From Eucommia ulmoides (lineage: Eukaryota; Streptophyta; Magnoliopsida; Garryales; Eucommiaceae): 64,000 nucleotides of DNA. The first letter of the stretch is position 1. Every line of letters begins with the position of its first letter. The stretch is from positions 38,912,501-38,976,500 of the forward strand of contig CM028328.1 in NCBI GenBank assembly GCA_016647705.1. The letters run 5' to 3'. A program made the position numbers and the translations under genes. Positions 1-64,000 of this stretch are shown piece after piece. Under the pieces are notes generated by a model. It saw nothing but the letters and a program-made list of their open reading frames with translations. It had not been told where the DNA came from and ran no database searches.

Positions 1-1130
1 CTTTAATCTTATTGGATTTTCCCCTAGTAATAGGCCTAATTGGAACATGTAGCAGATAATTTAATGGTGCTTGTTAGTTCTCATCATATCTGCTGTTTAG
101 TATTTTGGAAAAAATTTGATGATGGATGAAGTGACAATTAGTCTCAATGTTTTTGGTGCGCTCATGAAAAATATCATTTTAAGTAATTTGAATAACACTT
201 TGGTCATCACAATGTAGAATAATAGCTCTATACAATGAGACTTCCATGTTATAGAGAAGCTAGTGAAGCCAAATTAGTTTCTATTGTGCATCAGCAATGA
301 CACGATATTTAGGTTCAGTACTGGAATGAACAACTATGGTTTGTTTCTTACTTTTATAGGAAATGACTGAGTTGTCCAGTAAGAAACAATAACCAATGAT
401 AAAGCGTCTGCTAGTGGGATCTTCGGCCTAGTCAGCATCGGAATAAGTTTGTAAGTTGGGAGTAGTTTGAGCAAAGAAATGAAGTCCATGAAACAAGGTT
501 CCTTTGATATACCAAAGAATCCGAAGGACAACCGAATAGTGAGTAGTTCGATGAGTGGTTAGGAACTGACTTACTTGATGAACGACATAGGCAATGTTTG
601 GACAGTAACTGTGAGATATACCAAACTTCCAACCAATTAATGATAAAGAGTGATTTGTGGGAGAGGGGATCCATCTATCAGAGTAAGTCTAATATTCAAA
701 TCCAGAGGAGTCTTGATAGTAATAGAGTCAGTGATGTCATCCTTGGAAATGAGATCAAAGGTATATTCGGTCTAAGATATAAAGTATTCCTCTGAAATAG
801 ATGAAACCTTGAGGCCAAGGAAATAGTTAAGTACACCAAGATCTTTCATCTCCAATTAACTATTGAGAAATTTTTTGGGTTCGAAAATACCGTGTAGATC
901 ATCCCTTGTGATGATCTCGTCATCACATATAATAAAATGATGATAATTCCCTTGTTAGTTGGCAAATAAACATAGTGGAATTGTGAGCGCTGGATGTGAA
1001 CCCAAACTGGTTGATGGTAGTGCTGAATTTTGCAAACCAAGCAAGAAGAGCTTGTTTGAGACCATATAAGACACGACGAAGGATGAATATATTCCTTAGG
1101 ATTGCACTCGGTTTCAATTGAGAATTTTGG
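1..1130 (-). mobile_element. Ty1/copia retrotransposon fossil (reverse transcriptase and RNase H part)
   Basis: Minus-strand frames carry the copia reverse transcriptase signature around 1030-1080 (residues like YGLKQA, then AWFAKFSTT) followed near 900-950 by the segment that normally holds the catalytic aspartates. Further left, 100-350 reads as copia RNase H-like sequence (a TEPKYRVIADA-like stretch and a C-terminal histidine-rich motif). The element is cut by the window edge at the left and stops at another repeat at the right. No LTR, gag or integrase is seen. It is broken in several places and looks old. Family knowledge: these domains copy the element RNA into DNA in virus-like particles. 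The assignment to copia rather than gypsy rests on the domain order and the YGLKQA motif. Confidence 0.75.
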
Positions 1131-1149
1131 GGAAACTGAATATTTCTGA

Positions 1150-1818
1150 TAATTGACACTTTGCAAATTAGTATATTTATGTTGTTACATAAATATTTTA
1201 TTTTACTCCTGTTTATGATAATTCCCAGTTCTGTTACTAATCCTGAATTTCTCTGATTATTTGGGTACTTGGTTTCAATTGATAATTGACATAAAATTTC
1301 AATAATACTGCCCAATGAGGTTAATATTTCATATAATAAACTTTGGAAATTTTATTAGAATGTCTGCTTGTAATAATGGTAGTTAATATTTACCGTTTGT
1401 AAAACTAATACGATAAATCGATATTAATTATCAAATGGAATAGCAATTTATTTATTTTTTCGTATATTTAATTAATTAAAAATAGTATGGCATGAACAAT
1501 TTTATTTGGATTTTTATTAAATTTGTAAAAATTGTATATATTATTCACTGTTGTAAATTCGGTTCGATAAATTTGATAATCCTAATTATCGTCATCGTGT
1601 ATAAAATTTGTTAGATTTTTTATTAATTAAAATATTGATTATGTAGTAAAATTATCGTTATCGATAAATAAAATTATCGTCGTCGATAAATAAAATTGTC
1701 GTCGTAGCATCGTAAAATTTTCTCGGATTTACACGAAATAAATTATCAATTATTCAGTTAATATTAATTCTCTTTAGGGAGAAACTGTGTGGCGGTCCTG
1801 GGAAACCGGGTCGTTACA
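1150..1818 (+). repeat. Right-hand part of an LTR (family also at 22669-23754 and 29516-30934)
   Basis: The right end (a GAGAAACNG motif, then GGGAAACCGGGTCGTTACA) matches the right end of the solo LTR at 23754 and, inverted, the one at 29516. Interior stretches also match, including the CGATAAATxGATATTAATTATC-like blocks and the TCGTCGT motifs. The expected left terminus (TGTAATACCCC in the 22.7-kb copy) is not visible, so this is a partial copy abutting the copia fossil. The left limit is approximate. Confidence 0.6.
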
Positions 1819-2239
1819 ATTTATATTTCTATTTCTTATGAACTGCTATTGGGTTGTCGCTACCTAGAATAGTATAATTTAGTATAGTTTACTGCTTTCA
1901 TTATGTCAAAAAATACAAAAATATTTTCATTTCAATCTATTGTAATTGTAGTTGCATATAGATAGTTAAACTATTTTACTGCTTTAATCATGTCAAAAGT
2001 ACATAAAAAAAGGACAAACTATAAAAAAGGGAATTGTTTTGTTTAACTGAGTTAAAGAAAGTTTCTTGGGTAATGTTTAACAGTGAATCTTCATTTAGAC
2101 TAAGGTATTGTTTACGGACATATGTCTTGGGGTGTGTAAAACCTTCCCCTAGCATAACCGACCCTTGAACTTTAAGAATATCTTTAGTAAATTGACCTTT
2201 ACGAGTCAAAACACAGGCTATTTCAAAGTAAAATGAAAT

Positions 2240-2690
2240 TCTAAAACTCCTGGTGACCTAGCATACTATTTAACCCCATGCTAGGTGGCGACTATATTTT
2301 CAACATAAAATCGCTGCCCAAGAAGTTTTTCAAAACTGACGCCTTGAAAATCCCTTGAAAATCATTTTCAAAATGAACGGATTTGGACAACTTAGAGAGG
2401 GAGGAATGAAATTTTTTCTCCTTTTCCCGATCTCTACTTCTTCCACTTTCAAAATCCAGGGACGTCAGCTGGTGACTTCACTGGGGACGTAAAATCCCGG
2501 CCCAAGAAATTTTTCAAAATCGACGATTAGAAAAGTCCTTGAAAAATCATTTTCAAAATGAATGGATTTGGACGACTTAGAGAGGAATGAATGAAACTTG
2601 TTTCATCTTCTTCTCAATCTTTACTTCTTCCGTTATCAAAATCCGGAGTGCTTCAGCTGGCGACTTCGCTGGGGATCTATAGAGGGTCAG
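2240..2690 (+). repeat. Duplicated ~190-bp block with primer-binding-site-like ends
   Basis: Two near-identical blocks follow each other (about 2290-2485 and 2486-2680). Each has the CAAGAAxTTTTTCAAAA start, CATTTTCAAAATGAAxGGATTTGGAC, AACTTAGAGAGG, a ACTTCTTCC stretch and ends at CAGCTGGxGACTTCxCTGGGGA. The block therefore repeats the region just before and including the Tat-type primer site. It may be a duplicated LTR end or leader. Confidence 0.6.
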
Positions 2691-2769
2691 GCCTAGTTCT
2701 AGTCTAAATTAATAATCACAGTTAAATAAAAACTCAAGAAATACATATTTGATTTTCGAACATAATTAA

Positions 2770-2975
2770 TTCCCTTCCAAAAATAATAAATAGTAATAAG
2801 ATAAAAATAATAATAATAAATAATAAAAAAATTAATTAATAAATAAATAAATTAAAATAATAATAAAAACAACAACAACAACAACAACAACAACAATAAT
2901 TATAATAATAATGAAATAGCAATGATAATAATAATGATAGTAGTAATAATAATAAATAAAAAAACAATATAATAA
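2770..2975. repeat. Low-complexity AAT/AAC trinucleotide tract
   Basis: The stretch is almost entirely A, T and scattered C in AAT and AAC repeats, including a pure (CAA)n run near 2869-2895. No gene is seen in it. It lies in the leader of the Tat-like fossil. Confidence 0.9.
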
Positions 2976-3139
2976 TTTGTTACATTTTGCATATCTTGTT
3001 TACACTAGCATGCGTGCATATTTACTATATTTAAATTACTATCTTTCAATACTGTATTTAAATTATTGTCTTTACATTCCTGCATTTCATTTTCGTATAC
3101 TCTTTCCAACGCACGAGCACTCACTTTGTATTGCATATC

Positions 3140-3955
3140 ATGATGAAAAACTCAAGCTGTAACTCTCTTAGGGATAGAGAGGCTAGTAATAGGGGCTGAT
3201 GTCGGTGGTTTCATTGCACCGATCTAAGCTTTGAAAACTCTTAGGATAGAAAAAAGAGTTAGTGAAAGCAAGGCCGGGTAAGTTTATTCCCCAGGATTCG
3301 GCTACGAACCTCGCCTTGCTTAGACCATCATCTAACGATGGATGTTCTCCTAGGGAGGATGCCGGAGGTTTGAAGGTCTGGGAATCGAAGTTTTCTCAGA
3401 TGCGGCAGAATAAAATCCATGAACCATATATAGTGAGCCTAGGATAGAGGAATAACCAAAACCTTGTTATACTTAGGACACTTATTTTGGAGAGAGATTA
3501 TGTTTTTATCTTATGTATAGTTATATTATATATTTGTTAGGTTAGGTAGACAGAAAAAAACTTCTAGGACAAGTAGGGTCATAATAATTGATGTAAGAGT
3601 TCTTGTTCTATTCCACGTATTGCTAGCTTGCTCGGTGTTGAAAAACGTTTTCAAAAATCGAAATAAAGAGCAAGTTGCAGGAAAAAACAAGAATCCTTCT
3701 TTAACTTAATATAATAAACCATCAAATATAAACATCAAATCATTAATTCCCATTTCATCCATAATAATCCACTTAAAACTTGCCTTAATAAAATGATACA
3801 TTTCCTTTGCCTTTTAATAAACAAAAAAGTCCACTTCATATAAACATCTAAGAATAGCCTTTGCCGAACACCTATCCTAAAGCTCATACGCTAGAGATAT
3901 TAAGGTAGGATCGACATCACGTTACCACGCTAAGATGCAATAGACAGTAGCTGCC
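3140..3955. other. Leader-like region of the Tat fossil, no gene seen
   Basis: This stretch is less AT-rich up to about 3450 and contains CTTAGGGATAGAGAGG, TCTCCTAGGGAGGATG and related words. After that it becomes AT-rich with no convincing frame. It sits between the primer-site region and the first protein-like remnant, so it probably belongs to the element's untranslated leader. Confidence 0.4.
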
Positions 3956-4360
3956 TTGAAGAAATCCACAAATGAAAAGAACCCGGCACTACTTCTTGGG
4001 AAAATTAAGGAAGAACCCGTGTCTCCACCTGGGACCTATGAAGACGAACCCTCTGGCTTTATAGCAGAAATGACACCTTGTAATAACTTCAGTAACCTAG
4101 GAGTTTGGAGAAATGACCCTAAACCCCCACACGAAGAATGGATCGCCTTGGGAAACTATGAGAAAGCCTATGGGGTAACTTACTCGGAGCCGATGATGCA
4201 AGTCGACAAATCTGTTGTCACATGGAAAGAGGAATATGAAGACAATGCCAACGACGAACAAGACTTAGGAAATGAGTGGACCTTTGACATGGAATTGATG
4301 ACTGAACCACTGGTTTATCAACAATCCGAAGAAGAAGTCCATAAGCAAGACATAGTCTAG
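3956..4360 (+). pseudogene. Plus-strand protein-like remnant of the Tat fossil
   Basis: A 134-residue open stretch that is acidic and rich in E, D, P and N (for example KIKEEPVSPPGTYEDEPSG, then GVWRNDPKPPHEEW). It does not show protease, polymerase or integrase motifs that I can name. Its place after the leader and before further decayed plus-strand sequence suggests a gag-pol linker or an extra ORF of the retroelement. Treated as a fossil. The function is not recognised. Confidence 0.35.
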
Positions 4361-6990
4361 GGAGTACTGTCCAAAATTTGGGATTAAATCGATAGCCTAG
4401 GTCAAACCATTAAGGAAATAGGACAGTCTATGCCTAGGAGCTAGTTAAGGAATAGAAATCTGTACCCAGCCTCTACTGAAAAGTGGGCATACTCCAAGCG
4501 TTGAGCTTTTACCCATGCACCTTACTTTGATAGCACTTGAGCCTCTCAGGAATGTGGAAGTTTCACCGCACTTCTTTCTTTGCTCTCCGAGATATGCCAC
4601 CAATTCCTCATAGATAACCTACTTACACCTCTTCATTCCTATCGTTCAATCCCGCATTCTCCATAGTTCAACTCGAATGCCTTCTGCAAGTATCACTCTG
4701 TAGGAATAGGTCATCATATCGATTAGTGCTAATCTCTTCAGAACCATGTTAAATACCTCATTTAGAATGAGGTGATCAACTTCGACAAGATCATGAACTA
4801 AGCCAAGATAATGGGGGGTAGTAAGAGAAAAAATTGTATTTTGGTATCTATAAGCTTTTTGCTTTTCTTAGGTTTCTTTAAGTAGGGAATTTTGGTGTTT
4901 AGATGATGTTAATAAGTGACTAAAGTATAACCCTACTGTTATAAAGTACATTATTATCTCCCTAAAGTTTGTCTCCTATTTCCATTTCCTGCCTTCAACA
5001 GTTGATGTGTCTATCATAGTTTTATATACTATACAAAAATTAATGTTGATAAATATGGTTTTAACATTTAGGTGGAACATAATCCAAAAAGTAGCGTTAA
5101 AAGGACAAGTCTTGTTTCGACTAAATGATGATAAGATATTGACAATAAAATCTTAGAAAGTTAGGAGGAAAACTTAGGAGCCTTGTTGTGGAATCATTAC
5201 ACATGTTCCAACCCAAGATTATTCGAGTAACCCTGAAGAAGTATAGAATACCTCCTCTATCGGAACAGAAGGAAGAAATAGTTGGAAGTTTTATGATAAG
5301 AATAATGATAGATAAAGTCTTAGAACCCTCCCTTGCCATAGAAAAATTCTTGAAAGATCAGATAGTTGAATAAATAAGGATCGACTAATGTAAACTAAGA
5401 TTTTATCTAGACATAACCAATTCAGAAGTACATGAAAACCTACCTAAAATAAAAGTAGGAGGAACCTTGTAGAATTGAATACAATCAAGACTGGAAGAAT
5501 ACAATAGGCCTTCATCAAGATAATACCTAATAATGGGAAAAGTATCCAGGATAAGGGTGAAATTAATGAAGACTTCGAGACTGACTCAAATTACTCTAAT
5601 GCTCTAAAATGTAAAGAGTCCTGAAAGTATATGTTAAGAGAAAGAAAATAATAAATAAAGATTGGTCTCAAAATGTTTTTAAACACTGAGTGGTCACACG
5701 AAAGTGGTCGGGTGAATCACATTCTCTATACAATCCGAGTATTAAGTCGAAGGGGTGTTTCAATACCTAGTCACTTTGGCTAATTGGACTGGCATCACTA
5801 CCCAAAGCTTGCTACATGGATTATATAGAAAGTATGACTCCCTACTTGCTAGAGTGAAGAAAATAAAAGAAAATTCTCTCAATACTACCTGGATAAAATA
5901 ACCTTTGTTAATCGCCATTAACTAACACCTGTTACTCCGTCACTTTTTTTCTCTCTCCTTTGAGTCATCTCGGGAAGACCTATTCCAATTGCCCTCAATC
6001 CAAGACAGACAAAGTAAAGTACAGCCGTTAAAGAAACCTTGGGTAGCATACATGGGCCTAGTTAATCCAAAAAAAAAATCTTAGAAAATTTGAATATCGA
6101 AACTTGAAGGAATTGGAGTAGGCGATTCTGGATAACAAACTACTAAGGTGACTGTTTCAAATTCCTATTAAAATTATACTTACCGTATTCCAAAAACTTC
6201 CCGATGTAAAAGATTATGATGACTGACCAATTTTTGAACGCCAGAATATGGAAATTAAAAACAGACTTTAGTTAAATAATCATGTAAGAGATAAAGAGGG
6301 ATATATACAAAGGCATGATAAGGACAAATAATTCGAGACACTAAAATCTAAAACTGAAGGAAAGCTAGGAAAAGAATGGGATAGAAATCAACATAAGATG
6401 ATTTACTACCCCTAAGATCGGAGAACTAGATAAAAAAAAGGGCAAAAGTACTAGAAGAAGGAAAGGTGTAATAAGGAAACAAAGTTTATGTCATCCAAAG
6501 GAAGATACGCATTCCCGTTATCAAGATTCCCTAGCCCGGAAGAAATCCTAAGCAAGCGCCTGTAACCCCTTTTCCCATTTTCTCGATATAACGGAAGTTA
6601 CTTTAGGACGGAAGTTACTTTAGGATGGCTAAAGGCAAAGGGCATTTAACCTAACTCCAAAAAAATTGGAATCACGAAAGACATAATAAACATTAACTAC
6701 CAATCTAAACACATAACATAAGATACATAAGACAGATTTAAGATAAGTAGACTAATGCTAAAACAATGTCACACACTAAGTACTAGGTAGAACTTCTAAT
6801 GTTTCAAGTATAGCAAAAATCAAAATACAATTAAATCGATCCAAAAACATCCGGTGTTATACAATTAGAGATTAAGGGATGAACATAGAAATCGCACGTA
6901 ATTCAGAGCCTTTGGGCAAAAACAGATCTAAATGAACTCCTCTTCCGTGAAAGCGGAGGGATAGTCTGAGGTAGAGGGAGCATCTTCCAC
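4361..6990 (+). other. Decayed plus-strand interior of the Tat fossil
   Basis: About 2.6 kb without a long frame. Short plus-strand stretches read like retroelement polyprotein, but none is long enough to name a domain with confidence. No RNA gene or other mobile element is seen here. Assignment to the surrounding element rests on position only. Confidence 0.35.
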
Positions 6991-6999
6991 CGATGAAGA

Positions 7000-9900
7000 G
7001 GGAGCCTCGGTCATAAATATCTCAACAGACTGTTAGACCACGGGACGATAGTGAGGGTCTATCCAGATCATATACTTTGTGGCCGCAGATAGATGTGCTG
7101 AAAAAAGAATCCCATCTAAAGTTAAGCGACGACGCTCCCACTGAGCATAAGCTGCAATATCTCGAGCCCCGTCTCCAAACTCGAAAGTATAGCAAGCTAA
7201 AATCGTGCCATCGACTAATGGAATATGTTGAGTCTTACCGAACTGACGAAGTACTCGACTAGAAATATAGGTGGTGCAACCTCGGAATCCTAGAAGAGGA
7301 ATGAAGGGCAAGTCCACGCAATCCAGGAAAATGTCGATCGACATCGTACGTCTAGTAGTCCATACGACACCTAAGCTAACCATCTCCACCAAAAGTAACG
7401 CTCAGTTTAGTAGATAACTAAGACGATGCATAATCAGAGGGAACTGAGAGGATAACTGATCAACTATTGCATCATTCGAGCATCCATATCTGTAGTAATG
7501 CGCAGCTCCTGAAAGAAGTAGTGCTCACCAGCCTGACAACCAGTCAATGACTGGTACAACTCTTCTAGTTTGAGAGGGACTATCATGTAGGATGAATCAT
7601 AGAGCATAATTTTTTCCAGGAAGATCGCCTGACCTGAGATATCACTTTCCTTCCTAGGGAATAGTGTCTTCTGTAGCAATAGAGCGACCAATATGATCAT
7701 CGGTCCCCACACCGGTCCTCATAACTAGTCCATATGGCCCCATAGCCCTGATATCTGTGAACATTTGAGAACTGCCTCTGAAGCATGTCAAACTTTAAGA
7801 AATTCTCACCAATATTCTGGCGAAGAGGTAGGTGTTTTTGCTTCACGCCCAGAACCTGTGACAACCGCGTCTTCGACGATGACAGCGGGAGATGAAGACT
7901 CTCTCTTGATAAAGGAAGTCCAGGAAAAAAGGACACATCATCAAGACACGGAGTCTGCTCAGTCACTTAGAAGTGGAAGCATGAAGAAACTGGTACCCAG
8001 AAACATGCCTAACTCTTGATGAATGGCCCATCTACAATCACCTGGTGAAGCTCCGCGATATAACCAAGTGTGGACCGTAGAAGTGCCAACTCAGCCAGGG
8101 TCAATGACTCTACCCAGGCAGATAGAAAAAAAAGACTTGGATGATAAAATGAGAACTTGATATGAATAGCTCTGGAGGAACTGCCCTGGAAAAAATTCAC
8201 TCAAAGAAAATATCATCCACATATATGCCGAACAAGTGAGTTATGTCAAGTATATTTTAAATTCTCTTTAAGTAATTGCGTAATTAATTCAAAATGGTTC
8301 TACCTATCCAGATTGAGCTGTAATCCTGTTAGGTCTCCCCACCTCTAAGGAAGAGACAGTATGATCGGATGAGAGACCCTTTTAGAAAGGTGAGTCGATC
8401 GTTTCCCCTTCTCCCAGGAAGATGGGAGTCATCTAAAATAGCTCGACATAATGTCCTGATATGATAATGGAAATTCATGCATAAAATCTTTTTATCATAA
8501 TTAGGTTGATTTATGTTTTAGGAAGACGATAGCATAAGATGTTTGAAGAAATACATGCAAATAAATCTAAAAAGTGGAGATAAGTCCGTTGTCAAGATAA
8601 GTGTCCACACTACCAATATTTTGCCACTGATAATGAATATAAAGAACTAAAATAATACATATACATCCCATTCATAAGTACAATAATAAACAGGAGAATT
8701 ATACATGATGAAAAAAAATACATAAACATCCATTCTGATATATATATATATATATAACTATATCCATCACAATACATATCCCAAAAAAATGATACATCCA
8801 CTATAATACATACCCAAAAATGATGCACGTATAATTGAATCTAGTAAATTACATATCCGCAAAATATAAACGTACAATCAAAGAAAAAGAAAATGTCTGC
8901 GTTTTTCGAGGGTCTAATATGGGTCAGTCCATACCCTCTCCTGAGCTGCCAGTTAGTAGGGTCGGCATAGCAAAATGAATAGAAGCCTCTAGGTCAGCCA
9001 TGAACTCTACCATACCGGGAGTAACCGTACGAGCCTCAGATGGAGGAATCAGAGTCTGGTGATCTAATAATAGCACACGAAGTCTAAGGACATCTCGCAG
9101 CAAATCCTCATCATGTCGGCGACGCTGATTGTACTAATTTCTAAGAGCATCTCTCTTAGTTCTGATCTGGAACCACCTTCTCGTTACTATGACTCGTCCA
9201 AAAGGTCAGCACCCTGTGGCTTAGCAAGGTACTACCCACCAGGTGTGCTACATCTGTCTAAAGGCTAATCGATAGACATGAAGACCACTAAAGGTACTCA
9301 TTCTCAAAAATCAAGAGTGTAGCTAGCACGTCTACGGGAACCGTTGGATCAAGCATGTCAGGATCAATAATATCACTATAGGGTCTAAACCGCATCGTCG
9401 AAAGATTAGGAGGCTGGTATAGCCTACCAAAGATCTGAGGTTTAGCCTTTTCGCCCATGAATAACTCCCAAGAAGATGGACCCTTGAAGAAACAGTGCTG
9501 AATTAATAATGTCCTCTCAAGAAGCATCTTCACCCAACGAGTATCTCGACGATATGGTTTCTAGATGATATCTCTATGTGCTAGGAACTCTAGCTGAGTG
9601 CGAGCCACCACCTGATTATGGAAAAATGAACCCTCCTCTAGGACAGAGCGAAGCTACTTCGTCCCGTGGGGAAAGTAGTCCTCTACAGTAGCATAAGGAC
9701 GATATGAGGGAAAGGTACTCATATGCTCAATATTGAAAGAAGAAACAAAAAACAACTAAGAAATAGAAGAAAAAAATATAAATAAGATGTGAAAAGATTT
9801 AAAATGAACTCACAGGTAGAAACTGCCAAAAACCCGTGATGCTTCCAGCTCGACTCGATATGCGAGAACGCATCCTTGCCAAGAAAGTTGTAAATATGAA

Positions 9901-11060
9901 GCTCCACCAGTCAAGCTTTGCCAATCCATCCACTCAATTAGAGTCCCCACGAAGTGGAGAGGGATGGTGGAACTCGAAGAAGCCATGAAAGTCCTACCGA
10001 AGAATAGGAGCAATAGGATACAATAACGTCGATCCCTCAACTCCGGGTCCTCATGAGCTAGAAGTGTGAAAATCGACTTGGCCACTAAGCGATTCTATCA
10101 AATGCGGTCTCCGCTTCGCGCCTCTACTAATATAGTACCCAGGATCACCTCTGCCTTTACTCATGATGATTCTCTCAAGAGAACGGATCGCCCTTGGAAC
10201 CTAACTCCAGTGATCATCGCAGAGTCGAGGGTTGTTGGCACTAACGCTCCATAGACCAGGTGAAGAGAATTTGTCTTTAAGAACCAGTTCTCGATCTGGG
10301 CATTAGGATACCCATGATCCATGCAAGAGGCCTTAATGGTGAGAAACTCTTTGAAGCCACATCCCTAAAAGAAAAAAATAATAATCGGGGTGCGTCCTCC
10401 TCGAGTAGAGGCTATAAAAAGTTAACCATGAGCCCATAAAATTCCCATTACAGTGGGGGTCGACCTATACAAAATTCACCCCGCAAAGTAATAAGATATT
10501 TTTTCTTTTAGAAATAAATACAAATTAAGAGAGTTTTTAGTGGTAAGCTTGAGCAGAATGATGCTAAATAGAAGGATGATCATGAAGATCTCCTACTAAG
10601 ACTGATCCTCAAACACTATGAACTGAAGCCGCATTGCATCAAAGGTAAAGGCTTTGTAATGGAATGGTCTAGGAATAGGATCACCAAGCTCGAAGTCATC
10701 TCTGGGAAAATCATCAGTAATGCCCCTGTTGGTCATTTCATCATCTGGAAGGATATAATTTGGATCCGCTGTCATTTTAGCTTCATGGGAAGGGATAGCA
10801 TACTCCTCACTTGTAGGAGCACCCGACAAACCATCCATTTAGACGCTCTAAAGGTCTTCTCAGTAGTAGAAGTTGAAAGGGTAGGCACTTAATTGGAAAT
10901 CCTAAGTGCTGATGCCCTAGGCAGACCTTGGGAGTGCTTTGAAGCACTCCCTCTGAGCGGGGTCTCAAGGGCTTTACGAGAATGGAAAGGATGACGACCA
11001 CCATCAGCCGAAGAACCAACGGTTGATATAGTGTCATCGAAAAAAGAAAAGTCAAAGTTT
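7000..11060 (-). pseudogene. Antisense extra-ORF block of the Tat fossil (plant-mobile-domain / DUF7745-like)
   Basis: On the minus strand several neighbouring frames read as protein. One at 7033-7392 has RGCTTYISSRVLRQFGKTQ and another at 9288-9533 has RPYSDIIDPDMLDPTVPVD. A third at 9810-10085 has RYCILLLLFFGRTFMASSSS. These resemble the plant mobile domain / 'aminotransferase-like' and DUF7745 proteins carried by plant transposons, in which a V.RQFG motif is usual. Family knowledge: Tat-group elements such as Grande carry an extra ORF on the opposite strand between pol and the 3' LTR, which is where this block lies. It is broken many times. Whether all the pieces come from one gene is an inference, and the domain match was not tested by search. 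Confidence 0.45.
8736..8756. repeat. (TA)n microsatellite
   Basis: A short pure TA run, in a locally AT-rich gap (8460-8880) of the antisense block. Confidence 0.85.
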
Positions 11061-12009
11061 TATTACTAGGACTTCGACTTAAGGGTACAAGTTGGAATTT
11101 TTAGGGTTATTATGTGACTTTTAGAAGACACGTTAGACTCACCACTACCATTATTCTATAGAAACAATCGTTAACGGCCATGAATAATCTCTAAAATGAT
11201 CTATCATTGGCCGACTATTAGGGGCAAGGTATTGAGTTCATTCCTCCGAGAACAACGATTGTGATTCTACATTCTTTAGTTTAAGTACGTGTTATTTATT
11301 ACTTAAACTAGGGTATAATCAGGAAAATCGAGTTCAAAACTCCCGCCCCTAAAAGTGCAATATACCAAAATTTTAAACCCATCTCACTCTGGAGAAACAT
11401 TGAAATATTAATACACTATAAGAACAAACAATGATATTTCAAGAGATAACTAATTAAATTACACTATCAATCAGGTATAATGAAAGATGATATCCAAGAC
11501 TCTAATTATATATATACTAACAAGCAAAACATTTTATGCAAAAAAATCTAAATGGAAAGGTGGAGGTTCTCCATTCAAATCCAACAAAAAATCTGTAAGC
11601 CTTGGCGATACAGGTAATCCAATTTTATCAATTCATGTCTAGACATCATAAACAAATGCATAGCCCTTATGTTACACTAACGGGCAAACTCTTTAGGTAT
11701 TAACTTCAAATTTCGAAAATATAATAATAAACCTGTCGGCGAGTGTATTCGGGAATTTACATCAATAATATCCCTAATTCATCACCCCGACAAATAGCGA
11801 GATGAACCGATTTAGCTTCTCAATCCAATAGCTAATTAGTCTCATCCCCAGCCTGTAGACTAGGGCATATTTTACACTATTAATAATGATGAATCGTATG
11901 ATACGATGGGTGGAATAAGATTCCACATATTTTTATATGGATTTATATTCAAATTGAATGAAAATTCAATTTTATTTTATTCATTTCATATTTGATTTCT
12001 CATCAATCA
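11061..12009. other. AT-rich gap, no gene seen
   Basis: This stretch lies between the antisense block and the tandem repeats. It holds no frame of note and no clear repeat structure. It probably belongs to the Tat fossil's 3' non-coding region. Confidence 0.35.
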
Positions 12010-12430
12010 AAATCAGGAACTACGCGTCAACCTAATTCTCAGCGAAGTCTGGGATACGTAAGAAACCCTCGTGGTTTCGGTTGACAACTTGAGGACGAGG
12101 AACTACGTGTTAACCTGATTCTTAGCAAAGCTCAGGATATGTAGGAAACCCTTGTGGTTTTGGTTGACAACCAGTCGAGCATGAACTATGTGTTATCCTT
12201 ATTCCCGGCGAAGTCCGAGGTATATAGGAAACCCTTGTGGGTTCGATTGACTACCAAAGAGTGATGAACTACGTTTTGACCTGATTCTCAACACAAAGTC
12301 TAGGATATCTAGGAAACCTTTTTAAGGTACAATTGTCAATATTAAAATCTTTCATTTAATTAAGGTTTAACTATGTGCCGACCTGATTCTCAGTTATCTG
12401 AGATACGTAGGCAACCCATAATACAGGTTC
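12010..12430 (+). repeat. Five ~83-bp tandem units of Tat/Ogre 3' type
   Basis: Units begin near 12016, 12098, 12181, 12265 and 12364. Each runs GAACTACGTGTTxACCTGATTC, then a GCGAAGTC-like word, GGATACGTAGGxAACCC, GTGGTTTCGGTTGAC. Copies differ at many sites, so the array is old. The unit theme is familiar from the region before the 3' LTR of Tat/Ogre elements. A weaker AATCAAGATTGAACCATAT theme repeats about five times in 12440-12650. Confidence 0.75.
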
Positions 12431-12639
12431 AGTCATCATTAAATAAAAATTCCCCATCAATCGAGATTCAACCATATCAAACTTTAACTTCCTATATCAA
12501 TCAGGATTGAACCATTAATATTTTCTATCAATCGGAATTGAACCATATCAACTTTAAGATCCCCCAATCAATCAAGACTGAATAATTTCATCTTCAAAAC
12601 CACCTATTAATTAAGATTTAATCATATTAACTTTAAAAT

Positions 12640-13010
12640 CAATCAATCAAGGAGAAACTAGGTGTCGACCTAAGTCTCAATACAACGTTCTACCGGACAT
12701 ACCCTCCTATTAGGACAAACAATATCTCGCAGGACATACCCTCCTGTCGGGATCACACTATGGGATAGTCGAATAATAAAATAATTTTCCGCATTTAAAA
12801 TTTTAGTTGATCCGCATCACGTTTTAAAATAATCTATTTTAATAAACCTTTTCTTTTCATATTTTAGTGCAAAAATATAATTTGATAATTTACATAGAAG
12901 ACAATACAATCACTTCCATAACCGCGCTGCTACTTTTCACACTACTGTCGTAACACTAAGGGGGTCAGTCCTGCCTCTGAACCTGACAACGACATGACCT
13001 AAATTAAGAA
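12640..13010 (+). repeat. LTR-like tail of the Tat fossil
   Basis: This stretch contains two CGGACATACCCTCCT-type words (12714 and about 12733) and a CAGTCCTGCCTCTGAACCTG block near the right limit. It follows the tandem units in the position of a 3' LTR. Termini and TSD are not visible, so the limits are approximate. Confidence 0.35.
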
Positions 13011-13510
13011 TTTATTTAAATAAATTTAATATGAAATGCAACACATGATATGCGTGATACTAAAATGCAATTTTTTTCATTCCCAAATTTTACGAAATAT
13101 ATTAAACGCTCTATTTCTTAAGTCAATATTAACTGCATATAAATATTACAACAACAGGTACAATTTTTTTTAATTAGTAATTTAGTATATAGAATATATT
13201 AACCAATTGTTGATAACATTTATTAATCAACGGAATACTAAAAATTAACATCTAATAAAATTCGAAGTTTATTTTAAATTCCCACCTATTAAATATATCT
13301 ATGGATAAACTATAAATCTAAAAGTCGACATGTATATATGATAAAAAAGAATTACAGAGGAGAGATGAAAGAGATAGCCGAGAAATAGAGTAAACAAAAT
13401 TCCCAAAAAATGAGGGCATGGGTTGAGATTCAATCTCAGCCCTCCAGTTCCCCAAAAGTTAAAACCACTCTTTAATATCCAAAACCACCTTTGAAAAATA
13501 AAAACTGATT
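13011..13510. other. AT-rich gap, no gene seen
   Basis: No frame, repeat array or element end was recognised between the Tat fossil and the CT-rich leader before the Ulp1-like gene. Confidence 0.4.
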
Positions 13511-14392
13511 GCTTACCTCCTGCATCCGGTTGCCCAAGAGAGTTCCCACTTCATCTTCTTAGTTTCTGAACTTCCCTCTGCACTCTCTCTCGCGCGGCGT
13601 TGTTGTGGGTTCTGTCTCTCTCTCACGGCGTGGTTGTGGCTTCTAGTTCTTATCTCTCTCTCGTGGCGAATTTCAAGAACATCCTCCTCCCTCGTGAAGA
13701 ACATAAAGTTTGTTTTTGTATTTTCCCCTCTCACTTCGGCTTCGTCTGTGGTTTGAAAATAGATGTTGTACCCTACATCATTTTGGTGTGCCGACTCAGT
13801 TTGAAAATACTATTTTTGTCAAGTTTTGGTTTGAAAACCTTATATTTGTCAAGTTTCTTGATTTTAACTCGAATAATCGGTTTAATATCTTTTTTTTTTT
13901 TTTTTTTGGGTAGTTTAAGGAATGAGAATCTCTGCACGAGATTTTTTTCATCATTTGGATACCAGACTTTTGTTTGGTTCAGTATCTTGTGATACCATAT
14001 GCAGAGCAAAACAAAATTTGTGTTTTGGAGTTGTTGGAAGCCAAAGGAGAAATGACCAAAAGGAGATAGCCATGGGTTTAAATAGATGTGTTACATTTTT
14101 CTATTTTTATATTGAATTTCGTTTAATTGTTATTCTATTTTTGATTTCAAAATTGATTTCTAAATCGGGTTGGGACACTGATGGTTGTTTCTTTCTTTAT
14201 CCCTCTTTTGCTTTACTGATTTCATCGACATTTATTGTTTAAATAATGTGATACAATTTGTTTGTTCATGGTATTTAGTTTCGAATATTTGCCTATTTAG
14301 ATTTCTTATTTCATTCATTATTTTATGATATTTGTGAAGTGAAGTAGATTTAACTTGCTGATAAATTTTTATTTTTTATTAAAGTAAATGAG
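13511..14392 (+). promoter_or_regulatory. CT-rich, GC-richer leader upstream of the Ulp1-like gene
   Basis: From 13520 to 13735 the base composition changes abruptly to CT-rich with several CG dinucleotides (CTCTCTCGCGCGGCG, CTCTCTCACGGCG, CTCTCTCGTGGCG). It looks like a plant 5' untranslated region rather than retroelement sequence. AT-rich, intron-like sequence follows up to the first coding exon at 14393. Inference: it is the promoter/5' UTR of the Ulp1-like gene, or a captured host fragment. No TATA box was fixed with confidence. Confidence 0.35.
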
Positions 14393-14865
14393 ATGGACAA
14401 TAAGAAAACAAGGAAAAGATGTTTGAAGCGTAAACCTAATGCACCAAATTTATCTGTGTAAGTATTTCTCTGGAAATTAATTGTTGCCTTTGTAGTTAGC
14501 TTGTTTAGACATGTGTCTACTGCTTGTTGAGGTCTTGTTAATATTGTAGTGCTGAGGTTGATTCCAATGTTGAGAAACGTGCATCGGAGGAGGAAGCAAA
14601 AGTGTTAAAGGGTACAAAGTAAGTGTTTATCTTAAAACTAATCAATGCATTTGTCTACTATTTTGATATTGGTCTACTTAGATTTGTTGAGATCTTTTTA
14701 ATTTTGTAGCCCCGGGGACAATTGTGATGTCACCAACTATGGTGACAAAAAGGAGGAAGGGAATGTATCCGATGAGTCGCCAATGGTAAAAAAAGGTAAA
14801 TGTTATAAGGTAGGTTATTTATAGTTGGTTTAAGCAATTGTGTTATAGAATTGTATATTAAGTTA

Positions 14866-14910
<45 letters not shown>

Positions 14911-17900
14911 TTTGAATTTTTAATTTTTTTTTAAGGCTACTTGTTTAATTTGTCTATGTTCATGAATTGCAATTGCATTCGAAGCATGTTACAAGTTCTT
15001 TTGTGAATGTTACAGTTTCATTCTGTAACTTTAGAAGTTTTCCATTTTAGTTTACAAGTTTAGAGTTAATAGTTACAATTTATTTTACTAATGTTTCAAT
15101 TTGTCACAAGTATTATGTCAATACAAGTTTTATTTCTCCTAGATTGAGGTGGTTTGAATAATTGAACAATTTTTTTGTTTAATATTACAAGGTTGGGATG
15201 AAACGTTTAGGGTTAATAGTTACAAGTTCTAATGAATTCACATGTGATGATTAATAAATATATGATGTTTCTAAAATTTGAATTGGTTGTCTTTGAAGGC
15301 CCCCATTGGTACGAGGATAGTTATGCATTCGATATTGGATGTAATTGAGTCTCTTAATGAGCTCGAGAGAGCAGCTGTGGTTGAAATGGGGTTTGGAAGG
15401 GTCTTTAGGATAAATTTTAGGCAACTGCCTTTGGCCTTTTAGAGGTGGTTAGTGGGAAGATTTGATCCAATTTCTTATTCTCTAACAGCACATGGTAGGA
15501 AATTGTAGATTACTTTGAAGGATGTGCACGACATCCTTGGATTAAATTATGAGGGACTCTCTGTAAAAAAGATGGAAATGTTGACGAGATTAAGGAATTG
15601 AAGAGTCTTTTAAGTTTGAGGGGTCAATCGGCACCACTAAAGGACCTTAGGGTTGAACTATGTAAAATACAGATGGATGGGGTAGAATTCTATGTGAAGT
15701 TCCTGTTGTGGTTGATTGGGATTTTCCTTTGTCCAACTAGCAACACAAGGGTGACGCTATCATATTTGCACGCCTTGAACCCATTGGATAAAATCACTAA
15801 CACGAATTGGGTGACGTTCACCCTTCGTTTTCTATGTGATGGTTTGAAAAAGAGGGCGAAAAGTGTGACGTTAGAGGCATCTGGATGCCTTCCACTTTTG
15901 ACGGTAAACCATATTGTTCTAGTGTTGATATATTAATTGTAGATTATTTATGTTGCTTCCAATTAACTTGTTATCTTGAACATATTTTTTACTTCAAAAT
16001 TTTCACACCTATTGGGGATGTTGTTCTTTATTCCTTAGATAATATGACCTTATCCCGGATAACTGCTTGGGGTAAGGATAAGATAATGCAACGTATTGAT
16101 CATCTAAAAGAATTAAGAGCGTTTGATAAGGAGGAGGTACTTTTTTTTTTGTAGCCTGTAAACAATTTTTCTACTTATTTGTTTTCTTTTTCATGTTTTG
16201 GTCATTATTGTTTCTATTAACATTTTTTTATTTGCTTTAGATTTTGAATTTTCCGATTGTCGGGTCACAAAAGATAGAGAAAATTGTAGACAATCCGGAA
16301 AGGAAGGATGAGAGTAAAGAGGAGAAGGCAAAAGAGGTTGGGAAATGTGGTATGGATGATAGCCGAAATATTTTGGATGTCCATGAATTGGACAATAAAG
16401 AGGACATTAAGGAGGTGAGGGCTGAGTTAGGTGTAATCTAGAAAGATGTGATTGATCTTAAAACAACGTTCGTTGTATTCACTTCACGAATCTCGTGCGT
16501 GCTCCATACATCGCTATTACATGGGGAGCCGTTGGTTGCGCGAGATCTGTCCTTGTAACCACAAATGCGGGATATCCCACCGTCTACAACTATTCAGGTT
16601 GGTAAAGATGACATGAAGGCTGACCCTCTTGAACGTGTTGGGAATGCGGGTTGCCCAAAGATTGTGATTTCAGTGGAGACCTCGAGGGGCAATGCTGAAT
16701 CATTGACGTGGGGCCCCTCCGTTGATGTTGAAATCAACTTGAACCACATGTTGGACACGCTACTAGGTAATCTTGAGAAAGATTAGGAATAGGTCGATGA
16801 TCGGGATGCGGCTATGGTGAAGTCGTTGATATCCTTGGATGCCCTAGTCAAGGAGCAAGTATAGGTAGTACTGGACAATAAGAAAGAAGATATGGTGTCG
16901 TTGAATGTCGAAGACATGCCAGATACAGTGTTGCCTTTGGAAAATTTGGATGTTGTACGTTCATTGGAGTCATGCACTACATAGAGGAAGCAAAAGAAGT
17001 CTATATTTAGGTTGAAAAAAAATAATGATGTTGTGCTGAAAAAGGTTGTTGCTGTGCGAATGTCAACGAGGTCTTCAGTGAGTAATTCACTTTTATTATA
17101 TTTTGTGTTCTATTTTTTTTGTTCCATTATATCCGTTCTTGCCCTCCTCGGCCAATGCAACGTAAGTAAATTATTATGTTTTGCATTATTTATGTAAGTT
17201 GCTATTAGTAGCAAAGTAAATTTATTGATGCGACTCAGTCCTGAGGAAGAAAGTGTGCAAAAGTTCATTTTTGACCCCAAACTGAATCAACGGTACACTA
17301 CGCTATTCATATTTGAATGGGTTGTTAAATCATCATATATGTTGGTTTTTTGTAACTTTTATTGGTGTTCCATCGTATATTATAGCAAAACGTTGGTTGA
17401 TATTGTAACTGTTGTTGCTACTCGGTCAGATCTTGCAACGCTTGCACCGAGAGCATGGATTGGTGGAGAGGTAAGTCTTTCATCATGGACCGTTGTCCAT
17501 AAATTATGGCACCAATGTTGTTAGTATTGATTTGATTAATGATGTCGATGTAGGTGATTAATTGCGTTGTTGCAAAGCCCATCTATGAGCAAAAGGTTAA
17601 ACAGCATCCCGGTCTCATTTGGCCATCTTGGTATTTCTTGACATATGTCGGGGTAAGCTTTATGAACATCACTCTTAATTGGATATTTTGTGAAATGAGT
17701 CCTTAGAAAGTGAATGAATTTTTACACGTAATAATTGTTTTTTTGGTAATGTTTGCGTTACAGACAAAGCTGCTATCATTGGGTAACCACAATATGAAGT
17801 CTCTGGTTACTGCTTGGATGGGAGAACATCATTACACTGATGATTTTCATGCTCGTCTCATGGTATGGCACAATAAACCCAAGACATATTTTTTTGGTGA

Positions 17901-18661
17901 CCAGTTTCGTGACTTTAATTTAATGATATTAATACCCACTCCTTGTTAGATATATATGTCTATCAATGTGGATCAAGCACATTAGTTTTTCGTGGTTGTG
18001 GATTTTGTAGAAAGAAGGGTCTTTGTTCTTGATTTTTCGATGTGTCAAAGAACATTTAATGCCCACAAAGATAGGTCCAGACACTTGGTAAGAAACTGAC
18101 ATGGTTTAAATCCATGCTCTTAGTTTCAAAGATGTATGTTGATACTTATCTCATCGTACATGTATGTAGGTGAAATACCTCCATGAGATATGTATACAAA
18201 ATTTCGGTATGAAGATGAAAAACGTCGACATGCGAAGTTTCCTAATTGGTGTCGCAAATTGGGCATCACAACAGCCAAACACGTAATCATTCAACAATTC
18301 ATCGGAACAGACTAGTATTCATAAGTTTCGTATATATATTTTTATGTTCTTGTTTTTATTTCATACTTGTTTCAGATTTGATTGTGGAATGTATGTCATC
18401 AAATTGATGCAAACCGATCTACTGCATCCTGGAATAGATTTGAAGGCAGACGGGCTGTATGGTTGTTTTCATTCTAACCCTACTTATCCTGGAATGAATA
18501 CGTCACTAAACATGTTCTCAATTTACTTCATGTTTTAGTTCGACTCCAATGTATCTAGGGTTCGACTTGCATTGGATTTGGTCATATCAGATGGGAATTT
18601 AGTCCAGGATCAAGTGGTGTATAAAGTGGAGGAATCAGCCAAACAAAGTGATCAAAGGTAA
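14393..18661 (+). pseudogene. Ulp1-like (C48) cysteine protease gene of a Mutator-like element, decayed
   Basis: A multi-exon gene. Exon 1 (14393-14457, MDNKKTRKRCLKRKPNAPNL), exon 2 (14550-14618), exon 3 (14710-14809) and exon 4 (15299-15903) join in phase at GT-AG sites. Exon 4 holds a plant-mobile-domain-like region (HGRKL, then TLKDVHDILGL). Lysine- and acid-rich linker exons follow (16240-17080). The C-terminal protease has a His at 17980-17982 (NVDQAH), an Asp at 18031-18033 (VFVLDF) and a Cys at 18383-18385 (DCGMYV), the H-D-C layout of Ulp1/SENP proteases. Known for the family: KI-type MULEs carry Ulp1-like genes. In-frame stops are nearly all TAG, for example at 15440, 15506 and directly after the His at 17983, and there is a frame slip near 15555. 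The gene is dead, but its exon structure is well kept. The chosen ATG (14393) is the one that gives phase-matched exons. Confidence 0.8.
14868..14908. repeat. Poly-T tract in intron 3 of the Ulp1-like gene
   Basis: A run of about 40 T residues. The same intron (14980-15200) repeats words such as GTTACAAGTT and GTTACAGTTTC, which resemble the stem of the hairpin units at 19380 and 51470. Confidence 0.9.
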
Positions 18662-18775
18662 TCCGAGATCAAGCGCTGCGAACTGTCGGCACACTAAAAG
18701 GTTGCGGGACCCTACGGTGCCTCTACATTGAGTGAAGTTCTGTTGGGACTGTCAGGGCATTCTAGGGCCGAGCGG

Positions 18776-19005
18776 CCTTGCTTTTTACATCGAAAACACG
18801 TGTTTTTGCTTACTCAATTAGAGAGGAAAAAATTTCCATGCCCGACTGTCGATCGGTTTTGATCTTGAGAGTGTGGGATCCATGTTACCCTAAAAATGGA
18901 GTCCACAATCTCGAGATTAGGACCGATCGACAGTCGGGCGGGAATTTTTTTGGTTATCCCATCGAGTGAGCAAAGACATGTGTTTTTGGTGTCAAAAGCA
19001 AGATC
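18776..19005. repeat. Large imperfect inverted repeat (~100-bp arms)
   Basis: The left arm (18776-18875) contains CGAAAACACGTGTTTTTGCTTACTC, split here as two words, then GCCCGACTGTCGATCGGTTTTGATC. The right arm (18900-19005) carries the reverse complement: GACCGATCGACAGTCGGGC, a GTGAGCAAAGACATGTGTTTTTGG-like word and GCAAGATC. The loop is roughly 20 bp (TCCATGTTACCCTAAAAATGGA region). The hairpin begins about 115 bp after the stop of the Ulp1-like gene, so it may lie in its 3' UTR. Arms differ at roughly one position in seven by eye. Confidence 0.8.
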
Positions 19006-19379
19006 GTTGGGCCCAAGTCGCATGTTTCTTGTATCGAAAGCAATGCCACTAAGTGGTGGTGTTCATAAAAGTAAAAGGTGAATATTTTTTGTGATCATTT
19101 CATATTCGGTAAATTTTTGTTTTTTGATTGTTTTGTTACATTGTATTGGTGGTCCTTTTTTTTTTTGGGTTTGGTTTGGTTTGTTATTGTTAACTTGTGT
19201 AAAAAAAATTTCTATCCTATTTTATGTTGTTTGTCCATGCTGCTTTTTAGGTGTTTGTTGGTGTTGCTTGTTTCTTCTTCTTTTTACCTAAGCTTCTACT
19301 GTTGTTATGGTTGCTGGGATTGGTTTTTTATTTTTCTCAGATCAATGCAACAGTTGTTTCTTCATGCTACATAGTTACT

Positions 19380-19770
19380 AGCTCTTTCCATAAAAGTTAC
19401 AAGTTACTAGACAAATTTGTAACTTTTATGGAACAAACTTGTAACTGTAAAACCACATTGCTCACCATTTCTCTCTCCTAGTTACGAGTTACTTCCATAA
19501 AAGTTACATGTTCTTAGACAAACCTGTAACTTTTATAAAACGGACTTGTAACTTTGCAAAATCACTTTGCTCACCATTTTTCTCTTCTAGTTACGAGTTT
19601 CTTACAAGTTGTTTCTGTAAAAGTTACAGGTTCCAAGATAAACATATAACTTTAATCGAAGCAACTTGTAACTTTGTAAAACCACCTACTTTACAATTGC
19701 TATCTCCTAGTTCCAAGTTGGTTCCATAAAAGTTGCAAGTTCTTAGATAAAGGAGGAACGCTTATGGAAC
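19380..19770 (+). repeat. Hairpin-unit array A (4 units, period ~105-120 bp)
   Basis: Units start near 19388, 19492, 19612 and 19723. Each has a stem CCATAAAAGTTACAAGTT, a loop of about 8 bp and the returning arm AACTTGTAACTTTTATGG. The spacer contains a GCAAAACCACxTTGCTCACCATTTCTCTC theme and CTAGTTACGAGTT. The same unit, in the opposite orientation, forms the nine-unit array at 51470-52380. The array ends about 90 bp before the start codon of the FAR1-type transposase. Confidence 0.85.
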
Positions 19771-19861
19771 ATGCTTGTGACATGGAAAAATACCTTGTAA
19801 AGTAACATGAAAATTATGCTCAAAACATATAGCGTGTAATAATCCATTGGCCAACAAGGAA

Positions 19862-20240
19862 ATGGCTGACAAAGGGAAGGGAAAGATGATAGAAACCAGT
19901 GAACACGACTACGATGGAAATGAATCTTCTCAATTTGCATTGGACGAAAGACACATTTAGTGGTATCAACACCTACTCATTGAATACGTCATCAGAAAGC
20001 CTACCGGACCTAGATGATCATGATGATATACTTTCACAAACATAGCATGAGGATTTCAACGATGGACTGCACACCCTATCGCAAATAGATATAGGATCGA
20101 AGAAGTTCTCAACACCGGACTATGCAGAAATGTTCTACAATATGTACGCTAATCAGTCGATTTTAGCATACGACAAGACGTGAGGCGTGTTAACAGTATC
20201 AATAAGATTTTAGTTTGTAATTGGGTATGCTCAAGGTAGG
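19862..20240 (+). pseudogene. FAR1-type Mutator transposase, first part (split by the Athila-like insertion)
   Basis: The likely start at 19862 gives MADKGKGKMIETSEHDYDGN. The region then becomes acidic (a SLPDLDDHDD stretch) and reaches the first half of a FAR1 DNA-binding domain: YAEMFYNMYANQS, then in another frame FSIRQDVRRVNSINKILVCN and WVCSR, ending at 20240. There is an in-frame TAG soon after the start and at least one frame slip. Family knowledge: in FAR1/FRS proteins and Jittery-like MULE transposases the N-terminal FAR1 domain binds DNA. The domain resumes at 25415 after the inserted element, so this is the 5' part of the next transposase entry. Confidence 0.75.
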
Positions 20241-21562
20241 TGATAGGTGGAATTTATCTATATATTCTCAAGCCGATTTTGGTAGGTTTTGAGTGTTATT
20301 GTTGTGTTTTAATATGTTTTAACTCGTTTTTATTTGTTTTGGTATTAATCATGTGTTTGGGATGAGAAATGATGAAAATGGTTGAAAATAGAGAAAATCG
20401 ATGGGACATCGGTGGAGAAATGGTTGAAAAGATGAAAAAATCCAACTTAAGAATTTGCAGATCCACTGCTGCAGCGATGAAAACCACTGCTGTAGCGATC
20501 AAAATGTAGAAACATTCTGTTTGACCACCGTTGCAGCGGTGAACTTCACCACTGCAGCGGTTAATTGGCAAAAACCTTTTGACGTTTCACTGCTGCAACG
20601 ATTCTTCCCACCGCTGCAGCGGTCCAACACCACCTGACAAAGATATTTTGCTATATTTTCTTTAATATTTTTGATCCCTACTTGATGCATTCTTTCCCAA
20701 CACTCTTAGCACGTTTTTGGGAATACTTTGGGAGTGTTTTTGAGAGATCTCAACCAACCAAAGAGGGGGAACACAATTGGAGAAGAGAAAACAAGATCAG
20801 AGCAGTTTTTACGGACACCACCTTCAATAACATCTATTCTCCCTTATTTCTCTCTTTAATTATCTATGGGATTGATGTAATTTACTAATCTATGTTGTTT
20901 GAGTAAATCATGTTTCGTTAACGGTTGTTCATCTCTATTCGATTGAATTTATCGATTTATTACTTCCATTATATGTTTATTATGGTATTTTGGTTGATTT
21001 GAAAATACGGAATTTGACATTCGGGAGAGGTAACTCCGGATTTGGACTAAGGTTTAAACACAACGCGACGATCTAATGACTCGAGAGAGTATTAGAAAGT
21101 GTGCAATTCGTGAGGTTGGGGCGAGACTCATGTGATCAGTGTCGTTAGGTGCTAGATGGGGACATCGACGTTGATGCGAAGTCGGATATTCATTCACTTT
21201 GCACTCGGGAGAGGTAGTAAGTGATTTTACGATACCTAGATTATCAGGTAGGTTGAATACCATTAATGTAAACTAAATTGGATCAAATGCGTATAAGTAA
21301 ACAAAGTTAATCCCTAGATAATCTAATCCCACATATAATATACTTAGTATTATAGTTTTATTAATTGTTAATTTAGTTTAGTATATACTGAAAAAAAACC
21401 CCTAAATTCAATCGGCTAGATAAAATTCGGTTATGATAATCGTAGTACTTAATGACAATTTAATCCAATCCCTGTAGATATGACAACCTTTCTCATTTAC
21501 TGTTCTATAAAACTTGACCCGTACACTTGCGGTGAAAGTAGTGACGTAATATTCCGCTACCA
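20241..21562 (+). repeat. LTR of the Athila-like element
   Basis: It begins TGATAGGTGG, ends CGCTACCA directly before the primer site, and is 1322 bp long. It is clearly related over most of its length to the inverted solo LTR at 38342-40033 (shared TGATAGGTG start, ACTCGGGAGAGGT and GACTCAyGTGA words, CGCTAC end). Between 20455 and 20630 it carries five or six spaced copies of a GCTGCAGCG-type palindrome (CTGCTGCAGCGATG, CCGTTGCAGCGGTG, CCACTGCAGCGGTT, CCGCTGCAGCGGTC). Confidence 0.85.
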
Positions 21563-22668
21563 AGTTTTTGGTGCCATTGCCAGGAATTAGTTTTTAGATT
21601 GTTGTTGATATTGTGAGTAAGTAACTTGATTTTAATTTAGGCATTTATTTTGTTCATAATTTTTGTTTTTAGTTTGTTTTGTTTTTCGAGGTACTTGGAG
21701 ATGGGGCATCAACAAGTCCTCTTAAATTTTTCTCAGCGGGATTCCGAGCTGTTTTATTGTGCTTAGGATCAATATAAGGAGTTTCTCATCCAGATTCTAA
21801 ACCATCATTTGCTGAGGGAATGTCAACTACTGAACTTCCTCGATGGGTTACTAGCCACAACAAGAAACTGGGTCGAATGAAGAAATAGTACTACCTCATT
21901 CGACCAACTAACCGCGGATGAAGACTATTGGTTGCTGAAAGACATGGCAGGGTTTGATTTTCATAGTTAGAATTATTTAACAAGCCACTAAAGCTTGGGG
22001 GGGTAATTCCACCATTTCGACGCCATTGGTTGACACCCCGGACCAACATTTGGAGTCTTCCCCTACCCTGGAGGAATTGTTCACTGAATTTATGGGGGAA
22101 ACTCAAGCTTTTTGGAGGAAAACGAATGACCATCTCAACGAGCATGAGGAATGTCTTGATAATATTGAGACGACCTGCGCTGAAATTGATGCAATCGTAA
22201 CGTCTCTTCAGACACAAATCGGTCAGCTTATCTGCTTTATTGAGGCCAAGTCAGAAACAGTGGCACTGAGAGACAAAAATGCCACATGCCTTGAAAGCCA
22301 CTGTAAGAAATCGAATGCAAGAGGGAGGACATCGGGATTGATTGTTGATGAAGATCCTAATGAGAAGGAGCCCCAAAAATTGACCAACGATGAAGAATTA
22401 CAAGACAACATTTGTGATTATCTACCGTTTGAGATCCACGTTGTGATTCTAACACCAATCAAAGACGAACATTTCTATGAGGATCCAATGTGGCTAGCTT
22501 GTCCTCCACCACTGTTAACTCCATTCATCCACGCCTACTATGCACATAATCCGGAGAAGAATCAAGTTGAAAATATGGGCCAAACATTGTCAAATCTCGC
22601 CAATCTTGAGGGCATTCTGAATCAAGACCCGTATGTTGTGTTGTATGACACATACTATGGGCGAAAGC
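21563..22668 (+). pseudogene. Primer site and gag-like region of the Athila-like fossil
   Basis: The primer site (21569-21586) is followed by sequence reading as gag. In the open stretch 22026-22668 a coiled segment (residues about 15-80, with NIETTCAEIDAIVTSLQTQI and GQL) resembles the ..LE.QIGQLA.. coil of Athila/Tat gag proteins. An acidic region follows and no zinc knuckle is visible. Gag forms the particle in intact relatives. This copy is a fossil, interrupted at 22669 by a solo LTR. Confidence 0.6.
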
Positions 22669-23001
22669 TGTAATACCCCAAAAAATTTATATTTTTGAAA
22701 ATATTATTTTATATAAAAGTTTAATATTTTTGGGACTGTTTTGCCAATTTATGGCATAAATAATATTTGATAATTTTTTGGAGGTAAATGTTTATTTTAA
22801 ATTAATTTTAGAAATTTTTGGACCAATGTATTATTTAAAATATACTTCTATGAGTTTTGGGATATAATTAATATTTTATTTATTTTAAAAGGATATTTAT
22901 GTAAATAATGATATACACATATCTTCATCTAATAAAGACACCCAAACATATATAAAATTAAAAAGACACACATGTATGTGTGTTGAGTTGATCATGATAT
23001 G

Positions 23002-23055
<54 letters not shown>

Positions 23056-23754
23056 GATAATGACAGTCATAATACTTAAACATGAAGAAAAGGGCAACTA
23101 ATATAGAATATAAGTTGTTCATTTGATTTGAGGAGGGATTAGATTTTATTAAGTACATACTCACACATAATAAGGTGGCTTTTGGACAAGAACAAAAAAA
23201 GGTGGATAGGAAAAATATAGAATTTATGTGGTAATTAGAGGGGTTGGAGTTCTACTGAGCATTGGCTCACAACCCCACATTTTTTATTGCAGGGCCGGTG
23301 AGAGCGAAACGGCGACGGGGATTACATAAGAAATTCTATTTGTAATAATTGTAGTTAATATTTACCGTTGTAAAAATTGACTTGATAAATTGAATATAAT
23401 TATTGTCGTCGTATGTTAAAATTTAAATCAATAATTATAATTGTTGCCTTAATTGTATATGAAATTACAAATTTAAACGTTAGCATTAAATTGACCGGCG
23501 CCAGGAATTTATTTGGGTATTTAAAAATAATGTGGCGACAGGAATTGCACCTGAATTTTTAATTAATTTGGAATAGTTGAATTTATTATTTACCGGTGTA
23601 AAAATTGAATCAATCAATTTGATATTTGTGATTATCGCCGTTGTTTGAAAAATTTATCGGATTTTATAGAATGAAAATTCGGTCAATCGGTTTTAGTGTT
23701 AATTTCTTCAAGGAGAGAAACCGTATAGCGGCTTTGGGAAACCAGGTTGCTACA
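22669..23754 (+). repeat. Solo LTR nested in the Athila-like element
   Basis: It begins TGTAATACCCCAAAAAATT and ends GGGAAACCAGGTTGCTACA, 1086 bp, with TG...CA termini. There is no internal region on either side. The flanking 5-mers (AAAGC and GAAGT) agree at only three of five positions, so any TSD has decayed or the boundary is off by a base. A (TAA)n run sits at 23006-23055. The family also occurs at 1150-1818 and 29516-30934. Confidence 0.8.
23006..23055. repeat. (TAA)n microsatellite
   Basis: About 16 TAA units inside the solo LTR. The same kind of tract lies in the related LTR at 30429-30485, inverted. Confidence 0.95.
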
Positions 23755-25117
23755 GAAGTCGCTCTTTGACGAGCCCTTCTCCATGACCGAGGACCTTAAA
23801 CCAAGCGCTAGTTGGGAGGCATCCCAAGTTTTCAAATAAATTAATCCGTCACAGCCGACTTTATTTGGAGGCGAGATTTTCTCGCCTCCCAGGTACGTGT
23901 TCTAAACCCCCTTCGTCGTCATGCTTTATTTTAATTATTGAGATCGATGTTGGGTCATTGTGGACACTGCCCATTTTAAGTTTGGGGGTGATGTGTAGTA
24001 CGTTAGTATGTTTTCTTTTTGATTAGTTATATAGTTTAAGTTAATTTATTGTTTAATTGTATGCATGTTTGTTTAGTTTAGTATAAGTATGTTATGTTTG
24101 TAGTTGTTCTAATTGTGTGTTAAGTTGTTGAGTTCTTCTGGGCCATTACCTGATGATGAAAATTATCCCCTAGTTGCAAATCGAGGTCAAGGGTAATGCC
24201 TATTCATGTGTTCTGTGTGCTTGGCATGTCGATTAAGTAAAAGTCATTTTTTATCCTAAATTGCACGATCACGTAGACTCATTGTATAGCTATTCAAACA
24301 ATTTGACACCGATTATTCAGTAGCAGGTTCATGACAATTTTAAGGAATCTAGAATTTGATTGGGGAAACTTGTGACGAAATCCTAGGCGAGGTAGTTTAG
24401 GAGACATGATTTAGGCTTTCATTTTTATCGTTTGAGCCTTTGTAGCTTACCTTGTAAAATGTTTACCACTCGTTACTCTGTCGAAGCCTATAGCCATTTC
24501 AATTCTGAACACGTAACAAATGCCTGGCCAATAAAACTTCTTCCAAACTTAAGTCACTAAACCAAAGGCACAATGTGAGTCAAAATCACGTTAGCATTTG
24601 TTTATGCTACTTGAAGTGAGCGATTGGATTTTGGGTGAATGTTTGATTGGTTCGGTATTAGAGTACTCACTTGTCATTTTTCTATCGTATTCTTACACCC
24701 CTTTAATTGTACAAATATAATAAGTTCGGGGGTGTGGTTGTTCATGTAAAAACAAACAAACTTATGTAAATATAGTTCTATTTTCGTTTCTTTTGACAAA
24801 TGAGTACAATGTTCTTAAATGTTTGTTTATGGTTGTGTTTCTTAAATGTTTGGAGTTACGAGTAAGATTGAGCGCTAAGCGTTGTGCCTTGGGTATTGTT
24901 GAATTATAACGGTTACCTGTTTTCTATTCCTGACATACGCTTGGCCATTTTCCAAAAATTGAACCAAGCCTTATTGATATTTTTGAGCTTCCAAGCCTAC
25001 ATTAGTGGAGAGTCGAACCCAGTCAAGCATATGGATTTCCTAATCCTTTACGGTTAAATTCATGAGCATGGTTAATGAATAATCTAATCTGGTGTTTGGA
25101 TAGTTATATATTTGAGT

Positions 25118-25148
<31 letters not shown>

Positions 25149-25409
25149 TTGAATGGATCTAGAATGGCCAAAACTGATATTGAGTGTTGGAATTCTAGAA
25201 CACCACGTGCTGTGTTTTATTCCTGAACTTGATTTGATTAGGGGCCGTTGAGGAAAATACATTTTGGTTTATTAGGTGAATTCAGAACTCACATGCCGTT
25301 ACGTCTAGTTCATTTATGTTTTTTTGTGTTTAGTATTAAAGTTAGTTAATTAGTCGTGGTAGTTTAATTTATTGCGTGGGTGTTTTGCTCGAGTATTAGC
25401 AAAATTCTA
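23755..25409 (+). other. 3' non-coding region of the Athila-like fossil
   Basis: It starts with the GGGAGGCATCCCAAG motif, has a polypurine-like AAGTTTGGGGGTG at about 23980-23992, and continues for 1.4 kb without a frame, including a (CA)n tract at 25122-25147. This is the long non-coding tail known from Athila elements. Nothing else is seen in it. Confidence 0.6.
25122..25147. repeat. (CA)n microsatellite
   Basis: Thirteen or so CA units in the Athila-like 3' region. Confidence 0.95.
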
Positions 25410-25414
25410 GTAGG

Positions 25415-27560
25415 GTTGTAGAGCCAAAAAATATTTGAAATTAGAGAGCTGGACACTTCAACCGAGGGCTCTAACACGTTTGGGATGCGGTGCACATCTA
25501 CGCATCCGATACAATGAAAGTACAAGTAATTATGTCATTGCAACATTCGAGATAGAGCATAATCATGACCTTGCTAACCCAAGAGTTATTCAATTCTTAC
25601 GTTCTCACCGCCATATCAATGAAGATGACGAAGCACAAATGCAATCCATGCACAGTGTCGGGGTTAGAAGTAGAAATATCATGGATTTAATTTTAGAACA
25701 AGACGGCTCGTATGACAATGTGGGTTTCACCAAGAAGGACCTGGACAACAACTTGAGTTAAGCACAACGCCGATCTGTAATACATGGTGATGCTGAGTTA
25801 GCTTTAGCTTATCTTTGTGCAAAATAGGACAGTGATCCATCACTCTACTACCACTACGCCGTTAACCACGAAAGCTGGTTGAGTCGACTATTCTGGAGTG
25901 ATTCGATTAGTCGACTGGATTATGGATACATTGGGGATGTTATTTCTTTCGACACTACATACCGAACCAATGCATATGCGAAACCCTTTGTCATATTGGC
26001 AGGGGTGAATCACCATTACCAGATAATAATTTTTGCATGTGCATTATTAGCAGACGAGACGGTTGGAACATACATATGGGTTATGGAGACACTGTTGATA
26101 GCTATGAATAAAAAATACTCCGAAACGGTAGTGACTGATGGTGGCAAAACGATGAGGAAGGTAGTAGAAGTTATCTTACCAAACTCATGTCACTGACTAT
26201 GCAACTGGCATTTACAGCGTAATGCTATATGAAACATCAAGCCGACTGACTTCCTCCAAGACTTCAAGTAGTGTATGGCACTGAACGAAAACCACGAGCA
26301 ATTTGAGAAGGAGTGGCTAGCATTGATTGAGAAATATGATCTATAGTCAAACAAATAGATGTATGAGACCTACGGTTTGAAGCATCAATGGGTTGAAACA
26401 TATCTACGGGATCATTTCTTCACCGGCATGAAGAGCACACAACGTTGTTAGGGTATGCATTCTTTTTTGAATCTCTTTCTCAAGCGACGATTGTGATTGT
26501 ACGAGTTTGTTCGCAGTTACGATTGCGCATTGACCAGGATTCGTAATAATAAGGCAATGATAGATCATAAAATAATGAATACAACACCTGTTCTCGTCAC
26601 TTCCTTACTGTTTCTTGAGAAACATGCCTCTAAAGTCCTCACGCGTACTATATTCAATATAGTCCGCAATCAGATTCAGAACGAGAGCAACTATTTCGTA
26701 GTGCAAAGAATAGAACACGACAACTCAACAAGTTACTATCTAGGAAAGTATTCGAGGCCAGAGAAGAGGTGGTGGGTCGTATCGTATCAGGCGGAGAAAC
26801 GCTACATACGTATGAGCTTGAAAGTAGAGTCATTTGGGATACCGTACTCCTACATAATTACCATCCTAAAGGTTGAACATCTAAAAGAAATCCCTGAAAC
26901 GGCTTATTTAAAACGATGGACAATGGGGGAAAAATCGAATTGCCTTCCAGAGACAATTTCGTAGAAGACAAGACATGGTTTTCTAGGTGGCTTATGCTCG
27001 AAATTGTGTTACTATGCATCACAGGGTTGCAAATCAACTAAGGCTGCTCATTCAGGGATTTTGTTCTTAACTAAAGAAGCTAAATTGACATGTGATAAAC
27101 AACGACACCCATCCAACAGCTGTGCAGAAGGTTCAGGCACCCAATTTGGTGTATAAGATCTAGATACTGTGGTGACAAAAGGTGTTCCACGCGTTGGAAA
27201 GAGTCGGACAAGAAAATCAAAAGCATGACGCTGTGGATATTGTCGGTAAATTTCTTCTCTATTCATGTGTGCGTACGTTTCTTTATTATTCGGACATCCA
27301 GTCATTGCCTGGTATTGTACGCTTATAGGATGAAAGGTCACACGAGGCCAAAATGTCTGAAGTTTCACCCAGGAAATCAAGGAGAAAAAGGGTTGAATAC
27401 AGATCTTAACATCACTCTCCAAAGAAGGGATGATGATTTAGTTGATGTGGTAAGTCCGGGACATGTCAATGATGGTGTAGAGAATCCTCCAGTCCTGTAT
27501 GGGGTAGGTGCGACGACATATCATGTTCATAATGCTTCGATTTGTTGCGTGAGTTTATGA
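25415..27560 (+). pseudogene. FAR1-type Mutator transposase, main part
   Basis: Continues the FAR1 domain (GCRAKKY, then LTRLGCGAHLRIRYN and ATFEIEHNHDL). The MULE catalytic domain follows: the first Asp at 25951-25953 (ISFDTTYRTN), the second at 26137-26139 (VVTDGGKTM), then the CNWHL C-x2-H motif near 26199. Further on lies a degraded SWIM zinc finger (VESFGIPYSYIITILKVEHL, normally with C and H where Y and I stand). A C-terminal C-x2-C-x4-H-x4-C zinc knuckle (RCGYCR joined to MKGHTRPKC) spans an intron of about 90 bp starting at 27243. Several in-frame stops (TAA 25759; mostly TAG or TGA later) show it is dead. It reads toward the minus-strand PTPD gene. A domesticated FRS gene is less likely given the transposon-like neighbours. 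Confidence 0.85.
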
Positions 27561-29515
27561 GTGCCAATGATCCTGCATTCAATTACATTCAATAGATTTT
27601 AATTATAAATAGCACATTTTGTACTCGACACTCTCATATTGTTTAAAAATTCTAAGTTAAATTTCTTACCATGCTTGGTGCCACTAGACCTAAAGTCACT
27701 CTAAGTCATATGGGTTGGCATTGCAGTGTACCTATAACTCTCACTGCCGGTGGTATGAGAGAACCCGCAGGTCTCTACCGTAGGACACTTTGTAATAGAG
27801 GTTGAAACGAAAATACCTAAATTCACATTCAATACATAGTAGGAGGCAAAGGAAAATGAAAAAGTAACTTGTAACAATTTACAAGTCACATAGAGAACAA
27901 AATTTAATTTTATTCCCCCAAAATAAGATAATTATCAATCCATCATTCAAATTGTCTGTTCTAAAAAAAAATAAAAAAAAATAAAAAAAAATAAAAAAAA
28001 AAAAAAGAGAAAAGAAAAGAAAAGAAGAAGAAGATCAACCAACATCAAAATTCATAAAAACCAAACATACGCTAATTTTATCAACCCATTTTGAAATACC
28101 TAATGACATAAACAAATCACTACACAATTCTAGTAGCTTCGCAAGCTTGTTCCAGTAGGAAGGGGGGCTACTGAACAACTGGCATTAGGTAAACAAAAGA
28201 AGCGACGATGTTCCAGCACGCCCACTATGCATCCGGTAATCACGAAGAACAAACTGACGATTTCAAAAATAAAATTAGAAGATTCCTCAATGAATCAACA
28301 CAACAAATGAGCAGCACCACCTAGAACCAAACTAATAGGTGATCTCAAAAAATTTACAATCAACGTAAAGAATAGTAAGTTGAAACAATGTTATCATCTC
28401 CATAAGCAATATGATAAGATTGGGCATCATAAACATAAACATGAACCATGAAATTGTACGCAAATCGCACAACACAATATGTAAGGGACAAATTGGCAAC
28501 CGAAAGAAGAGTAATAATATCCATTTATCCGTAAATATAAAATTATACATCAAATTAAGAAAATTAGTGATAGAAAAAAATCAATTAAATAAAAACAGGA
28601 AAAGATCAAAAGTAGGGAATTATAGTTTAATCCTATCCTCTGAATTAGTGACAAAAATCGACATACCTTCAAGCCGATAACTGTTGGTTTTATTGGCTGG
28701 GGCATGAATTGGACTGCTGTTAGCCCCTAACAACACTGGAGGACAAAACAACACTGGATTGGTGCACTTTACTACCGGACACAGCGCATGTGACACAAAT
28801 TGGGTCATTGATAAGGAAGGCACCAACTTAGTGCAAGTCGGTGGACAGTGGCGTTGTGACACAACACGAGCAGGTGTTGAGCAGTGAGAAAGACCTTGGT
28901 GCAGACACGTGTTGGACAGGTGTCAATTCTTTACCTAGGCAGTTGCGGCTGTCAACTATTGTTTTTCCTATATATAGTCATGGTTCGGGTCTATTCTTAG
29001 TTAGTGAATGTATAGACAAACGTTTTCAAACCGTTGTAGTAATTGGGTTCCTTGTTTCCTGACTTATATAATACAAGGTTGAGTTTTCCTGTAATCGTTG
29101 TTGTGCCGTTACGTGGGTGCATTTTGGTACTCTATTCCGTTGTATTCAGTTGTAGTAATTTAACCCTATGACAACTGCCAAATAGTGAAGAACTTATATG
29201 GACTTCAGATTCAGCAAAACAGTATACGAAACAGAAGAAATTAACAATTGAAAAATCATTTGTTGAGCTTAATTTGTAAGGAAAACAACATGAGAAAACA
29301 TACAACTATATAGCTGAATCGCCAACTTAGGGGGAATTTATACATCCATGACACATATACTCCACCTTCAGAAGAAGCACAAAGTTTTCTACGAAATCAT
29401 AACGTGCAATATGTACATGTATGTTGGAGAAGACGAACATAAATAAATCCAAAAAAAAAAAAAAAAATCATTAAATAACACTTAATGAGAAAATGAGAAA
29501 ACATAACACAACATT
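27561..29515. other. Gap between convergent MULE genes, includes an LTR-like stretch
   Basis: No confident gene. 27961-28035 is an A-rich tract. 28682-29170 has the look of a promoter or LTR: a TATA-like CTATATATAG at 28971-28980, a TG start (TGTTGGTTTTATTGGC) and a T-rich tail, but no TSD, primer site or partner copy was found. 29451-29467 is a poly-A run. The remainder is AT-rich without structure I can name. Confidence 0.4.
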
Positions 29516-30430
29516 TGCAATGACCCAGTTTCCTAGGGCTGCCACGCGGTTTCTCCCTAAGGAAAATTAATACTAAACCGAATAACTGATAAATTTTTTT
29601 GTATAAATTCAAGAAATTTTATAAACTACGGCGACAATTATAATTATCGATTTAAATTTTATAATACGATGACAATAATTATATTCAATTTATTGAGTTA
29701 ATTTTTACAACGTTAAATATTAACTACAATTATTACAAATATTAACTAAAATTTATTGATATAATGTGACCTTTTTTTTAGTATATTTATTCATATCAAA
29801 ATCCAAATTAATACAAAAATCCGAACGACCGATTTCTCATTATTAATAAAAACAGTACCATTGTCGATTATTAATAAAAACAGTGCAATCTGAATCGACA
29901 ATTATAATTTGTCAGTTTATCGAACCAATTTAAAAAATTCCCATTTCCGTGGCTCCAATTCTTTATACTAAAAGCACTTAAGTTGGACAAAATTTAAATA
30001 GAAATTCAAATGAATTTCTCGGTGCAGTTTTGCTCTCACTGGCCCTGCAATCAAATTGTGGAGGTTATGAGCCAACGTTCAGTAGAACTCCAACCCTTCT
30101 AATACGTGCATTTAATTAATGCAACACGTAAAACACATAGGCATCATTTCTACATAATTTTCACATAATCCTAATTATTTCATAAAATTTAATAGTTAAA
30201 ATTTAATAACAATAATAACATAAATCACACAATAAGAAAATTAAATACATATATTAAAAGAGTTAAAAATTGTACCTGAATTCTGAAGTCGAAATCCGAA
30301 TAAGAATACTCCAGAAATAAACGTTCATATATACATAACTGATGTTTATATATAAACTATTTCCGTTTTCGCAATCCCCCTACTACGACTCCTAACCTTG
30401 CTGAATGATATTCCTTAACATTTTAAGAGA

Positions 30431-30485
<55 letters not shown>

Positions 30486-30531
30486 GCTAATGATATGTAC
30501 ACATGTAACATGTAGGTGTATAAGGCAAATG

Positions 30532-30565
<34 letters not shown>

Positions 30566-30934
30566 AATGATCCCAATGCCAAATACGTGGTTGTCTATTT
30601 TTCTTTAATTTTTTTTATGGCCACCACGATTTCCTTAATGGTTGAGTAATGGAATATTACACTTAATACCCCTTAATTATAAAATAATTCATATTAAATA
30701 TGATAATTATATTTATCTCCCCAAAATTATCAAATATTATCTATAAATTTTCCTAATATACATAACACCCCAAAAATATTAAATTAATATTTTTAAAAAT
30801 ATAAATTTAATATTTACCTCCAAAAATTAAAAAAATATATATGTATACCATAAATTTACAAAATCGTATCAAAAAAATATTAAATTTATATAAAATAATA
30901 TTTTTCAAAATTATAATATTTTTTTACTATTATA
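29516..30934 (-). repeat. Solo LTR (same family as 22669-23754), TSD ACATT
   Basis: Inverted copy, 1419 bp. Its plus-strand left end TGCAATGACCCAGTTTCCTA corresponds to the right end of the 22.7-kb copy, and its other end matches that copy's start region over about 130 bp. ACATT lies on both sides (29511-29515 and 30935-30939). There is no internal region. Two ATT microsatellites (30429-30485 and 30533-30563) lie where the sister copy has its TAA run. The family's lineage is not clear; the TGTAATACCCC-type start is common among plant Ty3/gypsy LTRs. Confidence 0.8.
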
Positions 30935-30959
30935 ACATTAAACAGTTATAGAAGCGCGA

Positions 30960-31633
30960 GTCGTTACCATTAATCCTTTGCCGCACTGTCAGATGTACAA
31001 CTTTCAACATCTAGTGCTGAAGCAATAAGGTTTTCAATGTCTACTATTTTTCGATCGATGTGAGAAAATTTGTCTGAAAGTCGTTCCAGCATTCGTGCAA
31101 ACCCATCGTCGATCATCCTTTCCAATTTCTCTTCCTCATATGCAAATCCCCATTACCACGTCGTGTGCGACGGGTTTCAGTTTCAGGTTATGGGGAATGG
31201 GCTGTGGAACGTACCTTATCCGCCCTTTCCGGATCAGGCAATGTCATATCTTCAACTCTCTCCACGTCCTTGTCTTCAATTTTCATCGTCCGCAACGTCC
31301 CTTCATCGATGCAACTCTTAGGGGACCAACACTTCTCTCCCTCTAGAGACAGACCAAAGTATTTGAATATTTTTGTCAATAATCTTGGGAATGGCAGTAA
31401 GAATGCCTTCATTTCGTTGCTAATAGCTTTTGGCCATTTGTTTAAAGATCAGGTAAGGGACTAAGAACCTAGTATGATATATAAAATCATACAACACCAT
31501 ACGGTCGGTGTACTTCACAATATCGTGGTATTCCCCACAAGGCATTAAATTATCTTTTACATATTGGTGAAGGAGGCATACGTGTGGTCTAAGCTTGGTA
31601 GAAATTAGACAACCACCTTCAAATGAACTTGTT
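30960..31633 (-). pseudogene. PTPD-domain transposon gene, C-terminal part (separated by the SIRE-like complex)
   Basis: Read from 31633 leftwards: STKLRPHVCLLHQYVKDNLM, then YHDIVKYTDRMVLYDFIYHT and LVPYLIFKQM. In a shifted frame FKYFGLSLEGEKCWSPKSC and DEGTLRTMK follow, and last a coil-like tail (DGFARMLERLSDKFSHIDRK). This is the second half of the plant 'putative plant transposon protein' domain as I know it (long helix, PYLI..QM, then the GE.C.SP..FDEGTLR motif). At least one stop and one frame slip are present. The N-terminal half on the same strand is at 48232-49146, so the gene was split by the element in between. Function in the MULE is unknown. Confidence 0.6.
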
Positions 31634-34010
31634 TGTTGATCCTAAGATTTTAATAGACAATTAAGTGTTAATGTTTTTGGTGGAACTAACGAGTTTATTG
31701 AGTATTTCAGTGTAAAATTTTTACTATTGATGTTATCATGAAGATATTATTAAAGATGCTAAGGATGTTGAGAGATAATCAAAGAGTTGTACATTAAGAT
31801 CCTGAAGATCCTAAAGAATTTAGGTGAAACAACTTAAACTAATCTTTACTCTTAATGTATCCCGATTAGGATCACACATGAAATAAAAATGAATTTATAT
31901 TTATGTGAGTTTTTTATAGGGTTCTAATTAGTTAACATATTTGCTCCAATGTGAAATTGAAGAAGAAATATTGACCTAAGAAAGATTAGTGTTTAAAATT
32001 GATTAATAGTGTCAATTAAGTTAACTGAGAAAATAAATCGATTAAAGGGTCGAAAACGTCGAAGATTGGAGTTGAAATATAATTGAGAAAGAGAGATCCA
32101 ATACTAATCACTCAACCGACAGCAAGGAGATCGGTTAACCGACGACAAGTGTCTGAGAATTGGAGAAGTCTTTGAATTGATTGGTCAACTGACTGAGAGA
32201 GATCGGTCAACCAATGACCGAGATGTGAACTCTTTGAATCGATCGGTAATCGACCATTGATGATCGGTCGACCGACCATGGCCAAAAAATGGCCTGAGGA
32301 GCATCGTGAATCAATCGGTCAACCGACACATGAAGGATCGGTCAACCAATTGGAGAATAAGTTTGGCTTGGGCTACAACTTGAATCAATCGTCCGACTGA
32401 TGGGATTTGGTTGATCAACCGACTGTGTTGTTTCAGGTTTGGAGGATTTCGTGAATTTGATCTAAAAGTAGTCGTTAATTAGCCGTTTTTGGCTGATTTT
32501 TTGTAGATATCTCAGGGATTTGAACTTATAATAGATATATCATCCTTATTTGATTATCCCTATAGATAAGGTACACTTGTTTTAAATGTTTCTCAAATTG
32601 GTCTATTTAATACTTTCTATCTTATCGATTTGAGATTGAGAAATATTTGAGGGATTTAATTGAGAGATTGAAAAGCTATAATTAAGTATTTTGAACCAGG
32701 ATCGAGTCATATTTATTTATGGGGTCTATATGAGTAATTAAATGTCTTATCTTGTGGGAACTAGCCGTTAGAGGGCTTGTTTCAAATCTATTTTAATATA
32801 CCTGCGTTTTTCACTTGTGAGATATCTGAATATATCATTCTATCAAGAGCTATTCAGTTCCTGATATTTCTGAGAGTCATTATTTTGAAATCATACCAAG
32901 AGTGTATTGTGAGATTATCTTTGAGAAAAGTTTTTGAGAAAGTGTGCTGAAAGTTTTGTTGTCATCAATCTAAAGTCTTACTACGATTCAATTTTCATTT
33001 TTTTGGTGATATCCTGGTGAGATCGTTTCAAACTTTTACTTTTAATTTTTATTTGATATCATTATTGATTGCTTGGATTTTTTGATCATTTAGAAATCGT
33101 TTTCTGAACTTGAAATTGCATAAAAATATTTTAAAATGATTTTTGGTGAAAATCTGATTACGTGCTTAATTGTGTACTCCCCACTTATTTGATAATCAGA
33201 TTTTGAATTTCTCCCGTAAAATTCTATCACTAGTAAATTCGGGACATTAATTGAGTTTAAATTAATTTGAGGTGGTAAAAACTCCGAGTGGAAAAAGACT
33301 TATCATTTTTTTCTTAATTGGTGAGTTGTGTGCGAATTAAATATTATTGGAAATATATAATCAGGGGTTGCTTGGTTTTAATCTCTTCCGGTAAAGAGAT
33401 TGAGATTTGATCTTTACTTAAGATATAAAAAGGTCATATTACTCTTTTTCGTGAAAAGAGAAAGGTGTTAATTCTTCCTAAATAGAATTAGTTTATGTGA
33501 TTTTGTAATGGTTCCATCCTTACCGGTGAAAAGGATATTTGAAGTTTTTTTTTTTTTTTTTTTGTGAGGTTTTATTCTTAGCCTAAGTATAAAAGAATTA
33601 GGTTAATCTTTAGCCTGTTAAAAATATTGAGGTTCTTCCTTAGCCTGTGAAAATAGAATTGTAAAGGTTGATTTTGAGACTGTGAAAAAAATCATTGTGT
33701 AAAGTTTTGGTTCCTATCTTAGTGGTTTAGTGGGTGCGAATCTCTGTGAGGCTCGGAGGACTTGATTAACCAAGAATAGCTTGGTGAACTAGTATATATT
33801 GTGGTGTGTTGTTTTTTTACTTTATTTATTTTCTGTTGTTTGGGTGTGCACCTAGTGTTTATTACACTTATCCGTTGTTATATAATGAAATAATAATTAA
33901 TTTAGGATTAAATTAATTATTTAAATTTAAGTGTTGAAAAGATAATTATTTGTTTTAATTTTAAAACTACCCAATTCACCCCCCTTCTTGGGTAGATCAC
34001 TTGGCCAAAA
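31634..34010 (+). repeat. Left LTR of the SIRE-like complex
   Basis: 2377 bp from TGTTGATCCTAAG to CTTGGCCAAAA before the primer site. Four LTRs of this family lie in the window (also 37043-40817 inverted, 43293-48231, 44663-47287). From 32105 to 32420 it has about ten spaced GATCGGTCAACCGAC-type words. A poly-T run lies at 33545-33562. Confidence 0.85.
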
Positions 34011-35010
34011 ATTGGCGTTAGAGTTGGTTTTAACTCGATATGCTTCATAGTATATCTAAACAAGATTACGTAAGGTGGATTGATTCTGATATTATTCTCA
34101 CTATTAAACACGATCACATGGAGTGCCCTGATTATGATATTATTTGCACTATTGTTGAGTCTTCTACTTCTTTCGATAGTCATTATTCCGTTCGTGAGAA
34201 TAATAGATGTCGTGATAATGTGAATGCAGATAAGGCTATTAAGATGCTTATTGCCCTTATGAATTTTTTGGAAAAGAGAATTTTAAACTTGGGCAAAAGA
34301 TTGCAACTCTTGAAAATAAGAAGTTTAATACTGTCAAATCTCTTAAGAAAAAGAATTTGGACAAATATTTTGAAACTGTTAAGTTTAGAAATGCTTTATC
34401 GGAAATTGGTAAGTTGTATGAAAAAATTGAGTCTCTTGAAGATGAGAACTGTGTTTTGAAAAATGATATTTATGATCTTCGACATAATGATTTCAAAAAG
34501 AAAAATCTTGCAACTTTAAATGAGGAATTGAGCATTGAATTGGATAATGCAAGGTGTGAGCTTGATAGAGCTCATGTGAAAATCTATTCTGTTGAAAATG
34601 AGTGCCAAATTCTTAAGAATGATCTTGAATTTATGCATAAGAAGAATTTTGGTCTACAAGTAAACGTTAGCACAAATGAGCGATTACTTGAGAAGACACA
34701 AAAGAAGCTTGATGAAGCAATGAATAAATTCAAGGATTTTGAGAGGACTAAACCTATTGAAAAACCAATAGTCACTAAAGCAGCTCCTCAAAATCGCAAA
34801 CAATATCATGCTCCCGTACGGAACAATAACTATCCGAAGAGACGTACTAATAGTATTAAATGCTTTTATCGTGGGAAGATTGGTCATTATGAGAAATATT
34901 GTTATTTATTGCATGGTTACCCTATTGGATCTAGAAACAACTGGATACCAAAAAAGAAAAATGTTGATGCAAGTACTAATCGGAGATTCAAACAAATACA
35001 ATGATAAAAT
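34011..35010 (+). pseudogene. Primer site and gag-like region of the SIRE-like fossil
   Basis: After the primer-site-like ATTGGCGTTAGAGTTGGTTT, frames from 34040 read as copia gag. The second (34357-35004) is a long coiled coil (residues 1-130, rich in L, E, K, N) followed by a basic stretch and a zinc-knuckle-like segment (CFYRGKIGHYEKYC, 34861-34902). Gag binds the element RNA in intact relatives. This copy is a fossil. Confidence 0.7.
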
Positions 35011-35225
35011 GAATATTACATGCTGACGAAGAGATTCGAACAGACACGAGGATACAATGAATATTCTATGCCGACAAGGAAATCAAGATTTAATGTACCT
35101 AAAAGGAAGAATCAGCACATGCAAAATAGAAGGATCAAGGAACAATAAGTTCGTTACATAAAACCTACCAAATATTATCCAAAACAAATGATGAGATATC
35201 ATCTTCAAAAACAAAAAAAAAATTT

Positions 35226-35245
35226 GGGGGGGGGGGGGGGGGGGG
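35226..35245 (+). repeat. Homopolymer run of 20 G
   Basis: The sequence AAAATTT then twenty G then ACACA. It lies at the junction between the plus-strand gag remnant and the inverted relative. The purine run resembles an expanded polypurine tract, but it may simply be slippage. Confidence 0.95.
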
Positions 35246-37042
35246 ACACATAGATAATTCACTCTAGGCATTCATATAATAGAGCCATATTGGATCAACT
35301 CATAAATTCAATTTTTGAGCACAAAACATCAACACTTTGTGGATCATTTTTATAGATAAATATCAAGTCTACTCAATCCAACAAGATCCACACCAAAAAC
35401 ATCTTTCTGAGCATGCAATCTCCCTCTATCTAATTGTAAATGAATAATATTCATGCATAGGTGAATAATCATAACATTTCAGCAATATAGCATGATAAAT
35501 TTGAGGCAATCAAAATCTTTCAACAATGTAGCATGCAATCATATAATTTTTAGTTAAGTCCACATACCTTACTCATGATACCAAAACAATGTCTTCCCTT
35601 TATAGAAACAAAACATATGCTATTTAACACACTAAAATAGGAAACATTTCTTAAGCATTTCATTAATCATAAATCTAGTGCATGTATAATTACGGATAAG
35701 TGCATATTTCTCTCATAAAATCTCATTTCTCTTTTAGAATAATAATAATCGTTTATAAATCAGTAGACATGCAACATAAAAACATATTATCATGCATTAA
35801 GAAGCATAAAGACTCAGTTCAATCCAACTTATTTGTATAAAAGATGTATTTATGAATAAGAGCACATTATGCAAATAATCTTACTAAATTGCATATGCAA
35901 TAAATAATTAGCATTATTTATTGAGATCACAAACACTCGATTAATCTTTAAAATCACAAAACATGCTTTAAAATAAACATATGATCACTACTCAATATAA
36001 GCATATAAAGACATGTTAATATCCTTTAACTAAATATGATTCTCATAATCACCAAATAATGTTTCTAAGACAACAAGTAAACACATCATTGAAAATAAGT
36101 CTTAACACATATCTCTTGTGGCTTCTTTACAACTTCACCTCGTGTCTTTGGTGCATCTTTTCGCTTTGCACACGTCGCTTGTGGATTTGGCTTTGATATA
36201 AACTCTTTAACTGTTCCTTTAGGTCCACTTCCAACATTTTATAATTCTGCACAAGATATTTCAACAATTTTCTTCGGTATCCAGTTCATTTCAGATCCAT
36301 CCTTGTTAGACATAAACTTAGGATTCCGAAATGGACATGATATTTTAAAATACCCAACCGTATTTCAATAATAACATCTCAAATCTGATTTATCATAGAA
36401 AGCACGAGATGTAAAACATAAATAATTTCTAATAATAGAAGCATAACTATTACTGGCCTGTGATGAAAGATGAGACGATGAAGTATATCCACTTTACCTA
36501 GAAAAATCATTTTCAGAATCTCTCGAAATAGACTTAAGGTTAGATTTTAATTTTTCAATTTTTTTCTTAAGTAAATCAATTTTAGAAACAAAATCTGAAA
36601 TTTTCTTGGAAATCATATCAAATTTATTTTTTAAAACTCTATTTTTATTTTCAAGAGAATCCACTTTAGAGAGCAAATTATTAATATAAAGAACAACTTC
36701 CGAAAACTCTTGTAAACCACAATAATCATCCAAATGTATTTTAGATTTTCGAACACTTTTTCCACCATTTTCAAAAGAAGTAATTTTTATTTTTAAACTC
36801 AAGCTCTCTTTAGCAAAAAGTAGTGTGAAAGAAAGTAATTTTTCCATAACAATATGAAAATTTTCATTATCATCATCACCATCACTACCACTAAAATCAC
36901 AATAATCATAAACCACATTATCATATACGCAATTATCACTATCAAAGGATGTTACACAAAACACATCATCCATGATGTGTGCACGTGACCGGTTTAGCTA
37001 GGATGTTAAGCCTAACGAGTTAAAATCAGCTCTAATGCCAAT

Positions 37043-40000
37043 TGTTGGCCTAGTAGAATACCCAAGAGGGGGGGTGAATTGGGTAATTAAAAATATATCA
37101 AAATAAAACTTGATAAATCAAATAATTAATTTTATTCCTAAATTAATTATTATCTTTATAACACAGCAAAATAATATTATCAATCTAAGTGTATGCTGAA
37201 ACAACAAAATAGCAAAGTAAATATTGCAGCACACCAAAATATATCTTGGTTCATCAAGCTACTCTTGGCTAGTCTAGTCCTCCGAGCCCCACGGAGATTT
37301 GCACCCACTAATTCTCAAGATCCCTTTAAAGGTAGGAACCAACCCACAAACCGATTCTTTTACAGGCTCAAAATCAACCTTTACAATTTTCTTTTTTCAG
37401 GCTAAGAAAGAACCTCTACTTTTTACAGGTTAAAGAATAACCTAATTCTTTTTATCACTACAGCTCATGAATCAAAACCTCACAAAACTCTCCAATTATC
37501 CTTTTTCACAAGTAAGGATGAAACCTTTACAAAACACTTACAATGCAATTCTATCCAGGAAGAATCACTACCTTAATCTATTTACAAGAAGAGACTGAAA
37601 TCCAGCTACCCCTGATTAAATACCCCCAGTGGTATTTAGCCCGTCACAACTCACCAATACAAAAATTGATAAGAAGTAAATCTCACTAAGAACTTCTACC
37701 ACCCCAGATAAATAATAACTCAATTAATATCCCAACTAGTGATAGAAATACGTGAGATACAAAAATCTGATTTTAACAAGATATGGGTAGCAAATTAAAG
37801 CACGTAATCAGATTCAAGAAATTGTTTGTAAAAATATTTTCTTCAAAAAACAGAAACAATTTCTAAGATCATTTTCCAAAATATAAACAAGTAATACAAT
37901 GAAAGAATATAATTGGAAAGATCTCACTCGGAATCCACAGAATAATCAAATAAAACAATGTAACTTCAGATCCGATAGCAGCAAATATTAATCGCAATTG
38001 ATCTTCAAGATCACTCTTAGAGTAGCCCAAGAACTCTCAGAAAGATAACTCTTAGAAAAACTCATTCTTATGATATGATATGATTTCTCTTCTTTACTAC
38101 TTCAATTTGCTAATGAAATTCGCAGGTCTATTTAAAAGAACATGTAATCAGCCTTCTAACGGCTAGTTTACAAGTGTCATGACAATTAAAAACTCTTTTA
38201 GACCCCTTATATCATAAGGACTTCAATTAGGTTCAATTTCACTTAATAAAAACTTTTTAAAACTCTCAATTAAATCCCCAAAGTATTTTTCAATCAAAAT
38301 AAATAAGTGTAGAATCCATTTTAATTACCAAATTGAGAAACTAGTAGCGCGTAAATACGCTGCTACTTTCACTCGCAAGTATATGAGGTCAAGTTTTAGT
38401 ATAGATCGGGAGAGTTAGGGTTATCGTGTCCATAGGGATTGATTTTGACTATAATTGAATACCGCATTTATCATGACCTAATTTTATCTAGGCGAAGATA
38501 AATTGAATAAAATTAATTATACTAATACTAAGTTAATTAATCTAATTAAATTTACTATACTAATATTACTATGAGATGTTTAGGGAAAGTATTGCCTAGG
38601 GATAAACTTTTGTTTACAAAAACGTGTTTGGTCTCGTTTTAGTTTACATTAACGGTGTCCGACTTATCCGATAATCTCAGTTCGTAAACTCTCTTGCCAC
38701 CTCTCCCTAGTGTAAGATGAGGGATATAACGCGACTTCGTGTCAACGAAGAAGTCCCCCTCGACGTCTTAACGACCCTAGGTCACGTGAGTCTCTCCCCA
38801 ACGTTATTTATTGCACACAATCCAACTCCCTCCCAGGTTATTGGATCATCGCGTTGTATTTACGCTATCAACAATCTCCGTTCTAAAAATCCCTGGCCAC
38901 CTCTCCCGAGTGTAAGACGAGGGAATACGCGACTTTGAGTCAACTAAGAAATCTCCATCAACATCTTAATGACCCTAGGTCACGTGAGTCTTGCCCCAAC
39001 ATCATTGATTGTCTACAATCCAAACCCCGACCGTGTTATAGAATCGTGGCGTTTGTTTATTCTAGTCCGAATTCGGAATTTGTCAAACTCCATATTATCT
39101 ATATGTAAATCTAAGCATAATAAACAAATAATACGGCAAACGCAATCAAAATAACGAAGAACAACCGCTAACCAAACACAAACTCAACAAAACAACATTT
39201 TTATAAATATATTTTAATCCCTAGACAAATACCTGTTTAGCTCATGGCCATTGCCGGTTATACAATGAAAACAAATCTAAACATGCTCAACTAACTACCG
39301 AAGTTAAAAAATAAAAGAAGAAACGAAAGAAACTTAGCCTAGTCCGTAGATTTGTCGCTAAAAAGGCTTCGAGCTCGTTTCTTCTTTATCGCAACGTGAT
39401 CTTCTCCTTCGAAATTGGTTGAGCACTCCCAAAACCTCTCAAAATATCACTCCATATGTTCTAAGGGGTCTCTTGGCCTAATGGAGACGAGAGGAGGAGA
39501 AAATTAGGCTCAAAATATCCTAAAATATCTAAAATAATATATAAACTGGCGCAAAGGTTTTCGCCTAGGCGAAGGAAACTTCTCCTAGGCGAAGTTACTA
39601 CAGGTAGGTTGGTTAACTTTCTGCCGGATTTCTGCCTAGGCGGTAGAATTTTCCGCCTAGGTCGAAAAACTGCAGGTTTGCATTTTGTTTTGACTGTAAC
39701 TTCTTCATCCGAACTCCGATTGAGGTGATTCAAAAACCTATGGAAAGCTAATAAAATGATATACAACTTATATGTTTTGATTTTTTCCAAAATAGGATTG
39801 AATCATAGTCCAAAATAGCCTTGAAGTTACAGAACCTGTACCGGCTTTGCACATTTTCGCCCTTTTTCCACCGTTCTTGATCCGATTTGATCGTTTTTGA
39901 TCCGTTTATATACCTTTTCACCTGAAACACCTGATTTAGACAAAAACACATAAAAGCATATTAAAACATACTAAACATACTCAAAAACTAACAACGTTCG

Positions 40001-40817
40001 GATTGGAAATAGATAGGTAATTTACACCTATCAGAAACATTAATATTTAATGAACCATATATTAAATATTAAGAATATCCCTTATATCTCACTCAAATCT
40101 TAACAAAAAATGGCTACTTTTGGATCTAAAATCGAATCAAACAATATCTTAAACCAGTACATTCGGTTGACTGCCCAAAGCCATACCATCGCTGCAGCGA
40201 GCATAGGTCGACTGCTCGATCAACTCCCAGATTCAGAGAGTAAGTCATGATTTCACTGGCCGACCGCTCGGTCGACTCGCAAATTCAGAGAGTTTAGATG
40301 TTTTCACAGGTCGACCGGTCAGTCGACTCTTCAATTCAAGATGTTTCATCTTCCTTCTTTGGTCGACTCCTCAGTCGACTGCTACCTTCTGCATCTATTC
40401 TCTGATATCATTTTTAACACATTTTCTTTTACAATTTTGCCCTTTAACTAATTTCTTTTCTCAATAAGCTCCACTAAATTTCTCAAATTTCATTTTAACC
40501 ATTTATAAATATTTCTTTTCAAATCACATATTTGAGCAAAAAATTTCACTTAGCCAAAACACACATAAAAGAGAAAATTCATTTTGTACCATGTGTGTGT
40601 TCCTAAATGGGATATTAAGAGTTAAGATTCACTTGGGTTGTTTGCCCTAATTTTTTCAAACTCTTAATTCTTTATCATCATCTTGACATCTTCATTTGGC
40701 ATCCATTTAATTTGACGTCTTCATTACTGGAACTTTAAATCACTGAAACACACAATTAAACATTAGTTCCACCAAAACATCAATACTTAATGGTTCATCA
40801 AAATCTTAGGATCAACA
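37043..40817 (-). repeat. LTR of the inverted SIRE-like relative, interrupted
   Basis: Without the nested solo LTR and its duplicated 5 bp it is about 2.08 kb. Between 40150 and 40390 it carries spaced words such as GGTCGACTGCTCGATCAACT, GGTCGACCGGTCAGTCGACT and, once, ATCGCTGCAGCGAGC. Confidence 0.8.
38342..40033 (-). repeat. Solo LTR of the Athila-like family, perfect TSD GAAAC
   Basis: In its own orientation it runs TGATAGGTGTAAATT to CGCTACTA, 1692 bp. GAAAC flanks both ends (38337-38341 and 40034-40038). It is the same family as the LTR at 20241-21562, with matching start, promoter-proximal and end regions. Its palindromic words (39550-39665) are of the CGCCTAGGCG type instead of GCTGCAGCG. 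The flanks belong to the interrupted SIRE-like LTR. The perfect TSD suggests it is younger than its host. Confidence 0.9.
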
Positions 40818-41157
40818 GAAAGGCATTACAGTCTTCAGTCAACCGATTCTCGGATGATCGATCAACCGATCGTTACGGGATTTAAATTCCCAACCGATTC
40901 ATTTCACCCCATTTCATTTTCAAAACCCTTTCTCTTCAAAAACCCTTCTTCTCCCAAGTTCATACACTCCTAGTCCTCATGAAATCAACTTGGTTTGGCT
41001 AGGATTTGAAGATCTAGGGCTTGGATCTACTGTTTGGAAACCCTTTGTTTTGAATCAAGGTTGGTATTCTATCATGTTCTAGGGTTTCAGGTCTTTGTTC
41101 TATCTAGGTTAAATACATTGAGCTTTTGGGTGATTGTGTATTGAAATCTTTAGAAAA

Positions 41158-42480
41158 ATGCCTAAAATAGAGAGAGGTGCTTGTAAATCCTCGTATGATA
41201 ATGCCTGTTTCCAAAACCGAGAGCAAGAGGTTAGATTCAATGAGGAATTTGCAAATCGAAAGGTAGTATGTTGCAAACCTATAGATTTTGCTGGTTTAAA
41301 GAAGAAAAATCTTAATATTGAGAAATACTATAGTGGTTTGGGGTGGACTGAGTTTGTCACCCAAAAGAATGAATGGATGCCGGTATAGGTAAGGATGTTC
41401 TATAGCAATCTCACTTTTAATGATGTTTATATGACATCGTTTGTCAAAGAAAAAGACATTATTTTTTATAGGAGTCTTTTGAGCGATATTTTGGAAATAG
41501 AAAAAAGAAATGTATTTCTTTTTAATACTCTTCATTGGCTTTAAACAAATTTCAATAGAAGAGAAATTGCGCAAAAAATTGATTTGGATGGAGACACAGC
41601 GGGATCGTTATCTCTTAAGCAATGGTTAATTTATTTAATAATAACTTATACAATTATGCCTAGAGGGGGATGTTATTTAAATGTGAATGACTTTGATCTT
41701 TATTTGATGAATGAAATTGTTGGAGGAAGAAAATTAGATTTAGCGCATATCATGATAGATCACATGAAATATCATCTTAAAACCCTCTAGAGTGTTACCC
41801 TATACCGATGCTCTTCAAAGAGTGTTTGACCACTTTGAAGTGGAAACTGACTCAGATGAAGAAATGTTTTTTATTGGTTACACCGAGTTGGATTAATGCG
41901 AGTAACATTGTTCTAATGGGGTATGAGTGTAAAAGAGATAGATGGGTGAAAAAGAGAAGTGAGAGAAGACAAAGAATAGAGGTTGAGGAAGAAGAAGAAA
42001 AAGATGAAGATGATGAGGATGAGGATGAACTAAGCTCAGATCAAAAGTTGAATTTGCTTTGTGATCAGATTGATGATCTTCGGGTACATGTAGACATAAT
42101 GGATCATCGGATGGCTGGGCTAAAAAGCGGTATGGCTCAAATGAATATGCATATGGAAGCTGGATTTGGAAGAATCACGGGAAACTTGGAACAAATGTTC
42201 TAGTTTATGCAGTCCTCGCAATACGCATCCCAACAGTAATACAGTGCTCAACAACATTTCACCGATCAGTCTACGTTTGGAGCACAACAGTTCTTTGGAG
42301 GACCATCTACAGTAGGACCGTCAGGAGCAGGGTCATCAAGAGTGGGACCATTTGGATCAGGACCGTCAACGCCATATTATCAATAGATGTCTTTAAGCTT
42401 AAATGTCCAATATCCTCAGCAGCCAGCCACCAGTCCGTTAGGACCATACTATTCGTTTATCGGACATAGTTCATATTAGT
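41158..42480 (+). pseudogene. PTPD-type ORF inside the SIRE-like complex
   Basis: The start at 41158 gives MPKIERGACKSSYDN. Recognisable PTPD segments are RKVVCCKPIDFAGLKKKNL, YYSGLGWTEFV, FYSNLTFNDVYMTSF and a long helix with TYTIMPRGGCYLNVNDFDLY (to about 41760). A strongly acidic stretch (EEEEEKDEDDEDEDE, about 41980-42030), a coiled tail and a Gln/Gly/Pro-rich end follow to about 42480. The domain is known only as a 'putative plant transposon protein'; its biochemical role is not established. This copy lies in retroelement sequence just before the polypurine tract, and is treated as a fossil with several breaks. It belongs to the same family as the minus-strand gene at 48232-49146. Confidence 0.55.
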
Positions 42481-43292
42481 TTCCATCTTCCATATTCTTA
42501 TTATGGTTATGTTATTTGGACAAGTCCCACATTAAAATTCTAGTCTGTAATAGTTAATCTAAGTTTGTGTGGAATCTAACTTAGTAGTGTGAAAATTTTG
42601 ATGGACTAGACTTAATCATATTTAACTAGATATTTATCTCTAATGATGATCCACATGGTGTTTATGATCTTTGTGCTTAAAAGTTGATTTGTTGAAAATG
42701 GGTTTTAATTCTTAAAAATTGATCTTATTTTTTAGTAGATGTTATACATTAAAAATCTCTTTTTATATGAGTTGATATAATATGAATAATTTTTTTATGA
42801 AATGATATGTTTTAATATGGTTTTAAAGGATTAAATATCAATATCATGCTAAGTTGCTAGAGTGTTTTTGACTACTTTAGGTTTACTCTTTCAAGCATAT
42901 ATTAAATTATTTGACTAAAGTGGTAGTGGTATGTGGTTTCCCTTCTCCACTTTTTGAGATGACAAAGGGAGAGAAAATGTATTGGTGTTTATTGAAAATC
43001 TTTATTGAATTGATTGTTAAAAAGGGGGAAATTTAAGTGGGAAACTATAATTGAGCATTAAACGAGTTAGTTAATGCTTAGGATTTGTTCGCCTAAGCAT
43101 TGTACTGATATAGAGGGAGTTTATTGATCATATTTTGTGCTTCGTTGAATATCTGATAGGTTTTTAATTTATTCTTCATGATTGTGTTTTAACGAGTTAA
43201 AAAATCCGTCCTCGGATTTAGGGGGTATGTGGTTACATTATTGTTTTGAAGAAAACATCAAAATTAATTGTCATCATAAAAAATGGGGAGAT
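42481..43292 (+). other. 3' non-coding region and polypurine tract of the SIRE-like complex
   Basis: AT-rich sequence without a frame, ending in the polypurine tract AAAAAATGGGGAGAT (to 43292), directly before the LTR start TGTTGATCC. Confidence 0.65.
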
Positions 43293-46200
43293 TGTTGATC
43301 CTAAGATTTTGATGAACAATTAAGCGTCGATGTTTTTTATGGAACTAACGAGTTTATTGAGTGTTTTAGTGTAAATGTTCTACTGATGATGTTATCACAA
43401 AGATATTATTAAAGATGCTATGGATGCTGAGATACAATTAAAGAGTTGCACATTAAAAGACTAAAGATCCTGAAGAATCTAGGTGAAAATAACTCAAACT
43501 AATTTTTAGTCTTAATGTATCCCGATTAGGATCATACATGACACAAAAATGAATTTATATTTATGTGAGTTTTTGATAGGGTTCTAATTAGCTAACATAT
43601 ATGCTCCAATGTGAAATTGAAGAAGAAATATTGACCTAAGAAAGATTAGTGTTTAAAATTAATTAATAGTGTTAATTAAGTTAATTGAGAAAAAAATTTG
43701 ATTAAAGTGTCGAAAACATCGAAAATTGGAGTTGAAATATAATTGAGAAAGGAAGATCCAACATTGATCGGTCAACTGATGGCCAGGACATCAGTCAACT
43801 AACGGGAAGTGGCTAAGAATTGGAGAAGTCTCTGAATCAATTGGTCAACCGACTGAGAGAGATTGGTCAACCGATGATCGAGATGTGAACTCTCTAAATC
43901 GATCGATCAACCGACTATCGATGATCGATCGACCGACCATGGCAAAAAAATGGCCTGGGGAGCATCTAGAATTGATTGGTCAACCGACACATAAAGGATT
44001 GGTCGACCGACTCGTAAATAAGTTTGGCTTGGGCTACAACCTGAATCGATTGGTCGACTGATGGGGTTTGGTCGGTCAACGAATTGTGTTGTTTCAGGTT
44101 TGGAGGATTTCTTGTATTTGATCTAAAAGTAGCCGTTAACTAGCCTTTTTTGGCTGATTTCTAAGGGATTTGAACTTATAATACATATATCATCCTTATT
44201 TGATTATCCCTATAGTATGGTACACTTATTTTAAGTGTTTCTCAAATTGGTCTATTTAATATTTTATATCTTATCGATTTGAGATTGAAAAATATTTGAG
44301 AGACTTAATTGAGAGATTTAAAATCTATAATTAAGTGTTTTGAATTAGGATTGAGTCATATTGATATATGGGATCGATATGAGCAATTAAATGTTATATC
44401 TTGTGGGAACTAGCCGTTAGAGGGATTGTTTCAAATCTATTTAAATAGACCTACGTTTTTCACTTGTGAGATATCCGAATATATCATTCTATCAAGAGTT
44501 ATTTGGTTCTTGAGTTTTTTGAGAGTCATTATTCTGAAATTATACTTAGAGTGTATTGTGAGATTATCTTTGAGAAAGTGTGCTGAAATTTTTTTTGTCA
44601 TCGATCTAAATTCTTACTACGATTCGATTTGTCATTTATATCCTGGTGAGATTATTTCAAGCTGTTGATCTTAAGATTTTGATGGAAAATTAAATGTTGA
44701 TGTTTTTGGTGAAACTAAGGGATTTATTGAGTGTTTCAGTTTATAAGTTCCAATGAAGATATTATCATGAAGAAAATAAATGCTAAAGAGACTGATAAAG
44801 ATGATGGACGTTAAGAGACCGAAGAAATTGAAGAACCTAGGAAAAACAACTCAGGTTAAATTTTAACTCTTAATGTATCCCGATTAGGATCACACACGAC
44901 ACAAAATGATTTTCAAAATTATGTGTGTTTTTATAGGATTCTAATTAGTTAAATTATTTGCTCCTATGTGTAATTGAAAAAAAAATAAAGATAATTGATT
45001 AAAATTGAATTTAAGATTTTAGTGGAGCTAACCGAGAAAAGAAATCAGTTAAAGGGTGAAAACGTCGAAGAAAATAAATTAAAATCGGATTAAGGAGAGA
45101 TGTTCCAGCTTGAGCAGTCGACTGGAAGGTCGACAGATGCTTAAAAGAAGAAGTTGCTGGATCGTTCGATCGACATGTAAGTCGACCTATGGACAAAAGA
45201 GGAAGTCTCTGAATCTTCCAATCGACAAGTGAGTCGACTTATGTAACTTTCTGAATCATCCAGTCAATAGACGAAGTATGAGCGGTCAACTGATGGGCGA
45301 AGGAATTTTGGCTTGGCTACGTCTTGAATCGGGCGATTGACAGACGGGCCTTGGTCGGTCAACAGATGGTCAGTTTCAAGATTTGTGGAATTTCGAGATT
45401 TATTCACATACTAGCCATTTTATGGTTAGGATATGAGAGATATCTTAGGGATCTAAACTTAATTGAGATATGATCTATCTATTCTATTATCCCTATTAAT
45501 TTGGTTTATTTAATTAAATATTATTTTAATTAAAGTGCTTTAATAATTTATATTTTGATGAATTTTGATTTAAAAATGTTTAAGGACCAAAATGAGATTT
45601 TTCAAGAATATTTTTAAATGAAAAAGATCTATTTTGATTATATATAATGTATGAGGTCATGGGGGTGTCATTTAATGACATAATATTTAAAAAGTAGTTG
45701 TTATAAGATATCTTTGAAATTCCTATATTTAAACCTGCGAATTTTGAGTTTAAATATTGCTATTTTGGTGGAGAATATTTTGGGCCTAAAATATGAGAGA
45801 GATTTAAGGGATTTTATTTTGACCTTACGATTTAGTCCATATATTTAAATATAATACTTTCTATACTTTCATTGATTAAGATCAAATTATTTTGGGAACT
45901 GAATTGAGAGCTTTATAAGTTATATTATTAAGTTAAATATACCAGGATTGAAAGGAATCAATATATGAGGTCTATAGGTGATTTTAAATGACACATTTTG
46001 TGGAAACTAGCCGTTATAGGGCTTGTTTCAAGTGGCTTTAAATAGACCTGCGAATTTCACATGACAATACAATCAATATAAAGAAATATTCTATTCCTAA
46101 ACTTGCTAAGACTTATCATTCTGATATTATATTGAAAAATATTGTGAGATTATTCTGGAGTTAAAGTTCTTGAGTTAAAGCGCTATTTGAGTTAGCGTTA

Positions 46201-48231
46201 CCAATCTAAGCTGTCTTGCGATCCTACGTTCAATTTATTTGGTGTTTTCCTGGTGAGATCATTCCAAACTTATTCTTTAATTGAATATTTTATTATTATT
46301 ATTTTCTTGGTGAATTTATCTTTTTGATAAATCATTTTTGAACTTTAAAAGCATAAAAATCTTTTAAAAATGATTTGAGTGTTAATCTGATTACATTGCT
46401 TAATTGTGCTACCCGCATTCTTTATTTTAATCAGATTTTGTTTTCTCACTTTATTTCTATCACTAGTATCGGGACATTAATTGAGTATTAATTAATTAAT
46501 TTGGGGTGGTAGAAGCTCTAAGTGGGTAAAAACTTATCAATTCAGTAATTGGTGAGTTGTGTGCTGATTAGATATTGTTGGGAATATCTAATCAAGGGTA
46601 GCTTTGGGTTTCGATCTCTTCCTGTAAAGAGATTGAGGTTTGATCTTTGTCTAGAGTACAAAAAGGTTAGATTACTCTTTTCCCTTGAAAAGAGCTTAGG
46701 TGTGATTTTTTCTGATTAGGATCAATTGTGAGTGAATTGTAAATGTTTCATCCTTACCTGGAAAAATGATACTTAGAGTGATTGTGAGGTTTAATTCTTG
46801 AGCCTAAGTTATAAAAAGAATTAGGTCATGATTCTCCTTATAATATAATTAGGTTAATCTTTAGCCTATGAAAGGATTAGGTTAGTCTTGAGCCTGGAAA
46901 AAAGATAAGGTTATTTCTGAGCCTGTGAAAAGGGAATGTAAAGGTCGATTCTGAGTCTGCAAAAAAAATCATTGTGAGGGTTTGGTTCCTACCTATAAAA
47001 GAATCTTGAGTTTAGTGAGTGTGAATCTCCGTGGGGCTCGAATGACTGGATTAACCGAGAGTAGCTTGGTGAACCAGGATATATTGTGGTGTTCTACTTT
47101 ATTTCTTTATATTATTTATATTCTATTATTTGGGTGTGCACCTAGTTGATAACACATATCCGCTGTTATAAAGATAATAATTAATTTTAGGATAAAATTA
47201 ATTGTTTGATTTTTGAAGTGTTATATTCTGATAATTTTTAATACTACCCAATTTACCCCCCCTCTTGGGTAGCTCACTGGGCCAACACAAGCTTTTACTT
47301 TTAATTGTTATTTGATATCATTATTGATTGCTTGGATTTTTTGATCATAGAGAAATCGTTTTCTGAACTTTAAATTATATAAAAATATTTTAAAATGATT
47401 TTTGGTAAAAATCTGATTACGTGCTCAATTGTGTGCAACCTACTTATTTTATAATCAGATTTTGAATTTCTCATGTAAAATTCTATCACTAGTAAATTCG
47501 GGACATTAATTGAGTTTAAATTAATTTGAGGTGATAGAAACTCCGAGTGAGAAAAAACTTATCAATTTTTTATAATTGGTAAATTGTGTGCGGATTAGAT
47601 ATTGTTGTGAATATCTAATCAGGGGTAGCTTTATTTCAATCTTTTCCGGTAAAGAAATTGAAGTTTAATCTTTACCTAAGGTATAAAAAAGTTAGGTTAC
47701 TCTTTTTCGTGAAAAAAGATAGGTGTTAATTCTTCTTGAATAGAATTAGTTTGTGTTTTGTAACGGTTCCATCCTTACTGGTGAAAATGATACTTGAAAT
47801 GTTTTTTTTTTTTTTTTTGTGAGATTTTAATCTTAGTCTAAGTAAAAAAGAATTAGGTTAATCTCTAGCTTGTTGGAAAGATTAAGGTTCTTCCTTAGCC
47901 TGTGAAAAAAGAATTGTAAAGTTTGATTCTGAGTCTGTGAAAAGAATTATTGTGTAAAGGTTTGGTTCCTACTTAGTTAAAAGAATCTTAGTGGTTTATT
48001 GGGTGCGACTCTCCATGGGGCTCAGAGGACTGAATTAGCTAAGAGTAGTTTGGTGAACCAATATATATCGTGTTGTACTGCTTTTTTACTTTATTTATTT
48101 TCTGTTATTTGGGTGTGCACCTAGACCTTGTTACACTTATTCCCTGTTATATAAAGAAATAATAATTAATTTAGGATTAAATTAATTGTTTGAATTTAAG
48201 TGTTGAAAAGATAATTATTTGTTTTAATTTT
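43293..48231 (+). repeat. Right LTR of the SIRE-like complex, interrupted by a solo LTR
   Basis: It matches the left LTR over 43293-44662 and again over 47288-48231, with the solo LTR 44663-47287 between. Words of the GGTCAACCGA and GGTCGACCGA type lie at 43765-44090. Similarity to the left LTR is high by eye, so their divergence could date the insertion. Confidence 0.8.
44663..47287 (+). repeat. Solo LTR of the SIRE-like family, perfect TSD CAAGC
   Basis: TGTTGATCTTAAG to CTGGGCCAACA, 2625 bp. CAAGC lies at 44658-44662 and 47288-47292. It is clearly diverged from the LTR it sits in, including its spaced words (45110-45370: AGTCGACTGGAAGGTCGAC, CATGTAAGTCGACC, GAGTCGACTT). It is therefore a distinct subfamily and not a tandem copy. 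Confidence 0.9.
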
Positions 48232-49146
48232 ATATGCAAATATTTTTTGGATTTACATGTTCAATCACTTTCATATTGCTATAAAATACACGAACAGGCA
48301 TTTCGTAAACGTCAGACGATAATTTACTTAAAGTTCTAATACCTTGGTCTTCCAAATACTTAAACAATAGACTTTTAAAGGGACCTTTTTCAAATTTGAG
48401 GTCCCTTTCGTTTTTCAAGGTTCATGAAGCAAAGATATGAACATATCGTTGGCTGGTAGCTTCATTTTCAAAGAACTTACCATGCCCCTTGGTCGCGACC
48501 ATCTTGTTCAATCCTTTTCCACGCGAGTTGTCTCCTAGGGTAGACGATTGAACCTCACCCTTCTTACCAGACGAAGTCGTCGCACCATCGACCACGTCGG
48601 GTTCATTTGGTGGAACTTTTCATTCCCTTTGTCTGCGATCCTCTTCTTCGGCATTCTTCAAAAAGAGTTGTCTCATAGGGCAGACGATTGAACCTCACCC
48701 TCCTTACTATAAGGAGTCGCCGCACCATCTACCACGTCGGGTTCATTTTGGCGGAACTTTCCATCCCCTTTGCATGTGACCCTCTTCTTCGGTATTTTTC
48801 GAAGGGAGTTGTCTCCTAGGGAAGATGATTGAACCTCACCTTTTTTACCACACCTAGTCGTCGCACCATCAACCGGGTCGGCTTCATTATGGGACAACAT
48901 ACCATCACCTTTTACCACAGCCCTCTTCTTTGGCCTTACCCGACAAAAGTTGTCTCCTAGGGCAGACAATTGAACCTCACGATCTTTGCCGTAATTATCA
49001 TTCCCACGATCCACCAGGCTAGCTGCCCCACCAGCCTTTATTCCAATAGGCGTCATCACATGCAAAACATTTCCTTTCGCAGATCTATCAATTGAAGAGT
49101 CTACATTGTGTTTTGTCGCGTATCTAGCATGTGTAGTAGGAGCCAT
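48232..49146 (-). pseudogene. PTPD-domain transposon gene, N-terminal part with 47-residue tandem repeats
   Basis: On the minus strand from the ATG at 49144-49146 (MAPTTHARYATKHNVDSSID). Four imperfect ~140-bp units follow (about 49040-48510), each with a GEVQSSSLGDNS, then a PKKR and GDGKFRQNEPDVVDG theme. The first two and part of the third are open in one frame; a stop after EVQSSAL and frame slips follow. The last part (48418-48232: FEKGPFKSLLFKYLEDQGI, then VRVFYSNMKV) is the start of a PTPD domain. It stops at the SIRE-like complex, and its other half lies at 30960-31633. The basic/acidic repeat region is probably disordered. Function is unknown. Confidence 0.65.
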
Positions 49147-49199
49147 TGACTTAGGTTTGGAAATTTTGGTTTGAAAAGGAGATGAATGTTGAATCAGAC

Positions 49200-51440
49200 C
49201 ATAGGTTTAGGTTGAGAGGAGGAAGTGAAAGGTCATCTTGCTGTGGGTTTAGAGTTAAACAACTTTTCTAAGAAGCTTGAACATCTAAAAAGTTAGCGGT
49301 AAATTAATTACATTAACCACCCATTGCCTTTAACATATGTCACATTAATATCTTCTTATGTTATCTACATAAAATAACCTTGTAATTTTTGTTATTTCAA
49401 TTTAAACCCTAATATTTCTAATAAGGCTTGATTTACGCAATTATCCCAATTTATAATGTAATTGATCTTGTTAATTGACACGTTACGTCATTGAATTGCA
49501 AAATTACAATAGGTTCAAGTTATTGCATTAAGCACCTATATCCTTTACCATAGGTGACATTAATATCTTATAATTTTATTTTTCCTAAATTAACCCCAAT
49601 TACTTTATGAATTACCCGTTATTGTATCTAATAATTCATGATTTAAGAAAATATCTAAATTTATATTGTAATGGATCACGTTAATTGACAAGTTAGGTAA
49701 TTCAATTGGATGATTATCAAATCACACATCCAGCAATATGAAATCTTAATTCAATAGCGTTTAGGGTTCATGGTTCTAGGTTCAGGGTTTAGAGTTTAAA
49801 CATGTTTCTCAAATGAAGAAGTTCATATAATATGAAATAATTATTCAATTCATGTTAAACTGTTTAATTGATCGTCCAATTGAATTGTTCAATCTATAAA
49901 TTACCTACTGAATTTTGATATAGTCAAATTATCCCAGATTAGCCCCTAATATTCCAACAATCGAGAATATTACATCCTTTTTTGTTCTAATAGTTTAATT
50001 TTTCAACTAAACACTTCAATTTACAAATTAAATATTAAATTTTGGTATTGAAATTTAATAAATTTAATAACATTTCAATAGATTAACTTTCCAATTGAAG
50101 AAATTTATATAATATGAAATAATTATTCAATTTATGCTAAACTGCTTAATTGATCATCCAATTGAATTGTTCAATGTATAAATTATATATTGAATTTTGA
50201 TATAGTGAAATTATCCGAATTTATAACGATGACAACTTTATTTTTTTAAAAATTAGTCCCCAGTATTGTTATAATAGAAAATATTTATTCGATTTATAGT
50301 TTGATTATTTAATCATACAATTCAACAATTGGATATGAATTTAGTTGTTTAATATTGATATAAAGACTAAATAAATATAATAACAATTGCATAACTTATA
50401 TTTTTACAAATTAGCCCCTAATAAATCTATAATCGAGAATATTACATCAATTTTTAATCTAATAGTTCAATCGTTCAACTTAATGCTTCAATTTACAAAT
50501 TACATATTAAATTTTGGTATCAAAATATAATAAATTTAATAAAAATTTCATAACTTATATTTTTACAAATTAACCCCTAATATTTATGCAATCGAAAATA
50601 TTACATCAATTTTTGTTCTAATAGTTCAGTCGTCCAACTAAACGCTTCAATTACAAATTACATATTAAATTTTTGTATCTAAATGTAATAAATTTAATAA
50701 CATTTCAATATATTAACTTTTAAGAGGTTAGCCCCTCATGTTTATATTGATTATATTTGTATTCTACTTACTTATTTAATTGTATGATCATTCAATTACA
50801 CCACAATTAGTACAAATGTAATCTTTTATGTTGAAATTAGGACTCGGGTTTAGGACTCAAGGGTTTACGATTCAACGTTTTAGGGTTTGGGGTTCAAGGT
50901 TTAGGGTTTAAACATATTTCCCAATTGAAAAAGTTCATATATATAATACAACATAATAATGTTCTACTACTTATTTTAGTTATACAATTGAACATTCAAA
51001 TTTAAAATTAATTATTGAATTTGAATAAAAAAACATAATTAATTTAATAAAATTAAATTAATCAAATTTACATAACTTAATTTCTTTTACCAATTAGCCC
51101 CCAATATTTTTTAATAGAGAATATTTATTCAACCTATGATCCACTGCTTATTTAATCGTCCAATTGAATACTTCAATTTACCAATTACACGTTGAATTTG
51201 ATATCAACAAGACACTAAATTTAATAAGAATTCAATGAAATAATATTTCGAAATTAGCCCCTAATATTTTTATAACAATTTAACTTATTCAATTAGTTCT
51301 ACTTATTTTAATCATATATTTCAACACTTCAATTTACAACTTGAATTTTCATATCATGAACATAATAGACCAATTTAATAATAATATAGTCACTTAATTT
51401 TTCACAAATTAGCCGCTAATATTTCTAAATATGTGATAAT
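49200..51440. repeat. AT-rich degenerate repeats with 'TTAGCCCCTAATATTT' words
   Basis: The word TTAGCCCCTAATATT recurs about eight times (for example near 49938, 50260, 50410, 50570, 51096, 51253 and 51410), with AATTTACAAATTA and TTTAATxATCCAATTGAAT words between, as a degraded array of roughly 150-350 bp. Two stretches (about 49760-49800 and 50850-50915) are rich in GGGTTTAGGGTT-like words resembling the plant telomere repeat TTTAGGG. No gene is seen. Confidence 0.6.
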
Positions 51441-51469
51441 TAACATGCAAGTTCACAATTCAAAAATTT

Positions 51470-52380
51470 GTTATATAAAAGTTACAAGTTTGTCAAGGAA
51501 CTTGTAATTTTTATGAAAGCAACTCGTAACTAGGAGAGACAAATGGTGAACTAAGTAGTTTTGCAAAGTTACAAGTTCGTTCCATGAAAGTTAAAAGTTT
51601 GTCTAGAAACTTGTAACTTTTATAGATGGAACTCGTAACTAGGTAAGAGAAATAGTGAGCAATGTGGTTTTGTAAAGTTACAAGTCTATTCTATAAAAGT
51701 TATAGGTTTATCTAGGAACTTGTAACTTTTATAGAAAGAACTCGTAACTAGAAGAGAGAAATGATGAGTAAGGTGGTTTTGCAAAATTACAAGTCAATTC
51801 TATAAAAGTTACAAGTTTGTCTAGTAACTTGTAACTTTTATGGAAGGAACTCGTAATTAGGAGAGAGAGAGATGGTAAGCAAGGTAGTTTTGCAAAGTTA
51901 CAAGTTCGTTCCATAAAAGTTATAGGTTTGTCTAGGAACTTGTAACTTTTATGGAAGAAACTCGTAACGATGAGAGAGAAATTGTGAGCAAAGTGGTTTT
52001 GTAAAGTTACAAGTTCGTTCCATAAAAGTTACAGGTTTGTCTAGGAACTTATAACTTTTATGGAAGAAACTTGTAATTAGGAGAGATAAATGGTGAGTAA
52101 GGTGGTTTTGCAGTTACAAGTCCGTTCCATAAAAGTTACAAGTTTGTCTGGGAACTTGTAACTTCTATGGAAGAAACTCGTAACTAGGAGAGAGAAATGG
52201 TGAGCAAGATGGTTTTGCAAAGTCATAAGTTTCGTCCATAAATGTTACAAGTTTGTTTAGTAATTTGTAACTTTTATGGAACAAACTTGTAACTAGTTTT
52301 TTTTTGCAAATTAGAAGTCCATTCCATTAATGTTACAAGTATTTAGATAGACTTGTAACTTTTGAGGCAAAACTCGTAAC
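51470..52380 (-). repeat. Hairpin-unit array B (9 units, period ~109 bp)
   Basis: Units start near 51473, 51577, 51690, 51799, 51910, 52019, 52126, 52235 and 52321. Each has CCATAAAAGTTACAAGTT, loop TGTCTAGG, AACTTGTAACTTTTATGG. The spacer has AAACTCGTAACTAGGAGAG, AAATGGTGAGCAAGGTGG and TTTTGCAAAGTTACAAG. It is the reverse complement of the array A unit. It lies about 2.3 kb upstream of the PTPD gene start. Confidence 0.9.
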
Positions 52381-53595
52381 TCACTTTCTACCGGTTGGTG
52401 ACTGGGTAGGACAAAACCACCTTGTTTTTCTCGAAAGATGACATGAAATTGACACCAACGGTTCAAATGTTGCCACCTGGCTCATCCTATGGTTCAGATT
52501 AAAAGTTGTATTGAGTTGTATTGTATACAACAATACCGCTAGCTGTATAGAAGTAAAGGCCAAAAAATGAAAGGTTATACATATATATAGAGATCCACCG
52601 CCTTGGTCACTTCCATCACTCTTTTTTTTAAATGTGTTTTGTTGGCTAATTTATCTAATGACACGCCACTACCCATTTTCAACCTTTATTTTTTTTATTT
52701 TTCACAATCTTATCTAATTTGAAGTTTTATCAAAGACTTTGTTCTTTTTTTTTTTTTTAATTGTAAATTATACTAACACCCCCACCATAATTCAAAAATT
52801 ATAATTTGAACCAAAACAATAAGAATTGATATTTTAAAATAGCAATTTTGACCTCAAAATTCTTAAAATCAAAATAAAATAAAATTAACATGTTAACCCC
52901 AAGACAGTTGATTATACATGTGACCCTCAAGATAATTATAAAATTTTAAATGTCATAACGACCCCTAAAATTTTAATGTTAAATTTTAAAATAACACACT
53001 AGACCCAATTTTCTTAAATATTACGAAATGCAACTGAAAAATGTGAATATATAAAATCGGGTCTTACAACCGGGTAACTTGAAATTTTCAGATTGTCCTT
53101 GACTTTGAAGTTATAGTCATCTAGGATTATGGCATAATTATCCTTTTTTATCTTTAAAATATGAATCATTGCTCCTAGGACTTGATAAAAGGTTTAAAAT
53201 ACCTTAGAATTCATGAAATCACTCTGAGGTTATTTTGATAGTCTGACTGGCGAACCTTAGCTGGATTCTTAGCAAAACAAGTTTCGACTTACTTAAGTAG
53301 TTTTGAGCATAAATCTTGCTTAATAAATTATTAAAACGGGCTTTATGTACATTATTCATTATGGTATATCACTTTTTGCCCAAATCATGAAGATTTTATT
53401 TCTCCAAATCGTGGGAAGTTAGGTATTTCTCTCTATAGATACACTTATCTACAGGTTACATTTAAAGTTAATTCATTCTATGATTATGATATCGCTCAAA
53501 TCTTGATGAACTTATTCTCATGCCACAGGGTATTTGGCCTATACCATATTAGTATCCCAAGTACTTATTCTAAGTGTTGTAGATGTTAATCAGGT
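52381..53595. other. AT-rich intergenic stretch, no gene seen
   Basis: 52380-52610 is less AT-rich and could be the outer end of the Mutator-like DNA, but no terminal inverted repeat or 9-bp TSD was recognised. The rest is AT-rich with a poly-T run (52747-52758) and nothing else I can name. Confidence 0.4.
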
Positions 53596-53712
53596 TTTGG
53601 GAGTTAGGAGTATTAACGAAATCTGGCTGCATCAATCTTTATGGCGTAAAATAATTCATGTAGCTGACCTTATTTAAAGTGAGACAAAGGCTTAGTTGTT
53701 ATTATATTCACA
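53596..53712 (+). mobile_element. LINE 3'-end fragment
   Basis: Reads LWRKIIHVADLI followed by a stop and a TTAGTTGTTATTATATTC tail. This is the C-terminal end and 3' tail of a plant LINE (LWR..IHVADP, then CTTAGTTGTTGTT). The same end is better kept at 60090-60270. It is a 5'-truncated copy, as is usual for LINEs. Confidence 0.6.
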
Positions 53713-54614
53713 TAAATTATGAAACAACTCAATAATCATTCTTAACCAAATACATTTAGGTTGTGTTTGGGTAAGAGATTTGGGGAAGATATTTGATTTG
53801 CTCAGAGGATTTCAAAATTCGTTTTTGACAATTTTCTTGTTTGGGTATTTATGGGGAGGAATTTGTAAAATCTTTTTATCTTAAAATAAAATGAGTCATT
53901 TTGAAATCCATTTGATTTAGGTGTCATTTGCCAAATCCATTGAAAGAAGGATTGTGGAATCTTCGCGATTTCTCTTCACTCCTGAGGCCCTCCTTCTTCT
54001 GTTTCTTCGTTGTCCATCATTTTTCTTCTTTTGCTTCTTCATTGTCGTCCATTGATCTGCATCGCCTTCCATCGATCTGCGCTGCCATCTTTCTTCTTCT
54101 GCTATTCGTCGTCCATCGTCTTCTTCTTCGTTATTGTTTATTGTTCGTCGTCATCGTCATCCACCGTTTATTCATCGTCGTTGTCCACCGTTTTTTCCAT
54201 TGTCGTAATTATTCATGTTCGTTTTCATTTGCTCTCCTTTTACCGTCTCTGCCAAGCGTTCATTCCCTCATCATTCCTATTGCTCATCGACAATGTTCTG
54301 CACTTGTGAAGCCTTTTATGTAAGACCCCGATTTCATGTTTGTATGCCATTTAAGTGCATTTTGAAAAAAAAAAAAAAAAAAAAAAAAAAGTAAGGAAAA
54401 ATTAGAAGTTTGGGGGAGGAAAGAGTATTTTAAACTAAATATATATATATATATATACATAAGTGTGCATCTGTGTTTGTGCCCTGAAATCACGATAGAG
54501 GAATGGGAGAGAGAGAGAGGAAGTGGTAACGTGGCATGGTTTTCTCCACAAATCCATATATATATATATACATAAACGTAATAATCAAGGATCACCATCA
54601 TTCTAGAAGAAAAA

Positions 54615-54651
<37 letters not shown>

Positions 54652-55009
54652 GAAGGAGAAGAAGCCCCCGGAGAAGCTGTCGGAGATCACTGGTGAAGGT
54701 TCAGGGTGTTTTCTCATGGTTAATGGTTGTCTGGGAGGTAGGAGTATGTAAGTGTGACATTTTTTTGGGATCATATGGAAGCTGGTATGTGTGTGTGAAG
54801 GGTGTGTGCTTTGTTTTGCTGTTTGGGGTTGCAACCGGTGGGGTTGGGGTGTTGTTTTAGTTGGGTTGAAAGGAATGAGGTTGGTAGTGTCAGTTGTAAA
54901 TTGGGATGGTTGATCGTGGAGGTGGAGTAATGAATTTAGTGGCCGGAGCCGGTGATGCGAAGGGATTTAGGGACTGGTCTGTTCTGTTCTGTTCGGTTAG
55001 GGACGAAGG

Positions 55010-55400
55010 AAGTTTCGCCTAAGCGGTGGAAGTTCGCTTAGGCGGTAAAAGAACAGAGAGTAAGAAGTTGCATGTTCGCTTAGGCAGTGGAAGTTCACTT
55101 AGGCGGTAAAAGAACAGAGAGTAAGAAGTTGCATGTTCGCTTAGGCGGTGGAAGTTCGCTTCGGCGGTAAAAGAACAGAGAGCAAGAAATCGCATGTTCG
55201 CTTAGGCAGTGGAAGTTCGCTTAGGCGGTAAAAGAACAGAGAGCAAGAAATCACATGTTCGCTTAGGCGGTGGAAGTTCGCTTAGGCGGTAAAAGAACAG
55301 AAAGTAAGAAATCGCGTGTTCGCTTAGGCGGTAAAAGAACAGAGAGCAAGAAATCGCCTGTTCGCCTAGGCGGTGTATTTTCGCTTAGGCGGTGGGGAGC
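55010..55400 (+). repeat. 61-bp minisatellite, ~6 units, built on a GTTCGCTTAGGCGGT word
   Basis: Each unit has GTTCGCTTAGGCGGTGGAAG, a second TTCGCTTAGGCGGT, then AAAAGAACAGAGAG and a AAGAAATCGCAT-like end. The last unit contains the full palindrome CGCCTAGGCG (near 55361). The array lies about 700-1080 bp from the left end of the solo LTR. Confidence 0.9.
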
Positions 55401-56295
55401 AAAATCATATCCTAAGGAATTTCTAAGAGAATCGACAACCGTTCCGAAGTAAGTAACGTTTCTTATTAGTTTTTATGATTCACTAAATTAGTTTTATAGC
55501 CTTAACATATCAAATGAAGAAATCATATCTTCATATGACAAAATGTGGGGAATGGAAAATTAATAAACGTAGGGCTTGCATCACACGATTAGGTTGATTT
55601 TCGCTATACTATTAATTTAGGTCCTGTCACAAATAGGTTCACAATTTTTGGAGACTTAGTAGCAGGGAGTCAGGGGAGCTTGCAAGTACGAATTTTCAGG
55701 TGAGTGTACAGTCTTCTTACTAAAATATTTTTCTATGTACATATATGATGACCTAGGTACTTAAAATGCATGATTTTATAAATGTTGTGGATCGAGCAGG
55801 TTTTGTGTGAGTTGGTAAAATGAATTTCCGTTGAATTGTTAAGGTTTTAAAAAGAAAGATATTATAAATAATTTGTTGGAAATTGATGGCAATTGATTTG
55901 ACGATGGTGTTATTACTTTGATTAGTGTTGTTGGTTAGACTATGCCATAGTTTATGTCCTGTCCGGAGGGTGGTCCGGTAGGTGGTGATTCATATTGTGT
56001 CCTGTCTAGTGGGTGGTCCGGCAGGTGGTTATTGATAATATGTGGTGGTTTATATTATGGCCTCCGAAGATATCTGGTAGGCGGTTGATCTGCGCAGTTA
56101 GGTCCGCTAGGAAGGCATATCCTACGGATGGTTACGGTACCGTTGCAACTCCCGATCGTGAGGTTAAAACGATCATTATGGTTTAGCCAGTGTGTATGTA
56201 GGTGATAAGTAAATTTTGAAATGCGGTGTTTTTACTAAGATTGGCGATTTATTGCATATAGTGATTGGTATGGTTTTACACTGAATTGATTGGAA

Positions 56296-56299
<4 letters not shown>

Positions 56300-56358
<59 letters not shown>
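56300..56358. repeat. (TA)n microsatellite
   Basis: About 29 TA units near the middle-right of the solo LTR. Length polymorphism is likely. Confidence 0.95.
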
Positions 56359-56359
<1 letters not shown>

Positions 56360-57339
56360 GTTTATTTATTTTTCACTGCTTAATTTAAGAAGATATGTTT
56401 ATACTATGGTATTCGTATAATTACGCTTAATCCCTTTTAAAGGTGTTGAGAATGTATTATTATTTCAAAAATATATTTTAAATTACTAAGAAGACAGTAC
56501 ACTCGCAGGTGCTGTAGAGAAACTTTTGTCTCCTACTGGCAGTAGGTCAAATCTGGAAGGGCCGTAACGAGGGAGTATCTTGACAATGATTGCTGTTTTG
56601 GGTTGTATATGTTGGTTGTTTAAAATGAACTTATATTTTTGTAGTAAGGTCAATAGAGTTCCCAATAGAAGGGGTATATGTATTTGTTTTTGTTGGCCTT
56701 AGTAAATAATATTTTATGTGTAAGTTATTTTTTCCATAGTGTTTGTCATTTTCGGATGAGATATGTCGTTGTCACACTGGCCCCTTGGGGTCGGGTAACT
56801 GGGGGTGGGTTGTGACATTTTAACTCTTCGACGCTGCTAGGGCAACACTCTGACGCTGCTCCTGTTCCGGTGACGCTTCTAGGGTTACAATTCAATTTCT
56901 GTTCTGCTCCTTAATATGTTTGATTTTTGCTTATCTGTTTTAATTTAGGATGATGTGTTCTAGTTAGGGTTTTAATTTATGTTGAATTTTTCTATTTTAA
57001 GTAAATTTTTGTTGAATTTTTCTATTTTAGGGTTTTAATTTCTGTTGAATATCTCTGTCTTAAAAATCAATGGACTTGTGAATTTTGTTACAAATAGTTT
57101 ACCTATCCAAATAAAGAAATTATAAAATTATATGATCAAATATTTCTGTTAAAATAGTTATTCAAATAAAGGATTTGTAAATAATATGATTTCAAAATTC
57201 AAGATTTTGGAATCTCATAATTAGATTTTAAAATCTTATTATTTACAAATCTCTTAAATTTGTCAAATCCCTTATCCAAACTCAACTTTATGTTTTCAAT
57301 ATTATTGACAGGATTTTAAAATTTCATAATTAAATTTTA

Positions 57340-57665
57340 AAATTTCATCATTTAATTTTTTTTTTTGAATTTGTCAAATCTCGCGCAAAATTATTGAGAA
57401 TGTAAAGAGAAATCTCATTCCATAATTTTATTAAATACTTATTTATCAATAAGGACATAGGATTATCCTCGTGATGGATTCGAATTCTCTTCTTGTACTT
57501 CTTTGACAAAGCCAAGATGGATTTGCCGACTACCTTTCCACTTCCTACTCCAGACCTCAAATAGGCCAAATTGAATAATGGAATCAGATTCACCTAGAGA
57601 AACATCGACTAATAACTCATCGGGAATATCTTTTTGTTCCTCGACATTGAGGCCTCAAAAGGTAC
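57340..57665 (-). pseudogene. PP2-like pseudogene (3' part of the last exon)
   Basis: Aligned by eye to the last exon of the PP2 gene at 60964-61333. TTTCCACTTCCTACTCC, AATAGGCCAAATT, GGGAATATCTT and TTGAGGC are shared, as is the following CTCATTCCATAATTTTATTA downstream of the stop. On the minus strand it keeps only the C-terminal third of the protein, with changes that destroy the frame near the end (KSILALSKKYKKRIRIHHED in place of GLKIHHAFVREY). The 5' part of the exon is missing, but sequence matching intron 2 of the intact gene follows at 57720-58413. This is the decayed left member of a tandem duplication. Confidence 0.75.
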
Positions 57666-57719
57666 ACTTCACGCAACTACAAAAAGATTTTATTTTTTTT
57701 CCAATTTTTTTTTTAAATT

Positions 57720-58413
57720 TTAAAATAAAAATTTATTTTTCTTTTCCTAAAAAATATATTTTATTATTCACAAAAATTTATATTTTAAACAAAAATAAAA
57801 ATTTAGAAACGAACAAATCCATTCATGTTTTCGAAATAGAAATATTTATATTTCGAATCAAAAAAATAAATTAGAAGCGAACAAATCTAGTCATGTTTTT
57901 GAAATAGAAACATAAATTTGAAAATAAGAAGTATGTAATTGTTCCCGAAACATAAACAAAAATCTGGGAACAAAAAGTCTTTTTGTTCTCTTGAATCAAA
58001 TATGAAAATGTGAGAAGAAAAAAAATCTCTACAGGACATGAAAGTGAAAATTTGGAAGAAAAAAAATATATGTTTTTGTTCCTAAACAAAAATACATTTT
58101 ATGTTGCCAAAGCAAAAACAAATTTTAGGAACAAAATAACTTTAGCTGTTAGTAGAATTTGAATATTTGCATATGGGATAATACTCATATTTTGTAGTCA
58201 TTTTTTTTTAAAATAAATTATTATTAGGTATATATTGGGAATGAATTTGATTTCAAAATTGATATGTAAGAAATCATTATTTCATTCCATTCATTCAAGT
58301 ATACAATAACAACCAAACAAGATAACTAAATAGTGATTACATTCGTAAATTCATTCCATTCATTGTTCCATTTTATTCTACACCGATTCCATTCCATCCA
58401 ACGAAACAAGCCA
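57720..58413 (-). repeat. Copy of PP2 intron 2 sequence
   Basis: This stretch matches 61865-62440 in intron 2 of the intact gene: AAATTTAGAAxCGAACAAATC, ATTCATGTT, GTTCCCGAAACATAAACAAA, AAATAAATTATTATTAGGTA, TTCATTCCATTCATT. It ends at the TAA target of the MITE at 58417. It contains MITE-end-like ATTCCATCCAACxAAAC words of its own. Confidence 0.7.
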
Positions 58414-58416
58414 TAA

Positions 58417-59471
58417 CGGCATGTTTGGTTGGATGGAATCGAGGGCGGAATGGAATCGCATTCCGCCCTCAATTTCTATTCCGTTGTTTGGTTCTCCAAT
58501 GGAATCACTTTTGTGATTCCATTGGAATGAAATTGGATGGAATGGGATTTCATTTGAAATGGGGTGGAATGAGATTCCAACCCAATGGAATCAATATCTT
58601 AAATTACATGATAGCCCTTGTAATTAAACTCTTGAAAATTGATAACAAAAATAGAAATTAGAGAATATAAATTGAAATTAGAGAACAGAAAGTTGCGAAT
58701 AGAAATAGAAAATTGAGAACAAAAAATTGAGAATAGAACTAGAAAATTAAGAACAGAAACTGAAAATTAAGAATAGAAACTGAAAATTGAGAATATAAAC
58801 CGAAAATTGAGAACAAAAACAGAAAATTAGAGAATAGGAAATTGAGAACATAAACTAAAAATTGAGAACAAAAATATAAAATTAGAGAACAAAAAATTGA
58901 GAACAAAAACAGAAAATTGAGAACATAAACTGAAAATTGAGAACAAAAACATAAAATTAGATAATAGAAAATTGAGAACGGAAACCGAAAATTGAGAATA
59001 AAAACAGAAAATTGAGAACAAAAAAAAATTGAGAACATAAACTGAAAATTGAGAACAAAAAATAGAAAATTAGAGAACGGAAAATTAAAAAAGGAAACTG
59101 AAAATTGAGAACAAAAACAGAAATTAAAGAATAGATACTGAAAATTGAGAACAAAAATATAAATTAGAGAATAAAAACTTAAAATTGAGTTGAATAGTGA
59201 AATATAATAAAATGAGGAAAGGAATAGAATAGTGAAATATAATAAAATTTTATTATAACCAATCAAGAAGAGAATGGAATAATAATTTTATAAGGGCAAA
59301 ATAGAAATTTTACTATATTTCACTATTCTATTCTTTCTTTCATTCCATATCAACCAAACAAGAGAATGGAATAGTGATTCCATTCACAATTCCATTCTAT
59401 TTCTTCTCTCATTCCATTACTTCTTCCATTCCATTCCACCCTCATTCCATTCCGTCCAACCAAACATGACG
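58417..59471. mobile_element. Harbinger-like MITE with a tandem-repeat interior, TSD TAA
   Basis: The ends CGGCATGTTTGGTTGGATGG and, reversed, CGTCATGTTTGGTTGGACGG are near-perfect inverted repeats that continue into GGAATGGAAT words. TAA lies at 58414-58416 and 59472-59474. The interior 58660-59190 is a run of about 25 copies of an A-rich ~20-bp unit (GAGAACAAAAACAGAAAATT). No transposase is present. Long minus-strand open frames through the interior (F, S, L, N-rich) are only the translation of the repeat. Confidence 0.8.
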
Positions 59472-59474
59472 TAA

Positions 59475-60085
59475 GTGCTTCTTTGCCGATTAGGCTCAAT
59501 ATCTTTCAACTACCACTTCTTTGTAATACTGTGTTGAATAGTAATTTTTCTTCGTAGTAGATATAATACATGGAAAATAAATGGTTATATTTTCTATTTT
59601 TTAGCCATATATGGTGCAATGGTATTATTAGTAGCAGATATATTACATTAAAAGTTGAATGGTTGTCTTTTCTATTTTTAGCATGATGCTGCAATGGAGT
59701 CGAGAGCTGGAACAAGATGCTGCCTACATGGTTGTTCAAACCGAGAAGCTGAATTGAGGACTATATATACATGGGAATTATTGATAGATCCCTTTTTAGT
59801 TGATGTTCGTGACATGCGAAATTGATGAACATATTGTTGTTTTTGAATGGGTTATTTTCAAGAGCTTAAATAATGGGGAAGTGAACCCCAATTTTTCTGT
59901 ACAATTTATGTATATAAGGATTTGTATTTAATATATCTTGATTTTTGATTATTTTTTTAGTTATAATTAATTTAAGGATTTTTTTATTATTTTTTTATTT
60001 TGTTGTAATACGTTAATACATTTCATTTAAAGTAAAATTAAAATATATATATAGAAATTAATGTGTGAGCCATGTACACATTAAT
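59475..60085. other. Gap with a duplicated ~100-bp block and an exon-like end
   Basis: 59555-59630 and 59635-59700 are similar (AGxAGATATAxTACATxxAAA, TTTTCTATTTTTxAGC, TGCAATGG). The second copy leads, after a TTTTTAG acceptor-like site, into an open stretch MMLQWSRELEQDAAYMVVQT with a stop at about 59757. It might be a terminal exon of an old gene, but I cannot name it and no upstream exon is seen. The rest is AT-rich. Confidence 0.25.
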
Positions 60086-60089
60086 CAAG

Positions 60090-60270
60090 TGCGGGGAACT
60101 ATTAGAAGAAGAGGTAGGTTTAAGAAGACTTGGGATGAGACTATTAGAATTGATTTGATGACATTAAACCTGATTGAGAGTATGATCATTGATCGATCTT
60201 TATGGCGTAAACGAATTCATGTAACTGATTCTATTTAAATGGGATAAAACTTAGTTGTTGTTGTACTCAC
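60090..60270 (+). mobile_element. LINE 3'-end fragment
   Basis: Reads RRGRFKKTWDETIRIDLMTL and then SLWRKRIHVTDSI before a stop, followed by TGGGATAAAACTTAGTTGTTGTTGT. This is the C-terminal end of a plant LINE polyprotein and its (TTG)n tail. Only the last ~180 bp is present, the usual 5'-truncated form. Confidence 0.75.
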
Positions 60271-60963
60271 AAATCTAATATTAACAACTAAAATTGGAAG
60301 ATCTTGAACGAGATTTAACTATTACTCATTTTTTCAATCTTAGCTTATCTCTTACTCCTATTCAAATGGATGGTGAATATTAGTTCTTACCATCATTAAT
60401 ATATTCTAACCCTCCACACTAATAAAACAAATACAAAAAATTCCTTAAAAAAATGAAAACAAAAACCAAAATTATATTGACATCATATACAATATAATTT
60501 TCTACAAAATTAATTAAAAAAAAACTAAATAATTGCTATTAAAATGTGATATTTTTGTAACTATATACTACAAATACAAGAATTAATTTGAACACGCACA
60601 TTTATTTAAAATTAAAATTATGTTGAATTAAAATTTCATCATTTTATCGAATATTAAACAACGCTCTTAATTTCAACACCTAATACATAGTTCACTCACA
60701 AAAATAAAAATTTGAAAAAATATTATAAACCCCACTAACTAATACAAAATATTTTTCTCAAAAACGAGTGTAAAATTATATTTCAATAATCAAATAGAAT
60801 ATATATAAAAATTATTTCAAAACCTGCAGTAGGCATGGGCTTAAAACTAGTTATAGAACAACTCAAGATCCCTTCTTTTATGTTTGAAGAATTATCAAAA
60901 ATGTAAACCGAATTCTCATTCCATAATTTTATTAAGTACTTATTAATCAATTAAGACAAAAGA
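60271..60963. other. AT-rich region downstream of the PP2 gene, no gene seen
   Basis: This stretch holds no frame or repeat end. Its last 60 bp match sequence next to the PP2 pseudogene at 57395-57460, so it probably includes the PP2 3' untranslated region. Confidence 0.5.
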
Positions 60964-62750
60964 TTAGTTGTTGTTGTATTCTCTGACAAATGCATGATGG
61001 ATTTTCAAACCACCTTTCCACTTCCTACTCCAAACCTCAAATAGGCCAAATTTAATAGTGGGTTTAAATTCCCCGGATGGAACATCGATTATTAACGCCG
61101 ACTCACCGTCGGGAATATCTTGCTCGGCATTGAGGCTTTCCAAAGGTACCGTTTTCCAGGTGTAAACATTTTTTCCCAACTTTGCCCCAATGTAGATGGG
61201 ATTGCCTTTCCAACCAAATGCATCTGACGTCATTGACACCCGAAACCCGACTTTGTATTTTTTCCCAGGATCAACATTGGCCTGTCCAATTACTTCCAGC
61301 CAGCAGACTTGTAATAATTCTGCGGGCTCATTACTATCAAAACAAAAATCAGTGTTATCTATAAGTTATTCATTTCAAGAAACATAAATCATAATGAAGA
61401 AACCTCTTTTTTTTTTTTCTTTTTTCTTTTTTTAATAAAAAAAGAAGAAGAAAATAAGATTTGAATTAGGGTATTTCAGTGGCAGATCTTTTATTTTACA
61501 TGCCCCTGCACCCCCGTAGCCTTACTGAACAAAAATATATGTTACATGTATTATTTGTGCGTATATATTTGTTAGATATAACAATATTAAATATTTTCAT
61601 CCTAAAAACGCGATATATACACGGTTTCTCAGTGTTTTTGTGAATAATCATATTTACATGTAGCTAGGTATTAACGATTTGGTTTTCAATCCAACACATA
61701 TAGATGGTTGTAATTTTTTCTGCATAAAAAAAGTTACGTATAACTAATATTACACAAGTACATGTGATATTATTAAATATAATTTATAATTAATAAATTG
61801 TAACTAATTTTAGTTATATGTAACTAATATTCACTCTACCACGGATTACTAACCATGCTCTCATTTACAAAAATAAAAATTTGAAAGCGAAAAAATCAAT
61901 TCATGTTGTTGAAAATAAAAACATAAATTTAAGAACAAAAAATATGTTACCATTCCCGAACAGAAACAAAAATATGAGAACAAAAAATCTATCTATTTTT
62001 TTGAATTAGAAATAGAAATTCGAGAATAAAAAAAGATCTATATAGGAAATGGAAGTGGAAGTCTGAGAACGAAAAATAAGTTTCTATTCCTAAAAAAATA
62101 AATATTCGAGAAAAAAAAGTTATTTATACTCACAAAGTGAAAATAACAATTTAAGAACAAAACGATTTTAGTTTACAGATTTTGAATATTTTTCACATAG
62201 GATATTACTCATATTTTGTGGTCTTTTTTTTAAAAATAAATTATTATTAGGTATGAATGAATTTGATTTCAAAATTATTATGTAAAAGAATATTATTTCA
62301 CTCCATTCATTTAAACATATCATTACTACCAAATTAGAGAATTGAATAATGATTTAATTGGTATATCTATTCTATTCATTCTCTCATTATATTTCTCCTC
62401 TTATTTCATTCCATCTAACCAAACGAGGAAGTAGATGAAATAGACCCTAAGCCTTCTAGGTCGTACTAATTTGTTTGTTTGCTTTTTTATTGCTATAAAA
62501 TCAATTAGTTAAAAAAGAACAAAATAAAATGATATTCTTGGTGTTATTTTTAGATAACAAATGATGTAGTAGCATACTTACCCTGATTGATCTATGCGCC
62601 AATAACGGCTATCACGACCCCAGACAATGGTAAGCTCATTGGGCTTCATTTCCTTCTACACAAGTAATACAAGATGCATTAATTTCTATCTAGCTATGAT
62701 ATATGAACGTACGAGGAAATTATATTTACCTGATAGGGCAGCTGAGACAT
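60964..62750 (-). CDS. PP2: Phloem protein 2 (PP2)-like lectin, three exons
   Basis: Exon 1 62730-62750 (MSQLPYQ), exon 2 62582-62655 (KEMKPNELTIVWGRDSRYW...), exon 3 60964-61333. All junctions are GT-AG and the CDS is 465 nt, 154 residues. The protein is a single PP2 domain: IVWGRDSRYWRID near the N-terminus, LLQVCWLEVIGQ at residues about 37-48, YKVGFRVSMTSDAFGW in the middle, and FEVWSRKWKGGLKIHHAFVR at the C-terminal end. The length fits short A-type PP2 proteins (A9/A10-like). Known for the family: PP2 proteins are carbohydrate-binding (Nictaba-related) lectins, abundant in phloem or induced by stress; sugar binding of this copy is inferred. Intron 2 (1248 bp) carries MITE-like sequence. 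No signal peptide is seen. A TATA box lies 69-79 bp before the ATG. This is the one gene in the window that looks intact. Confidence 0.92.
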
Positions 62751-62818
62751 TTCGGGAACACAAATTGGAGAACACACAGAAGGATAACACCGGCTTGTAT
62801 GGTCTTTGTTATTGGCCC

Positions 62819-62829
62819 TCGTATATATA
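62819..62829 (-). promoter_or_regulatory. TATA box of the PP2-like gene
   Basis: On the minus strand CTCTATATATACG lies 69-79 bp upstream of the start codon, a normal distance for a 5' UTR of about 40-50 bp. No other TATA-like word lies closer. Confidence 0.65.
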
Positions 62830-63340
62830 GAGGACATTGAGTACATTTTACGCTATTTTTCTCTTAAAGTAATCTTCCCCGCGGAAGAAATGAAAGGAAT
62901 CAAAGCAACTTTATCACTAAATTACTCTTTGTACCCACAAAGTATGGACCGACTTACACTTTATATTTTAATTTTTAAATTTTGTCACAGTACTCGTGCA
63001 ATTTCAAAGTTGTTTTGCCAGCCACATTCAACGCATCATTTACAAAAGAACACAGTAAATTTGAGGTACCCAAGGGTCATAAATAGCCAGTGTAAAATTG
63101 GTTAGTTGAAGAAAACTCAAATACAAATCTGATTTTTCGGGAAAAAAAAGATGGTGAATTTAAAATTTTATGGTGCAAATAAAACTCAATACATATTTTA
63201 AAGATGCAAAATGTAAATTACTTAACCTTTACAGAAGAAAAATTCGTTTTAAAGATGCATGGCCTCCCTAGATGCTATTCTTTTTAAAGAAGATGACCTC
63301 CCCCCACCCAAAACAACACAACCCCCCCCCCCCAACAACA
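62830..63340. other. Upstream region of the PP2 gene, no gene seen
   Basis: AT-rich sequence without a convincing frame. A C-run (63321-63333) with CAACAACAACAC lies at its end, just before the copia LTR. Confidence 0.5.
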
Positions 63341-63345
63341 ACACG

Positions 63346-64000
63346 TGTAGCATCTTCCCAAGCATCTATAGGACGAGAGTACGCAAGTTGTTTGTGATAA
63401 CTGTGAGTTAGTTTGTAGCCTCGACCACTTACATTGATTATGATTTCCTATAAATATTTTAGGTAGGAGTTGTAATATCATTAACTCCTTATATTATTGA
63501 CATTAAGTGAGAGTTGAGAGTTGTATGTTGGAGTAATGAAGTTAGGTGGATTCTCTCCTATAAATAGGAGGAGCCTTGGCTAAAGGAGAGCATCACATTC
63601 TAAATCTCATCTTGATAGAGAGTGTTTTTAGAGATAAAGTAGTTTAGAGAGTTTTCTTGTAATCTTTGTAAGGTAACTTGGGTAGAGATAGTTGAGCGAG
63701 GGTGTACAAGAGTTTAAGGGCTCGAGCTATTTGGGATATATTCGAGTATCTAGCATGTATAGTAACTCTCTATTATCTATCAATAAAAGGTTTGGTCTCA
63801 CCCGTGGCGTAAGCAAATTACCGAACCACGTAAATTGTGTATTCCTGCTGTGCATTTTTATTTTTTTTAATTTTTGTCATTGTTATTACCGATTCAATAT
63901 TTAATTAGCAGTTTGTCACAACAAATTGGTATCAAGAGCTAGGTCGGTACTATTCATATATGGTATTATTTGTCGATGCTGTTGTACCGAACTTCTAAAA
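63346..64000 (+). mobile_element. Ty1/copia element: LTR and primer-binding site, running off the right edge
   Basis: TATA box CTATAAATAGG (63558-63568), a GAGGAGCCTTGGCTAAAGGA transcript-start-like stretch, a polyadenylation-like CAATAAAAGG (63780) and the LTR end GTTTGTCACAACA (63922). An initiator-methionine-tRNA primer site follows (TTGGTATCAAGAGCTAGG, 63926-63943), then the start of the interior. The LTR start is uncertain; TGTAGCATC at 63346 is one candidate. The signals look well kept, but coding capacity cannot be judged from this window. Confidence 0.75.

Follow-up and report, generated by a model that had tools for sequence, protein, structure and literature searches.

Sireviruses carry high-copy, GC-rich palindromic motifs, the RM boxes, which mostly start 200-400 bp into the LTR and span 300-500 bp (Bousios 2010, PMC2829016). 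Thirteen elements have related, mostly different motifs with CpG islands nearby, and the available text of that study gives RM boxes as Sirevirus-specific within a Ty1/copia set. In maize, Sirevirus LTR palindromes are small-RNA hotspots (Bousios et al. 2016, as cited in PMC5311732 and PMC10760457). Short repeated activator sites, sometimes symmetric, are known from box I of Tnt1 (PMC2829016) and from LTR repeat-array enhancers generally (PMC10760457). Site spacing phased at roughly 10 bp is seen with maize clade A ARFs, whose site pairs reach four helical turns (PMC6207667).

Comparison of these systems with a 64,000-nt window of Eucommia ulmoides (CM028328.1, 38,912,501-38,976,500; coordinates below are window positions), whose LTRs form the groups S, A and T, reveals both likeness and difference. 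The initial annotation knew of no named description, but the Sirevirus part had already been named, as RM boxes, and the Vitis RM motif CGGTCGACCG shares its core with the word of S1 (PMC2829016). The CGG-CCG core of RM boxes is present in S1 as TCGGTCGACCGA, while in S3 and S4, where AGTCGACT or GGTCGACC prevail, the outer CGG-CCG is missing, and the A and T words (CGC-N4-GCG) lack it. RM boxes, as defined in the available text, lie in the upper LTR half, start at 200-400 bp and number at least eight copies per element; the S centres lie at ~440-785 bp, in LTRs of up to 2.6 kb, with 6-10 words counted per LTR copy rather than per element. A and T are not Sireviruses (T has RVT_1 and SH3_Tf2-1, A a tRNA-Asp-like primer-binding site), and the helical ladder, pairing rule and word switching reported below are absent from the RM-box description as far as it was available (PMC2829016). 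The maize Sirevirus palindrome arrays likewise lie in the regulatory portion of their LTRs; they differ in their abundant word, CACCGGAC...GTCCGGTG, and in being explained, in the accessible sources, through RNA structure and silencing. Repeat-array enhancers differ in that a layout and word class common to sequence-unrelated lineages of one host was not found in the accessible accounts of them. The ARF system, in the portion available, offers a plant DNA-binding family, cooperative binding and ~10-bp phasing as likenesses; its TGTC core differs from the words found here, and AuxRE is not clearly enriched. The Sirevirus palindromes themselves are already published, and what goes beyond the literature found is the quantised spacing, together with the different words at the same place in homologous A-type LTRs.

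Three groups of LTRs and their arrays

The window contains seven LTR copies in three groups, S (S1-S4), A (A1, A2) and T (Table 1). Diagnostic proteins place two of them: S is Sirevirus-type Ty1/copia and T probably Tekay-like Ty3/gypsy, while the Athila/Tat-type assignment of A comes from the primer-binding site only, by likeness to what we take to be the tRNA-Asp-type motif. The S group shows a PPT-like TGGGGAGATTGTTG at 43284, called from what is presumably the Sirevirus polypurine-tract motif, an LTR that starts TGTTGATCC, and Ty1/copia proteins. Where S-type LTR starts lie 12.5 kb apart (L086), gag_pre-integrs, Pol_BBD and rve were matched in one of two ORFs; the ORF after S1 gave weak coiled-coil matches only, with a zinc-knuckle-like stretch noted by eye. 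Between two other T-LTR starts 7.3 kb apart (L083) we found RVP_2, RVT_1 and SH3_Tf2-1, and no chromodomain match in the three ORFs scanned of five listed. For A, no retroelement domain was found in the three ORFs of L084, L085 has no ORF of at least 110 aa, the A1 internal ORF (21981-22670) has no Pfam match, and a PF03078 search gave no match at all, its controls being equally silent. The proposal that the families are unrelated holds at the level of sequence, with zero matches of at least 80 bp at E 1e-8 among S, A and T LTRs. A1 and A2 are homologous on either side of the patch. The window also has a 109-bp minisatellite (51475-52296).

Table 1. LTRs, arrays and associated sites in the window; gaps are between word centres, in bp
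Feature	Position	Strand	Remarks
A1, 5' LTR of Athila/Tat-type element (putative)	20241..21568 (end approximate)	+	starts TGATAGGTG; tRNA-Asp-like PBS after
A1 array	20463..20627	+	six CACYGCTGCAGCGRTG words, gaps 21/41/21/41/21
A1 degenerate tRNA-Asp-like primer-binding site	21569..21586	+	4/18 mismatches to presumed motif
S1, Sirevirus-type LTR	31634..34008 (end approximate)	+	coiled-coil gag-like ORF 34243-35001 downstream
S1 array	32108..32424	+	TCGGTCRACCGA words, gaps 23/50/22/61/51/23/51/22
A2, A-type solo LTR nested in S4	38344..40033	-	TSD GTTTC, by eye
A2 array	39555..39662	-	four CGCCTAGGCG-type words, gaps 21/51/20
S4, start of Sirevirus-type LTR	40038..40817	-	resumes 38341-36992 past A2 insertion
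S4 array	40150..40384	-	GTCGAC-core words, gaps 12/40/12/39/64/41, and one TCGCTGCAGCGA; TRF period 52
Sirevirus-type polypurine tract immediately ahead of S2	43284..43297	+	TGGGGAGATTGTTG, 1 mismatch to presumed motif
S2, 3' LTR of Sirevirus	43293..44674	+	resumes 47288-48232 beyond nested S3
S2 array	43767..44085	+	gaps 23/50/22/40/22/51/23/51/22
S3, Sirevirus-type LTR nested in S2	44663..47287 (end approximate)	+	
S3 array	45112..45370	+	GTCGAC-core words, gaps 12/52/40/12/52; TRF period 52
T, solo LTR of Ty3/gypsy Tekay-like element (probable)	54321..56814	+	TSD TTTTA, by eye
T array	55014..55392	+	13 CGCYTAGGCG-type words, gaps 19/42

All seven patches listed initially, for what was then counted as six LTRs, were found. 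Run on 29 records (the window and L001-L028, 292 kb), a de novo search for arrays of palindromic words detected 33; three dinucleotide-Markov shuffles gave 2.3 on average. In the window it recovered six of the seven patches, the S3 patch being visible by word scan only. The window holds 68 perfect GC-rich palindromes of at least 8 bp, 21 inside the patches (2.8% of the window) and 47 outside. With palindromy not required, a palindromic word was present in 20 of 57 arrays of dispersed words, compared with 13.7% of background 10-mers. In agreement with the description of the LTRs as AT-rich outside the patches, GC is 47-50% within them and 28-37% in the remainder of the same LTRs. An extra array in the window, at 1593-1700 (TCGTCGTCGA), does not belong to the LTR patches.

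Counted from the LTR start, arrays lie between about 190 and 1070 bp. The first word centre lies 231 bp from the LTR start in A1, 375 bp in A2, 480, 481, 457 and 441 bp in S1-S4, and 700 bp in T, omitting one stray far-off match each in A2, S1, S2, S3 and T. In 20 stretches picked at round coordinates, five A-type arrays start at 189-231 bp and nine S-type arrays at 425-462 bp. Since starts cluster by LTR type, array positions are not random, and each family has its typical distance from the LTR start. The words are frequently paired, and those of A and T have the form CGC-N4-GCG (CGCCTAGGCG, CGCTGCAGCG). The T patch is mostly a 61-bp tandem repeat with the imperfect palindrome CGCTTAGGCG, and the number of words varies from 4 to 14 among 16 T copies.

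Spacing ladder and word switching

The gaps, described initially as arbitrary lengths of 15-60 bp, are instead quantised. Exact pairs of CGCCTAGGCG (CTAG) occur genome-wide 5345 times at centre spacings of 12-42 bp and 7802 times at 43-73 bp; for CGCTGCAGCG (TGCA) the counts are 347 and 255, and the reversed-word controls gave 0 throughout. TCGA word pairs number 1290, versus 15 for the reversed word; for the TCGA 8-mer, allowing two mismatches gave too much noise for spacing statistics, which use one mismatch instead. Among the first 50 pairs listed for each search, spacings fall near 20-22, 32-33, 38-43, 49-53, 58-66 and 68-73 bp, with one at 14 (period 10.1-10.3), and none of the 200 CTAG and TGCA pairs listed is spaced by 23-31, 34-37, 44-48 or 54-57 bp. 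Periods of 10.3 bp for CTAG (resultant 0.79) and 10.1 bp for TGCA (0.68), both among the first 50 pairs listed per search, and of 10.5 bp (0.81) for the mixed-word pairs, taken as the full genome-wide set of 24 spaced by 12-42 bp, were each matched in 0/1000 draws of a jitter null that shifts every gap by up to 5 bp and ignores the common ancestry of same-family copies. All but one of these 24 exact pairs fall on or close to the CTAG/TGCA ladder. Pairs with a third word between them, seen in the letters, occur among those listed at 43-73 bp, so that range consists partly of sums of shorter gaps.

Other gaps fit less simply. Single gaps in S, chiefly 12 and 40, are off 10.4 bp (resultant only 0.59 there, with the best period at 9.7), but sums of two successive gaps do fit (period 10.3, resultant 0.74). 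T gaps (19/42) have a best-fit period of 11.3 bp; gaps above 80 bp were excluded from these period estimates. Long spacers (gaps up to 75 bp) were clustered with average linkage, using identity cuts of 60, 65 and 70%; for shuffled spacer pairs the 99th percentile is 65%. At 65% (42 clusters) the 10.4-bp resultant is 0.73 (null 0/2000), and the looser 60% cut (27 clusters) gives a weaker 0.55 (0/2000; S alone 251/2000), the best period with clustered spacers drifting from 9.2 to 11.5. Single linkage at 62% was dropped: it put 83 of the 91 long spacers together, and no period showed in the nine clusters left (556/2000). Two of the 13 S arrays, with diverged words (L022, L023), entered the k-mer test below and were kept out of the fixed-offset, spacing-period, spacer-clustering and binding-motif tests. 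The sites are phased with the DNA helix in CTAG, TGCA and mixed pairs, and in S only for two-gap sums.

Homologous A-type LTRs hold a different word at the same place. Among 23 rows, 10 have TGCA words, 11 have CTAG words and 2 are without an array, and a tree branch with support 82/77 splits the TGCA from the CTAG LTRs. The CTAG-type word is common to A and T. The idea of an exchangeable element is borne out in a limited sense, by this shared word, by either of two words in A-type LTRs and by the 24 exact mixed pairs; physical exchange between families would go further than this support.

Probable operator arrays and competing explanations

On balance, we think that the patches are probably cis-regulatory operator arrays for dimeric DNA-binding proteins, located in what is presumably U3. 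Of the three options raised initially, a protein-binding array is the best supported because the spacing is helical; methylation and RNA structure become its rivals. Each palindromic word would be a putative site of a dimeric sequence-specific DNA-binding protein, and since the words, or in S the pairs, recur at close to whole numbers of helical turns, bound dimers would share one face of the DNA. They could bind cooperatively upstream of the LTR promoter, and the array might serve as an enhancer or anti-silencing platform. Because the layout recurs in unrelated elements of one genome, and because words can replace each other in homologous slots, our inference is that these are host proteins or belong to a host protein family.

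Among the motifs tested (AuxRE, W-box and DRE, the latter two being established patterns), no single one accounts for every word. For AuxRE, enrichment is not clear (A_CTAG 4 vs 1.1, with a shuffle maximum of 4). W-boxes are clearly enriched in S only (31 vs 4.8 expected), where the word itself can supply one; DRE, which the S word can likewise supply, is clearly enriched in S (17 vs 2.1) and barely in A_CTAG (8 vs 2.4, shuffle maximum 7). LOB-domain proteins were a further lead as binders, for which we know of no usable literature. Palindromes at insertion targets (PMC6911290, from the part available) have a weak effect at insertion sites and leave internal arrays unexplained. A 7/8-mer test of 23 arrays for a spacer motif common to all three families yielded only a word-derived k-mer above the shuffle maximum. 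CAGA[AG] stands at +14 from the word centre in 7/10 A_TGCA, 10/11 A_CTAG and 1/3 T arrays and at +12 in 6/11 S arrays, as a degenerate motif picked post hoc from the same data. This offset is clear within A. Across families it is only suggestive, because in the unbiased fixed-offset test CAGAA scored 1.40, the highest of 60 shuffles 1.39, and GCGGT, which derives from the word, 1.49.

The main rival to protein binding, which we regard as unlikely, is that neighbouring words pair as hairpins in the transcript, kept for element function or feeding small RNAs to host silencing, in keeping with the small-RNA hotspots at maize Sirevirus palindrome clusters (PMC5311732, PMC10760457; sources available in part). 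Most folded arrays are stable as RNA (z-scores for seven stretches, one per array: A1 -4.7, A2 -6.9, T -2.6, S4 -2.4, S1 -0.9, L027 -3.1, L078 -7.1), but palindromy alone leads to folding, since each copy of a palindrome can pair with any other. Covariation appears in one of three sets tested: close A_CTAG pairs (n=41) covary, with 0/1000 partner shuffles as high (5/1000 with G-U) and CCTAAG frequent as first word and CTTAGG as second, whereas A_TGCA (50 pairs; 894/1000) and T (600/1000) do not. In T close pairs (n=75), mismatches are G-U on the sense strand at 1.84 per pair versus 0.40 antisense. The 10.1-10.5-bp ladder suits the pitch of B-form DNA better than loop lengths or the 11-bp RNA helix.

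Improbable, in our judgement, is neutral tandem duplication of a unit of ~21, 42, 52 or 61 bp, with the spacing a relic of unit length. T, largely a 61-bp tandem repeat whose copies vary in word number, looks like this, as do the TRF period of 52 in S3 and S4 and the decayed word midway in some long gaps (seen in one TGCA pair among those listed). Yet words and spacings are kept within A and S arrays although many of the spacers are unlike one another, nearly one ladder holds for CTAG, TGCA and mixed pairs, and duplication accounts for neither palindromy nor 10-bp steps. A reading of the arrays as chiefly methylation targets rich in CpG, or as short CpG islands, with palindromy and spacing secondary, is very improbable: the CpG observed/expected ratio of S and T patches is 1.08-1.43, versus 0.23-0.81 in the remainder of the LTRs, and Sirevirus RM clusters adjoin CpG islands (PMC2829016, available text), but the patch is not higher than the remaining LTR in A1 (0.90 vs 1.03) or A2 (0.94 vs 1.24), and CpG content leaves the 10-bp ladder unexplained.

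A possible shared regulatory grammar

The operator reading can be extended, tentatively and with more doubt than confidence, to a shared regulatory grammar. Sequence-unrelated retrotransposon lineages of one plant would each have built the same helix-phased, paired-palindrome frame taking interchangeable words, a common docking frame for a host family of dimeric DNA-binding proteins, and word switching would record host-element conflict or competition. The grammar may include a second element, CAGA[AG], whose distance from the word centre is fixed at 14 bp in A and T and at 12 bp in S.

The role of Sirevirus LTR palindromes was left open in 2010, according to the available text (PMC2829016), and regulatory and small-RNA readings have both been published. 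With a helix-tied ladder that A- and T-type LTRs carry too, half-turn versus full-turn spacing can tell the two readings apart. Exact word pairs at fixed spacing provide a handle to find and count such arrays in any plant genome and to trace the protein.

Palindrome arrays in the LTRs of three groups

The window is made up of nested and decayed LTR retrotransposons. Its families, among them Sirevirus-type elements, FAR1 and MULE, plant mobile domain and phloem protein 2, point to a plant genome. The initial annotation described patches of spaced, GC-rich palindromic words in LTRs of unrelated families. All seven of the patches that it named are present, each in its own LTR copy. The copies form three groups that share no mutual match of at least 80 bp at an E value of 1e-8. 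Group S (S1-S4) is Sirevirus-type Ty1/copia, with a Sirevirus-like polypurine tract and the LTR start TGTTGATCC; gag_pre-integrs, Pol_BBD and rve domains occur in a 4.5-kb piece whose flanking S-type LTR starts lie 12.5 kb apart. Group T is Ty3/gypsy and Tekay-like, with RVP_2, RVT_1 and SH3_Tf2-1 in a piece flanked by T-type LTR starts 7.3 kb apart. The Athila/Tat-type label of group A (A1, A2) comes solely from a tRNA-Asp-like primer-binding site that has four mismatches; no retroelement domain was found in two of its internal pieces, and the ATHILA family had no match anywhere in a search whose controls were equally without match. First-look candidates for LTR starts numbered 3267 for A1, 6060 for A2, 548 for T and 8202 for S1, with about 40 of each scored.

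Features of the window, with gaps between word centers in the arrays
Feature	Position	Strand	Gaps (bp)	Remark
LTR copy A1	20241-21568		21, 41, 21, 41, 21	
LTR copy A2	38344-40033			
LTR copies S1, S2	between 31634 and 48232		22-23 and 50-51; 40 once, 61 once	
LTR copies S3, S4	between 31634 and 48232		mostly 12, 39-41, 52; 64 once	
LTR copy T	54321-56814		19 and 42	
Array in group S	32108-32424			example of S arrays in which many GTCGAC cores read GTCAAC, CpG-decay-like
Lone perfect TCGCTGCAGCGA	40189-40200			A-type word within the GTCGAC-word array of S4
Minisatellite, 109 bp	51475-52296	+		
Inverted relative of minisatellite	19370-19797			
FAR1 DNA-binding and MULE transposase fragments	25414-26193			
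Plant mobile domain / DUF7745 fragment	7036-7401	-		plant mobile domain match under curated cut-off
Plant mobile domain / DUF7745 fragment	15553-15933	+		plant mobile domain match under curated cut-off
ORF with Phloem protein 2 domain	60967-61365	-		E 4.5e-17

Arrays are commoner than in shuffled sequence: a detector that calls an array at a minimum of four similar near-palindromic GC-rich 10-mers, run on 292 kb, returned 33 arrays, while the shuffles gave a mean of 2.3. Twenty stretches taken at round coordinates held 26 arrays, 16 of them in LTRs (S, nine; A, five; T-like, two) and the remaining 10 without assignment to S, A or T-like LTRs. Counted by reading, an array accompanies 9/9 S-type LTR starts in this sample, including two with diverged words (L022, L023), and 5/7 A-type starts, one start cut by a stretch end being excluded. 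Two A-type LTRs outside the window (L013:1017-2278 and L026:5043-6254) match in their flanks, with no array detected. When palindromy was not demanded, the dispersed word proved palindromic in 20 of 57 arrays, versus 13.7% of background words.

Word spacing and the helical turn

Exact pairs of each word, named here by its core, were searched in the whole genome (946.7 Mb) with the reversed word as control. The CTAG word gave 5345 pairs at a spacing of 12-42 bp and 7802 at 43-73 bp, and the TGCA word 347 and 255; the reversed words gave 0. For the TCGA word of group S there were 1290 pairs at 10-40 bp, against 15 for the reversed word. Each of 14 loci selected at exact pairs of the CTAG or TGCA word proved to be an A-type LTR, so the counts for these two words speak mainly for group A. 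The 43-73 bp lists depend in part on the short gaps, since some pairs enclose another word.

The spacings of CTAG, TGCA and mixed pairs fall on a ladder of near-integer helical turns. Over the first 50 places per search, CTAG spacings have a period of 10.3 bp (resultant, the strength of the fit, 0.79) and TGCA spacings one of 10.1 bp (0.68), each reached in 0/1000 draws of a null in which every gap is shifted by at most 5 bp. For the TCGA word, the first 50 pairs lie at 12 (39 pairs), 22-23 (six) and 39-40 bp (five). Mixed CTAG-TGCA pairs, genome-wide at 12-42 bp (n = 24), have a period of 10.5 bp (resultant 0.81): 16 lie at 31-34, three at 20-21, four at 40-42, and one, at 29, off the ladder.

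Within individual arrays, 20 further A1-like regions, taken from 40 listed of the 3267 candidates, have gaps chiefly of 21, 41 and 42 bp (exceptions 40, 44, 46, 54, 56, 63 and 83), and in one of them, L046, an insertion breaks the array with a gap of 246 bp. Sixteen further T copies, read with the tolerant one of two word patterns, repeat 19 and 42 bp, seldom 18, 41 or 43. Single-gap periods over 35 arrays are 10.3 (A, TGCA), 10.6 (A, CTAG), 11.3 (T) and 9.7 bp (S); the S gaps fit the ladder only as sums of two successive gaps (period 10.3, resultant 0.74). The minisatellite and its inverted relative carry a different, AT-rich word, GTTACAAGTT/AACTYGTAAC, in both orientations, many copies being 20-22 and 42-47 bp apart, near the ladder of the LTR arrays.

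To lessen the effect of common descent, long spacers were grouped into sequence clusters, which lowers relatedness without abolishing it. At 10.4 bp the resultant is 0.73 for clusters at 65% identity (n = 42) and 0.55 at 60% (n = 27), with the null at 0/2000 in both. The best-fitting period varies between 9.2 and 11.5 bp, aside from S alone at 60% identity, which is not significant (best period 8.3, null 251/2000).

Different words in related LTRs and a possible switch

A1 and A2 are 68-70% identical on either side of the patch, and carry CGCTGCAGCG-type words in one and CGCCTAGGCG-type words in the other. A-type flank pieces (n = 23), 14 of them chosen by their word, were placed in a tree, where a branch with support 82/77 separates all 10 TGCA rows from the 11 CTAG rows and two array-less rows. 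On these flank sequences the tree is consistent with a single switch of the whole array, in either direction, rather than repeated shuffling. The CTAG-type word is common to A and T, the T LTR being otherwise unrelated, and the short spacer between words is also alike in the two (GTGGAAGTT, GTGGAAACTT).

The Sirevirus part of the arrays is already known. Among the matches listed from the open-access literature, there is no description of arrays in Ty3/gypsy-type LTRs, of the helical ladder or of the word switch.

Possible RNA hairpins and putative protein binding

Hairpins in the transcript may matter in part of the arrays, because RNA folding, covariation in one set and a strand bias in T all point that way, and the DNA and RNA levels could act jointly. 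Folding z is -2.5 or lower in five of seven stretches (A1, A2, T and, elsewhere in the genome, L027 and L078), but weaker in S4 (-2.4) and S1 (-0.9). Among the three sets analyzed, neighboring CTAG words of group A covary beyond partner shuffling (0/1000), whereas the TGCA words of group A (894/1000) and the T words (600/1000) do not. In T, G-U pairs average 1.84 per close word pair when the sense strand is read, against 0.40 for the antisense.

At the DNA level, the palindromic form of the words suggests putative dimer sites, and the ladder near 10.4 bp suggests that bound proteins would need the same face of B-DNA. Phased binding exists among plant ARF proteins, according to PMC6207667, and a 10.2-bp length periodicity of Paramecium eliminated sequences is put down to helical phase in PMC3520747. 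None of the motifs tested fits all words; W-box matches in S number 31 against 4.8 expected (11 arrays), and the change of GTCGAC to GTCAAC creates such matches. The arrays lie early in the LTR, which suggests a putative role in promoter control, by analogy with that proposed for Sirevirus RM boxes in PMC2829016.
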